This document shows, piece by piece, positions 1 to 64,000 of a stretch of 64,000 bases of DNA. A program made the translations under genes and the position numbers. The notes below the pieces were generated by a model that was not told the origin of the DNA, did no database searches, and worked only from the letters and a program-made list of their open reading frames with translations. The DNA comes from Mesodorylaimus sp. YZB2_4 (Eukaryota; Nematoda; Enoplea; Dorylaimida; Dorylaimidae), in contig JASANH010000641.1 of assembly GCA_030248295.1 (NCBI GenBank), positions 1 through 64,000 of the forward strand. The letters are read 5' to 3'. Position 1 is the first letter of the stretch. Every line of letters starts with the position of its first letter.

Positions 1-1220
1 TACTTCTACGACCGCACGGGACAAACACACAATGCAGACTGACTGACGAAATCTCGACAGACGACAAAGCACTGGCGCATAGATACATCAAATGGCAAGG
101 CAACCAATCATAAGCACGCAAGGCGTGGCTAACTAGAGACGGGCAGGAAGGAAGTGTCTGACTCACCGGCAAGGCCGTCTGGGTCACCAGATCGAAAAAG
201 AGAGGGGGGCAAACCAAATTCGAATAGCCACACCCTTACAAACTGATTATATATATACAGTACTCCCCTCCCGACAGATGCCATTGCTTAAGCGATTTTT
301 GGTTAGTTGCACAAGATAAAAACAAGTATTGCATTGCTTTTGCTGACATTGCAGGTAGCCTATTTCCTATCCTTCCTCGCTAATATGCTGCCCACCGGCA
401 CACACATAAAGCAAGCATTTTCTGCAGGTCATATCCATTTTTGGTCCCAGACGCTCTCTTTTCTGCAAGAAATTCCAGTATGCTTTCCTCAATTACTGCT
501 GCTTCCACGACGCACAGCATGGTGTTAGAAGTGACCAGACACTCGAACGCGATCTCGCTCTCACGATCAGTCTCGTGCTGACCCTGACTAAAGGGGAGAC
601 CTGTTCCATAAACCAGAACACCAATAGGTCAAAAAGTGTAGTCCATGACTATTACACTAGTTTACCCTAGGGCGAGCCAAGGATTATACAGGTTATCAGC
701 GAACTGGTCAATCAGACCACCATAAATGGTCACGCTAAAGGCGTCAAGGCTGGTTGTGAGTGCATTAGATACAATCCATGGCTTCGAAAATATTGTGAAA
801 GCAGTGACATCTGGCGCAGAGTTCGCTTTAAACGTCTCGGGACATCATGACTGAGTTTTTGGTGTTGAAATCAACTCTAAATGATCGTTTCGACAGGGCG
901 TCGTTTATTGTTGGTCGATCACGTTTGAGCGTGAAAGCTTCCGATCGATAAGTCTCTCTTCGACTCACACCCCATACAACAGGTACCTTTTGTTGTAATG
1001 GCTCGCTTGTAACGAAGAAACGACGTAAATGGTGATAAGTCTGACGCACCATTGTTTGCTGACCTCTTATGATTTCATATTGGACAAGGTAGAAGGCTAG
1101 AAGGATATTACCTATGCGGTTTTTGTCATTATGGTATCACAGCAAGCCCCCCCCCCCCCTGCGCCATACTGTAACTACATTATGCTTGTTGTTTAGGACT
1201 ATGCGCAAGAAAGAATGGTG
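1..1220. other. Left edge and upstream duplicated flank of peptide copy 1
   Basis: No gene is seen here. Positions about 447-520 closely match 37,140-37,210, which surrounds the presumed start codon of the NERD-helicase gene; the match ends after about 13 codons. Positions about 880-1200 resemble the DNA upstream of the other peptide copies (for example 22,940-23,120 and 10,500-10,660), so the duplicated unit begins several hundred bases before the promoter. A C run lies at about 1147-1158. Confidence 0.5.
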
Positions 1221-1365
1221 ACTTGATCATGTCATGTTGTGTGTACGACAATAGGATTAATGACAGCAGATGTATTCATCATCAATGTTAAAGACGTCAC
1301 TGCTGATCAAAGCACTCCCAATGAATAATAATGAGGAAGCAAGAGGCGTCTACTATATATACAGC
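1221..1365 (+). promoter_or_regulatory. Conserved promoter of peptide copy 1
   Basis: The order is a distal block starting ACTTGATCATGTCATG, a CRE-like block with GACGTCAC at 1293-1300, a GAGGAAG block, and TATATATA at 1354-1361, about 60 bases before the ATG. The same blocks in the same order precede all seven peptide genes. GACGTCA resembles a bZIP/CREB site; that reading is inference. Confidence 0.7.
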
Positions 1366-1421
1366 GGGGCAGCATGCACCCTCATCCTGGTCGGCATCAT
1401 TGTTCCCATCAGTCTGGCCTC

Positions 1422-1747
1422 ATGAATATGAGCAGTGCCGTATTTTTCATCCTGCTTCTCGCGCCCAAATTTTCTCAATGCGATGGTCGGTTGGCAGCGG
1501 AGAATCCTGAATTTGATTTGACGGTTTCAAAGAGGGGTTTCGTGGTCATTCGCACAGGAGAACGCAATGCGAATAAGCATGGAAAATCGGGAAACGTTCT
1601 GGGTTATCGTGTAAAGTAGGTATCCAGCCACTTTTATGCAATATCCACTATGCACTCATTCCTTACCCTTTCAGATACTTGAATCCATTGGGCATGATGC
1701 CACACGATTATTACCGGACAATCAAAGCAATAAAGTCGAGAAGCTGA
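1422..1747 (+). CDS. Secreted cationic peptide precursor, copy 1 (intact)
   Basis: This is a two-exon gene. Exon 1 is 1422-1615 and exon 2 is 1675-1747, separated by a 59-base GT-AG intron in phase 2. The predicted product has 88 residues: a hydrophobic signal (MNMSSAVFFILLLAP), a spacer AENPEFDLTVS, the dibasic pair KR, and 50 residues beginning GFVVIRTGER. Exon 2 encodes YLNPLGMMPHDYYRT followed by IKAIKSRS and the stop. The mature part has no cysteine and is strongly basic. The ATG at 1422 is preferred to 1374 because every paralogue starts at the equivalent codon, and the earlier codons lie in the 5' leader. A secreted peptide cut after KR is inferred; hormone, antimicrobial or venom roles are all possible, and I do not recognise the family. 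Confidence 0.8.
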
Positions 1748-2450
1748 GGGTAAAGAAAAGTGATAAAGACAAAGGTGAATCTACCGTAAGTGGAAAGATA
1801 TATCAGTTCTTGACGAGAATGGAAAATAGTAGCCGGGTACACTGCAGTGTATCAGCGTCCGAGTAAACACGTTTGCATCTGCTATGACTGAATATTTTGG
1901 AAAGAAGTGTAGTGGATTTGGCGGCAGCCGTGCAGACCCCCTAATCTCCCCTAGCAGCCCTCTTGTTACTCTGCGACTGTCCATAAAAGGTGCCGTTAAC
2001 ATTATGGAGCCTTTTCTCTCGAATTCTGGATAAAACTTCTTAGCTCTTACCATAAAGTCAATCATCCACATTCCGATTCGGGCACCAATGGCTCCATATA
2101 GAGATGCGAAGAGCTTATGAAGTCTTACTCAGAAAAAAAGCTTATGCAGAAATTACTGATAAATTTACATGTATCATACCCAGATATCATTCTGACTTAC
2201 TCAGAAGTTACGCAGAATGAAAATGCTTGCATATATCGCCGGGTTAGGAGGGTCTAAATCTAGTAAAGTACTGCCATAGTGCTGCCGGTTTTCTCTTATC
2301 CACCCGTACCCGCTCCCCTATCTACCTATATCTGCTGTAAACCTAAACCTGTACATCACGGGCTAGCTCTTAGCACCTCTCTCAAAAAACCATCATAATA
2401 CCCTGATCATAATAATCGCAACATAACTGTCTCCTGAGGTACCTAAAACA
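1748..2450. other. 3' flank of copy 1; no gene seen
   Basis: The first part (about 1780-1865) matches the 3' flanks of copies 2, 4 and 6 (a shared AAATATATCAG-type stretch and a GAGCATGGAAAATGG-type stretch) and is probably 3' UTR. The short reading frames here do not match each other between copies. Nothing is recognised in 1870-2450. Confidence 0.4.
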
Positions 2451-3500
2451 GCAAAAATTCATATATTTGATAGATATTCAATGTACAAGGTCGTATACTT
2501 TGGTCTGTTGTATGACGTAAAAAGTCATCTACAGCGCGCTAGTACCGTTGATCCGACAAAAAGGTATGGGAGATTTGCTGGTCGAATCCGAGGACAGTAT
2601 GGGTACGAAGGTTGCCCTGTGGATCAAGGGGGCGGAAAGGGGCAAGGGTACGATTTTTTACCAAGCGGGACCCTGTGAAGGATAATATCTTATCCATAGC
2701 CACTTTTTACAAAGTTCTGTGTGTGGCCATCAAGATTCTCGTGCCACTGTTCAAGCAAAGTTTCTTGCGCGACTGATTCGGCAGCGATGTCTGCGAGTCG
2801 GTACAGTAAACCAGCGCGCTGCTATCGTCCGTTACTTTAGCCATTGTTCAATGATTGACAGTCCTGCCACACCCCTTCCCGTGCTGGGGGCAGATCACAT
2901 ACAGTATGTCTCTTTAGCTCTACAGCAGGACCAAAGAGAATCTAACTGTGAGGTGTTAAGAACTCAGTATCTCTATTGTATCTCTATTGGGTGTGTCATA
3001 AAGAATGATACTCTCTGAAGGGCGCAGTCAAAGTGCCAGCATATGTTCAACTGCATGTCATCCTAATCAGCATCGAATACAGCACATTGGTCTCCGAAAG
3101 GTCTCGCCTGCGGAGTCAAGAAGAAGATAGAGTCTGATAAAGGATCTTCTGTCGAAACATCTTGTCGCTGGTCGCTGCATACAGCAGGCGGGAGCGACGA
3201 AGAGGATGTTGATCATTTGTCGTTGACGAGAATGTTTCAAGGTCTGATCGTGAGCGCAACATCTCGTTTCTAACGTCAAACGTTAATTTTAGCAGGAAAA
3301 TTAGGCCTTTGCTTGTTGTGCGCCTGAAAGCCTATTGTCTGATGAGGTTTTTTTTAAAGACTCTTCAGCCAAGACGATGTCACGCACGAGTCACGGTCAT
3401 GTCAGGCGCTTTGATACTTCCCAAAGGATACTGTACTGCCGCGTTATCGACCATACGCACTGGTTGCTTGCGTATTGACTCATATTTTAGAGCCGAATAG
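2450..3500 (+). repeat. Array flank repeat, copy a
   Basis: Positions 3,060-3,490 match 13,480-13,930 in direct orientation at high identity. Positions 2,560-2,740 match 12,640-12,900 more weakly. A run of GAAGAGGATGTTGA-type codons at about 3,200 recurs at 6,560, 13,660, 21,090 and 33,210, and in reverse near 17,070. Short reading frames here (such as DEEDV) differ in frame and end between copies, so I treat it as non-coding or decayed sequence duplicated with the peptide genes. Confidence 0.6.
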
Positions 3501-4800
3501 ACACCATTACCTCAAAGTTTCACCAAACACCCCTCCGGCAAAACTAGTTTTATAAACTGAACTCTTAAGAACTTCTTCAGAACGAGAACCTCGTGGTAGG
3601 CATGGATTTTAGCTAGTCTCACTGCGATTGTCGTGGAGAGAGTAATGTGGGTATTACTGGCTCATCGACGATGACTGAAAAGCGAACTCGCGCCAGCAGT
3701 ATTGCTTCCAGTTCAGCAGAAAGCGCAAAAGGCACTATTGCTAGTTTTTTGCAAGACAGATTGTCCGATTGCACTAGCCAATCATAGCAATCTACACTTC
3801 GTGTTTTCACTCCAGGGTGCTCTTCCTTGTGATACCCACACCCCCCCTGTCTCTGACTGGGAATACCTCCACGTGTACTAGGTTGCACTAGGTTTGAATC
3901 ATCACTGCCGGTCCTTTCAGTAACGGGCGCTAGTTTCGATAGACCTTAAATAGGTCGACTGGCGGACACCTTCGCAAAGCTAGAACCGATACAAGCGAAG
4001 AGATTGAACAGAGGAAAGGCAGCTGGTGGAAGACCCAACCGCATAAGTCGAAATACTTAGGATTATTGAAGAGCAGGCGCTGTTATAGGTCAGGAGAACC
4101 TAGACGGGCAGCCTACTAGAACCACTCAGAATTAAATCCTCAGTCTCAAGAGAGGCGAGCGGCATGAACAAGTATTCATGTGTGCTAGAGGCTCGTGCCT
4201 GGTGGTATAAAATGCCAGATGGCGAACCCGCATCACGGCATTGAGCCATCTCATTATCACTTTCTTAGTACATACTGTACTGTTTATCCCTTTATCTCCT
4301 AGAGTGAGGTTTCACCATGCTACAAGCAATACAAGTCACAGGTTCGGTTCACAAGTGCAAGCTCACAATTTATAAAAGTGCATTAAGCTACCTGCGATCA
4401 TCAAAATAAGGGGAATCATTGGCAGCTCCTACGGTACAGGACTTATTGCAAGAAGTTGTTCGTATAGCACGATTACGAGCGATCGTTTCATGAACTCACA
4501 AGTTCTCCAAAAAGTTGGCGGAGACTCGAAGTGAGCATTTTCTATGAGTCAAAACGCTTGCAGCGTTGCTCGTTTTCATTCGTTTAGCCATTTTTTCAAC
4601 TGGTTTCTTTCTTATTGGCGCGTACTTCATGGTGACTAGGAGCCAGACCTTCTCTCGAACTAACCAACTCACATTGTGTCTTCTGTCAGAAATTGCCGCC
4701 TTCTACGTTTGGACTCATTTACAAGTTCTGCCTCTTTTTTCCACAAGGCTCTTTCTGCAAGCTTACAAGCTTTTTTCTACAAGGACTAACGTGAAACGAT
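3500..4800. other. No gene or repeat recognised
   Basis: I see no convincing coding region, RNA gene or repeat here. Positions 4,560-4,950 hold a 126-codon open frame rich in phenylalanine and leucine, but it overlaps duplicated flank sequence and is not conserved at 24.1-24.4 kb. Confidence 0.3.
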
Positions 4801-5388
4801 CATCCACCCTTCTTGCGACTTGCTGCTTGTACTGTCCTTGCAACATGTTTCTACTAGAAGGCTCACAAGATCTTTCGTACGTAGGCACGCTTGCACTTCT
4901 ATCTTGTGAGTTTGGTACCTATTTGGCGAAACGCGGGCGCTTGTAAAAATAACTAGTAACTTTAGGTGTCGCTGGCAACATTTGTAAGTGTCTCCGTGAA
5001 ACTGGGCCCTAGTTTGCCTTGTATGCTGAAGATTTTGCTTTCTCTTTTGTGATTTTGTGGCATGGTGAGGTCAAACTTCTTTTCGGGGGTTTTTGCTTTT
5101 TTTCATCCGATATAATAATCACTCATGAGCGGCGCAGTCTCGATCGATAAATCCTACTACTTACCAGGTAGGTCCTGCACACTGTGCAGGGCCTTTTGGC
5201 TCTTGCATAATGGTTTCAACAAAAAAGGCGACATCAACGGTTTGAAATTCTTAAAGTGATTCGACTGCATGATGACCTCTCATGATATCATGTGGGACAT
5301 GATCGAGCAAGAAAATGTTAAGGTTAAATAATGAGCATTGCAAGAAAAGTGACTCAATCAACGATAATACGACTTGATCGCCTTGTAT
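4800..5388 (+). repeat. Array flank repeat shared with 24.2-24.8 kb
   Basis: This stretch matches 24,225-24,800 in direct orientation. Shared landmarks are GGCTCACAAGATC, GCAGTCTCGATCGATAAATC and CTTGCATAA, followed by a decayed version of the peptide upstream region. At 24 kb this segment links copies 5 and 6. Here it is followed only by a promoter remnant, so a peptide gene may have been lost. Confidence 0.6.
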
Positions 5389-5389
5389 A

Positions 5390-5464
5390 ACCTGTTTTCT
5401 TTGACAATATACACGCCCTCCACGTTCCGCATAGTGCCGCGTGTACATTCCCAAAGAAAACAGA
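5390..5464. repeat. Short palindromic element, copy 1
   Basis: The left arm CCTGTTTTCTTTG and right arm CAAAGAAAACAG are inverted, with ACACGC and GCGTGTACATTCC inside. It is about 75 bases long and nearly self-complementary over its length. Two more copies lie at 11977-12049 and 12207-12281. It is probably a miniature fold-back element. Confidence 0.65.
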
Positions 5465-5752
5465 TAGTAGTGTAAACGACAAAAAGCTTAAAATTAAAGC
5501 AAGATCTGTAAATGCGATAATGATTTCTTCGTAACTATACATACATTAAGACGTTATTGCAGGTTAAATGGTCTGATAGGTCTGACCCAAATTAGTCTTT
5601 GATGCCCACCGCCCCCCCACTATCGTCTCATGTTTGGCATTTTGCACGCATTTTCTATGCAGTGCTCTCATTGCGTAATCAAAACATGCCTCCTTCCAGA
5701 GCTATTTTGTAGATTATGCTCGAAGGTTACGGCTATGCGCAAAGAAAAGCGA

Positions 5753-5815
5753 CTTGATCATGTCATCTTGTGTGAACGACAATGCGATTATTCGTTCTCC
5801 CCGTGAAAGACGGTA
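5753..5815 (+). promoter_or_regulatory. Orphan copy of the peptide promoter
   Basis: It has the distal block (CTTGATCATGTCATCTTGTG, then ACGACAATGCGATTA) and GTGAAAGAC, but the GACGTCAC core is broken to GACGGTACAT and no TATA box or peptide exon follows. It looks like the remains of an eighth gene. Confidence 0.6.
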
Positions 5816-5879
5816 CATCACACTGGCGCACTCTGAAATACTGTATCTTACGATTAGAGAATTAGGCCTCACGATTGGA

Positions 5880-6960
5880 GGAGCGGCGACAGGGGACGGG
5901 GGGAGGACATGAGGCTCAGGTATGAGGGTCGCTGTCGTGCATGGGTGCTCAAACCACCCCAAACCCTTCCGTGACGATCATGTTATGGGTAAAGATACAA
6001 AGCTGGCCAGGTGGCACTGCTAGGGCACGATTTTCAAATTCCGTGCACATCAATGAGGATGGGGTTGTTACAAGGTATAATTATCGATTGCCCAAGTTGT
6101 TGAGGATACCATATCTGGTTTTGTGGCACAGCTGCACGCCAATGCAGTAGCAACTACTGTACGCTCTAGCGCAATGAGAACCTGTCAGCGGACAGAGTGA
6201 AGGACTTCGTTTGACGTTGTGCGCACAATACAAGTAATTTTTCGATGTGAAAAATTAGCGTTCAACTTATCTTCAAGTCAATACTTACAATCAGTACCTA
6301 TTGTCAGTTTTTACAAACTCGAGCAAGAGATGCAATAATGTCACATTTGTTTCACGTTTTCCTCGGACTGACAAATGGCATCTTACATCAATGGAGCAAG
6401 GATACAATCTAGCATGTTCTACCTGCAGTACATGGGCTTCATCCTTATCAGCGGCGCGCGCATACATAGCCTTCACTGTACTCTCGAAAGCCCTCATTTG
6501 TGCCGATTCGAGGATGCAACCAGAGACGTACGAAAGAGATGTTGGGACCGTTGAGGAGGATGTTGATTGATGAGGATGGAGAGGATGTTGACGAGTGTGT
6601 TGAAAGGTGAAATCAACATTGCATTTTAGCAGGAAAAGTGGGCCGCCGCATGTTGTGCGTCATGAAAGCTTGCTTTTGTCTAGTGCCTCAGGATATCAGA
6701 AACTACGCTTGAGCCAAGAAAATTTTAAGCACTGCTGCAGAATCACTGTAGCCTTAGGAGCATTGATACTCGCATATCCAAAGGATACCGAAATATGCTC
6801 AGGGTGGAGCCGAACCAGACGTATCCGATCAAAAAGGAGTTCCCACACGGCTATGATTAGCCAAGCAATTGCTCCCTTACATTACTCCGCTATGATCAGC
6901 TTGCTAATAACATCCTCTCGCTAGCACCACTTTCGCTTAACTAATAGCCTAAGCGGGAAT
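5880..6960 (+). repeat. Array flank repeat, copy b (with 20.4-21.3 kb)
   Basis: Shared landmarks with 20,440-21,260 are GCTCAAACCACCCC, CACGTTTTCCTCG, CATGGAGCAAGGA, a GAGGATGTTGA stretch and AAAGTGGGCC. Reading frames shift between the two copies, so the conservation is at DNA level. Confidence 0.55.
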
Positions 6961-7441
6961 TCAGCCTGAGACCTTATATCAGCCTGCAAATTACCATCAG
7001 ACCAACTCGCGCAATCCCACGCTCACCAGACATTGACCAGTTTGTAGGAAGCCTTCCTGTATCGTGAAGACAAACCAATTTGAGAGAGAGATTTACAAGC
7101 AGCCACACTCGACGATAATACACAAGGCAACTTCATCGCAACAGAGCTATAATGCAACATTTTTGGTCCACCCTGGATACAAAAAAGCTTTCAATTATTT
7201 TAAAATTTCGAGTTTAGGTAGGCTGCTTGATAAATCGATCGACGTACGTACGTGATGCCGCGCAGCAGCCCAGCCAGTCGATACAGCCCATGATGATGCC
7301 TCGCACATATTTAGCTCCTTTCAAAAGTTCTACTTTACGCGTTTCGATTTATAAAAAGGGAAATACCTGATCATGATCATAAAGCATGAATCTGGTCATA
7401 ACTGAGGAAATCTCCCCAAAGCGATCTCCCAATAATAAGTA

Positions 7442-9563
7442 GGGTAAAGTGCCCTAGTCCGGAACGGTTCCTAAACCAGAACATTTCGATTACCCATCTA
7501 ATCCGATGCCTTACTGTTTTTGACGAGGCTTTTCGGCTGAGTAGCAGGCGAGCATTGTGCTTATGGCAAAAAAACCATATCCGAATGGTCGGTCCTGGCA
7601 ACGTGATTCTTATTTTTGCCCAGAAAAGGTGAAGGCGTAGTAGAAGAGGGTTTCTTTTTTTTAAAGCGATGTTAAACTCGCTTGTGGCCAAAATAGAAGA
7701 CAAAAACGGTGTTGTTTCAGTCTTGGCGTTTAAAAAAGCTAGAACTACGCTAGAATCTATTCTCCTAAGATCAACTAAAACCACCAAACCTAATCGTAAG
7801 TGTGTTCCGAATTCGAACCGAAGTAAGCCTAAAGCGGAACGAGTGCGCAGTTTTTGAAAATACCTTTGCCAAGCATGCAGCTGTGCTTCAACTAAAATTT
7901 CGAGCACTTTCGTCGCGGGAAATTCTGCTGAGGGGCCATCCATAAAGGTCGACCGCACAAAATCTCGATTTTTTGACCCCCCCTCCCCCCTGACCGCATG
8001 CCGACCACTTATCGCGAAACCCCCCTAAAAAATGGTCGACAACTTCAGCCATACCCCCCCCCTTCCTAACGCATTTTTGTGAAATTCGTCTTATGCTTTC
8101 TTGAGCTCGACAAGATGCCATCTCCTTCGAAGACAAATCTTTTTTTGATTCATGGAGCGGATTTCTATTTTGTTAAAGCCTCCACAAACTTTTCCCACAA
8201 CTTTTCCCCATATTTTTTTTAAATTTTGCGGGTTGGGCCGCGCCGGCTCAGTTCTCTACGGGACTTCCAATCATATTAGCTGGCAAGCAGTCATGAGATG
8301 ATAAGCGCGGCTGTGAGGTGATGAGGGATCGGTTGGGATCCCAATCCTGATCCTGAAAATTGAGGCATCGGATTCTGCTAATAATTATGATATGCATAAG
8401 CATGGCAGGTACACTCTGATCCGTCATATCTGCCATGAAGTAGTAGCGATGAAGAGGCAACAGCAACATCAGCTCAAATCGATAATGATAGCAACACTGA
8501 TTTTACTTAGTCTCGGCTGACCTTGCTGGACGCGTATCGAAACTGCGAATGTACCGTTTTTCCTTGAAATCCTCCCCCCCCTCTGTTATTCTCCGTCGTC
8601 TGGGACCCATTTGAAAAAATTTCTCCCGCGGGAAGAATTTCGAGGAATACGGTACTCATCAATTTCAGCTTATTTATAATGACTGAAACTCGACCTGATA
8701 AAAAACCTGCATGACTAAAGCGTGCTTTGGTCTGGGAAATAGACTCACCTCCTTCGTGCGTGCAAACTGTTCAACCTCAAGCAAAAAATCCCGATCCCGA
8801 TCGGGCTTGCCCTGATCTCGATCCTGGGAAAGGTGATACCGACCTATCCCTGGAGGTGAGCAGCTCTCATGGCAGGCTCCCTGTGTCTTCACTGGGAGCA
8901 CCTCAACACGAGGGCATACTGGGTCAGAAGGGGCTTGGGCTTATCGTTAGATTAGGGACCATCTCGACTGGTGTTTGAAGACAGTTTCCCAATTCTCTGC
9001 CCCTTGGGTGGGCGTCCGCCGTTTGACAGTAACGTGTCGGCCGAAGCCAGGTGTTCAAAGCCAACGACAAGCTACTAAACTGCCGTCCTTCGTCGGAATA
9101 GAACCTCGGCCTCCCAGTCAGGGTTGCGGGCCAGCAAGGCGGATCAACGCCTAAATCAGCCGAGGCCTCGCCTCTCAATTTTTCCCTTTCAGATCAGATG
9201 CCATTCCAGTTAGGAATAAGAGTCCTGATGAACCCGAAATTGCATTATCGAGAATGAACGACCAAGGAGAAGAGAAGACAAAAAGTTTTGAAGGTTTGAA
9301 CGCGCACTACTGGTGAAGATAAAAAGTGTTTTTTTGTCATCAAAAGTCTAAAAATTTGCGGCGGTCGACAATTGGCCGCTACCCCTCCCCCGACCGCAGC
9401 TGACCACTTTTTGCCAACCCCCTCCCCCCCGCCCCCTAGGCTGCGGTCGACCTTTATGGATGGCCCCTGAGTCAAGAAAAATTAAATAACATCGCTCTTT
9501 TGTTAATTTTCAGGCAAGAAGAGGACTTGGGTGTTAGGTGTTCCGGATTTAAGCACTTTACCC
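7442..9563. mobile_element. Composite MITE: outer TA-type element holding a second element
   Basis: The left end GGGTAAAGTGC(N5)TCCGGAAC is inverted at the right end (GTTCCGGA(N5)GCACTTTACCC). TA flanks both ends (7440-7441 and 9564-9565), as expected for a Tc1/mariner or pogo-type target. The sequence outside the inner insertion is only about 0.6 kb. The 193-codon frame at 7377-7958 crosses both element ends and shows no transposase motif, so the element looks non-autonomous. Confidence 0.7.
7932..9467. mobile_element. Inner MITE with 26-bp perfect TIRs and TGA target duplication
   Basis: The ends begin GGGGCCATCCATAAAGG and are perfect inverted repeats for 26 bases. TGA flanks both sides (7929-7931 and 9468-9470), a three-base duplication like those of PIF/Harbinger elements. 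C- or G-rich tracts sit next to both ends. The interior includes a reverse-strand SINE-like part (about 8,210-9,170) that also occurs at 46.8-47.6 kb. The family assignment is inference from ends and target length only. Confidence 0.7.
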
Positions 9564-9565
9564 TA

Positions 9566-10560
9566 ACCACTACAGCTCGCTGCGTGACCATCACACATGG
9601 AACACCACCACAGTGGCCACTACGCCACTACGGACACCCGAAATCCACCAAAGTAGTGGAATTCCACCATGTTTGGCAACGCTGACGGCACACCAAGACG
9701 GCAAGGCACCAGACAGGAAGTCAGCCGGACAAAGAGGCAGGCAGGGCGTGGCCGCAGAGCGACGAGAGACTAGACGGGCAGGTGGACAGGGCACACATCA
9801 CCAAAAAAACGCAACATGACAGGGCAGTGTCAATGACAGGCATAAAGATCTCATCACATGATATCTCGAACACTACATCCCTCACATGTTCACCAGATTA
9901 GGGTTTAGTTAAAAGAACAGTGATATTAATGCGTGATCCACACTGTTAACCCCATACCTGATAAAACGATTGGTATTCCCTATTAGGGAGTTTTTCGATG
10001 ATCCTTCTAAAGCTCTATCGTCCAGTCTCATGGCATGGCTCTGTTCCAGTTGGCAAAACAAGGATCGATTTTAATGCAAACCCGTCACGCTCGGAACCAT
10101 CGACCACGCAGAAATGTAATTTATGTTCAAAAAAACCTTGCGGATACCTTGCTATACATGATTACCAAATTCATGTATAGTAGGCACTGGCATCTTGTAA
10201 GGCTGCCCACTGCCTCCGTATTTCTTAGAAGGATTGGGTATGTATTGATGACATGCTGCTACCAATTCGACCTAGGCCCAAAAATGAGAGGAAAGATGCT
10301 AGTCCTCATTCCGAACAGGAAAAACCCAACACCTAACCTAACACCTAACCAAGAAAGGAGTCCTTCACACTTCACTGCCAGACTCTAGTTTGTACTACTG
10401 TGAAGCCAAAGCGTTAAATATTTGCTTGGAACAGTGACATTGCCGCGGGATGCCTAGATAAATTGCCGGATAAATTTCCTTTACTACACTTTCCTTACCA
10501 AAGGCACGTAGTGTTGCAACGGTTTTCTCGTAATGAAGAAATTGACGTAATGGTCTGATA
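9566..10560. other. No gene recognised
   Basis: Positions about 9,595-9,690 are rich in CCAC and GTGG words. Overlapping short frames on both strands there reflect composition, not genes. The last part merges into the duplicated upstream flank of copy 2. Confidence 0.3.
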
Positions 10561-10697
10561 GGTCTGACGAAACTGGTTGTTTATGACACATATGATAACA
10601 TAGGTCCCACCATGCTACAGTATATCAACATATGTCCCACCATACTGTAACTAGATTACGCTTGACGGCTAGGCTTTATCCACAGAAAAAAAAGCAT

Positions 10698-10836
10698 CTT
10701 GATCATGTCATGTTGTGTGTGCGACAATACGATGAATGACAAGATGTGTTCGTCATCCCCGTGAAAGACGTCGTTGCCGGTCAAAACACTGCCAATGAAT
10801 AAAGAATTAGGAAGTAGGAAGCGTCTTACATGTACG
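10698..10836 (+). promoter_or_regulatory. Conserved promoter of peptide copy 2
   Basis: The distal block CTTGATCATGTCATGTTGTG is intact. The GACGTC core is GACGTCGT (from 10767), and the TATA position reads CTTACATGTAC, weaker than in copies 1, 3 and 6. Confidence 0.65.
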
Positions 10837-10896
10837 CTAGGGAGTAACATCCACCTTTGCTCTGGTCGGTATCGTTGGTCTCATTAGTCTGGCATC

Positions 10897-11842
10897 ATGA
10901 AGATAAGCAGCACCCTTTTTTTTATTCTGCTACTCGCGCCCATATTTTTTCAATCGGTCAACCGCGTTGCGGCGGAGAATCCTAAATTTGATTTGACGGC
11001 TTCAAAAAGGGGTTTCATAGTAATTCGCACAGGAGATCGTCATGCGTACAAGATTGGAAACGGACCAAATGTTCGTGGTTTTCGTATCAAGTAAGTCTCC
11101 AGTCACTTCTTTGCAATATCCACTAGGCACTTATTTCGATTGTGTACCTCCTGGCCGACTGTCTTTGGTGGGCGCCTGTCTCTCTTGACTGGTTGCAAGT
11201 GTTCTAGTAATTCAGGCCTTGTGCCTAATAAGCAGTTGAAGACTCCGCAGAAAACAAATACACATGGGGCGGGTATGTGGTGGGTGAGTAATTAGAATAT
11301 ATTCTAATGACCATTGTTCTCGTCGAAAGGTGGTGTGTCTGTTCGAATTAATTATGAGCTTGGCCACCTCTTAGGACAATGTCTGCAGCGGCGAACACAA
11401 CAGGAATGATTTATCACGGCGTACAGAAATGATCTTGCCAATTAAAGAATGGGTGCACCTGATCAAGACATCAGCCTTATTACCAGTGACTTGGTCCTGA
11501 TCGCAATTAGGCCCTCGCACCACAAATCATGCTGATGGTACCACAGCCACCTTAATCATGTTTTTCAGGAGCTGCACCCAGCTCTCAATATCGCTCAATA
11601 ATGTATCCTTATAGTATTGGTGCTTTTATCGTTAGACGGTAAAGTGAGATGGTCCGCCGGCTTATCAGGTCGCTAACAGGGTGCCGGTATATTCTCAACA
11701 TCACTTATATATAGGACGGCCACCTGAAACAGCCAGGCGAGACAGAGCCCTTATTCCTTCCCCTTTCAGATACTTGAATCCATTGGGTATGATGCCCTTC
11801 GATTATTACCGGACGATCAAAGCAATAAAGTCGAGAAGCTGA
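10897..11842 (+). CDS. Secreted cationic peptide precursor, copy 2 (intact, long intron)
   Basis: Exon 1 is 10897-11090 and exon 2 is 11770-11842. The phase-2 intron is 679 bases, where the other copies have 57-63, so about 620 bases have been inserted into it. Consensus GTAAGT and TTTCAG ends are kept. The 88-residue product has a signal (MKISSTLFFILLLAPIFFQS), the spacer AENPKFDLTAS, KR, and 50 basic residues from GFIVIRTGDR to the C-terminal IKAIKSRS. Exon 2 reads YLNPLGMMPFDYYRT, with F where most copies have H or Y. No frame break is seen. Whether the enlarged intron is still removed efficiently cannot be told from sequence. Confidence 0.78.
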
Positions 11843-11976
11843 AGAGTAATGGAAGGGATAAAATCTGAATGGTATATTACCTTGATGCATGGAAAATGGT
11901 GATTTCAATAAACAGGTGCAGTGCAGTACTGTGCCTATATATGCGTCTTAATAAACTTTCTGAAGCAAATTATTAT

Positions 11977-12049
11977 CTGTTTTCTTTGGGAATGTACACG
12001 CGGACTATTCCTTAACGCGGCAGGCGTGTATCTTCCCGAAGAAAACAGG
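11977..12049. repeat. Short palindromic element, copy 2
   Basis: The arms CTGTTTTCTTTGGGAATGTA and the inverted CGAAGAAAACAG enclose an ACACGC/GCGTGT pair. It is the same family as 5390-5464. Confidence 0.65.
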
Positions 12050-12206
12050 TTATACTGATGTAGAGAAATTCTGCATGGCTTACAGACCCTTAAAATCTTT
12101 CCACCAGCTCCGTTGTTACAGCTCCAATTGCGCGTATATGCACTAACGATAAGACTGCAGTAAAACCTTTCTCGGATCCAATTGCTCCCAAAGTCTACAA
12201 GTATAA

Positions 12207-12281
12207 CCTGTTTTCTTTGAGAATACACACGCCCTCCACGCTACCGCATAGGCCGCGTGTACATTCCCAAAGAAAAAAGAT
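12207..12281. repeat. Short palindromic element, copy 3
   Basis: The left arm is CCTGTTTTCTTTGAGAAT and the inverted right arm is ATTCCCAAAGAAAA. It lies about 160 bases from copy 2 in the 3' flank of peptide copy 2. Confidence 0.65.
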
Positions 12282-12399
12282 AATATTACCTCTTAGCTCT
12301 GTCCAATTGTAGTCAGTCATGGCATTCCAATTAAGGCAAAACATGACGCCAATAATCACAGTTCTAGGGACCTATACAGTAAATCTCATAAATTACTGG

Positions 12400-14150
12400 T
12401 GATGCTAGTTCTTCTATCCAGTTAAAATAAGTAAATGTATAATTGTTTCTGCAGGAGACACTCGAACGCTTTGTGTCTAACGAGTATTCCCTGCTTGAAG
12501 TCAGATAGGTCACTTTGAAATAGTTTTCGCAAGCATGCCGCAGTTTCCAACTTGCCGTATTTGCTTCAGCATCATCATTTTGAAATGATAAAGAGGAGAC
12601 GACGTGAGAAAACAGAAGTAGTAAAGGTGAATTTTCTGGTAGCCCATGCATAAGTATGAGAACGAAGGTTGGCCGGTGGACGGGGCAGAGTAAGGTGTTG
12701 TACGAGTTTTCAACCCAAGCAGGACCCTCAGACGGAGCATTTTAGTGGATCTTATGAATGAGTATAGGTACAGTACGAAGGTTGCATAAAGTGGACCGTA
12801 GTGCACTTTTTTATAAGAAGCAGACGCGGGATCCTAGAAGATTTTACATATTAGCCCGAGTTGTTACAAAGTTATGTGTCTGGCCATAGGCGTTGCAATG
12901 CAATTGCTCTTTGCTTTTTTGGGCTTGCGCCTGTAGCCTTTCAGCAGTCAAATCTTCTAGGCAAGGCTGCGCTCGGACTAGCGCACACAGCAGCGTCCCT
13001 GTGCGTGTCTCCATCATGAGCACCTTCACGCGAGAGGCTGCTGTATTGGACACCGCAACCTCGGAAGATTACGGGCGGGCTCTGAACCCTGTCTGTTCCA
13101 CAGCCGAGACTGTCTACTGGTTTAGCGGGCGTCTCTCCACTCGGAGCATCTCGAGTATCGTGTGAGTCACCTACGGCCTGGTCCAGGTCCAGGTTTCTGT
13201 TTGCAAACCGACCTCCATCATTGGGAATGGAACTCGGTGACGAGCCTAGGTGCTCGCTATCACCGCGGTCATGTCACTGTTCGTTTACGGGTATGTAAGG
13301 AGTTAGCTTCACAGTAGGACGAACGAGAGTCTGGCAGTAAAATGTTAAGGACTCATTTTTATTGTCTGTACAAGTAATATTTGACAAGTAAAAGCAATGT
13401 TTTAAGCAGTCAGTGTTACGTTTTCCCTGTTCGGAATGAGAAATAACATCTTGCCCCACATTTTCTGGCAAAGGTCGAATTGCTAGCGTATGTTCTTCTG
13501 CATGCTATCCTTATCAGCATCGCATACAGCACATTGGTCTCCGAAAGGTCTCGCCTGCGGAGTCAAGAAGCAGATAGAGTCCGATGGAGGACCTTCTGTC
13601 GAAACATGCTGTCGCTGGTCGCTGCATACTGTACAGCAGGTGGGAGTGACGAAGAGGATGTTGAACATTCGTTGTTGACGAGGATGTTGAAAGGTCTGAT
13701 CGTGAGCGCAACCTCTCGTTTCTAACGTCAAACGTTAATTTTGGCAGAAAAATTAGGCCTTTGCTTGTTGTGCGCCCGAAAGCCTATTTCTCCAAAGTGT
13801 TTACATACGTAGCTCCCCGCAAAGGGCTCTTCAGCCGAGACGATGTCACACACGAGTCACGTCACGTCACCGTACTTCCCAAAAGATACTGCCGCGTTAT
13901 CGACCATATGCATTGGTAGACTGCAGATTGGAACAGTGGGGCAATTAGACAACACAGATGTACTGTACCTCTACCAAACAACACAGACCACAGCCTGCTG
14001 CCTTGAATCAGCTCCTATCCTGATGACCATGAAGTTCTGTTCTGGACGGCTGGTCATGAGTGCCATCGGTATAAGGTACATCAAACAATGTTGGGAATGG
14101 TGGACAACCCTGCTAAATGCCACATCCTAGCCATGCTATGTCATGTCATA
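12400..14150 (+). repeat. Array flank repeat, copy c
   Basis: Positions 13,480-13,930 match 3,060-3,490 closely, including ACAGCACATTGGTCTCCGAA and CCGCGTTATCGACCATA. Positions 12,640-12,900 match 2,590-2,740. No conserved protein is seen. As with copy a, this repeat lies 1-2 kb downstream of an intact peptide gene. Confidence 0.6.
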
Positions 14151-14154
14151 CTTT

Positions 14155-14315
14155 ATCCATAGCGAGGCACCATGAGGCGCACTCGAGGGCTAAGGAACAC
14201 ATCATTGACAATCATCTTGTACCAAGCGGTAGTCGAACACTCCCATGTAAGTGCGCACCCAGCGTGAGAGGCAGACGCCTCAACCCCTAGCTGGTCTATT
14301 TTTTGGGCCCACAGA
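14155..14315 (-). repeat. tRNA-derived SINE, Leu/Ser-like head
   Basis: Read on the minus strand it has GGGGTTGAGGCGTCTGCC as a box-A-like region, then ACTCACGCTGGGTGCGCA-type sequence, a decayed box B (GTGTTCGAC) and the tail GTGTTCCTTAGCCCTCGAG. Relatives are at 25,590-25,700, 35,328-35,378 and, split, at 35,505-35,555 with 36,550-36,640. Confidence 0.6.
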
Positions 14316-15140
14316 CTTAATTGCGGCGGTTAGAACAAAGACCAGTTTTTAGGCGTTGAAGAGGAACATAAAATCGGTTTTCACAAGGAAAAGACGCACT
14401 TGGCTAACCTGTTTCCACTCGGACCAACTAAGGCCACGACCCTGGTCCAGCCTAATCCTTCCCTCGATACATCAGGTTCAGGGTCTGAATTGCTGCGCTG
14501 AAACCCTTTCAGATTTTTTCTCCTCGAAGCCAGACTGTGGACATGAATTCCCACGATGGTGTCAAAAGAGCCACAAGGTCCATAGGCAGCACTTGTCTAG
14601 ATGCAGCAGAATGGATGCATGGCCTCAATAACATGGAAACGACACGATTTTTTTCTCTTATGTAACTACTTGCCATAAATGTTGTTTGATTTTTGTCTGG
14701 GATCAAATGGCAGCTTCTTTATTGCAGTCCAAAGCCTAAACCAAAGTCTTGTGGTCATATTTTTTAGAGCTAGGTTCTTATTAGCCCACCGCAGAATGAA
14801 ATATGGCCCCTGAAAAGCATACATTGTTAAAATTTGAACGTGGTACCCGAAGGTGCAGTACCACTCTAGACATAATCTCTAACGACCTGGAACCTTTTTT
14901 CCGGCCATATTCTTAGTTTGCATTCAACTACTCTCTTGGAAAGATCGGCTGGTGAAAAGCCTTAGGCGTGCGCCAGAAATAAGCTCTTTACATAATATTT
15001 GCCCAACGCCCAAACCGACTTTTGGACTGCCTCTACCCCCTGGTTATGTTGATTGTGGATTCGGGAGAAGAGGCTTTGCGTTGGCTTGCTATGTACACAA
15101 TTTATTGGGTGAAAAAATATCTAACTTATATCTTGCCTCA
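14316..15140. other. No gene recognised
   Basis: I see nothing with support. A frame at 14,356-14,631 has no recognisable motif. Confidence 0.3.
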
Positions 15141-15142
15141 AG

Positions 15143-15292
15143 ACAAGTGAATGATAGATGATAGAAGGAATGTATTCACTTCTATCATCTATCATTCACT
15201 TGTCGCCTTCTATCATTCATTCACCTGTCGCTCTTCTATCATTCACTCGTCATTCACAAGACAAGTGAATGATAGAAGTGAATGATAGATTC
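15143..15292. repeat. Palindromic microsatellite-like cluster
   Basis: The words ACAAGTGAATGATAGA and the inverse TCTATCATTCACTTGT recur several times in both orientations, giving stacked hairpins. It may be a fold-back element end or an expanded inverted microsatellite. Confidence 0.6.
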
Positions 15293-15299
15293 TTAAAAT

Positions 15300-15800
15300 T
15301 AAGGAAGTAGTGGCGTTTGCATCGCCAAAGACTATTCGACTGCTCGCGCCAGCAGTGTTGATCGTCTCGCATCATTTTGTGCGTAATAAAAATAAACCAG
15401 GATCCCCAGGGAAATAAGTCATACGAGAAGTTCGTCCTTGTCTCTTTTGCTTTCACTTTCGGTATTTTGTCTGGACGTTGCTGCTTGGTGAGGCTCAGCT
15501 TCCAAATGACTTCTTTGCTATGCTATGCTACAGTATTTTACGTTATCCAAGCGCGCTGTCATGCGCTACGACGGGGCGTCACAAAAAAGTGGTCTTTCAT
15601 TCCTTCTGTTTTTGTACTGTAGTTGGTCTGATAGATCTGACACAGCTGACTGTCTGAAGACTCAATGTGATATCATATTGAACACGGTCGAGCCCTAGAA
15701 ATACTTCCTATGCGGTATCAAAATATTTGTACCCGCTCCCATATCATACCGTTACTAGATTATGTTTGAAGGTCACAACAATGTGCAAAGAAAGAAAGGT
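15300..15800. other. Upstream flank of peptide copy 3
   Basis: Positions about 15,620-15,790 match the flank before the promoters of copies 1 and 2 (GGTCTGA, TGATATCATATTG, CCATATCATACCGTTACTAGATTATG). No gene is seen before that. Confidence 0.45.
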
Positions 15801-15802
15801 GA

Positions 15803-15945
15803 CTTGATCATGTCATGTTGTCTTCACGACAATGCGATTATCGACAACAAGATGTATTTGTTATCACGGTGAAAGACGTCATTGCCGGTCAAAACACTCC
15901 CAATGAATAATGATCAGGAAGTAGGAAGCGTCTTATATGTACGCT
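15803..15945 (+). promoter_or_regulatory. Conserved promoter of peptide copy 3
   Basis: It has the full set of blocks: CTTGATCATGTCATGTTGTC, AAAGACGTCATTGCCGG, AGGAAGTAGGAAGCG and TCTTATATGTAC. The promoter looks whole although the gene it serves is frameshifted. Confidence 0.7.
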
Positions 15946-16003
15946 AGGGAGTGACATCCACCTTTATTCTGGTCGGTATCGTTGGTCTCATCAGTCTGGC
16001 ATC

Positions 16004-16326
16004 ATGAAGATAAGCAGCGCCCTTCTTTTTATTCTGCTCCTCATGCCCATATTTTCTCAATCGGTCGGTCGCATTGTGGCGGAGAATCCTAAATTTGATT
16101 TGCCGGCTTCAAACGGGGGCTCATAGTTATTCGCACGGGAGAACGTCAAGCGAACAAGATTGGAAACGGACCAAATGTTCGTGGGTTTCGTATCAAGTAG
16201 GTCTCCAGTCACCTTTATGCAATCCTTTATGCACTCATTCCTTGCCCTTTCAGATACCTGAATCCATTAAGCATGATGCCACACGATTATTATCGGACAA
16301 TCAACGCGTTGAAGTCGAGAAGCTGA
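16004..16326 (+). pseudogene. Peptide precursor copy 3, frameshifted
   Basis: Exon 1 is 16004-16196, one base shorter than the 194 bases of copies 1 and 2. The lost base lies at the dibasic site, where AAAAAGGGGTTTC is replaced by AAACGGGGGCTC; the frame reaches a TAG a few codons later and KR is lost. The exon 2 frame (16254-16326, 73 nt) is open, with the change of G to S in YLNPLSMMPH. Signal peptide, donor and acceptor are preserved, so the break is recent or is an assembly error. Exon 2 and the DNA beyond it form one arm of the inverted duplication with 32.6-34.1 kb. Confidence 0.75.
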
Positions 16327-17548
16327 AAGAAGAGGAAAGTGATAAAAAATAGAGGTACTTTTAGTTTTGGTACAAATACATCTTCTCGCGAAGCATAAAA
16401 ATTGTGCAAACAACGTTTTGCATTTTTGCGAGGGAGCTGAGTCCTGAAGTAGTCATTCAGGTGAGCGCAGAGGCGTCCATACAGGTACTTCAGAAAGATT
16501 TGAGTCGGGCCACATGACATTGCACGCTGTACCAGAAGTTATGGAGCCGAACCAGCAGCCGGCTAAAATTAGTATGAACTGTTTCTTGTTATTTTGCATC
16601 CGTTGGATGCATCAATGGCCAAAATCGCCAATTGACGCGTTTTTACGGGTGATTCTATAGGGAGGGGGTGAAGAATATTTTTGACTTTTTGTCACCATAC
16701 ACTCATTGGGCTCTTCTCATCACCATTCTCATGAAAATCAAAATCTAAAATCACTTCTACAGAAAGCCTGTCTAGCTACATCGCCTATTCCATTTCATTT
16801 TACTCTTGCCGAAGCACATAAATGCGCACTCAAAACATCGAGTACAAGGATCACGCCTCGCCTCGCGTCGCCTCACGAAATCAGAGCGGCACTCAGGGAC
16901 TCTTACCGAAATTGGCTCAGGCGCCATTTCTGATACCATGAGGCGCAGGACAAAAGTGGACCTTCACGATGCACAGCAGGCGGCGGCCAACTTTTTTTTG
17001 CTAAAACAAAACTTTGACGAGGAAATCGAGCCTCACGCTTTCACCTTTCAGCATATTCTTCCAAACATCCTCTTCATCCTGATCAAGTCTAACATCCGCT
17101 TCGACGCACCCACCATTGGGCTCTGGCTGCAGCTTAGAATCTGCGCTAGTAGGCCAGCCAAGTTGCTGACTAGGACGACATACAGTTAGGTAGAACATGC
17201 TATACTGTTCCCTTCCCTCCACAAGAATATTTATATGGCATTATGTTAGTGATTGTCAGGCGCAATGTAAGATGTGCCAGGAATCAGGTATGGAATCCAG
17301 CAGAACTTGAGCATCTAATTGTAAAGCCCAACAGTATGAAGAGATTGACCACAAATACGAAGCAGATGAACCATGGTCAAAATATTCTGGCTGGACCTGG
17401 TTATAATAATTTGACTCCTTCGAATGTTGATATCATGGCCAGCCGCGAAAATCTATTGATCGGTGTACTAATGCAGGCTTGCTGCCGATGCAACACCTTC
17501 TAGATGTTTGGTTAGGATGGCAGCAATAAATCCCAACCGCTAGTACTT
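16235..17548. repeat. Inverted duplication, arm A
   Basis: It matches 32,618-34,085 in reverse complement at high identity. Landmarks are CATCCGTTGGATGCATCAAT, GGCTCAGGCGCCATTTCTGA and GGTTAGGATGGCAGCAATAA. The match starts in the peptide intron just before exon 2. Open frames at 16,806-17,222 and 17,243-17,503 are shared with the other arm but show no domain. Confidence 0.8.
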
Positions 17549-17699
17549 TATGCGATTTACACCCTCCTGACCCAGCGATTATCGGTGCCTGAATTTGAGT
17601 GTGGATGGCTGATCGTATACTGTGGGAGTAGAGAAAATTTGGGCAGAAAGTAAATCCAGACATTGAAAACTATTGCTTCCTTCTTGCATGCGTCTGCCT

Positions 17700-18040
17700 G
17701 GGGAAACTTGGGAGGTCTGCACAGCTCCTGCAAAATCCACTATTTTCTCTCCAATTTCAAATCCTCTCCAACAGTAAATATATGCTTTACAGAAGATGCA
17801 GACGTATTTATTCGCGATCAGTCGCAGTTATACTGTATCCTGCACATGATTATTGAAAATTTCACTTTCGCTAGTTGTATGCTTCGCAAGCAGATATATT
17901 TTGTGTCATCTAGATTTAGATACCGTTTTCTTTGTCACTTATCTCTCCCCTTAGCTTCTCGACCTCAATGCCCTGACTGTCCGGTAATAATCGTAGGGCA
18001 TCATGCCCAATGGATTCAAGTACCTGGAAGGTTAAAAAAT
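17700..18040 (-). pseudogene. Orphan exon 2 of the peptide family with its 3' flank
   Basis: Positions 18023 to 17951 on the minus strand are a 73-nt exon with acceptor TTCCAG. It encodes YLNPLGMMPYDYYRT, then a basic tail and stop TAA. The 3' flank (down to about 17,750) is the inverse of the 19,140-19,260 flank of copy 4. No exon 1 or promoter is found above 18,040, so this is a truncated inverted copy. Confidence 0.75.
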
Positions 18041-18244
18041 AATTGCACAGTGGGTTAGTTACAGTCAGTTACAGTAAGTTTCGATTTTCGTAATGCCAGC
18101 AGAAGCTAAGAACAGGTTTCACTGTATTATGAGGTGGCCAAACAAGTGGCTATCGCAGCCCTTTCAGAACATTTCCATCGTCTCTTTATCACAAGCACAC
18201 CATTAGAGAAGCTGGTGGTCGAGTGGTCTGTTGCCACGACTCAG

Positions 18245-18335
18245 GCCTGACACAGGTAGCCTAAACACGGCCCGACCCACATGGGTTTAGGCCGGGCCGG
18301 GTCGGATCGCGAATGGGTCGGGTTTGAACTGGGCC
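18245..18335. repeat. GGCCCGACCC/GGGTCGGG inverted GC-rich repeat
   Basis: GGCCCGACCC is followed by GGGCCGGGTCGG and GGGTCGGGTT within 80 bases. Such words are common at ends of hAT-type and related MITEs. No second end is identified. Confidence 0.35.
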
Positions 18336-18607
18336 AACTTTTGACAAAGATTTTGTACAGTACGTGTAGGTAGCACGTCTGGGACAACAGACCACCAGCT
18401 TCCGTAACCGAGTACCTGTGGTAAAGAGAAGATTGAAGGTCTGACTTTACCAATTGTTTGGTCCTCTCATAAAACGGTGAGCGGTGAGCCACTCAGCAAC
18501 AGCTCGCCTGAATAATCGAAACTTGTCCTCCAGTACTGAGCCATACTGTAACGATTATGCTTGAAGGTTACACACACCATGAAAAAAAGGGAGCACGAAA
18601 CAAAGGT

Positions 18608-18755
18608 GACTCCATCAAGTAATGTTATCGTGTACACCACAATACAGTTTATGATAGCAAGATATGCTCGTCATCAACCCTAAAGACGTCACTGCGGGTC
18701 AAAACATTGCCAGAGGATAGCCATAAGGAAGGAGAGAGCGTCCTATAAATTCACT
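18608..18755 (+). promoter_or_regulatory. Decayed promoter of peptide copy 4
   Basis: The distal block has diverged (CATCAAGTAATGTTATCGTG). AAAGACGTCACTGCGGG is intact, and the TATA position reads CCTATAAATTC. Confidence 0.6.
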
Positions 18756-18809
18756 GCGGGGCAACATTCACTGTCAATCTACTAGCTTTGGTCCCATCGG
18801 TTCGGCATA

Positions 18810-19138
18810 ATGAAAATAAGCGGAGTTCTTCTTTTATCTTGCTACCCGTGTCCACATTTTCTCTACGCCATAGTCGCGTTGCGTCGGAGACCCCTGAGCT
18901 TGGTTTGACCGCTTCAAAAAGGGGTTTCGTAGTCATTCGCACGGGAGAACGTCATGGAAACAAGCATGGAACTGGAAGGAGAGTTACAGGTTTTCGTATA
19001 AAAAAGCCCCAGCCTCTTTTTCTGCAATATATGTAAACTATGCTCTTATTCCTTGCCCTTTTTAGATACTCGAATCAGTTTGTCATAATGCCCTACGATT
19101 ACTACCGAACAATCAAAGCAGTGAAGTCGAGAAGCTGA
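18810..19138 (+). pseudogene. Peptide precursor copy 4, broken
   Basis: The start at 18810 (MKISG) shifts frame within the signal region because one base is missing relative to the paralogues. The KR and GFVVIRTGER part lies in the other frame. The splice donor is also lost, with GTAAGT replaced by AAAAGC near 19,003. Exon 2 (19066-19138, 73 nt, acceptor TTTTAG) is open but changed to YSNQFVIMPYDYYRT. An open frame from 18788 (MVPSVRHNENK) covers the basic region but has no signal peptide. Two independent lesions make this a pseudogene. Confidence 0.75.
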
Positions 19139-19139
19139 A

Positions 19140-20340
19140 TGAAGACGAAAGTGATCAATACATGGTTATCTAAATTAAAAGAAATATATATCAGCTTGAG
19201 AAGCATGAAATAAGTGCTCATGTGCAGTAGTAAAACTGTGACCGAGTTAATATGTACATCTGCATCGACTGTGAAGCTTATATCAGTTGTTTGAGAGAAA
19301 TTAAGTGGATTTTGTGATTGTGAGACGTCCCCCCCCCACTTGGCCGATTCCCCCCCACTGAGACGATTACCGCATTGTGTCGCTCCCGCATGTCTCAGTG
19401 AGACGAAACGACTCACTGAGACATGCGACGTTTCCTCACTGAGACGATTCCACCACCTTGTCGTTTCCCCCACCATCAGTTTTGAGAAACTGCGGCTATT
19501 CAAATTTTGAGCCTTCGTATGGGAATGAGTACTCATCCACAAATCTTCATCGTTTATCCTACAAGACATGAAATATGCCTCGAATACTCCACGATTTTGT
19601 TGAATCATTGTTCGACTGCCATGCTCCAAAAGCCGTGTTCTGATAGGGCCTGAAATGCTTGCTTCACGTTTGCTCCTTGGACCACGCTCGCCTACTTCAA
19701 GGACAAAGAAGACGAGCCTGATGTATCGTAGATGAGAAAACTGCTTTGCCAAAATCTGCAGCTGTCATACTGGTGAATTCACCCAAGTTCCCAAATTTAT
19801 GTCTTCTGTTTTTTCCTGATTCAAAGAGAGAGGTAGTTCTATCCGTACATCTGGATTTGAAACATGCCTTCATTGGCACAGAAAACCTGGTCTGGTCTTA
19901 CACACATTCGTATTGGCAGCGTAAGTCGGCATTGAAGGCAGCTGCAGATGCATGCATTGAAGGTGGCCCTGGCATATTTGATCAGTCTGTTTTACCATTG
20001 CACCTAGGCTGTCGCTTCTTCTGCCTTGTAAGCACGCAATTAGTCACCTACATTTAATTCCTCCACCGAGACTCATCGCCAATGGGTCAAGAGGACGTGA
20101 ATCTAGTAAAACACCAGCCTTGCTGCTTGGAATCCCATCTTGAAAACGATATCGAAGAGTTGGAATAACCCCAGAAACTTGCTGTTAAGCACTGTCCTTG
20201 AGACTGGGACGTGTACAATAGATAACTCTACTGGCTAAGACCTCAAATGGAACAGCAGTGATTCCGTTGGGAAATTAATTTTCGATATTTGATTTGACCG
20301 CGATCTTCTCATCATCGCACCCTGTTCAAGCTGCTTTTTT
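19140..20340. mobile_element. Fold-back element relative, one arm
   Basis: Positions 19,316-19,480 contain repeated CACTGAGACGATTCC and GTGTCG words next to C runs, the same arm sequence as the two ends of the 35,563-36,549 element. Interior stretches (19,480-19,800) match 36,095-36,375 in reverse. The matching second arm was not found. The 216-codon minus frame at 19,102-19,752 crosses this element and is not considered a gene. Confidence 0.55.
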
Positions 20341-21420
20341 CATTATTTTTCGTCCTGCCCGAATGGTAGAGGAGAGATGATGGGAAAGGAGGAGAGGACA
20401 AACACCTAACACGCAAATCTTCATGGCAGGAGGACCAAAGTGCTGCATGAGGGCTCAAACCACCCCGAAACCCCTCCATGCTGGGCGTGGTTATGGGTTC
20501 AAGTACGGGTCTCTGGCCAACGGGGAGTGCGATTTTAAGTTTTCACGAAAACGTGTGTGGATGAGCATGATGCCAGATATAGAGCAAGTATTGATAGCCC
20601 AAAGTTTGGCGGGCTGTATCTGGTTCCTGGCACAGCTACAAACCAGTGTCTTCAGCAAGAAACTCTTTGGCGCTAATGAGAGTCCGATGGTGGACACTGG
20701 ACAGAGTAAGGGCTGTATTTGTCGTTGGAAATAGAAGTAATTTTTGAAATGCACAATCATCAAATTCAATTTCTGTAGTTACTCAGCGCTTCCGACTAGT
20801 ACGGAACGTCAGATACAAGCCCAAGAATGACATCTGTGTCACGTTTTCCTCGAACCAACGAAGAGCATCTCGCCTTTCCGCATACGTATGTATATTCATG
20901 GAGCAAGGAAACAATCTAGCATACCTGCTCTACCTAAACCATCCTTAAGAGCAGTGCGTGCGTGCTTCACTGGCCTACCGATGGCCTTGCTTGCGAAGAT
21001 TCGAAGATGCAGCCAGAGGCTGATGGAGGATCTCACGGGTACATACAGTTCACGCACGTTTAAGAGTGGGGAAGAAGATGCTGATTATGATGTGGATAAA
21101 GAGGATGTTGACGAATTTGAAGATTTGGCTTCCAAGTCAAAGTTATATTTAGCATGAAAAAGTGGGTCACGGCCCGTTGTGCACCATGAAAGGGAATTTT
21201 CGTCCAGCGCCTTAGGATCAGGAATTTCGCTTGAGCCACGAAAAATTTCAAACACTATTGTAGAGCAGCTGCAGCCTCAGGTGGGTTGATGCATCGAAAG
21301 AATACCGAATAATACTATACAGTACTACTAGCTTGGGTCCGCAGGTGGTTCGGAACCAACACTTCCCGAAGTATAGTGTCAAAGTGGCGCTGATTCAAAT
21401 CTGTTATAAAAGTTTTCAGC
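20340..21420 (+). repeat. Array flank repeat, copy d
   Basis: It is the direct counterpart of 5,880-6,960, including the GAGGATGTTGA stretch and AAAGTGGGTCACGGCCCGTTGTG. No consistent reading frame is seen. Confidence 0.5.
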
Positions 21421-21422
21421 AA

Positions 21423-21835
21423 GTAGCCGCGGTGATGCAATGGTTTGGCATTCGTCTTCCCGTATTGCTCAGTAGCGAGTGACTCGGCTCGTCCTGCGTT
21501 GCATAATAATGGCCAGAGGTCGGTGAGCCATAACCCTTGTTGAGAGTCCTGAGAACTTTTGAATTTTTGAGTTTACGCTTCCACACTCAGGTTTGGGGGT
21601 TTTCCCTCAAAAACTCAAAAAAATCAGGAGAAGAGCAATAGAAGGCCGTGGGTGGCTCATCCGGTGCCGTCAAGGTTCTCTGAGTTTAAAGACGGAAGCC
21701 AAACGAGGAGACGGTCTCGGATGTCGAACAGCAAAAGCGTTTACAAGTCTACCCGCCATTGTCAAAGGAAGTCGGTGCCCTCGTGTGCAGAGCCTCGTCG
21801 AGGAGACGCACAGAGGGAGGCTGTGTGTGTGTGGG
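21423..21835 (+). repeat. tRNA-derived SINE interrupted by an insertion
   Basis: The head GCCGCGGTGATGCAATGGTT and the body (GGCCGTGGGTGG, GACGGAAGCCAA, GAGGAAGTCGG-type words) match 43,702-44,010. About 105 bases (21,537-21,640) are extra, and their inner part is an inverted copy of 22,143-22,212, so a second element has entered the SINE. The degraded box B is not functional-looking. Confidence 0.55.
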
Positions 21836-21859
21836 GGGGGGGGGGGGGGGTCCTATCTC

Positions 21860-22790
21860 GGTTCAGCCAGTTACCCGTTGCGGCCAGCGACTCGTTTGGG
21901 TCATAATACCCTTCTGGTCAGCGTCCCGTTTTGGCCAGTGTTCCTTTTTGGCCAGTCCCGATTCAGGCTATTCCCTTTACGGCCATCATGCAAGACCTGC
22001 CAACCGTAGTCGACCGTGACAATACCAAAAACTGTAATATTCTTTTAGGTGCAAAGGACAGCTCAGTGCAAAATATTACAGGCGTCTAGCTAACTGGCCA
22101 GCAGTGGTCGGCGCCAAATCGTAAGGTCCCACAAATTTTTTAAAGTCTTTTGAATTTTTTTGATTTTTTGAGGGAAAACCCGCAAGCCTGAGTGTGGAAG
22201 CTTAAACTCAAAGCCTGAAACCTGGAAACCGAGTTTGGAAAAAACTTTGTGAGCTTTTTTCAACGCTCAGGCTCCTCACCACACAAAAATTCAAAAATTC
22301 TCAGGACTTTTGGAGCTGACCACGGCTTATCAGTTGGCTAGACGCCTCTGTTATTTTGTAAAGAGCTTTCTTTTACACCTTAGAACAAAGTACAATTTCC
22401 GGTTTTGTCAAGTTCGACTTAACGGTTGGCCATGTTCCCTTGTCAGTCAACAACGGCAACCATAATGGAGAACGGAAAGCTAAGGTTACTGTTTCAAACG
22501 GGCAAATTATTACTGTTAACAAGTTGTTACTTATTGACTTTGTGACGTAAAGTGTGTTCCTAACTTACAGTTGCTTTCCCAACCAACTACCTACAACTAG
22601 CTAAAACGGGACTGGCCGAATCGGTATTCTGGCTGAAAACGGATTCTGGCTGAAAAGGGATTCTGGCTGAAACGGAGCCCTGGCCAAACTGTAACTCTGG
22701 CATTTTGTTGGCTGGAACGGGGCACTGGCTGGAAAAGGACACTGGTTGAAACGGGGCACAACCGGTGTGTGGCCAAAGCAGTTATTCGAG
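21860..22790. mobile_element. Fold-back element with minisatellite arms
   Basis: The left part (21,860-21,990) has repeated TTTTGGCCAGT words. The right part (22,600-22,790) has repeated CTGGCTGAAAAGGG words in opposite orientation with a period of about 15-20. Inside is another inverted pair, 21,566-21,635 with 22,143-22,212. No transposase is seen. Confidence 0.5.
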
Positions 22791-22799
22791 AAATTTATC

Positions 22800-23523
22800 T
22801 GAAGTTCGAATATGCGCTCATCTATGTTCAGTTGAATACTTGGCATGTATGACTTTTTAATGGCTGTGCCTGAAAATGCCTGCGTGCCTGAAGCTAAACT
22901 ACAACAAGAGAAAACGGTACCGTCTTTTCTTGTTGTATTTTAGGGGGAAGCCTTCGATCGGGTCCGGACAACTTGCACTTCCCATACCACAGGTACCTCC
23001 TGATGTAAAGGTTATCTCATGAAGAAACGACAATGTCTGACTGATCTGACGGAAAGGATTGTTTGATGAATATTGGACGTACAGTAGTCAAATAATAAAG
23101 ATATTTTCTAGCGATTTTTTTCATCCTCAGTTGGTCCAACTGCTCGCAGCATCAAGTAGCAACTGTACGATGCCTGTGCGAGAATATAGCTCTTTTTTTG
23201 TACGACTCATGTTTCAATTTTAAATTAATGTTCATATGCCTTTTTGGGGGCATTTGGGCAACTATTTGAGAACCGCGTGATAGATTTCAACACAATTTTT
23301 GCTAGCATGTCCTACCTATCAACCCATAATCCTACAGAACGATTTTGCATAATAATGGCCAATTTTGGAGATATGCAGATTTAGCTCTGTGTTAATATAC
23401 GTTGGGTCTGTGCAGCCAAGAGCTATACCAACAGCCGGTCGGGCTATCAAAATCTAGCCCCTTCTTGCGCCGAAGTGTAACCACATCATGCTTCAGGTAA
23501 GACTGTGAGCAGAAAGATAGGTG
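22800..23523. other. Upstream flank of peptide copy 5
   Basis: From about 22,940 this matches the flank of copy 1 (CTTCGATCG, CCATACCACAGGTACCT, GAAGAAACGAC). No gene is seen. Confidence 0.45.
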
Positions 23524-23656
23524 ACTTGATCATGACATGTTGTCGGGTAACGACAATACGACAGCAAGATGTCGTCATTACCGTAAAAGACGTCACTGCT
23601 GGTGAAAACACTCCCAAAGAACAACCATGAGGAAGTAGAAAGCCTTATACGTGTAG
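23524..23656 (+). promoter_or_regulatory. Conserved promoter of peptide copy 5
   Basis: The distal block ACTTGATCATGACATGTTG, AAAGACGTCACTGCTGG, GAGGAAGTAG and a TATA-like CCTTATACGTG are all present in order. Confidence 0.65.
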
Positions 23657-23707
23657 GTACTGCACAACATCCCCAGTCGGCATTGTTGGTCCCATCGGTC
23701 TTGCATC

Positions 23708-24045
23708 ATGACGATAAATAGCGCCCTTTTTGTCACCCTGCTCCTCGAGTCCATATTTGCTCAATGCCATGGTCGCAAAGCCGTCGAGAATTATGGTGAT
23801 CTGACGACTTCAAAGAGGGGTTCATAGCCGTAGTTATTTTCACAAGCGAACGCCATACGAAGAAGTATGGCAAAGGGGGAATAGCGGTAATTCGGGGTTA
23901 TCATATAAAGTAAGTATCTACCCACTTTCATGCAGCATCAAGTCAGTGCTCCCTTATTCCTTACTCTTTGAGATACCTGAATCCGTTGGGAATGATGCCG
24001 CACGATTACTACCGGGCAATCAAAGCATTGAAGTCGAGAAGCTGA
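23708..24045 (+). pseudogene. Peptide precursor copy 5, frameshifted
   Basis: The start at 23708 gives a signal-like MTINSALFVTLLLE and reaches SKRG, then meets TAG because a T is missing from GGGGTTTC and the next bases are altered. Donor AAAGTAAGT (intron from 23910) and exon 2 (23973-24045, 73 nt, acceptor TTTGAG) remain. Exon 2 still reads YLNPLGMMPHDYYRA and ends LKSRS. The lesion is within a few bases of that in copy 3 but differs in detail. Confidence 0.75.
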
Positions 24046-24224
24046 AGGAAGAGAAAAGTGAGTAAGACAAAGGTGAATCTACTGGTGCGTGGAAGGAAAT
24101 GTATCAGCTTCGTGAGCGCAATCAATAATAACTGGGTGCAATGCGGTATAAACACATCTGCATCTACTCTGCATCATCTCTCTCATCTACTTGATCATTA
24201 TGCAACGATCATTTGTCCATCCTG

Positions 24225-24770
24225 TGACTTGCTGCTTGTATATGCTTCGTTATCCACGCAAATATGTTTCATAGATGGCTCACAAGATCCTTTGTATCCT
24301 CTGCATTTCTAGCTTGTGAGTTTGGTTTTTGGTGAAGCGCGAACACTTGCAAAATAGTCACTTTTGGCACTTGTAAGTGACTCGGTGCAGCTGGCCCGCA
24401 GTTTTTCCTTGTATAGAATTTACTTTTGCTTATTCTTGACTTCTTGGCGTTGTTGTATGGGGAGGTCGAGATTCCAATTTTTTTTATTTTCGGAGGGCTT
24501 TTCTGTTTTATTTGATAAAATATTTCACAGGTGAGCGTCGCAGTCTCGATCGATAAATCCTACAGCCTACCAGGTAGCCCGCACACTTCAGCTCTTGCAT
24601 AACGGTTTACAAGAAACAAGAAGATAACGTAAACGGTCCGAAAGGTCTGACGCAAATGGATCGCATGGACCTCTCTGGCATCGCACAGTATGAATGGGAC
24701 ACGGCCAAAACGCAGAAAATGCTACGGTCACAATAATGAGCGAAGAAAGAAAAGTGCTTTCATAAACGAC
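24225..24770 (+). repeat. Array flank repeat shared with 4.8-5.4 kb
   Basis: It is the direct counterpart of 4,800-5,388 and links copies 5 and 6, which are only about 0.9 kb apart. This is the tightest spacing in the array. Confidence 0.6.
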
Positions 24771-24774
24771 ATTA

Positions 24775-24935
24775 TGACTTGATCGGCGTGTCGTGTTAGC
24801 GACAATACGTTTAATGAACACGAGATCATTAGATGCGATGATTTTGTTGTTACCAACCAAAGACGTCAATGCCGGTCAAAACATTTCCGGTGAATAATGT
24901 TGAGGAAGTAGACCGCTTCTTATATATGTACTGTA
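24775..24935 (+). promoter_or_regulatory. Conserved promoter of peptide copy 6
   Basis: GACGTCAA lies at 24862-24869, then GAGGAAGTAGACCGC and a strong TATA element CTTATATATGTAC at about 24919-24931, some 50 bases before the ATG. The distal block is diverged. Confidence 0.7.
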
Positions 24936-24981
24936 TACTGCACAGCAACATCCACTTTTATTCTGGCATTAGGCAAGCATC

Positions 24982-25299
24982 ATGAAGATGAGCAGTGCTC
25001 TACTTTTTATCCTCCTTCTCGTGCCCATATTTTCTGGTTGCATAGCCGTGGAGAATCCCGTCGAATCTGATTCGACGGCTTCAAAAAGGGGTTTCGTAAT
25101 TATTCTAACTGGAGAACGCCATGTGAATAAGATGGGAAAAGGGGAGAATGTTCAAGGTTTTCGTATAAGGTATGCCTAACCTGCTTTTTCCAATGTTTCC
25201 TATGCCTATATTCCTTGCCCTTCCAGAAATTTGAATCCATTGGGCATGATGCCATACGATTACTACCGGACAATCAACGCATTGAAGTCCAGAAGCTGA
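24982..25299 (+). CDS. Secreted cationic peptide precursor, copy 6 (intact)
   Basis: Exon 1 is 24982-25169 and exon 2 is 25227-25299, with a 57-base phase-2 intron (donor GGTATGCC, acceptor TTCCAG). The product has 86 residues: the signal MKMSSALLFILLLVPIF, a spacer with PVESDSTAS, KR, then 50 residues from GFVIILTGER. Exon 2 encodes NLNPLGMMPYDYYRT followed by INALKSRS. Compared with copies 1 and 2 the spacer is two residues shorter, but the part after KR is exactly the same length. AATAAA near 25,331 could serve as the polyadenylation signal. It has the clearest TATA box of the set and is a good candidate for an expressed member. Confidence 0.8.
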
Positions 25300-26412
25300 G
25301 AGAAGAGAAAAGTGATCTAAATCTATCTAAATAAAGAAATATATCAGCTTGACGAGCATGGAAAATGGTAATTTCAGTATAGTACATTTGCGTCCACTGT
25401 ATCTGGAAAATTATTGGTGGGTTCATCAGAAGGGGAGCAGGCCCAACCCCTCTAAAATTGATTTTGCACTTTCTCAATAATTTGACTTTTCTAAGATCAA
25501 TCACTCACAGTCCAATTCAGACGCTGTTATACAGTGCTGTAAATGATCGCTGGTTGATAATTCCTATCACCTTATCGGGTATTCATATCAGGTATCCACT
25601 CGAGGGCTAAGGAACACACGAATCGAAAATAATTTTACCCCCCGGCGGGCGTCAAACCCTCCCCTGTAAATGCGCAGCCAGCGTGTAGGCACATAGGTAT
25701 ATACAGTATGCGGAATCCCAACGCCTCAATGTCGGGATCGGGATCAGAAAGGGTCGAATCCCGACGGGATCAGGATCCTGACCTATCCCTATATTTAAAC
25801 GGTCACCTCGCAAGCAGTCCTGCCTCTGGCATGGGGTGTCTTCCGACTTTGCAAATGCTTCTTTTGTAAAGGCAAATGTTCCTGAGTGTGCAAGCTCGCT
25901 CAGACGGCCATGCGTGAGCTACAATTAGCTCCCATATTTGACCTACTGCAGCGCTCCTCCACCATCAATGCTACTCTCGGCTGCCTGTACTAACTAGGTT
26001 GGCTCGTCAACGGTGTCGAAGCCAGATTTTAACCTGCCAAGGGCATTTTAGCAAATTAACGAGGACGTTGCTAAGAGAGAGGAAGATAGTCTTGTGTCCC
26101 TTCACCCTCGAGTGCGCAAGTGCTTGGTGATGTGGTAAAACAGTAACAGTAACAGAAATAAATTAATATAAATATACTCGGAAATACTAACTAGCCCTCA
26201 ATCGCCGTTCGACAAAGTTCTGCAGGCATCTCACCGTCAGTCCGATTCAAGAGCTAACAATTCTAGTACACTACAGTATAAGTGCAGTATATAAAAGACA
26301 GGATACTGTGATTCTACGTTTACCATCCACTGTTTCGTTCAATAAACTTCAGACGAATAGGCTTTCTTGATTTTAAACCCGTAGTTGTGAATTCCACATC
26401 GAGTGGCACAGA
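25300..26412. other. Intergenic with SINE and MITE relics
   Basis: Positions 25,590-25,700 hold a minus-strand copy of the Leu/Ser-like SINE (tail CCTCGAGTG, CCAGCGTG). Positions 25,735-25,800 carry GATCGGGATCAG words, as in the 8.3 kb and 47.4 kb elements. TATAAAAG at 26,289-26,296 on + has no plus-strand gene after it. Confidence 0.45.
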
Positions 26413-29400
26413 CTAAAGTTGGAAAGATTTAGATAAGCGAAGTCTTGCCCCGTCGTTAACAAATTTAGTCAAAGATACACTAGTCGTATTAGAATGGCTT
26501 ACAGGGGTGCATTCAACTGGCTCGATCCGGAATTTTTTAATGACATTGCCCAATATCATTCGTAAATTGAATTGCGCGAATCGCATGCCAATGCAATTTC
26601 GAGGGCCATATCCAAATGGCAAATAGGTCAATGGATCGACAGTTTCAGAATTTAAGAACCTAATGATTGCAACAAATCTTAACATCAGTCTGAAAGTTTC
26701 CTACCGTGAGTAACAAGTAAGTCAGTGACTTATCTTTCAATTTAACAGGATCAAAGGTAATTTACTGTACCTCACCTTTCAGGGTTGAACTTTTCGGGCT
26801 CTGGGTAAATCTCAGGATCGTGATGAATAGCGTATACAGGCACTATGACGCCTGCTCCTTTCGGGATGACTAGCTGATCAGTCAGCTGATAATCTTGTTG
26901 ACATTCACGATCCAGGCGTACTCCTGGTGGATACAGGCGCAATGTTTCCATGATGACTGCCTCCAAATATGGAGCATGATGGTGGACATGATCGTATGTG
27001 ACTGGCTGAAAACAAATGCAAAGAAATCGACATTCGATTCTACAATACAAAAAATTATCAGACTTCGTTGTTTGGTGCCAAACCAATGATTTCTTGAAAT
27101 AATTTTTCTAGCGTTTCAGGATGCAAAGCCAAAAGACAGGAAGCGAATGACAAAGTGTTCGATGTTGTTTCGTGGGCAGCAATAAGGAATAGGAACGATT
27201 GAGCCACAACGTCGAGGTCAGTCATGGACCAAGGTTTAGGCGGGCGGATTCCATAATCGATACTTGGATCAGAGTCAATCAGCTGGTCATTCCGATCAAC
27301 TGCATTGATGAGCAGTTGAAGAAAGTCCAGCGAGCCTGTCTAAAAAGGGGGGTGTCATGAGCACCTCACAGAGACGAACTGGGCTGGATTCCCAATGAGG
27401 GAGCCAAGTTGCCAAGCTGGTGTAGCCCTCGCGTGCTTGCGCGCCTGCTTACAAGCAGGAATGATAATTAGAGAAACCATAAAAGCGTGGTATTTTTTCC
27501 TGGCTGTCTCATTTTTCTTCTCCAAACTAGCCGGAGTTCGAAGAGTTGAGTGATCAGATATCTGTACCTTGGCCGAGCGCTACTTCCCAATTTAATTCTG
27601 CGGCGCCCCCACAGAAATTTTTTCTAGATCTCTATCAAGTCCGGCAAGTAACGTTAAGTCTACAATTACAAAATGAATCCCTTCCCAATAGTGTTCAGGG
27701 AAAGTATACACCTACTTTTGGATGACGACGCCTTTCGTGCACAATCTTTACCAAGTTTCCAACATAGAATTGTTCAGCAGCGTCGGTTGAAAGAATGTTA
27801 ATCCCCAAATATTCTTCTATTTTTCCTGAGATCCAGGGAAAAAGTACTGAAAAGCCAAATTGCATATTTTAGCCACTTTACAGCGATATACTAACTGCTT
27901 ATCCAATCTTCCCAATCAGATCAGTTTTAATAGAGTTTGAAAATCAAACTATCAAAATCTTCAGCCCCAACCATGTGGACAGTTAGGATTTTATATGCAG
28001 TGAACGGTTTTGCTACCAAAAGCTTCAAAGGCGACACAAATATTCTATAAAAGTCAGCAAGCTGCCACCAAGCCTAATGTTAGGTTCATACCGTTAACTT
28101 TGACAGAGTTTTGCGTTTTGACAAGGGAGCTTAGTCCTGAATAAGGCCAACCTCCTACGCATATTCAAAGACCTGCTGAAACCGACTTCTTGCATTGCAG
28201 AATTTTACTTGTAGAATTACTGTATTCTGCTGTATGCTGCCGTTTTGAAGGATACCTACTTGAAATCACCATGCGCCAGTCAGTCCATTTAAATTCGATT
28301 AACGATTTAGAAAACTTGTTGAATTCGTTCTCAGGATTCTGCTGGGCGTCGATATCCAGGGCAAATGCTGCTGCAGCAATGATTTCTAGGGTCAAGTTCG
28401 TGAATGCACTATAATTAGAAATACTGCTTGCTTTCTTCCCCAACAGTGAATTCGAGCCAAAAAACGCAATAGAAATTCGCATGTGCATTCATCTGACACG
28501 GACGAGTACCCTTTTAAGGTTTCTAAGCAAGCCTGCGCAGGTATCAGCCGCATAGCCACTCTGTGCTGCTCCGCAAGAAGCACCTACACACGACGGCATC
28601 CTGGACGACAGCGACTTCCCCGGGCAATGGCGGGTGGGGTGTGAGCCCTGTGGTGCCTTGCTCAAGTACTGGGACCTAGTTTACCACCCATGAGATAATG
28701 ATAAGTATGCTAGACCCTTCATGGCTATCACGAATGCAGGGTACTATGCACAATTGAATTTATGGAAGTTATGCATTAGTCCTCCGTGGAAAGGTAAGAG
28801 CTGCAGCCAAGAGACCCCAGGCCATTTGACACATGCGTGCACAAAATCACCACACCTCTTACTTTTTAGTGTCAATGCCATCAGCAGAGTGGCCCTGCTC
28901 CATCAAAATAGCGCAAAATGTCTTAATACTTTTATCCACCAAATGCGCAGTGTTTTTCAATTTTCCGCTCGTAAATGCCGGCGTGATGGCACTTCGAGCA
29001 TTTTTCCATTCGTCATCTCTAAGAACGATTAAGAATTTTCGAAAAATCGAATTGTCACTGCCGACGTTGAGGAAATCCTTTAGAGTAAAAAAGTTTAGGG
29101 TCATATGGTACCTTTATAACATTTTATTCATACCCTTCGATTTGTAAAATTATAAAAATCTTTTACGAGAACCCGCTTTATCAGCTCTCTGTCCGACACA
29201 ATCACTTCGGGCATTGTTAGCATATAGGCTCCAAAGATGGGGCCGTATTTTTTACTCCATTCCAAATCGCAGTTGTGCATGCCCTGAAATAAGAGAAAAG
29301 CATTGGGTGGTAGTTTTTGCGCTCATTCCTTCTCACAGGTTATGTGTGGGCTTTCCAGTATGATCAAAGTGATGCCAGACAGAAATACTGTTGGAATAAT

Positions 29401-29736
29401 ATAGCCCTGATTTCTTGTGAAGCACGATTGCCCTACCTTTCTTCCATAATCGATCATGTTTCCTAACAGAGGCCAGGCAGGTGGTGATGGCAAACCAAGT
29501 CGCTGCCATAATGTTGCTTTTTTATACCAAAGACTGCAAAATGAGAAAGAAATGTATAGAATGAGTCGCATGTTGGTTTTTACCAGAATGCTAGAATACA
29601 GTGTTGCTTACAATAGCTGAATACTAGCGCCAACCAAAACGATCAGAATACTAGAGTACGTGCCAAAGAATTTCGTAATAATATAAATCAGAAATATTCC
29701 AGAAAGAAATTTTTCACCGACTCCTGCTCTGGGCAT
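26413..29736 (-). CDS. Cytochrome P450, clan 3 type (CYP3/CYP6-like), nine exons
   Basis: Exons on the minus strand are 29736-29612, 29533-29437, 29283-29134, 29077-28863, 28408-28260, 27846-27716, 27339-27064, 27005-26776 and 26659-26413. All join in frame with GT-AG ends and total 540 codons (539 aa), a normal P450 length. An N-terminal membrane anchor (GIFLIYIITKFF, ILIVLVGASIQ) is followed by LPSPPAWPLLGNM, helix C WKNAR, I-helix AAHETTS, K-helix ETLR, FNPER, and the heme-binding FGYGPRNCIG with its cysteine. The product is expected to be an ER monooxygenase for xenobiotics or endogenous lipids; the substrate cannot be told. The donor after LAPNNE (GTCTGA) is weak. No disabling change is seen. 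The gene sits alone between duplicated peptide units. Confidence 0.9.
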
Positions 29737-30736
29737 TTTTGCCTGAAGCAGGGTGTTACTAAAGTTCAATAGTTCTCAAGGGTGAGGAGCGCCAAGCAAC
29801 GAAGATACGAGTGCGACTGGCATCAAGCCAACTCTTCCTCGTGGCAGGCTAGTCTATCCTTAGGAATAGAACATGAAACCACGGGGGGGGGGGGGGCGTA
29901 TATTTTGCGCATGTGAGCTGTGGAAGGTACAGAGAAGAAATTTCAGTTCACAGCAGGTATGACTTTTGCCGTTCTGGCGCCACTCATTTTGGCTGTTTTA
30001 GCGATATAAGATTTTGGCGCCTTGATTAGAAAGCGTGGGTGGATTTTTAATCGGCGCAAAACCGTGTCCCTCGCTCTTCTTCAAAATCAGCCATGTCGTG
30101 ACAGACGCAGCAATATCAAGTGTAAATGCTGCCAGCTTTGTATTTAGTCACTAAAGCCTTATCGTTTTTCAACCATGCTTGTAATCAATTTTTTACAAAG
30201 TGATTGCGCATATATTCTCTACGTTTATTCTTGGAATCATTCCCATCTTTGTAAAACTAGGAAAGTCTTCAAACTGTAGAGTAAGACATGATTTTCAAAT
30301 GCGGCAGTTACCTGAACAGTACATTACAAATTAGAGACAGGGGAATAGAGGGATAGTAAAGAGCTTCAGAAGGCAATTCGTTGATATGGAAGACAAGATT
30401 AAAATCAATCATACAGGCACTGCAAATTGCACATGAATCTGCAAAAACTGCGTCACATCTATTTCCGGTCTTTCAAACCTTCCTCGAAGAAGTAAATTGA
30501 TGGATCGATAGCTCAATTCAAAATTTGGATAGCACGAAGTTTGATATTGTATCTGAGAGTTTGATATTGGATTCCACATCGTCCATGGCGTGTTTTAAAT
30601 CCACTAAGGCTCAAAATAATAATTGCACTAGCATCTGGTCAGGTAGAGAGCAGCAGTAACGGCTGGCGCCAAAGCACTCAGCGCTAGGGTGATTAACGCC
30701 AAAATAGCGCAGCCGAATAGAATTATTTCCAAGAAA
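29737..30736. other. Intergenic, upstream of the P450 gene
   Basis: A G run lies at about 29,884-29,896. No recognisable gene or promoter element is seen. Confidence 0.35.
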
Positions 30737-31441
30737 GTCTGTTATGACAGACGTAACATTTTTAGACCAGCCAATGCACAGAGTGGATAACCAGGGCTTA
30801 GGATGGCTGGTCTACTCGGCCACTGCAAATCGCAACAAAGGCTGATTAGGAAACGTGCTCAAGCTGCTTTCTCTGCATGAATATAGGCACCACTACTGAT
30901 CGTAAGCAACGAGCAGTGTCATTGAAAGATCCAGTTCGTGGTCTCCATAGTGGGCTCGAAGTGTCTGCCTCTCGGGTTGAATGCGCACTACTAGCGAGTG
31001 TTCAACCCCCGGCTACGCAAATCATTTTGTGTAGTGTGCTCCCCTATCCTCAAGTGTGCCATTCCTGATGTAGTGAAACATGACCATAAACATACAGTTG
31101 GAAAGGGGGAAGACTGTTGCGAGTGTTACTCAAGGCTTGGGATCTGCCGATAAGCTGTACCACGTACTCGCAGCGCTAGAGCTTTAGCATATTCAGGTTG
31201 CCATCGTGTGAAGCAGCTGGTATCCTTTGGGGAGCCTGTCCAAACAGCAGCAGCACACAGACTATGTGGCTTTGGTGCTGACATCGACAAGCATCTGTGT
31301 GTTAGTGATTACACACTGTGTGCGTTGAGCAGCATGAGAGGACCTTGTCATCGTGCGGCCGAATAGACCAGCCATCCTAAGCCCTGGTTATCCATTGTGT
31401 GCATCGGCTGGTCTAAAAGTTTTGAGTCTGTCACAACAGAC
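30737..31441. mobile_element. Non-autonomous TIR element, about 705 bp
   Basis: The ends are long inverted repeats of about 90 bases: GTCTGTTATGACAGAC followed by TTAGACCAGCC and CCAGGGCTTAGGATGGCTGG on the left, and their inverse on the right. Both tips are themselves small palindromes. The interior has a tRNA-like stretch (GTGTCTGCCTCTCGGGTTGAA). No open frame of use is present and no target duplication could be assigned. Confidence 0.75.
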
Positions 31442-32617
31442 TTTTTTGGAACTAATAAGACCGTTTTTCGTCTTTGTTACAAACTAGTTTCGACCAAAAC
31501 ACTGCGTGCCCATGTCAGGGCTTAAGAATAAAGGGCGTGGAGAGGGGAAATTTTTCGCACGATTTTTGGTGGCAGCTTTGTGTTCTCTATTCCTAAGCAC
31601 CTAAAGGGTTGGTCCAATTTATGGACTTTTTTTAGTGCGGTTTCACAAAGTTTGTGTGTCCAGGTGGAATATGTATACCGCATGTAAAAAGTACGGACTG
31701 TTCTTCTTGCAACTTTGTGATCGTTCCAGTCAAGTGCATGATTTAAAGCAAGCATGTACTGCGGTGTCATACGTTGGATAGGCCTATTGGAGGTAAAATT
31801 GCGTCCAGGGTTGGCTATGGAGTCGATCAAAACCAGCCCACATAGCTGTGGCAAACAAACCTCGACTCGACTCGACTCAAAACAAACCTACTTTGCTGTT
31901 GGAAGCTATGCAAATAAGCTCTCATGAAAGTCCTGTTTTAGCATGGCTCTAGCAGTGTAAAGTGAAAATGGCAAAAATCAATGCATGCGTATATTCGATA
32001 GCATACAGTGTCTGTACAGTATCTGTGTAAGCTCTGTCTGAAGTTGTATTGTAAGATTCTGCGTGGCAGATTCCGCAGCAGTGACAGTTTCTAATACTCG
32101 TAAAAATTGTGCATTGGTTCAATCATGCTTACTAGCAGCAGACCATATTTGGTTTGTGTATGAAGTCGGCCGTGAAGTAGTCCATGAACAAAAGTCGGGC
32201 GAAGAAAAAACTGACCAAGGCGAGCTTACGAGTTAAATTTCAAGAAAAACGCAAACTCGTTCACTTCACGCAGGCAACACTTGATTATCGATATCGGGGC
32301 AGACAATGGCCGGTTTTGGATGCGCCGGGGCGCAGCAAAAAAGGGCGCATCAGTAATTTGAGCGCATAGACAAAAGGTCGCGAAAATGCAAAAGAGTGTA
32401 ATAAAGGAACAAGGGTTCTGAGGCGAAACTGCGGACACTGTAGCATGTGCAGATATTTAGTCTGGCACTGTTACACTCTCCCTGATCAGGCTGTAAGCAG
32501 TTACTGAACCTGCTTACCGAAAATACAGCTCACTTTGCACTGTTTTCCATGCTGATCAAGACAGTATCTTCCTCTGCGTTCTTATACCTTTGTCTTAATC
32601 ACTTTTCCTTCCCTTCA
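31442..32617. other. Intergenic; one unassigned minus-strand frame
   Basis: A 110-codon minus frame at 31,522-31,854 begins near CGLVLIDSIANPG and has protein-like composition. GLVLID recalls alpha/beta-hydrolases, but no nucleophile or histidine motif is present and no other exon joins it. Positions 32,060-32,140 match 34,785-34,870 (AGATTCTGCGT, GTTTCTAATACTCGTAAAAA), a short dispersed repeat. Confidence 0.3.
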
Positions 32618-34085
32618 GTACTAGCGGTTGGGATTTATTGCTGCCATCCTAACCAAACATTTAGAAGGTGTTGCATCGGCAGCAAGCCTGCATTTAAGTA
32701 CACCGATCAATGGATTTTCGCGACTGGCCATGATATCAACATTGGAAGGAGTCAAAATATTATAGCCAGGTTCAGCCAGAATGTTTTGACCATCGTTTCT
32801 CTGCTTCGTATTCGCGGTCCATCTCTTCATTCTGTTGGGCTTTATGATTGGATGCTCAAGTTCTGCTGGATTCCATACCTAATTCCAGGCACATCTACAA
32901 GCCATTGTTGATGTGTTCAGTCACGCAAAAATTGTAAGCTTCCCCACCTACCTCTGATTCACCCTTTTTTCCTCGGTCACCTGTCTGAACCTTTTCTGTT
33001 GCCTAGTAAAATTACGAGATCGAGCGGTTGCGCCTGACAATCACTAACATAATGCCATATAAGTATTCTTGTGGAGGGGGGGGCACAACATAGCTTGTTC
33101 CACCTAACTATATGTCATCCTAGTCAGCAACTTGGCTGGCCTACTAGCGCAGATTCTAAGCTGCAGCCAGAGCCCAATGGTGGGTGCGTCGAAGCGGATG
33201 TTAGACTTGATCAGGATGAAGAGGATGTTTGGGCGAATATGCTAAAAGGTGGAAGCGTGAGGTTCGATTTCCTCGTCAAAGTTTTGTTTTAGCAAAAAAA
33301 GTTGGCCGCCGCCTGCTGTGCATCGTGAAGGTCAACTTTTGTCCTGCGCCTCAGGGTATCAGAAATGGCGCCTGAGCCAATTTCGGTAAGAGTCCCTGAG
33401 TGCCGCTCTGATTTCGTGAGGCGACGCGAGGCGAGGCGTGATCCTTGTACTTGATGTTTTGAGTGCGCATTTATGTGCTTCGGCATGGAATAGGCATGGA
33501 ATGAAATGGAATAGGCGATGTAGCTAGACAGGCTTTCTGTAGAAGTGATTTTAGATTTTGATTTTCATGAGAATGGTGCTGAGAAGAACCCCATGAGTGT
33601 ATGGTGACAAAAAGTCAAAAATATTCTTCACCCCCTCCCTATGTAATCACCCGTAAAAACGCGCTAATTCGCGATTTCGGCCATTGATGCATCCAACGGA
33701 TGCAAAATAACAAGAAACAGTTCATACTAATTTTAGCCCGCAGCTGTTTCGGCTCCACAAATTCTGGTACAGCGTGCAATGTCAGGTGGCCCGACTCAAA
33801 TCTTTCTGAAGTACCTGTATGGACGCCTCTGCGCTCACCTGAATGACCGGTGGGCCTTCGACTACTTCAGGACTCAGCTCCCTCGCAAAAATGCAAAACG
33901 TTGTTTGCACAATTTTTATGCTTCGCGAGAAGATGTATTTGTTTAATTAAAACTAAGGGTACCTCTGTTTTTTTTATCACTTCCCTCTTCTTTCAGCTTC
34001 TCGACTTCAACGCGTTGATTGTCCGATAATAATCGTGTGGCATCATGCCTAATGGATTCAAGTATCTGAAAGGGCAAGGAATGAG
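32618..34085. repeat. Inverted duplication, arm B
   Basis: It is the reverse complement of 16,235-17,548 and contains exon 2 of peptide copy 7. Exon 2 differs from that of copy 3 at only two or so positions, whereas the first exons of the two genes are far apart in sequence. Confidence 0.8.
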
Positions 34086-34312
34086 TTCATAGCTAATTTT
34101 TTTAAAATGTGGCTGGCTGCTTACTTTATACGCAGCCCACGAACGTTCAGTTCACTCTTATGATTGTTTTCTCGACGTTCTCCTGTACCAAATAGTACGA
34201 AACCCTTTTTTGAAGCTGTCAAATCAGAGTTGTCCACGACCATGCGACCATCGCAGGGAGAAAGAGTGCGCAAGATTAGCAGGATGAAAAGAAGGGAGCT
34301 GCCTATCTTCAT
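33993..34312 (-). CDS. Secreted cationic peptide precursor, copy 7 (open, KK site)
   Basis: Exon 1 is 34312-34125 and exon 2 is 34065-33993, with a 59-base phase-2 intron. The product has 86 residues: the signal MKIGSSLLFILLILRTLS, a spacer DNSDLTAS, then KK in place of KR, then 50 residues from GFVLFGTGER. The middle is more acidic than in the others (RRENNHKSELN). Exon 2 reads YLNPLGMMPHDYYRT and ends INALKSRS. KK is a poorer proprotein convertase site than KR, so processing may differ. It is the only complete copy on the minus strand and the most divergent first exon. Confidence 0.75.
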
Positions 34313-34380
34313 GATGCCAGACTGATGAGAATGCAAAAGCAGAATGATGCCGACCAGAATGCAAATAGATCTTTCTCTGC

Positions 34381-34530
34381 TGTATACGTATAAGGCGTTT
34401 TTAGTTCCTCGTGGCTATTGACTAAGAGTGTTCTTGACCAGCGGTGACGTCTTTCACGGAGACGACAAATACATCTTGCTGTCATTAATCGTATTGTCGT
34501 ACACACAACATGAAATTATGAAGCCCCTTT
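34381..34530 (-). promoter_or_regulatory. Conserved promoter of peptide copy 7
   Basis: Read on the minus strand the order is the distal block (CATAATTTCATGTTGTGTG, ACGACAATACGATTAATGACA), GTGAAAGACGTCACCGC and a TATA-like CTTATACGTAT. The layout equals the plus-strand copies. Confidence 0.65.
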
Positions 34531-35327
34531 TCTTTCTATGCACATAGCCGTAACCTTCCAACATAATGTACATACGGTAAGGCTGATCCCGGGGGACGAT
34601 ATATTCTGATACCGTTATGACAAATCGGCATAATCAACTTCTCTCTAGTGTTCGACCGTGCAAGAACTGATAAACGGCTGGTGTGGGCGATGCTACATTC
34701 AGGGGTGGCCTGACAGTATAAAGTGAGCCCTGAACCGTCGCATCGGAAGCTTATTTGACGCACTGCATCGAACTATACTTTCAGCTTAAGATTCTGCGTA
34801 GCTGATTCCGCATCATTGACGTGGGTGCCAGTTTCTAATACTCGTAAAAACTGTAGTTATATGGGTTCAATCGTGATTACTAAGCCAATCTCGTCAGTGC
34901 ATCCACCACGGTTCTAGAGAATAAACACGATAAATTGGGAAAGCCTCCACGCTCTATCATAATGGAAAATAAGACCCAGCGATAGAGCTCTGCTCCCGCC
35001 GCTGTTACGAGGAGGGGATATACTGTACCCTGATCAAGGAGTTCTCTGACGAGGATTTTATACGGAAAGTGACGAAGCAACTAGATAACTACTGTATGTA
35101 CATTAAACTGTTGCATCAAAAAGCGAATGCAAAGACTGTTGCATCAAAAAGATTTGCTGCTGCCAGGGGTCACGCGTCTGCCCACGACAAGTACGCTCAT
35201 TAGGGACCAATGCCCCGCGCCATTCACTCCACATTCATTATATGCCTGGCCAAAAATCAAAATACGATACTCTCCACCAATTGGAGAAATCAGCTAAGAA
35301 GAACAAGTCATACACACCAGCCCCTGT
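34531..35327. other. Upstream flank of copy 7 and dispersed repeats
   Basis: Positions 34,731-34,781 (GTCGCATCGGAAGCTTATTTGA, CATCGAACTATAC) match one half of the MITE at 63,508-63,611. Positions 34,785-34,870 match 32,060-32,140. No gene is seen. Confidence 0.45.
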
Positions 35328-35378
35328 TGCGCACCCAGCGTGAGTGGCAGACGCCTTAACCCGCTTGGCCACGGACCT
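35328..35378 (-). repeat. Head of a Leu/Ser-like SINE
   Basis: On the minus strand it reads GTGGCCAAGCGGGTTAAGGC, a clear tRNA box A, followed by GTCTGCCACTCACGCTGGG. The 3' part is missing. Confidence 0.6.
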
Positions 35379-35504
35379 GGGTGAAAATTATTTCGAATGA
35401 TTCGTGCGTGAAACGTGGCCGCTATTCATTCCCGAAGCGATCACTGTCAGGATTACAAGCTCGAAATTTATCTGGCTTTGCGCATCGAGATCACAGAGGT
35501 CGTG

Positions 35505-36640
35505 GCCTAGCGGGTATGCGTCTGCCGTCTGCCACTCACGCTGGGTGCGCAATTACGGTCCCGTGACGTTTCCCCCCCCCCCCCCACTTGGTAGATTCCG
35601 CCACTGAGACGATTCCCCCCACTGTGTCGTTTCCCCCACCTTGCCTGGGGGGGGGGGGGGGGGGGGAAGGAATCGACTCACTGAGACGTGCGTCATTTCT
35701 CCCACTGTGACGGTTCCCCCACCGAGTCGTTTCCCCCTCTAAAATTTTTCTCCTGATGTGCAGGTACGACTTTGGTTGCATAGGGCAGCACCAGTGTGAT
35801 AGGATGTGTGTGGCAGGACGATAGGTGTAATATGTCGCCGTGTAAAGTTCAATTTCGCTGCTGAAACTCGTGTTGAAGGTACTCAGAGTACAAACTTTTT
35901 GAACTCCTTGCGTACTTCTGGAGGGATACTTGACACGCTGCTAATACAAGTCCATGTTTCAAGTCCAGTTTTTCTCTGCTTATCAAGGTACAGTAGGGTT
36001 CGAATCGCAAATGCGGAATTGCCCAACAATGGAAATCAATGAAAATATACAGATATAAAAGTAAATAGAATAAATATAAACATTTAGGCAGTGGAACTTT
36101 GGTGAATTCACCAGTATGGCAGCTGCAGATTTTGCGAATCAGTTTCGCAACTCCCTAAACATTTTAGGCTCGTCTTTTTTGTCCTTGGACCAGGTCCGCG
36201 GTCCGCGGTCCTAGCAGCAAACGCTCAGCAAACGGTTTAAGTCGCTATTACAACATGGGATATTTGACATCTTTTGGGATAAGTGATGACAATTTCCGCG
36301 TCAGTTAGTACTAGCATAAGTACTTGCTCCTAGACGAACGCTAAAAATTTGAATAGCCGCAGTTTCTCATCACTGATGGTGGGGGAAACGACTCGAGAGG
36401 TGCGAACCGTCACGGTGGAGGTGGAGGTAACGTTGCATGTCTCAGTGAGTCGACTCCCCCCCCCCCCCCCCACCGGGCAAGGTGGGGGGAACGACACAGT
36501 TGGGGAATCGTCTCAGTGAGGGAGTCGACTAAGTCGGGGAACGTCTCACAATCGCAATCACAGAGAAGGGTGCTAGGCCCGCCTGGGTAAAATATGATTG
36601 TCAAATATGTGTTCCTTAGCGCTTGAGTGAGTTGAGAGGG
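35505..36640 (+). repeat. SINE split by a fold-back element
   Basis: The SINE head (GGCCTAGCGGGTATGCG, CACGCTGGGTGCGCA) ends at about 35,555. The matching SINE tail (CCCGCCTGGG, GATTGTCAAATATGTG, TTCCTTAGCGC) resumes after about 36,570. The fold-back element at 35,563-36,549 lies between them. Confidence 0.6.
35563..36549. mobile_element. Fold-back element with TIRs of about 190 bp
   Basis: The left end GTGACGTTTCCCC continues through CACTGAGACGATTCCCCC, CACTGTGTCGTTTCCCCC and GACTCACTGAGACGTGC; the right end is the inverse of the same series. C and G runs lie inside both arms. The interior (35,760-36,370) has no useful frame. A relative with one arm is at 19,316-19,800. Confidence 0.7.
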
Positions 36641-37171
36641 ATTCGTTCAGCGACCTTGTGCCTTCTTCTGCAGCAAGTAATCTCAGGCACAACGAGGGAA
36701 TGCTGTCGAGTGCAGCCATTGAAATTTAACAGGAGCTTAAGAAAAGGGTTTCAAGAGCATGTAATGAGTAAGAAAGCCTGACCGTGACTGCGTAGGCTAT
36801 TCTATAACTGACGTGCTGATTATGTTAGTAGAATATCAATTAGGGACTGATGTCTGCATTTGAAAGCAGTCTTCTGCACAAGTCAAATAAATCTTGGCCG
36901 AGTTATACATCAGCATACTATCTTGCATTCACCCTTCTTCTTCTATTTGTTTCAGGCAGTTATCAAAGGATTTCGCGCTGAAAAATACCGTATTTTAAAC
37001 TTTTGAAAGATGTCTAATTCGAAGTTTTAGCCTTGTCTGCTCTAAGCGGCAGTCGTTCACAAATGACTAGCACAAGGTAAACTAACAAAGCTTCCAAAAA
37101 CACCTGCTGGCTTATCGTTAGAACAGAAGCTATATGAAAATCAAAAGCTCTCCTCAGCAAAAAAGTTCAGC
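36641..37171. other. Upstream of the NERD-helicase gene
   Basis: No repeat or upstream exon is recognised. Positions 37,140-37,171 are part of the stretch similar to 447-480. Confidence 0.35.
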
Positions 37172-40100
37172 ATGTCTTCCTCAAATATTGCCGCTTCCAC
37201 GACGCACAGTCCCAATTCAGTGATATTTTTGGGTGCCTCAAAGAGTATTTAATACTTTTCAAGAACAAGCTCTAAATTATCTGGACACATATTGTGAAGA
37301 TTGGAGAAGTCTGGAGGACCCTAGGAGTTACCTTATTCCACCAATATTTCATTATAAAGATCCGCATATTGGCGATTTAGCTTACGAAGAACACTTCGAT
37401 GAAGTTCCGCAAGAAAAGAAGGGAGAAGATCCAATTATAAAAGCCCGTAGTGCTGACGATACAGAACGAGTAGTTTTTGATGCCATTCATGAGTTAGGCG
37501 AAGAAAAAATCCAAGTACCTTTCATTGCCGTCCATGGTCTCGATTTGGAATTGTCTAAAGTTAAAAACACATTTTCCAAGATTTTCCCAGCAGTGCCATT
37601 AGATATGTTGCTCAAATTCAAGTGCTTTCGTGAATACGATTACATCCTGGTGGGTCCGAAAATTGGACTCGTGATCCTTGAAGTGAAAGGTTCGAAATTT
37701 ACAGGCAAAGATCATTTTGCTCCGGGAAGTCGATCATTGCCGAAAAACTATATGGAAGGTGTAAATCAGTTAAAAACGGCTGAACCATTAGTGCAATTAC
37801 TCAATTTATTAACTGGGATCGTGCAAGCCGATGCAGTGCCACTTCGCAAAGTCATTTTCACCCCCAATCTGAAGTTTGATCGAGTCAATGAGTGGATGGC
37901 GCAGTTATGTGCAGCAGACGCCGAACGAATCTGCAGGGCGACTGATGGCATCGTGCAATGGTTCGAAGAGGATATGGACAATGGCAACGAGCACCTGACT
38001 AAACCTCGTGTGTACACTAAACTTCGCCGATTGCTCGAAACTGAACAACCTATCTCGATGGACCTCTACGAATCGTATGGCTCTATGATGGCTGGTCTGG
38101 CATCGATGGTCGTCTTGAAGGAGGAGCATTTGCCAATCAACATGGACAGACTGAACTTTTGTATGAGCAGTGCTACTTTGAAGGAAAATGTGCGAATTGT
38201 TACACAAGAGGTCGTAAATGCGCCTTCAATAGCGGCTTCGACGACCAAGGGGAAAAAGCCAAGACTTCCGAGTGGAATGGCGGAATATCTGAAACCACAA
38301 CAACCAGTTCTTTTGTACGATAAGATCATATTTCTCACACCAAAACAACGAGCTGCATTGGAAGGTGGTATTCGACAGTACCTGGTTGGGGCTGCGGGTG
38401 TTGGAAAAACAGTGGTTATGCAATCAAAGGCTCTGAGACTCCTTAGTCAACAGTACTCCGTACTCGTGCTGGCACCTCATAATTACACACAAAATTATGA
38501 AAATTTGTTTAGTGGTCATGGTTACCAAAATTTTAAAGTTACAATTTGGGAAAAGGTTACAGTCGGTATGATGTCACTTTTGGAAGAAATGAGGAAAATG
38601 CTGTATGGGAATCCGAATTATGAAAAAGTCAAAGAATTGGTAAATAATGATTGTCATAGGTTGAATGAATTGCTGGATTCAGGTCGTCTCAATCGAGTTC
38701 GATTTATTGATTGCTATATCAGAAAAATGTTGGAAACGAGAAAGGAGTGGTTGCTTCCTAAATTCAAATGGCTGCTGGAATTCGACAGCGTATTCGTTGA
38801 CGATGCTTTCGACGAGCCCGAAGATATTCATTTGTATCGCACGGAATCCTTAAATTTAGGACTAGCCACGATGACATTGGCTAAATACCTGTGCCCCGAG
38901 AAAACTGTGTGGATAGCTGTGGATACTTATATCAGCTACCCTTTCGACCACCCAGAACATTTTACGTACAGATCCACATGGGACCAACTGTTGAGTCACA
39001 ATCAAACGCTTACTCCAACTTACTCCATCTCGGTACTGGACCAAGTCATGCGATGTCCAGAAAGCGTTTATGAAATTGCTTTCAGTCGCGACATCCTCAA
39101 ACGTTTGAAGCTCAGCTCCTCGTTGGGACATAAGGTTCAAGGTCCGCGTCCCACTCTTATCCGGGCCAAGTGTAAAAGTGAAAAAGATGGGCGTGCGTTT
39201 ATTCGGAACAAGCTGAAGGCCCAATTAGATCGTTTAAAAGGGGTCATCAGCCTCGATGATGTCGCTGTTATTATTGGTGGGATATCTCAGCACGCAATAC
39301 GCAATTTCTTGATCCAAAAGTGTCAAGAAGCCTGCATTCCAGTAGTTTATCGGGCGATGAATTTGAAGACATTGGAATGGATCGATCATACTGAAAATAT
39401 ATTTCCTAGTGCTGGTGGGAGTGACAGAAATGGGATTATGAGGATTGCTTATTGGAATCAAGTATCTTCACTAGAGTGGCCTGTCATCATTTATGTCAGT
39501 TGCCAAACTCCTTCTACCAAGCCAATCGACCCGCGCATCCTAGAATATGCGCCCTTCCATCGGTATCGAGCGTGTTCAAGAGGCACGGCCAAATTGATTG
39601 ATATTGGCGTCATTTGTGATGGAATTCAGTACCAGATAGCGAGAGTAAAAAGCGAGCCGCTTCTTTACCCAAGTAAGTCATGCCGTGCCAATAAAAACGA
39701 TTTCTGGTGGTTTTTATAACTGATGATCCTGAAAACCTTGCCAATTTTTTAGATAAAAAATGGTGTTGTCATCAATGCACAAAACAAGGAGCAGTCAAGG
39801 CTCATCGTGAACTGGCGAATATGGCTGGCGGTGTCTCTGCTCTGGTTGAGTTGGCCGAAGAAGCTCGAATAAAAGCACTGTCGACGACATCGACCTGGGA
39901 GAACGCTCGCTTTTCTCCTGTTGTTCTAAAAACATATAAGCACCATTTATGGGTCAAGTCCAGGAGACGTTGTTATACCGCGCACGAGTTCAAAACGCAT
40001 GCAATGGAGTCGAAGGGCTACTTCGAAAGGCAGAGAAAACAATTACAAAATTGGAAAACCGATTTTGATCATCTGTTTATAACCTCTGCGCTGGATGAAA

Positions 40101-40531
40101 CTGTAGAAATCCTGGAGTCATTTAAAACTTGTGGTAAGCTCAAGGTTGCATGGTTATCATTACGAACATATTCTACGATGTCTTCACTGCAGGCGATCTG
40201 GTGGCGCAGACATTGAGCAACTTATCGGACGAGAAAGGTTTGAATTTGCGACTGTCCATAATTACAAGTGTACAAAGTGCTTTGGGTGTCGATTATTCAG
40301 CAAATGGGTCCGAAAAATCGGATACAACCATGACATTAGCTGACACAGTCACTGAAGCTAGCGTATTTGGTAAGTCGTCTGCTGATTTCGCTACTTGATA
40401 GTGATTTGGCTTACTCTTCAGCCTGGCAAGTGGTGAGAAATTTGAGCGTATTGCCAAGAAATCATGCTGAGGATTTGCAAATCACGATTTCTGAATTGTG
40501 CCTTGAGGCATTGGGAGAAGAAACAAAGTGA
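37172..40531 (+). CDS. NERD nuclease - UvrD/SF1-like helicase fusion protein
   Basis: Exons are 37172-39672, 39753-40133, 40193-40369 and 40422-40531, with all introns in phase 1. From 37233 the frame is open for about 1035 residues in total. NERD motifs are EYDYILVGPKIGLVILEVKG (a PD-(D/E)XK-type D...ExK core) near residue 140. Helicase motifs are GAAGVGKT (Walker A, about residue 390), VFVDDAFDE (Walker B), QVMRCPESVYEIA, SSLEWPVIIYV and a YRACSRGTAKLI motif VI-like stretch. The best start, ATG 37172 (MSSSNIAAST), is one base out of frame with the body; the switch lies in or just after TTTTTGGG at about 37,226-37,233. From 37233 itself the first codon is GTG. The protein is likely to bind or cut nucleic acid. 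The family is frequent in bacteria; here it has spliceosomal introns. The C-terminal 220 residues show no domain I know. Confidence 0.85.
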
Positions 40532-41561
40532 TTACAGCAAGTTTTTGAGTCAGATTTCAAGAAAAACAAACATCCGTAGATCTTAGTATCGAAATTCTGA
40601 ATTATGTAATCATTTTGATATCTTTTCAATCACATAGGAAATACTTTGCTGCTACGCTTGCGCCGTGTGTGTGTGAAAATCGTGAGTGATTGGGGAAAAC
40701 GGGACCACTCGGACAAAACCAGCTGCACTCCTGCCTTGCTGCATTCCATATTTTTACGTTCAGCTTTCTTGTTGAGATGTGCTGTACGTATCTTTCTATG
40801 GCTGATACCCAATATTTTTGAGCATGAGCTATACTGTCAGATCAGCAAAGCTCATTCATTTTCAGCTCTGCAAAAAGCGCATCCTGTGGCATCATCATCA
40901 TGCTGTATTTCCAAGGATAACATATGAGTTAGACACGAATTGACAGCTATAAATACTTCCACAGGCGTCTTAAGGGCCTCGGTGTAAGCGAAACATGTCT
41001 GCCTGACTAAATATGGTGATAACATCGGTTGAACTTACAGAAACTGATCCCGACACGGAATCTGGTGCCCTCGCTGTCTTCTGGTTTTGAAGACTCTCTT
41101 GCCGAATGGTTTGATGAAGGCACCAAAACGTGTATAATGTTAGGACCACCGAGTCCAAGCACCGTTTGGTAGGCCTGGTGAGCAGCGATTTTGAAATCAG
41201 GCATAATGATATGAGATTGCCAATCTGACCGTCGATATTTCCCTTTAGAATTGAGCTGCAACCCACGGCACATGCAGGGCCCCCATGTAAGGTCTCCTGC
41301 TGGCATTGCATTGCGTACTGTAACCTCTCACTGCCGTCTTTTCATCTAATTCTAATTTATGGCCAGTTATATCATCTTCTGGTGCTGCAGGCAAGGCATG
41401 GTTGCTGCCCATCAGCCATAGTTTTAGCCGTTTCTTTATGTATACAATATATAGCATCGGCAGGTCCATCGAAATAAACTGGCTATAGCAAACCATTTTA
41501 GTAACAAGCAGCTATTAAAGTACAGTAAATTGAAGACTTACACACACCTAGCGGTGGTTTA
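40532..41561. other. Intergenic; no gene recognised
   Basis: Several short overlapping frames are present on both strands, none with a motif or splice partner. Confidence 0.35.
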
Positions 41562-41633
41562 TCCCGGGTAGTATAGTGGTGAGTATTCCCGCCTGTCACG
41601 CGGGCGACCGGGGTTCGATTCCCCGCCCGGGAG
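41562..41633 (+). tRNA. tRNA-Asp (GTC)
   Basis: It is 72 nt and folds as a full cloverleaf. The acceptor stem TCCCGGG pairs perfectly with CCCGGGA and the discriminator base is G. A box is TAGTATAGTGG, the anticodon loop CTGTCAC gives GTC, and the B box is GGGTTCGATTCC. There is no intron and no encoded CCA. A T-rich stretch (CTTTCTTTT, from 41637) can end Pol III transcription. It is a standard eukaryotic nuclear tRNA and is not broken. Confidence 0.97.
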
Positions 41634-42482
41634 TGCTTTCTTTTACCACTTTTTTATTATGGTTCTCTAATAGAGCTAAGAGCATTGTGTCAGGTCAAAG
41701 AGCCTTTTTGCCGATCATAGCGCAGCTAAGGTTCTCTGGAAGTAGGATCCTGTACCACCCTCGTCATGCGTAACTATGCAGTCTCACGTACTGTACATAG
41801 GCCTACTGTACAGTACTGTACTCGTATGAAACTGTAGCTTCTGCGGGCGGCTCATGTCAGTTGATACGATAGCGACAGAGCAATCAGCGGTGGCGCAGCC
41901 AGGGTTGAGTCTTTAGGAAAGCCAAGCGACCAAGTTTACCTGCACTCACAATGTGTTCCATTTTTAGTTACATCTGAACTTTTGAGCCCGGGGCCATGGC
42001 CTCCCGGGTCCCCCCCCCCTCCGCTGGCTGCGGCACTGATTAGTGATTGTTGGTCGGCTTTTCTGGTGACACCCAGACTCGTCGAAAGAAATGATAACAC
42101 TGAAGTGAGCTTGAGTGGTGGCGCTCTCGCGCAGCAGTTGAGTCAAGTAATGCGCGAGTGATGCGCATTACTTGACTCAACTGCTTACATCAAAACTGCG
42201 CCGCACTCAAATGGCCTCACTAAACATATGCATGTGCGCATGCTGACTGCATCAGCCAAGATATACGGTAACAAACGGTAACCGCCTAAACGGTAACAAA
42301 ACGCCCGCCGAAAAATAAATTTACTCACTCTGAGCCATATTTCTACAGATCGGTCTCCGAAACCACAAAAACCTGAACATCCTGTCCCTCTTCTACAGGA
42401 TAAGGCGGCAGGCCAATGACAGCCATGATTCTAGTCTCATATTCCGGCATAAGTGTAATGGTAACAGTTGAATACAAATTTC
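41634..42482. other. Intergenic with a perfect hairpin
   Basis: C and G runs lie near 42,010. The hairpin at 42,133-42,185 is listed separately. No gene is seen. Confidence 0.4.
42133..42185. repeat. Perfect 23-bp inverted repeat, 7-nt loop
   Basis: AGCAGTTGAGTCAAGTAATG plus CGC is followed by GAGTGAT and then the exact inverse. No mismatch occurs in the stem. It could be a young fold-back event or a transcribed hairpin. Confidence 0.85.
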
Positions 42483-43449
42483 TTATTGCGCACGCGGTTC
42501 CAGTGCATTTATCCAAGTGAAAAACTCGCATTGATTTCCTTTAATGTTCACCTTGAAGTTGAAACTACGGCACCATGCTCGGTGGGTACACGTGTCGAGG
42601 CAGTCGCTCGGCTGATATGTTGGTATGGTTAGAATAGGTGTCTCCGTCACACTTGACTTGGTATGAGTGAGAAATTTTGGGCAGGACCTATGTAGGAATT
42701 TTTAGATTTGATTAGCTGACCTCTGACAAAATATACAAAATTGCGTACTCGTAAATTGGCGAAACGGCAGAAATAAGTTTCTATTATCTTCCTAATCGAC
42801 GAGTCTGCTCACGTCATTTGTCCATAAGCCGAAACAGCACGTTGAGTAGTTGATAACGGCCGGTGGATCAGATGAGCGGCTTCCTATCATCCATGTGCTT
42901 GAAATGCTGATCTTCAAACTAGGATCCGCTTCGTCGTTCCAGTAAGTTATATTAGACAAGACTGGAGGACCTAACGAGCCGGAGACGGTAGTAACATTGT
43001 CGTACATGGCCAGGATAGCTACTCGCCAATCATCAGGATTCACCATTGAAACGCGTGGCTGCAAAGAAATCTTGTCGCGACTGGGAACATGCTTAAGGCA
43101 TCTACAGTACTCCTGCACTATCCAATTACTCGTATGTTTTGGGCCTTTCGAAACCAACGTACCCTCAGGTAGTTTTGAACTGTCTGAATTCTGCCTCCGA
43201 GTGCACGTGAGCAATTGTTGCCCCATAACTTTGGAAAATCTGTGACGAACGAATATAGTTTTGGTTTCCCGCCGTACCATCGCCCAGAAAATAGCATCTT
43301 GGGCTGTAGATAAGTCCAGCCAATGCAGAGCACATTGAATCGAAGTCAGTCCTCGTCGCATAGCATTGATTACCTGCGAAATGAGTGCTGTAATAGGTGC
43401 CAAGTGGAGAAAATAGCAAACAAAGCATGGCTGCATTGAATGGCAGCAA
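42483..43449 (-). CDS. Secreted lectin-like / PAN-like protein (gene model incomplete)
   Basis: Two exons join cleanly in phase 0: 43058-42813 (acceptor TTTGCAG, donor GTGAGC after CCFGLWTND) and 42611-42483 (acceptor ATATCAG, stop TAA). The second encodes PSDCLDTCTHRAWCRSFNF with further cysteines, like a PAN/apple domain. Upstream of 43058 all three frames are open. One, from a signal-like MLPFNAAMLCLLFSP, contains SYGATIAHVHSEAEFRQF, which fits the central C-type-lectin motif, but it meets TGA before a usable donor. The N-terminal exon structure is therefore unresolved; a frameshift, a missed micro-exon or pseudogene status are possible. A single 214-codon frame (43436-42792) reads through but lacks the lectin motif. 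Confidence 0.4.
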
Positions 43450-43701
43450 AGAACTAGCGTAATTATGTGAATTTTAATATCTGTCCCTGCCTACCCGCCT
43501 ACTCATTATTCCTCATATTATTTCTTTGCCCATTCTGGTGAGAGTGGAGTGGGACCCGCAACGTCGTCCCAAATCCTTGGTGCTTTAATCGCATACTGAC
43601 AGGATATTCTTAAGTGCAACTTTTACTTTCGCGGGAAGTCCGGTTTTCTAAACTTAGGGAAGAATAGAGCGCGGTTTCAGCGATACGCATTACAACCTGG
43701 G

Positions 43702-44345
43702 CGGCCGCGGTGGTGCAGTAGTTCGGCATTCGTCTCTCCGTATTGCTTGAGAGCGAGTGGCTGGACTCGTCCCGGGTTCGATCCCTGGCGATGGAGGTCG
43801 GTTTGCGAACCATAAACCCTCTCTTACCTTCCACGCCAGGCCGTGGGTGCAAACTCATCCGGTCCCGTCGAGGTGCTTCGAGTAGAGAGACGGAAGCCAA
43901 CCGAGGAGACAGTCTCAGCTGGCGAGCACCGACAGGGTTCACAGCCCACCCGCCATCGTCCGAGGAAGTCGGTGTCTGGTCCAGGAGAGAAGCTCCTGTA
44001 ACCAGCGCACCCAGGCGGCGGGAGATAGTCGAGACCGAAGTCTCTAAGCAAAAACATTCCGACTGGAGGTAGGCAAGTCTCGCGACTATACCTGCTCTAG
44101 AAACATCAACCGAAGAGGTTGACGTCCCAGCCAGGGGAGCGTATCGATTACTCCCGACCGCCAGGCGTGCTGGTCACACTCCTAGTGGAGACACGCAGAG
44201 CTCCCGTGAGAGATGGTCACCTCACGGCCTCGCTTATCATATCATGACTGCTGGCCGGCTATGGGCAAAACGGGTTGGAAGTCCTGTGGGGGAACAGAAG
44301 AGGCGCGGGGCCCAGCCCACAAAAACTTTTAAAAAAAGCAAAAAC
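43702..44345 (+). repeat. tRNA-derived SINE-like element, long copy
   Basis: The head GCCGCGGTGGTGCAGTAG holds an A-box-like sequence and GGGTTCGATCC at 43774-43784 is a B box, but the fold is not a normal tRNA. The body continues through GACGGAAGCCAACCGAGG and CGAGGAAGTCGGTG to a tail (GACTGCTGGCC, GGGGCCCAGCCCAC, AAAACTTTTAAAAA). The tail also occurs at 47,510-47,590 and, inverted, at 8,210-8,290. Confidence 0.6.
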
Positions 44346-45640
44346 CTATTATAGCCTGGTCTGGAATGGCCTATGAAAAACCTAACTGATGTATCTTACA
44401 ATAAGCTAGGGCCCCATTATCTTGGTGCTGCCCATTTTAGTTGCCTGGACCAGCGGACGAGCAAGGGAACGATCAACCAGAGACCAGAGACCGCGTTCTA
44501 GCTATGACCTCTTTAACGCCCATCCGGTATTGAAGCTAAAGTCATGATTGCAGCGACTTCCGTGTGACATGAGACTTGCTTGTCCCAGACCTACAAGCAG
44601 CAGCTTTATATGTGTGATCTTCTGCGTGGTGCTTGCCAGTGTTGGAGCCCATAGCAGCTGCTTTGGCATTCATTATAGAGTAGACTACAAATCCCACCAG
44701 AAAAATCCAAAATCCGCGAGTCGAAATCATACTCATATGATAGGATTTTGCAAGAGAGATGCCATCCATCTATCAGCCCGTCAGCTCAAAACTTGAAGGA
44801 TGTCTTTTGTAAGTTGCAATCATTATGGTTACATCGCTGGTACAATGGATGGACATTTATTTTTTGTGGAAGCGTTGTCATCAGCGCGTCCCTTTCTGTT
44901 TCGCACCCGAATGTACGCAAGTATACTGAAGCCAAGACTACATAAGGTACACTTGATATCCGACTTACGTCAGCGTCCGTCATGGTAGGACGATAATGGT
45001 CATCACCCTTGGTGTTTCATGAACTATGCCACGTACGTACTTATCAAGAAGCTTAATCAATCATGCGGCATGCGTTCAATAATATGCAGGGGCGCCACTG
45101 TATTGATTCGCCCACACAGGCAAGGTACATGGGACGGAATTTCTGATTATGCGTTCTGCATATGCTGTTTACAGCATATCTAAAATTAGGTGTGTCGCTC
45201 TCGTAGGAACTGCACACTCATGACCTCGGTGAAATAAAAAACCAGAGAACCGTTTTGGACCTCTGCAAAAGACCTAAAAAAGCGTAATGCAAGGAGAATG
45301 TACTTTGCGCTATTTCGAGATTGTGTGGCATCCAGTAAAGCCGGTAGGCTTGGAACAAGAAGCTCTGGGCCAGCAAGATATTCATGAAAAACTGACACCA
45401 AAATTTGAATGAAGTAGACTTACACATTCCGTCGACCTAGCTTAGGAGGAACATTTGTGAAAACCAAAATATGTACTCGTATTCCAAATGTTCAATGTTC
45501 AAAACCCACAATTTAAAACGCCTCCGATGCTACCGTGAATAGGCTTATCCAAACTGCTTCTCAATCAGATACTCCGTCCCATGAAAGCAGTTACGGTCTG
45601 TGAAACTTTTTCTCCGAGTACCGACTGCTCATAGCGTGGG
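44346..45640. other. Intergenic; possible small secreted frame
   Basis: On the minus strand a frame ending at 44542 can start MSMISTRGFWIFLVGFVVYS, which looks like a signal peptide, followed by a short polar tail. No paralogue, promoter or splice support is seen, so it stays hypothetical. A minus frame at 45,186-45,401 (FHEYLAGPELLVPSLP) has protein-like composition but no partner exons. Confidence 0.25.
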
Positions 45641-46420
45641 CCAGTCATCTGTTCCGCAGGGGGTCTGACCGTCGCACCGGGGTCTCACCGCAGCACCCGA
45701 GGCAGCGCTGTAGGCTCCAGACAGGGGCGAGGCTCAACGCTGTCGAGCCGCAATGGATCAGCTTACGCCCACTTCCGGCCTGCTGCAAATTCGTGTCCCG
45801 CCTCAGGAAAATCCCCTGAGCGGCACTTTCGGCCTGGAATTGCCCTGAGCGGCACTTTCGGCCTGGAATTGCCCTGAGCGGCACTTTCGGCCTGGAATCG
45901 CACGCTTACCGCACGTCAGTAGCGAGCGTCACCCCACAGGTAGTTCCTGCGCCTCTACGCAACCAATTTTCTTGCCTAATCAAAATATGCTCAGACTGAA
46001 ATAACAAGGCTTTCGCAAAATCACGTACAGCGTTACAGTAGCTGCATTGCGAGAGTTTTGCGTTGTCCTTCGCCTGACCCTGCTGAGTGGCGCATCAACA
46101 TCGGTCAGTATGTTGCACGAATGCGTTGCATCGTGCCTGTTCGAGAATTCGCACAAGTCCATGGTCGTCTGCACTTGCAGAGGGAACTGGACCAGACGGA
46201 TATGTGTTTGCCTCCGCTTTCGCTTTCGTCGGTCCCATGGCAAGCCGAAGACCTGATGCCTCAACTTTGGGTGGCCCCGCAAACGTAAATGGCACCAATC
46301 CCGCCGAGGAGGCACTTCCAAGCATTCCACACCATCGCAATCGGCCGCTCACCCTTCGCCACCGCCGACATCAACCTCGATACTGACCCAAGCAATTACA
46401 CCATCACGATCAGTAAGTCG
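45641..46420. other. GC-rich segment with overlapping frames and a 29-bp tandem repeat
   Basis: Positions 45,813-45,898 hold about three units of CTGAGCGGCACTTTCGGCCT plus AATTGCC-type sequence (period 29). Open frames on both strands follow (46,047-46,386). The plus frame with WRINIGQYVARMRCIVPV is protein-like and another ends at a consensus donor (46,411), but no coherent gene emerges. It could be a decayed exon or retro-derived sequence. Confidence 0.3.
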
Positions 46421-46789
46421 ATTCATTCGCCGGAAATCGTCTCAAGATTAGTGGGGAAAGAGGCGTGGTTCCGTCCTTTTGCACACCTCTCAACGGGCTG
46501 CGAGAAACACATACAGTTCTAAGGTTCTATAAAAAATTTGTGATAAAAGGTACAATCTACTGCACGATATGTAGATGCTTTTTGCTGGCTGTCGTCATCG
46601 AAAAGCTGCACCAAATAATTCATTTTTTGAGATACCTATCGAATGATTCAAGTTTTTCAAGTCTATTTCAATCAGAAAACCAGATAATCGATTATCTGCC
46701 AGAAGCAAGGGGGCAAAAACCTGATTTTGACTTACCCCAAGGGTCTCCTCAGAGGCAGTTAGACATATTAAGCGACACACTTTTAGCGA

Positions 46790-47878
46790 CACACTGCCGT
46801 CCTCCGAGGGAGGACGGCAGTTTAGTAGCTTGTCGCTGGCTTTGGACACCTGGCTCTAGGCGACTCCTCTGCTACTGTCAAATGGCGGACGCCCACACAA
46901 GGAGCAGAGAATTGGGAAACTGTACTCGAACACCGGTTGGGAAGGTCCTTAAGCTACCTACGCCCCTTCTCACCCAGTATGCCCTCGTGTGGAGGGGCTC
47001 CCAGTGAAGGCACAGGAACCTGCCATGAGAGCTGGTCACCTCAGGGATAGGTTGGGATCACCTTTTTCTGGAATCGAGATCAGGGCAAGCCCGATCGGGA
47101 TTGGGATTTTTTGTTTGGGGCTGTATATTGTTTGCCCATACTAAGGAGATGAGTCTATTTTCCTCACTGAAGCTCACTTTAGTCATCCAGGTTGTTAAGC
47201 TTTTTATCAGGTCGAGGTTTAGTCATCATAAATTAAACGAAATTGATGAGTACATTCGCAGTTTCAATACGCGTACGGCAAGGTCAGCCTGAGCTGAATA
47301 AAATCAGCGTTGCTATCATTATCGAATTGACCTGATGTTGCTGTTGTCTCTTCATCGCTACTGCTTCATCGCAGATACAGTATGATGGATCAGAGTGTGC
47401 CATGCTTATGCATATCATAATTATTAGCAGAATCCCGATGCCTCAATGTCAGGATTGAGATCGGGATCGGGATGAGGACCCCAACCTATCCCAGCCTATT
47501 GTTTATCATATCGACTGCTGGCCAGCTAATGATTGGAAGTCCCATGGATAACTGGGCTGGCGCGGCCCAGCCTGCATAACTTTTTAAAAAATAAGGGAAA
47601 AGTTTAGGACAAGTTTGTGGAGGCTTTTACAAAATAGGAATCCGCTCCATGAATCAGAAAAAGATTTGTCTTCGAAGGAGAGGGCACCTTGTCAAGCTCA
47701 AGATAGAATAAGATGAAACATTTCACGAAACGGCGTTTGGAAAGAAGGGGGTATGGCTGGAGTGGTCGACCATTTTTGAGGGGGGTTCGCGAGAAGTGGT
47801 CGGCATGCGGTCAGGGGGGGGGGGGGAGGGGGGTCAAAAAATCGAGATTTTGTTCGGGCGACCTTTATGGGTGGCCCC
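46790..47878. mobile_element. Inverted partner of the 7.9-9.2 kb MITE/SINE, truncated
   Basis: It matches 7,932-9,090 in reverse complement (GAGATTTTG, CATGAATCA, TCTTCGAAGGAGA, AATTATTAGCAGAAT landmarks). The right tip ...GGGTGGCCCC at 47,878 is the same TIR. The other tip is missing. At 46,796-46,821 CTGCCGTCCTCC is followed by its inverse, an added hairpin at the truncation point. G runs lie at 47,815-47,836. Confidence 0.65.
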
Positions 47879-49343
47879 TTGGGCGCTTGCTAGAAAACAA
47901 GTGACAATAGTTATTCATGATGAGCCAAGGCGCTGCAAGCTTGAATGGGTGGCAAACCAATCAAGCAAAGTGTCATAACACACATTTTCAGGAATGGCAT
48001 TTTCTGTGTTCTCTTTCGTATACCATTTACTTCTGGGTGGCGAGCGGCGTTTTAATTTAAAACCCCATTTAACGTTTTTCATATTGCCAAGACGCCATTT
48101 TAAATTTTATGACGCACATTTGCTGTCAACCGAGGCGACACGTCGTCGTCGAGCTCGGGCTCCAGTGGGAATGGCCGGCGAGGTGGAGTCAACTGGGGAC
48201 GAATTGACAGTGTTTGGAGGGGTGGCATTGGAGAGCATAATTTTCGTGTCAGCTCTGGGTTCATCTTTCTCTCGTCTTCATCCATCGTCGAGTGTTCATC
48301 GAGTCGAGTCGAGTTGGTTTAGGGGAGGGGGCAGCTGGCGCCGGTTATCGTTATATGCATATACCTAGCTTACTTGCTGTTCTGGAGCCTCTTTTATTGA
48401 AGGAGCAGCAGCAGCAGGTCTCACTCAAACCTTCCTGAAAACGGGGCGCTTCTTCGTTGACCGAGCACGTATACATAATCTAAGAGTGCCTAGTGTGTAT
48501 CGTCGGTGAATCGAGACGGCAACGTTTTTAAAAAGGTCTCCGCGTTTTGCCTTCTAGCTAATAGACGTGGGCGCTAGTCGCTGGTTGCTTGGTAGGATAC
48601 GCCCTCGGTCGGGTCGGCGACAAGAGGAAGTAGCCGCCCGAGGCCCAGTTTCCAAAAGGTAGCGAACGACACGAGCGGGGCTTGTAGAAAACGAAGGTGC
48701 CGATTGCTGGGACCAGTGCCGTATAGCTAATCCCTATGACGAAACATGTCCATCCTCTGCTTCACCCACACATCACTCAATTATTCCTAGTTAGCTAGGC
48801 GCCAGGTAGACGAGATGCATGGATCGAATTAGATGTTAGCTTAGCTAAACAATCAAAAGATCCTGGCCACCAGGCACTTCTGCCAGGCTAGATTTCTAGA
48901 CCTCGAGGCTTCTAGCTCTGGCTTGCACGACTGAAAACACGGCTTACGAGTATTTCTGTATCCTAGTCCTGTTCATCTGCAGGAAAAATTTCGAATCACC
49001 TCGACTTTCTTGACGTGTCTGTTATCGCTACAAGCATATAGAGTTCGAATTTCGCGCCTTTCTATTACCCATCGTAAACTCCATAAACTGATATTTTTAG
49101 CCCATTTATTATCGATTTCCCGCTTGTCTAGTCAGTTGCGCATACGAAGGCATATTGACTAGTTCCATTAGCCTTGCATTATATCGACCTTTGCTGATCA
49201 AGATCATTTTGATTTTCCCGATTACATTCGCCCCGTTCGATCAATCGATCATCGAACGGACAAATTGATAGGTCAAACGCGCTTTTAAATTATGGCCGGC
49301 CGTATTAGACGTCGTTCTCATCAAATATTATCGGCAATATAGA
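47879..49343. other. Upstream of the claudin-like gene
   Basis: It probably holds promoter and 5' UTR. Open frames near 48.0-48.4 kb (for example MAFSVFSFVYHLLLGG) have no motif. The sequence is GC-rich and CG-containing around 48,120-48,200 and 48,590-48,670. Confidence 0.35.
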
Positions 49344-52300
49344 ATGTCATTTGGGCAACCACGGAGTAACCGTGGTCCAGTGCCTACCGAAATGGAAGGT
49401 TTATCGGTGCTCAATCAACAAACTTATCATCGAGTGTTATGGGAGAGACGGATCATGTTCACGGCCACGGCCTTGTGCGTCTTTTGTATCGCACTATTCG
49501 TAATCGCTGTCGCGACGGCTTCGTGGGCCGTATTCGATGTCTATGACGAAAAAGGCAACGTTACTGTGTGCCTGCACGTGGGTATATGGGGCGAATGGAG
49601 AATAGAGGCCGATCCCGCGACAAAAGAAATAAGACGAAGTAAGCACCATCATTTTTACATTTTATGCCTATGCCATTACTCTTGTCAAATCTTTTAAGTT
49701 TTTGTACTGGCTTTGCGAATTAGCTACAGTACTGTCGGCGCAATGGCCCAGTGAGTGGTCCTGCTTGCAATAGCTGGCAAGCAAAGTCTACTGCATATAC
49801 AAACGTTTTTGTCTCCACCTCAATTTTATTGCGATCAGTCCACTAGTTTGATGGTTGTAATCAGAGAAATCCATAACTGAAGGAAATTCGACAGGTCAGC
49901 GACAAAATGTCGAGGGTAGTGACATTCCGTTAATTTTAGCCACGAGACACTAAAGGCCAGCATTTTTCTTTGTGAAAAATGTTCTAGTTGAAATGATGTT
50001 GAAAAAAGAGTAAGCGTAATTTTTCCAGACGAGTGAAATGTCTGGTAGCCCAGGTGTTTACCATAAAACTGACAGGTATGAATAAATTGTAAAGCGTAGA
50101 CATAGGTGCCGGTTTTTAAATTTTAGCACTGCTCTACTTTCGCTGTGCGCTGAGAGACTGATTGAGCAGTCAGACGGACACAGAGTGTAAAGTAAGTGCG
50201 ATGTAAAGTGCGTTTCACACCCAAATCAAAATCCCACAAAGTCCAGGTTGCGCAGGGCGACAAGTGCAAGTACATCGAATTCGTGCAACCCCCATCTTGG
50301 GGGATTTTTTTTAAAATTAGTAATAACACGATTAGAATAGAGAAGTTTGGTCAACCACAGCAGATTTGTGTTTTACGCTTTGATTTTGTTTTCACTTATT
50401 TTACAAAGTTTTCCTAAACTACGGTGCAAAAAACATATCTGCGCTAGTTGGCCGATAGAACGTAAATTTTAAGGGAAAGATTCGAAACTGTCGCAACGCT
50501 CGTTTTAGGGCCATTACTGTACAAGTGTCCTTAATATGCCGATTCCATATTATCGATTGCTGTGTTCTTTGTTGTCAAAACGAGCTGTTTTTCCTTTGAC
50601 AAACAGGGTTACGTTTCGAAAACCATTCCTCAGAGATATGGTGTGAGGTTGTCCCGAGGTGGCACATAAATCAGTTTTATTGCATGCTTATACAAACTCT
50701 CTAATGTATGACTGAGGCGCGATTTCGCGAGTCGTGGTTCATTTCGACGCTGCAGGCAAGTTGCTTTCGATGACAAAAGAAAATTGCTGCGGTGTCTGCG
50801 ACGCAATCAGAGGAAAGTCAAAGACATAATTTCCAATGCTTAGCAAGAATTGCATGGGAGAATAATGAAGGTTGAGTGTTTTGTTGAACTGGCCGCCCGA
50901 AAATTCTCGAGTGTTTGAGACGGGCACGAAGCATCCCTCTTCACGCTCTATTTAAAGTTTCCCACTTCGGAAAATGCCTTGAATCTTCAAGTGAATCATT
51001 CGAATTTTGTTCAGGAAAATTGCTAGTTTTTGAACAGCTTTTTTAGCTGAAACTTGTGGTCTGGTGAAATAGTGGACCAGTGGATAGTTTATGGAGACCT
51101 CTTTTTAAAGGGCATAAGGGCTACATGATAACAATGATCTATATCTGCTGTGCATTAGCTATGCACGTTTCGATGCCTACCGCCATTAGCGCTAAGCCCT
51201 TTTTCTGGCACCAGTGCTCGTCTAATCGTTCTTGGAACTTGATAGACGATGGTCGATTGAAGACGCCTCATCGCCTGTTCATCCATCAAACTGCCGCTTT
51301 TTGCTGGGCAACCCTAATCTTGGTTTCTTCCTGTCGACGACGACCATGTCTTTCATTAAACCGGCACCAACCTTAGCAAAATGCCATGGCAGCTATGGGA
51401 TGAAATTCCCATCGCTTTTTTAATGGATCAACTAGGTTTGATTTTCTAATCTGCCACCGCAGCTGCCGAAAATGGACCAATTGAAAAAAGCTTGAGTTGA
51501 TTTGTTAGCATCTAAATAAGATTATGTTCTGTGGCAAACTCCCAATTGACTATGTCGAGCACGAGGAGATTTTTCAAAGAAAAAAAAGAAGGAAGAAGCA
51601 TCCATTAGTCAGAACACAACTACGTAGCCCGGTGCCATGACACAAGCAAGTGCGACGGTGTCTTATCATTTGTTTTTCTTGGTTCTCTCAAAGCTCGTAA
51701 ACATACGCGAAGTGCGAGTTCAGTTTATAAAATACATCATATCTAGCTTGTTCTAAGAAATTGACCAAGCAAGCCGAGGTATCCTTTCGAAAGGAAGATT
51801 GGTGGCGTTTTTGATCGGTAGCTATGCTCATCAGTTTTCTCCGCTTTTTCTCACCTTTCTCTTTCGTCATTGATATTCGCCTTTGAGAGCAATGTGGTGT
51901 TTGACGAATGAGCTTTTTCTGCACGAAACGCCTCTCTACTCTTTTCTTTTGCTTCTTCGTTAGAGAAAAGGAAGAAGGAAATGATTGCAAGTGCCACTGG
52001 CCACATACTCTTCTTTGCTAACTTTCGGCTGTTGAACTTTTTAAAACTCGATCACCGACGTGGCTGTTTGTGCGACTAATGTGCGTAAGATCAGAAAGAA
52101 CATTTTCTGATACACAGCCTCTAGCAGTTTCACAAAAATGTTGAACAGAAAATGTCAAGAAGCCTGAAAAGCAGTTGAGAAACCGCGTGAAAGTTACTCA
52201 GCAAATACCACGTGTTGCGCTTTATGGATTTCACCTCGGGCATATAGAAATGTATAGGATCCACAATTATCGATTTATGAAGGCGTAATCGCCAGAAAAA

Positions 52301-53935
52301 AAGATTAATTTAAGACAACTTGGTGCTGCCATGCAGCTGGCATAAGGTGCATATCTGTAGGCTTTCTGTAAGTTTCGACCCATGCGAAACAGGTTGCCCA
52401 GTGAAATTTTTTGACCCTTTTTTATGTGTGAAATAGATACACCCATGAGTGGTTATAGTAACGCAAAAATTCTTTTTTGTGCACACTCGATTTTCACGGG
52501 ATTATCAAAAAAACGTTTTTTGAAAGTGCTTCGGCGATATCAGCCATAACTCTCTGATTTTTCGGTCTTTCCTGATCAACGACACATCAGCGTGTTCACA
52601 AATGGACGAGGATTTGAATGCTCCTCGCGAAAAATTTCTACCTTCCACCTGTCTCGAGATATTGAACGCCAAAGTCGGAGGTGCCCTCCAAATTTACGAC
52701 TTTTAGACCTCCTGCTCGTTTCTGCTGACTGGGAGACAGGGTTTGACCAACCTAAAATATGCCCTATCCATCTAGATAAAAAAGGGGGTCAAAAAATTTC
52801 ACTTGGCAACCCCTGAGTCGGCCCTGACAGAATGCCTGTCTTAATAAGGTGTGTGTGTGCTTGTACTATCGAACATCAGCATATCAGAATATCAAAGTAA
52901 TTCTGTGACTCTGTCAATATTTTCGACCGTCAAACAGTTCATAAAAGAATAAATGGTTCGAAATCCACAATGCACACTCATGCAATACATTTGGTGCTTC
53001 TGTTTCAGCTATTTGGATCAGACATTTCCCTCAGCCACCAATCGATGTGCCGAGACTGGGTGATCTTGATCTGTTGCGTAAGTCATCATCATCATTTTCT
53101 TTGAGTTTAGTCTAGTCGATGGGTCCGCTAGATCTGATGCGTACACTGGGTGTTATTGTGACATGTTTGCGAGTATGCTCAGAAGTAAGTTGATGCACTG
53201 GGTCTGTTAACATGCTTCACCCTGTGCCCATGCATTATTTGAGATTTCAGTTCGATCATACAATAAAAATACACACATACTGTACATATAAAGTGTACAT
53301 AAATGCCAACATACACGTGTACATACATACACACTCATATGTATATGCAGCATACAAAGTGTTTGGAAGAAGATAAATACAGTAATATTTATGTATTTTG
53401 GGGCTGATAGTTGGCCATCGTTTTTAGATTATTATCGAACGCAAGCCGTATTCGGAGTAGTAGGTTTGATTTTAATGCTGTTGGGCAATGGCTTTGCCTT
53501 ATACAGCTTTAACCATCATCGATATATGTACAAAAGGCTGACGTTCGGGTTGTTAGCATTCGTGGGTAAGTTCGTGTGTTCTCCAATAGCACTTCACAAA
53601 ATCATCACATTTGCAGCTCGGAAAAATCTATAAGTGAATATTTGATTTCAGCAATGTGCGTCTTGGTTGTAGTCGAAGTGCTCATACATTCAGTCCAGGA
53701 GTGGCAATCATTCGGTAGCGCGAGAGAGAAGAAACCTTACGCACAGGCCACTCCGTCCAACATATACCTACATGGCATGTCGTACGGTTATTCAACTTAC
53801 CTTTCATGGATCGTGTTCGCCGTATATCTCGGCGCTGCCGTCGTGTTTTTAATCGGTGGTCGTAAGCAAAAGGGTAGTCGAGCCGCGACGGCAGAATTCG
53901 AAGAGGAGGATAGACCAGTCAATCTAGGTAGATGA
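49344..53935 (+). CDS. Claudin/PMP22-like four-span membrane protein
   Basis: Exons are 49344-49638, 53009-53077, 53428-53565 and 53652-53935, all in phase 1, giving 261 residues. Intron 1 is about 3.4 kb and the others are 86-350 bases. Four membrane segments are seen: FTATALCVFCIALFVIAVAT, GVVGLILMLLGNGFAL, LLAFVAMCVLVVVEVL and WIVFAVYLGAAVVFLIGG. The first extracellular loop has VCLHVGIWGEW, resembling the claudin-family GLW...C signature, though with a single nearby cysteine. The cytoplasmic tail is charged (KQKGSRAATAEFEEED). It is likely a junctional or channel-associated membrane protein of the claudin / TMEM47 / calcium-channel gamma superfamily; the subfamily is not decided. AATAAA at 54,254 may be its polyadenylation signal. 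Confidence 0.85.
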
Positions 53936-56201
53936 ATTCCCATTTCTGGTATTGAGATTGCATGTTATCTTTTGGTTAGTAGTGAATTTAGAATTTATGC
54001 AGTCATTTTAATATAGTGTGTCTTTTAACATCGGGCTGTGCTCACAAGGGTTTATATGTTATACTGAAAGGGCACTTCCATATTTGGGGTCTTATGTATT
54101 GCGTACAGTACTGTAGATGTAGATTAGTGCTAGTCTGTACTTATTACTGTCATATACTGCTCACTACAGCACCTACGAGTACATACATCTTGCACAGTTC
54201 AATTCGGTGTCCTCTATATACATTGGCCGTCAATGCATGTTGCACTACCATGCAATAAATTATACTGTAATTGCAGCATGCAATAAAAAATTACTTATTT
54301 TTCTGGCTCATATAACTAACCAATTTGTTATAAAGTCACTTGATTTTTTATATCACTTTTTTAGCAGTTCTCACTATTTTTGTTGCACATGCACCTCTCT
54401 AACCCAATTTTGCCTTTTTTCAAGCGTGATCGACTGAATGGATGGCATCGCAGTGCAAATCGGCGCCTGTTGCTGCCCTTGTGCTCTCACTCGACTGCGG
54501 ACATTATTTATGCCCGGTACAGTTTACAAAAAGCACGAATTCTGCTTCTTTTTAATTTGAACCCCAAGGCTATCAAATACCCATTTTTTGAAAATTGGTG
54601 AAATATTTTTGGTTTCGATGTAACATGCTCTTTAATTTTTGTTTGGTGTGGTATGGCGGTTGATATAATTACCTGAATTGTAAAAATTGGGTCGAAATTT
54701 AAATGACTTTGTGTTATCGATTTATATAAAAATGATTCGACGTTAATTTTTCGTGTTTTTTAAATTATGCGTTCGTAATAATATTTGGTTAATTCGTCTT
54801 TTCTGACAAGGGTATGACCAATGGAGTGTCGTCGTCTGGTATGCAAAACTCGGTTTTTGTTTGATTTTTAACGGACTCCGTTGTGCATAAATTCGTGTTC
54901 GGGGTATCGTGTGGTCAATGGTGTGTGAAAATGGTAAACGGTAAAAATTGGCGGGTGAAATAAGACATTTGCCAAGGTGGGAGATGGCGGATATCTTTGG
55001 TGGCTTTGGTGCAGAATGTGCTGCGGAGGTACGAGACCAGTTCAGAGCACAGCAGAAAAGACGGAACCTGCTGATTATGAGGTTGAAGGACGATTGCGTC
55101 TATAAAGCCTCAAATGGGGCACAGCGCAATCGAGAACGGCGCAACAGGAAACGGCGCCGATGGCTACATCCCGATTATGAGTGTGCAATTCTATAGAAGT
55201 CGCCACTGTGGTACACGACAGCGTGACTCGGCAGAGCAACAGCGTGTGGCTCGCAAATATGAGAGATAGTCCTACAACCTCCTTCCCTTGGCTGGTTTTT
55301 AACATCAATTTGCATCTGTCCAGTGGAAACCGATGTGTCAAAGACATTCATCCTGTAGTGCACATTAGACTGACCAGGTCACGCTCTGCTTCAATGCGTT
55401 CCAAAAATTCATTGTTCCGAAGGTATAGTCAGCATATTGACATAGGAGGCCGAATATGGATTCAACACCTTATGGGTTATTTCATGATTACTTCTTCCCT
55501 AGTCAACTTTGCGAACCCATATTATACAGTACAGGAGCCACACTTTAGATAGTGTTTTTGATCGGTATCTCCCGAGCTGGTCAAAATTTTGTGAAGTCCT
55601 GTCATGGGTTCTCGAGTATTGTGTCCCGCACGCTAGGGTCAAAAGTCATAGAAATCGATCGAAGGCGCTCAAATAGTGGAGTGACTATTGAGATTTTCAA
55701 AGGATACGCGAAATCATGCATTTTGGGTCGGGGTCATAAGTGTTATAAATACTTGGGGGGGGGGGGCGTCGGCCAATGCTAGATGAACCTGAAAACAGTT
55801 CTTCGGGGCGAATCGTGAGTGATTATTTGCGGACCTTAGGACCCCGTGAACTTCCAGCAATTCGGTGGCTTATCGAAGTTGCTAAGCTGTGGTTGTGCAT
55901 GGGTATTTGATGCATGCACTCCTTGCTTGGCGCTTTAGCAGCGGAGCCATATCGTTGGGGTAAGCACGGCAATAGAATGCTTTTACAACGTGAAAACCCC
56001 CTGCGTATCAACAGTTAGTTGCCTGTTTAGCCCAGCCACATTGGAGTTTATGCGCAGTAGGCTACAGTGACAGAGCATAACGCGGGAACCTTATTTGTAC
56101 GAAATTTGCATCAGCTCAGGAGGGACTAGACGACAAATTTCTTCGATCTATTCTGAATTCTTAGCCCAAATGTGGGTGCAAAAAAGTACTACTATTTCTT
56201 T
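53936..56201. other. 3' UTR of the claudin-like gene and intergenic DNA
   Basis: The region to about 54,300 is probably 3' UTR. Positions 54,948-55,196 hold an 82-codon plus frame with a basic RNRERRNRKRRRWLHPDY tail. This resembles the start of PIF/Harbinger-type nuclease genes, but it is short and unsupported. A G run lies at 55,757. Confidence 0.3.
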
Positions 56202-56941
56202 AAAAAAATCTGTTATCAGACAACGAAAAGGTTAGCCCAGCTACTCTACTCTACCAAATGCAAGGCGAGACGGGGTTGGCTAGGCTCCCTCGGCGGCGTT
56301 TATTGACAAATTTTGACCAAAAATTGCTACACTGTCACTAAAAAAAAGTGTAACAGGGCGTCCCCTGCCTGCCACTTCATTCAAGAAATGGAGGCCGATG
56401 GTCGTTAGCTCTATTGCAAGAGGTTGTACGCCTAAAGCTATTAGCATGCTGGCTCAACAGAAGCTGAATTTCCTGTTCTAGTGTCGCTGAGTAGGTGTTA
56501 CGCATTCAGTACTCATGCTGTCACGACAGATGTAATCTTATTGCAGCAAGTCCTCACTGTTTCTCAAGTAAGTCAAGGTAACAGACGGCAATCGTATTCC
56601 AAAACTCCAAACTTCCAAACTTACTCCAAAATACGAATAAGTATATTCATGTAGGTATTGGCCTTTGGTAAAAACAAAAAGAATAAAATTCCCCTGGGAA
56701 TCGACCCCACTACTCTGCGATGCACAGAGGCATGCGTTATGGGTGAGAGTGGGAGTACGATTGTGAGCCACGCCCTGAACGCAACATAAACGTAGATTTA
56801 TGTCTACATAAGTATACAGATAAGTATAACCCACTCAAGCATGTGCCGCCGAGGGAGCCCAGCCACTCTCGTCTCGCCTTGCATTTGAATAGAGTAGGGT
56901 GGCTGGGCTAACCTTTCCGGTGTCTGATAACAGATTTTTTT
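56202..56941. mobile_element. TIR element with TA target duplication, about 740 bp
   Basis: The TIRs are about 95 bases: AAAAAATCTGTTATCAGACA at the left and its inverse at the right, then GGTTAGCCCAGC and CTCCCTCGGCGGC. TA flanks both ends (56201-56202 and 56941-56942), as for Tc1/mariner-type insertion. There is no transposase. Confidence 0.75.
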
Positions 56942-58411
56942 AGATATGTATCAATTCAGGCATTGGACATGCCGTAAACTCCGTCCTTGGGAATTAAAAC
57001 TTCAATCGGTTGATAGGTTTAGATGCCAAGTCCCACCAAGAAATGGTGTTCTTATAAATTAAATTTCCATATTTCCTTCTGTACATGGAATTAGCTAAAA
57101 GCAGCATTTCTTAGCTTCTTCGCCTTCTCTTCGACCAAATCGTCATGAAAATATGCCTTAAATATGAGTGATAGGAAACGGGTGAATGGCGATTAGTCCT
57201 CTAGTCTCCTTCCCTTTGTCCACGACCCTTGACCTCATGACAATGTGCTGGGCACATTGCCCCGACCCTATTTGAGGTGAATTAAAGCCAAGCGGATCAT
57301 ATGGTAAGTACAGAAACATACTGTGTCTAATGTGTGGTATCAACAGATTTCAAACGATCAAGTAAACCAATCTCTCACCAGTGAGCCATATGAAATCCTC
57401 CCGTACTCTATTTCTGACAATCTGCTTCTGTTCCAAGTAAGTATAGTAAGTAGTATAGTTTATCCAAGTTGAAGCGTGATTAACGGTTTACTCGTACAAC
57501 AGTGACACATAACGGCACCCTAGGGCTCAGGACAAAACAAGCACAGGTGATGCATGCACACATGTATAGACTCCAGGGGAATGGTAGTATCCCGTGCACT
57601 GTAGGGCATATTCCCTTCTGTCAGCTTTGCAATAACTTCAGGATTTCGAATTCGTCGCCATGATTGCACGTACAGACAGTTGGGTTCCTGGGAGCAATTG
57701 CTGTATATACGCATTTTATAAAAAGCAGTGTCGGAACGGGCTTTCTGTGCCCCAGACTCTCAATCATACAATACGTCGGGGCTACCTTGTGTACGTGTCA
57801 GAGCGTGCATGTAATCGCGTAATTCTACCAGCACACCATGTTCACCAGTTCGACCGCCCATGAGACATGGTCGTGTCCAAATCAGCACTGGCATTTTCGA
57901 GCGGCCTCTGGCTCTGCTCTCATCCCTCCGCCTCGGCTGGACGAGCGTGTGCACTGGGCATGGGCGAGTGACCGCACGAACGTCAGTCAGTCAATCGAGG
58001 AAAAGGCGAGCATTCGGTCTGAGAGCAGCGATTTTCGAGGACTGGTAATGCTGTGTATTGGCCAGGTACATTTGTAGGTACCAGTTGAAGCCTAGCCTGG
58101 GCTCGCCTCGACCATCGGCCCTGTCCTGTCCAACATGGCCGACTTAAGGCGAATAACAAACACGACCTAGACTCGACCAAAGCCGAGCCAACCGTGTCTA
58201 CTTAAAAGCACTTTTCCCTTGTAGCTTTGACTCGGTAGCGGAAAAGCGGCTCGTCACTCGCTCTGACAGTCGTCATCTCCCACTTCAACCTTGACTCGTC
58301 CGTCGTCCGTTCGTTCATTCTCGAGTGCGGGTTTAGCCTCCTCAGAGCGGATACACACCCCTTCTCAACTGAATTGTGAGCGTGGAAAGCGGATTTAAGA
58401 CTTTAAATAAA
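56942..58411. other. Upstream of the chitinase gene
   Basis: No repeat or gene is recognised. The last 300 bases are rich in TCG and CTC words and probably hold the promoter and 5' UTR. Confidence 0.35.
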
Positions 58412-61400
58412 ATGAAGGTAAGAAAAGGCGATTGTTGCTTTTTAGTGTTGGTCTATGTAATTTACTTGGAACATTGCGCTAGTATTTTTCAGATTTTCGC
58501 AACAAGTCAAATGAATACTCAGATTTTTGCTGTTTTTATTTTTACATTTATTGGAGTCAGTTTTCATGGTAAGCTACGTATTATTATGTTGACATCGTAT
58601 CGTGTTTCAAGTCGAAATTAATCTCTGAGGCAACTGATTTCCAGCCAGCTAACATACTAGATGGGCGCACTGGCTCTTTGACCTTTCCCCCCCCCCTTTT
58701 AATAACAGGTCATAAAAACGGGCTCATCAGCCTTGCGACGCGGATTGGGGTCATCAGATTGAGGTGATTCTGAAACGCCTTGAATAATCTAGTATTCCGT
58801 GGGGTCCCGACGCCAACTTTTTTTCCACGTACACCAGCGGGTTCGAATCCCAGTCAAGATGATTCTTATAAATTTTTTCCAAGTCAAACTGTTGCATTGC
58901 TTAATCTTTCCATAGCCCTTGTTTGTCCGTCAGGGTCTTTTTCATGCCCTTGGCGCATGCCCCCACTCCCAGTCACAGCCAGCTCTGTCTGGCAGGATTG
59001 GCGGAAATAAAAATTCCAGCACGTTTTTCTCATGCATGATGTTTTGTGTGTGCACAAAGGCTCATGCACACTTCGCAGTCCCACTGTCACGCACAAATTT
59101 CGCGTTGATGAGGAGCGAAAATTCTGTGGGCTCATGAATTTTTTGTGCGCATACAATTGATTGAACTCGAAAAAATGATCTCTTGTGTGAATGAGGCTGG
59201 CGCAAACGGGACGTGATTTTGGATCTATATGCAGGATTGCTTTTTATATGCTGATGAATGTTACCACGGTTATCGGCTGCCTCGAACATGCCAGTGGTAA
59301 TTGATAATATAATTAATAAGTTAGCGTAATCAAAAATCTGCACTCCAGTGTAATATCCAGTATACTATGGTATTATTATCACCACAGTAACAGGGCAGGT
59401 ACTCAATTTTTTGATTTTAGACAGAAGAAACAGTTTTTGCAGACGATGATCACCTATTACGTGAATATGTACTGTATGCTGTAGTTACACAAGATTTTTG
59501 ATCACGCTAATTCAGTCATTTATTTTTAATTGTCATCTAAGTGGTCCATTCTTATCTCAGAGATGCGTGCGGGCTCGATTCCCGCTCGGGTCTAATGTTT
59601 TTTGTGCTGTTTAATGATTCCGTGGTAATTGTGGTTCCACTCGTGCTTATAAGATGTGTAACACGTGCTGCACATAAGCCTTCACACTGTAACATCAACC
59701 CGTACATATTTTTGTAAGCGTGCCACCTTCTAAAATGCGACAGTTTACGGGGCAGTTTACCACAGTCCCGTTTTGCCTTATGGTCTTAGCGTTGATGTGG
59801 TTTATTTTCAGCTGAGGCAGTGTCGCATCGGCAACCCAGTCATGCCAACCAAGGTAAGTTGATGAATTCGTAATGTGGTGTTTTTGTGAAGGCATATTGG
59901 ATTGGATGGGGTGCCAGTTATTACAGGCAAGTTCATGTCATACTCTGCTCATATACACGGGCAAACATACAAGCACAAGTCCAGTTTTATGTCCTTGTTG
60001 TAGAAGGCTATTTGGTCCTTTGGCCACACCAGTAATACCTTGCGTAGAGCATACAGCATCTCACTGTATTAGAATGAATTCAATGCAATACTATTTATAT
60101 ATTGCAGGTATACAGGGCGATGTGCCGGCAAATGCACTCATAGCACATCCAAATACATTTTCATATCACCGGTATGTCGACACAAAACATGCTGTACTGC
60201 ACCCATTGTCTTTTGTAGGCCGTGCTAATCAGCGACGTCAAAGCGGAAGTAATATTCCTAATCCAAATGTGCGAGCTGATAAAAAATCGTATTTACGAGC
60301 GTGTTATTTCACAAACTGGGCTCAATATCGACCAGGGAAAGGGAAGTACACACCCGAGGATTACGAACCTGGCTTATGCACTCACATTTTATTCGCATTC
60401 GGATGGATGAATACGGATTTTACTGTCAGGTGGGCACCAGATGGCAGTCGCTCTCAGATGTTTCGGCAGAGTCTATAAATGGTGATGGCATGGGCAGTGC
60501 TGCTGTGAAGTGGCATTGTGCCATGTGCAGTGACTGCTGCTGCTTCTCTATCAGTAATCAAGACGCGGGTTCGAAGCCCACCCAAGGTTAAAGTTTTGCT
60601 TATCTGTAGTATCTTGACTGCTTTAGATCAGTAGGTGCTGGTTTTACAGTATGTGCTTGAGATCATCACAGTGTGAATGCTGCACTGCAAGGCATTTTGA
60701 CTTTTCCCTCCAATTGTGTGTTTAGAGCCTACGATCCAGCCGATTTGACGACAGCCACTTGGCAGAAGGGCATGTATCAAAGGATCAATGATTTGAAAGA
60801 GGTGGATCCTGAATTGCGAACCCTGTTATCGATTGGAGGATGGACTTTCGGAACTGAGTGAGTTTATTGGGCAGCTCGTGGAAACACCCACCTGAGTACG
60901 ATAGCCACCCTGACGGCCAAGCTTTATGTCATGAACGAAAGGGGCTCACCAACATTGCCTGCAAAACGGGAAACCTACAAAAATAAGCAACCAGCTACAT
61001 ACTGGCTTTTTCAGACTTTTCAAAACTATGTCATCATCAGCCAAGAGTCGAAAAGTTTTCATCGATTCTGCTCTGAGTTTTGTTCGATTATATAAATTTG
61101 ATGGGTTGGATATAGATTGGGAATATCCTCAAGGACTAGACGATAAGAAAAACTTCGGTCTGCTGATGAAGGTGAGGTATCTATGATCATAGCACAAGTC
61201 TCTGCTGTATTAGGTCTTCCTAATGGCGTTGTTAGCAGTCAGCTAAATTGTTGTTCTAACCGTAGGTAGATTAGCATTAGCTTTTTTAGTAGTATTTTGA
61301 AACATAAACCCTATTAGTAACATCAAGTTGCACCGATGCCTTTGCCAGAAGATAGTCCTTAAATATACAGTATATACTTCACGTTTCAAACGAAGTCCTT

Positions 61401-63097
61401 CGGGGAGGAGTTTTAGGGCGCCAATGAGGACCGCGTGATGGATCTGATAATTTGACCCTACTATGCGGGACATGGCATCCGAAGATCCTACGATGGGATT
61501 CCACGAAACTTTTATCAGTTCATGAGATATCGATCAAGAACAACTCCTATAATGTTGGCCCCTAAAGTGTAGAATTTGACCAGCGGGGGGGGGGGGGGGT
61601 GGATAATGGCCTTATTTTTTCCAACTGTTTGCAATTTGTGCTGCGAGGTGATCCACACTCATACTCAAGATATACAGCAGATCATATCCTGATTTGTACA
61701 GACAGGAGTACTCTGATTCATCTGCACAAATACTGAACATGGAGCTACAGTCTGCGTTTGCATACAGATTAATTACACTGCTGGGGGGGGGACATTCTGC
61801 TCAGTTTATGAAAGCTAAGGTGTTCGAATGAGGATTCGAAAAGAGCATGAAAAAATTGTACAGCTACAGCATCATGGTTTGACACCAAGTTTTGAAGTTG
61901 GGTGTCTCAAAGTCCTCAGACCGAGTGTGCTCTTTTCACTGGTTCACTGGAGAGTCCTGTCGGTTCTTCCGACACTAAAAATCATTTTGTCTGGTACAGT
62001 ACCCTAATTGTAAGTTGCTCTACCTACATTGCACTTGTCTGCTACCTATCTTGAGGAAGTCAACGCACTGTAGGGCAGCAAATGTTACTGTACAGTGTTT
62101 AGGAAATATGTGCATACCATATAGGGCGCTCCAGCATCTGCTGTATGTTAAGTACATGCAGTACATCGCAGCTTACGTTAAATAAAATGGTTTCTCGCTT
62201 AGAAGCGAACTGTGCAGTAACAAGTGCCACCTAATCGTTTTCCATGCATAGGAAATGCACGACGCCTTCTCAGAAGAATCATCAAGGACAGGTCGTCCTC
62301 GCCTTCTCCTAGCTGCTGCAGTGTCAGCAGCGGAGAATACAATCGACAATGGATACGATATTCCAGAATTGGCAAAGTCAGTTTCGCACTCGTTTCTGAC
62401 TTTTGGCTGCATCATACTGCACGTTGCAGGCATTTGGACTTTGTGGACGTAATGGCGTACGATTTTCACGGTGCATGGGAGCCTGTGACTGGCATGAACA
62501 GTCCTCTCCGAGCTGCCCTGGACGAGGCTGATTGGAATCAAAGACACTGGACTGTGGTAAGTCCAACCTAAATAAGGGGAAAACAAAGTTGGATTTCCCT
62601 TCAAGTTTGGATTGAGACAAGATATCCTTGCTGTTCTGCTTCTTCTACGAGGTAGAATCCAACAATGCCATGTTGGCTGTTCAGGTCCCAAACCTATTTT
62701 GACTGCTGGCTTATTCATAGAAGGCCATCCGTTTCATAGGAATGGGCCGTTCGGCACTGGCACGAGAGGGGTATGCCACCAGAGAAGATCCTAGTTGGTC
62801 TCCCAACGTATGGTCGTGGGTGGACTGTGTCCAATTCTGCCCTGATGGGTCCAGGTACACCTGCCGATGGTGCATCGAAGGCTACCGAATTTGTACAAGA
62901 ACCTGGCGTGGCTGCCTATTACGAAGTATGCCATTTCGAAATGTACGTTAGAATGGTGAAAGATAAATTGCTTTCAGCTTTGTCAAATGTTGGAGAATGG
63001 CGCAGTCAGGAAATGGGATGACAGACATCAGGTGCCATATTTGACTTACCAAGATCAATGGTTCAGTTACGACGATGCCGAAAGCTATAGGAAAAAA
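58412..63097 (+). CDS. GH18 chitinase, 5' ten exons (continues beyond the window)
   Basis: Exons are 58412-58417, 58493-58568, 59812-59853, 60219-60429, 60726-60857, 61015-61171, 62252-62376, 62430-62556, 62740-62925 and 62978-63097. All have GT-AG ends and join in frame for 394 codons. Exon 2 gives a signal peptide ([20 protein letters not shown]); if exon 1 is not used, translation starts at 58511. A polar linker precedes the catalytic domain from [18 protein letters not shown]. Further motifs are [20 protein letters not shown], the catalytic [10 protein letters not shown] with D-D-D-E intact, [10 protein letters not shown], and [10 protein letters not shown]. The enzyme hydrolyses chitin and is secreted; moulting, digestion or defence cannot be separated here. 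The last part of the GH18 barrel is not found before 64,000. Confidence 0.92.
58830..58862 (+). repeat. tRNA B-box relic (SINE fragment)
   Basis: GCGGGTTCGAATCCCAGTC is a full B-box and T-arm sequence inside a chitinase intron, without a matching acceptor stem. Confidence 0.4.
60480..60592 (+). repeat. tRNA-derived SINE relic
   Basis: GCGGGTTCGAAGCCCACCC near 60,567 is a B box with a T-arm. The upstream part holds only a weak A box. It lies in the intron between chitinase exons 4 and 5. Confidence 0.4.
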
Positions 63098-64000
63098 GTA
63101 AGTGCCTGGGACGACCCTATACATAGTGAGTGAGTGTTTGATACTCTGCCTTGGTATGGCCAATAGCTGCCCAAACTTATGCTCGGACAGCCTCCTCTTC
63201 CTTGACCCTGTAGTAGGTGTGTTTGGCCTGCGGAGAAGGTAGTGTATGTGGTTGCCTCGACCACAGCGTGTTAGTTGCCTTCGTTGGCCTTTCGATCCGC
63301 TCCTCCAGGCTCGGCAGAAACTCGTTGGGTTGATGTTTCTGCCTCCTGAGACTAGGAGGTCTGCCTACAGGGTATTTGAGATCATCCGCTCTCCACAGTA
63401 TCTTCTACAATGTAGGGCTATTCCGCCTATAGCAATCCCAATGGGGCTTGGGCAAGTGCGAAAGTAGCTTCCTCTTTCTTTTCAGCTTAATTAGGACCAA
63501 GCTCAACGTATAGTTCGATGCGATGCAACACTTTTCGTTCTACTGACAATGTAAAAAAGTGCCTAAAACGTCGCATCGTAAGCTTATTTGACGCATCGCA
63601 TCGAACTATACTTCCAGCCAGCAGGCACAGTGAATAGGATATGCATGCGTGCAACTACAGAAGCTCGTTAGGACTTACTGTCTGGAAAATATAATTCTAT
63701 GGAATAATTCCAGACTTTCGCGTCTGCTCTGCCTGTGGGCCTAATGATAAGGAGTAAAACTCGACATTGAATCTGCATTTCCCATTTTCACAACATCTAA
63801 CTAAGAACTTGCTGGAAGACTTACCAAGCCTTACTAAGATTCTTGCTAAGGCCTGTGAGATTTTGCAAAGATTTCATGTTTTTTTGAAAAAATTAGGTCC
63901 AGCTCAGATTTTTCACATACAGCTTCACATGTAGCTGACCAATCCCAAGACGCATCAGATTTCTTCCTTGGGAAATCACAATAAATAGTGCGTGTTTACA
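63098..64000. other. Chitinase intron or intergenic edge
   Basis: No exon for the end of the GH18 domain was found. A frame at 63,246-63,467 has no similarity to chitinase. Confidence 0.35.
63508..63611. mobile_element. 104-bp MITE with 19-bp perfect TIRs
   Basis: GTATAGTTCGATGCGATGC is exactly inverted at the right end. The right half also occurs at 34,731-34,781. No clear target duplication is seen. Confidence 0.75.

Follow-up and report, generated by a model that had tools for sequence, protein, structure and literature searches.

The window, which is the whole 64,000-nt stretch of Mesodorylaimus sp. YZB2_4 DNA that we analyzed, contains one cluster of a larger family of short two-exon genes. 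The family is real and is maintained by selection, and the strongest purifying selection is on exon 2, which encodes a conserved C-terminal tail. We think the chances are about even that these genes, as a family specific to their lineage, encode secreted peptides that lack cysteine, are probably cleaved, and bind a single specific partner through the tail.

Gene copies in the window and across the genome

By mapping exon 1 and exon 2, we confirmed the seven two-exon genes and the orphan exon that the initial annotation had described in a 33-kb stretch (see the table). Four of these copies (A, B, E, and G) are open, three (C, D, and F) are broken in exon 1, and H is an orphan exon 2. DNA that is homologous to exon 1, with the ATG and the leader, lies upstream of exon 2 in 7 of the 8 copies. 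The introns of the open copies A, B, E, and G are 59, 679, 57, and 59 nt long, respectively, and all four are GT..AG introns in phase 2. The insertion within the intron of copy B was found nowhere else in the window and nowhere in L039-L058. When we searched the genome with copy A, exon 1 of B, E, F, and G matched with E values of 2.2e-20 to 2.7e-11, and copy C matched copy A in a DNA-level comparison with E = 1.7e-102, so the copies are not chance resemblances. Because the window begins at base 1 of its contig (C276), the array may extend further to the left. We found no more copies in C276:64000-113500 or anywhere else on this contig.

Table. Features of the gene cluster and of the DNA upstream of copy A
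Feature	Positions	Strand	First full codon of exon 2	Basis
CRE/ATF-like word GACGTCA, 129 nt before copy A	1293..1299	+		upstream alignment
TATA-like box, 68 nt before the ATG of copy A	1354..1361	+		upstream alignment
Copy A exon 1, open: predicted signal peptide, spacer, SKR, start of putative mature peptide	1422..1615	+		homology, splice model
Copy A exon 2: encodes conserved tail YLNPLGMMPHDYYRTIKAIKSRS, then stop	1675..1747	+	1676	
Copy B exon 1, open	10897..11090	+		
Insertion of 611 nt within copy B intron	11136..11746	+		
Copy B exon 2, open	11770..11842	+	11771	
Copy C exon 1, frame break falls on dibasic site	16004..16196	+		end set by homology
Copy C exon 2 (LNPLSMMP)	16254..16326	+	16255	
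Copy H, orphan exon 2 (exon 1 missing)	17951..18023	-	18022	
Copy F exon 1, frame break in leader, donor GT absent	18810..18996	+		end set by homology
Copy F exon 2, decayed (YSNQFVIMPYDYYRT)	19066..19138	+	19067	
Copy D exon 1, frame broken downstream of dibasic site	23708..23909	+		end set by homology
Copy D exon 2	23973..24045	+	23974	
Copy E exon 1, open	24982..25169	+		
Copy E exon 2, open	25227..25299	+	25228	
Copy G exon 2, open	33993..34065	-	34064	
Copy G exon 1, open, KK replaces KR	34125..34312	-		

What had been described as a single 33-kb array is actually one cluster of a dispersed family. The exon-2 block is found in at least 27 places on 11 contigs of the genome (all genome-wide copy counts are lower bounds), and 26 of the 27 were recovered with copy A as the query, whereas two further genome searches each gave all 27. 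At 16 of these places there is an open two-exon model, each with a GT..AG intron in phase 2, and the precursors of the open genes have 75–96 residues. Exon 1 was located by homology for 10 of the 16 models. For the other six (C227, C86, C71, and C69x-z), we used a filter that combines hydropathy with a phase-2 donor; C227 and C71 rest on this filter and on exon 2, with no exon-1 homology to back them. Upstream of C32, C359, C553, and C134 at 268.6 kb, the same filter also gave frames that do not resemble the family, and we excluded these by eye. Separately, a homology search matched a sequence next to C134 at 268.6 kb that contains two stops, possibly what is left of an exon 1. At the remaining 11 places we found no open model; five of these copies (C, D, F, H, and C359 at 21.2 kb) show clear breaks or have no exon 1.

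The copies also share upstream DNA. In pairwise comparisons of copy A with B, C, D, and G, the common DNA starts at about -260 relative to the ATG. The GACGTCA word is present in 7 of the 8 aligned copies from C276 and C194 (A, C, D, E, F, G, and C194, but not B) and in 7 of all 11 aligned promoters; besides B, it is absent from C228b-d. The clusters would have expanded by duplication at the DNA level, which carried the intron and the promoter along, and some copies would then have decayed.

Precursor anatomy and selection on exon 2

All 16 open models begin with a hydrophobic leader. Its mean hydropathy over 10 residues is at least 2.76, a value reached by just 10 of the 261 ATG frames of 40 or more amino acids in the window (family frames included), although this is partly circular for the six models found with the filter. 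The predicted signal peptide suggests that the precursor enters the secretory pathway.

In the window, a dibasic SK[RK] can be read in 6 of the 7 copies with exon 1, the exception being copy C, whose frame break falls on the site itself. In the four open copies, the part after this site has exactly 50 residues, with no cysteine and with 8–10 K+R versus 2–4 D+E. The order of signal peptide, spacer, dibasic site, and basic cysteine-free 50-mer in the initial annotation thus holds for these copies, with the small correction that G has KK instead of KR. As the unit of the family, however, the 50-residue peptide fails. Its K[RK] site is in 9 of the 16 open models, and all nine belong to the window's group, where [SL]K[RK] always precedes a 50-mer (51 residues in C228b). 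C227 has QKR at a different position, and none of the 10 models with such a site has a cysteine after it. The common core of the family is instead the last ~23 residues, which are encoded by exon 2 and are found in all 16 open models, with one block per precursor.

We infer that cleavage by a convertase after K[RK] would release the basic cysteine-free 50-mer in the window's group. Perhaps a second cut, at the K or R immediately before YLxPL, would yield a 23-mer. All 16 open models have a K or R where the exons join, and five (C69x, C69y, C69z, C228b, and C228d) have two consecutive basic residues there, but the K or R is weak evidence for cleavage because the phase-2 splice consensus (AA|A, AG|G) partly forces it.

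Among the nine open copies of the window's group, all of which were found by homology, dN/dS is 0.34 for the whole precursor. By region, it is 0.15 for exon 2 (0.06–0.31 in a column bootstrap), 0.34 for the signal peptide, 0.43 for the N-terminal part of the mature peptide, and 0.52 for the spacer. No region has an average above 1, although the bootstrap for the spacer extends to 1.21 and averages may hide single selected sites. The highest value for a pair of whole precursors, 0.75, is for the closest pair, A and C194 (the pairs are not independent).

The initial annotation had likened the genes to fast-evolving effectors, for which dN/dS above 1 in the mature peptide would be a sign. The mature values of 0.43 and 0.15 do not bear this out, and conservation is higher in the tail than in the signal peptide; that the family is multi-copy, partly decayed, and predicted to be secreted is supported. 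Venom-type families likewise are multi-copy and combine a signal peptide, a propeptide, and a mature peptide. In typical venom families, the signal peptide is more conserved than the mature part, whereas in our family conservation peaks in the putative mature tail, and there are no cysteines after the dibasic site in the 10 models that have one.

Could the copies be non-functional repeats, spread by a mobile or duplicated element, with open frames that are mere remnants? They are dispersed and many lack an open model (11/27), and exon-2 copies lie inside near-identical blocks (95–98%), two of roughly 7 kb on C69 and one of roughly 4 kb on C32. But dN/dS is well below 1, the copies found by homology retain the position and phase of the intron and its splice sites, and no inverted pair flanks any copy (repeats of at least 60 nt, window positions 1000–26500). 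We consider this explanation very improbable.

Searches for relatives and the identity of the host

As the initial annotation had stated, the family could not be placed: we found no relatives in Pfam, NCBIfam, the PDB, viral or GTDB contigs, or a protein collection that covers nr and UniRef. The search for homologous proteins relied on shared 5-residue words and on predicted proteins. Because gene prediction easily overlooks two-exon genes this small, absence elsewhere is weak evidence. Copy A had no Pfam families at E = 10, and the 10 members of A1 had only two matches, neither to an antimicrobial peptide family (E = 0.1 and 0.18). We took as chance the PDB matches to the exon-2 profile (GloB and CG3568, E = 0.22 and 0.55), the NCBIfam matches of single members (E = 0.07–0.17), and a plasmid tblastn match (E = 6). 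None of the pattern hits in viral (29) or GTDB (1) contigs was confirmed. Among open-licence papers in PMC, we found none that contain NPLGMMP, MMPHDYYRT, or any of six other motif words, and none that deals with this family.

Among named records, the COX1 of the assembly is closest to the Longidoridae (80% to Xiphinema rivesi; 75–80% to four longidorids), which makes a dorylaimid nematode the most likely host, but it sits on a 488-kb contig and is possibly a nuclear copy. A tardigrade, which genome size, GC content, and the chitinase had first suggested, was dropped as host in view of COX1. When compared with phages and plasmids, COX1 gave no match and five weak records, respectively, none of them useful. 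A repeat of 30–41 nt links this contig to the genome of the window: it is shared with three places in the window and with L053 and L045, and the shuffled control gave none. We ruled out the ascidian and flatworm mitochondrial codes, as AGR reads S and AAA reads K at COX1 sites that we take to be conserved. We found no exact match to the TTAGGG repeat, which carries no information on the host.

The nearest named COX1 records belong to plant-parasitic longidorids, so the peptides might be effectors from the pharyngeal gland that are injected into plant cells, for instance as mimics of a plant peptide hormone. The CLE, CEP, and PSY mimics of plant-parasitic nematodes are also small secreted peptides from multigene families. 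By eye, we saw no CLE, CEP, or similar known hormone motif in our family. Also, a six-frame search of the genome, which may be incompletely assembled, gave no matches to GH12 cellulase, which may argue against a plant-parasitic longidorid host. We think a role in plant cells is improbable. By contrast, GH12 cellulase is reported from X. index, X. americanum, and L. elongatus, and in X. americanum one uninterrupted frame encodes it (PMC5664137).

How the tail might act

We lean somewhat toward the tail acting by specific binding. The conserved tail would bind one specific extracellular partner, such as a receptor or an enzyme, instead of disrupting membranes in general. If so, we give roughly equal odds to an internal signal and to an outward effector, which might serve in antimicrobial defense or be secreted by the pharyngeal glands. 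Specific binding overlaps in part with the antimicrobial and hormone readings considered below.

The nlp/cnc peptides of C. elegans are linear antimicrobial peptides that act on microbial membranes. Our peptides could be similar membrane-active peptides, like nematode cecropins, in clusters that turn over by duplication and decay. A basic 50-mer without cysteine, from a clustered multi-copy family that includes dead copies, would fit, and nematode linear antimicrobial peptides (cecropins, glycine-rich secreted peptides) are likewise short, secreted, and cysteine-free. Our family has no sequence match to them, and no antimicrobial family of Pfam matched; nor is copy A glycine-rich (6 of the 50 mature residues). 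Moreover, in none of the 16 models is the helical moment of the 15-residue tail above that of its own shuffles at the 5% level: 10–41% of 2000 shuffles reach the observed value. Although it presupposes a helix and is limited to a single stretch of 15 residues, this test weighs somewhat against a simple lytic helix. Moreover, what is most strongly constrained is a precise motif that includes D, Y, R, and P, and not charge alone. Overall, we view action on microbial membranes as rather unlikely. In one survey based on known motifs, nematodes of clade 2/I, the branch that includes dorylaimids, have the fewest antimicrobial peptides (3.44 genes per genome), and groups still to be discovered are said to be possible; the clade 2/I genera named include the parasites Trichinella, Trichuris, and Romanomermis, none of them a dorylaimid, and cecropins are reported only from Ascaridoidea (PMC10506718).

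The 23-residue tail might instead be a peptide hormone or neuropeptide, that is, the ligand of a cell-surface receptor of the worm itself. Like NLP and FLP neuropeptides, the precursors have a predicted signal peptide, dibasic sites, and a short constrained peptide, with the purifying selection focused on the C-terminal block, and the GACGTCA word in 7 of 11 promoters would be in keeping with this. However, dozens of copies are unusual for neuropeptide genes, and 27 places, 11 of them without an open model, set this family apart from most. Each precursor has a single block, we recognized no known FLP or NLP motif, and 15 of the 16 open models lack a C-terminal glycine for amidation (C69y has one), although not every NLP is amidated. 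We view this reading, too, as rather unlikely.

Dorylaimids are common soil nematodes. Tentatively, and with less confidence than in specific binding itself, we suggest that the family represents a new class of linear secreted dorylaimid peptides. The 23-residue exon-coded tail would then be a specific ligand or a target-binding effector, within a defense or signaling repertoire that surveys with known motifs have missed in this branch of the nematodes. This selected and expanded family, for which we found no relative and whose motif is exact, offers a direct handle on dorylaimid secretions. Because the putative mature tail is the most conserved part, a search for its receptor or target is realistic.

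Copies in the window and across the genome

All eight places in the window (A to H) that the initial annotation had assigned to this family of small secreted-peptide genes are real, and so is the two-exon arrangement: exons 1 and 2 are both present at seven places, while H is an exon 2 without exon 1. In A, B, E, and G, the frame is open from ATG to stop across a GT..AG intron in phase 2 (59, 679, 57, and 59 nt, respectively); B's intron is long because of a 611-nt insertion. Exon 1 of C and of D has a frame break. In F, the frame breaks in the leader, the donor GT is missing, and exon 2 has decayed.

The DNA that A has in common with C, D, and G begins near -260 relative to the ATG and extends at least to +345; the same holds for B, with an interruption around B's insertion. 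Homology between A and F begins at -217 of the ATG; homology between A and E begins at -5, and E's promoter aligns again further up. The shared DNA spans the promoter and the intron, which indicates that the copies in the window spread as DNA carrying both. Separately, C and G are alike in DNA far past the gene unit (see the table).

Across the assembly (145 Mb, 1067 contigs), there are 27 exon-2 places on 11 contigs; two genome searches agree on all 27 and a third lists 26. Eight are on C276, the contig whose bases 1-64000 make up the window, five on C69, four on C228, two each on C134 and C359, and one each on C194, C227, C86, C32, C71, and C553. Open two-exon models could be built for 16 of the 27: A, B, E, G, four on C228, three on C69, and one each on C194, C227, C86, C134, and C71. 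Exon 1 was found by homology in 10 of these models and by a filter (a hydrophobic leader plus a phase-2 donor) in the other six. Among those six, C86 resembles C134, the three C69 models resemble one another, and C227 and C71 stand alone.

The 11 places outside the open models include the broken C, D, and F and the orphan H. On C359 at 21.2 kb, exon 2 has an in-frame stop as its first full codon. At six places (C69 at 56 and 72 kb, C32, C134 at 268.6 kb, C359 at 18.9 kb, and C553), no family-like exon 1 belonging to the place itself turned up in the DNA searched, which reached up to 4 kb away; one may be present at a greater distance. C69 has two copies of a ~7-kb block, which hold its places at 56 and 72 kb, and ~4 kb of the same block is on C32 (95-98% identity; DNA pieces L039, L040, and L045). 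Each of these blocks bears one exon-2 copy with DYSRT.

A tree of the 16 models has two sides (support 82/93), with the window's group, C228, C194, and C227 on one and C69, C86, C134, and C71 on the other; it is rooted at the midpoint, all 13 inner branches fall short of the strict mark, and C71 is a long branch.

Other features of the window, with their positions
Feature	Position	Details
Inverted-repeat element	11971-12285	arms 86 nt, 85%; further arm 5385-5469; parts also on C73, C194, C32
Open frame of 831 aa, perhaps a helicase-type protein	37224-39719	ResIII / AAA_30, E 0.006-0.007; weak, below curated cut-offs
Claudin_2-like frame	49272-49697	E 0.005, below curated cut-off
Chitinase-like gene	60220-63100	several exons by eye
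Frame of the chitinase-like gene	59858-60478	Glyco_hydro_18, E 3.3e-6, narrowly below curated cut-off
tRNA gene	41562-41633	61.7 bits
Stretch alike in C and G	15747-17547 and 34579-32617	86-92% DNA identity, ~1.5 kb 3' of ATG, inverted orientation
Segment like the family's distal promoter	5738-5799	62 nt, 71%; no family exon matched alongside

The conserved tail and its predicted processing

The initial annotation took a 50-residue peptide as the unit of the family. A cysteine-free basic 50-mer does follow the dibasic site in A, B, E, and G (8-10 K+R against 2-4 D+E; the site is SKR in A, B, and E and SKK in G). However, a K[RK] site followed by a 50-mer (51 residues in C228b) is found in only 9 of the 16 open models (SKR in seven, SKK in G, and LKR in C228b), whereas the C-terminal block YL[NS]PL[GFY]MMPxDYYRTxKxIKS or a near form is present in every one of the 16. 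The 50-mer is thus a feature of one group; the core of the family is the exon-2 block. Within this 23-residue block, D11 and R14 are invariant in 15 aligned exon-2 forms.

We computed dN/dS for those nine copies (Nei-Gojobori, summed over pairs). Exon 2 has the lowest ratio, 0.15 (bootstrap 0.06-0.31), followed by the signal at 0.34, the N-part at 0.43 (0.19-0.65), and the spacer at 0.52 (0.20-1.21); the whole precursor gives 0.34. These values indicate that the copies encode protein and are selected. They do not support the earlier suggestion of a fast-evolving effector, as the mature tail is not fast on average. For the closest pair, A and C194, dN/dS is 0.75, so the window's group may have undergone recent relaxation or change.

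The leaders of all 16 models are strongly hydrophobic (10-residue mean of at least 2.76), though for the six filter-derived models the argument is to some extent circular; 10 of 261 window frames, counting family frames, reach this mark. The exon junction encodes K or R in 16/16, but this is weak evidence for cleavage because consensus splice sites around a phase-2 junction yield K or R by themselves. The paired basic residues at the junction in 5 of the 16 are better evidence of a cut there.

Promoter and possible functions

GACGTCA is found 119-139 nt 5' of the ATG in 7 of 8 aligned copies from C276 and C194; it is absent from B and from three aligned C228 copies.

The tail's helical moment is ordinary, which makes a simple lytic helix less likely, and selection on an exact motif points to a specific partner. 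The number of copies and their decay suit outward effectors more than neuropeptides; a constraint focused on the tail suits a ligand. We retain both an outward effector and a ligand, as nearly equal.

The host and the search for relatives

COX1 from the same assembly (piece L059, C73:253280-254750, code 5) has its nearest named matches, among the 120 listed, in Xiphinema rivesi (80%), Longidorus vineacola (79%), Paralongidorus litoralis (78%), and X. pachtaicum (75%); records without a name go up to 83%, and insects come next at 61-63%. These similarities make a dorylaimid nematode the most likely host. GH12 cellulase is reported from X. index, X. americanum, and L. elongatus (PMC5664137), and our search of the assembly for it gave 0 matches, so we favour a relative with a different diet over a longidorid. 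On C73, close to COX1, there is a short repeat that also occurs in the window and on two further contigs of the family and is absent from a shuffled control; this links them as one genome. Besides L059, 14 more COX1-like matches are spread over many contigs. Several contain TAA or TAG stops, a pattern suggesting that the nuclear genome holds mitochondrial DNA in many copies.

The initial annotation could not place the family, and this holds within everything we searched. Copy A had 0 matches in Pfam and in PDB. For the 10 members of an alignment (A1), Pfam and NCBIfam gave nothing beyond matches that we took as chance, and the A1 profile had no match in PDB. Against 5.8 billion proteins (including nr and UniRef), one search gave 0 candidates and another gave 503, none at E 10 or better. 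There was no relative in viral or GTDB contigs, and the motif words were not found in the literature searched. One survey (PMC10506718) puts clade 2/I nematodes at 3.44 AMP genes per genome by known motifs; going by this low figure, an unrecognised peptide family there is plausible. Within the searches made, this family is a new one of a known kind, the lineage-specific secreted peptide families.
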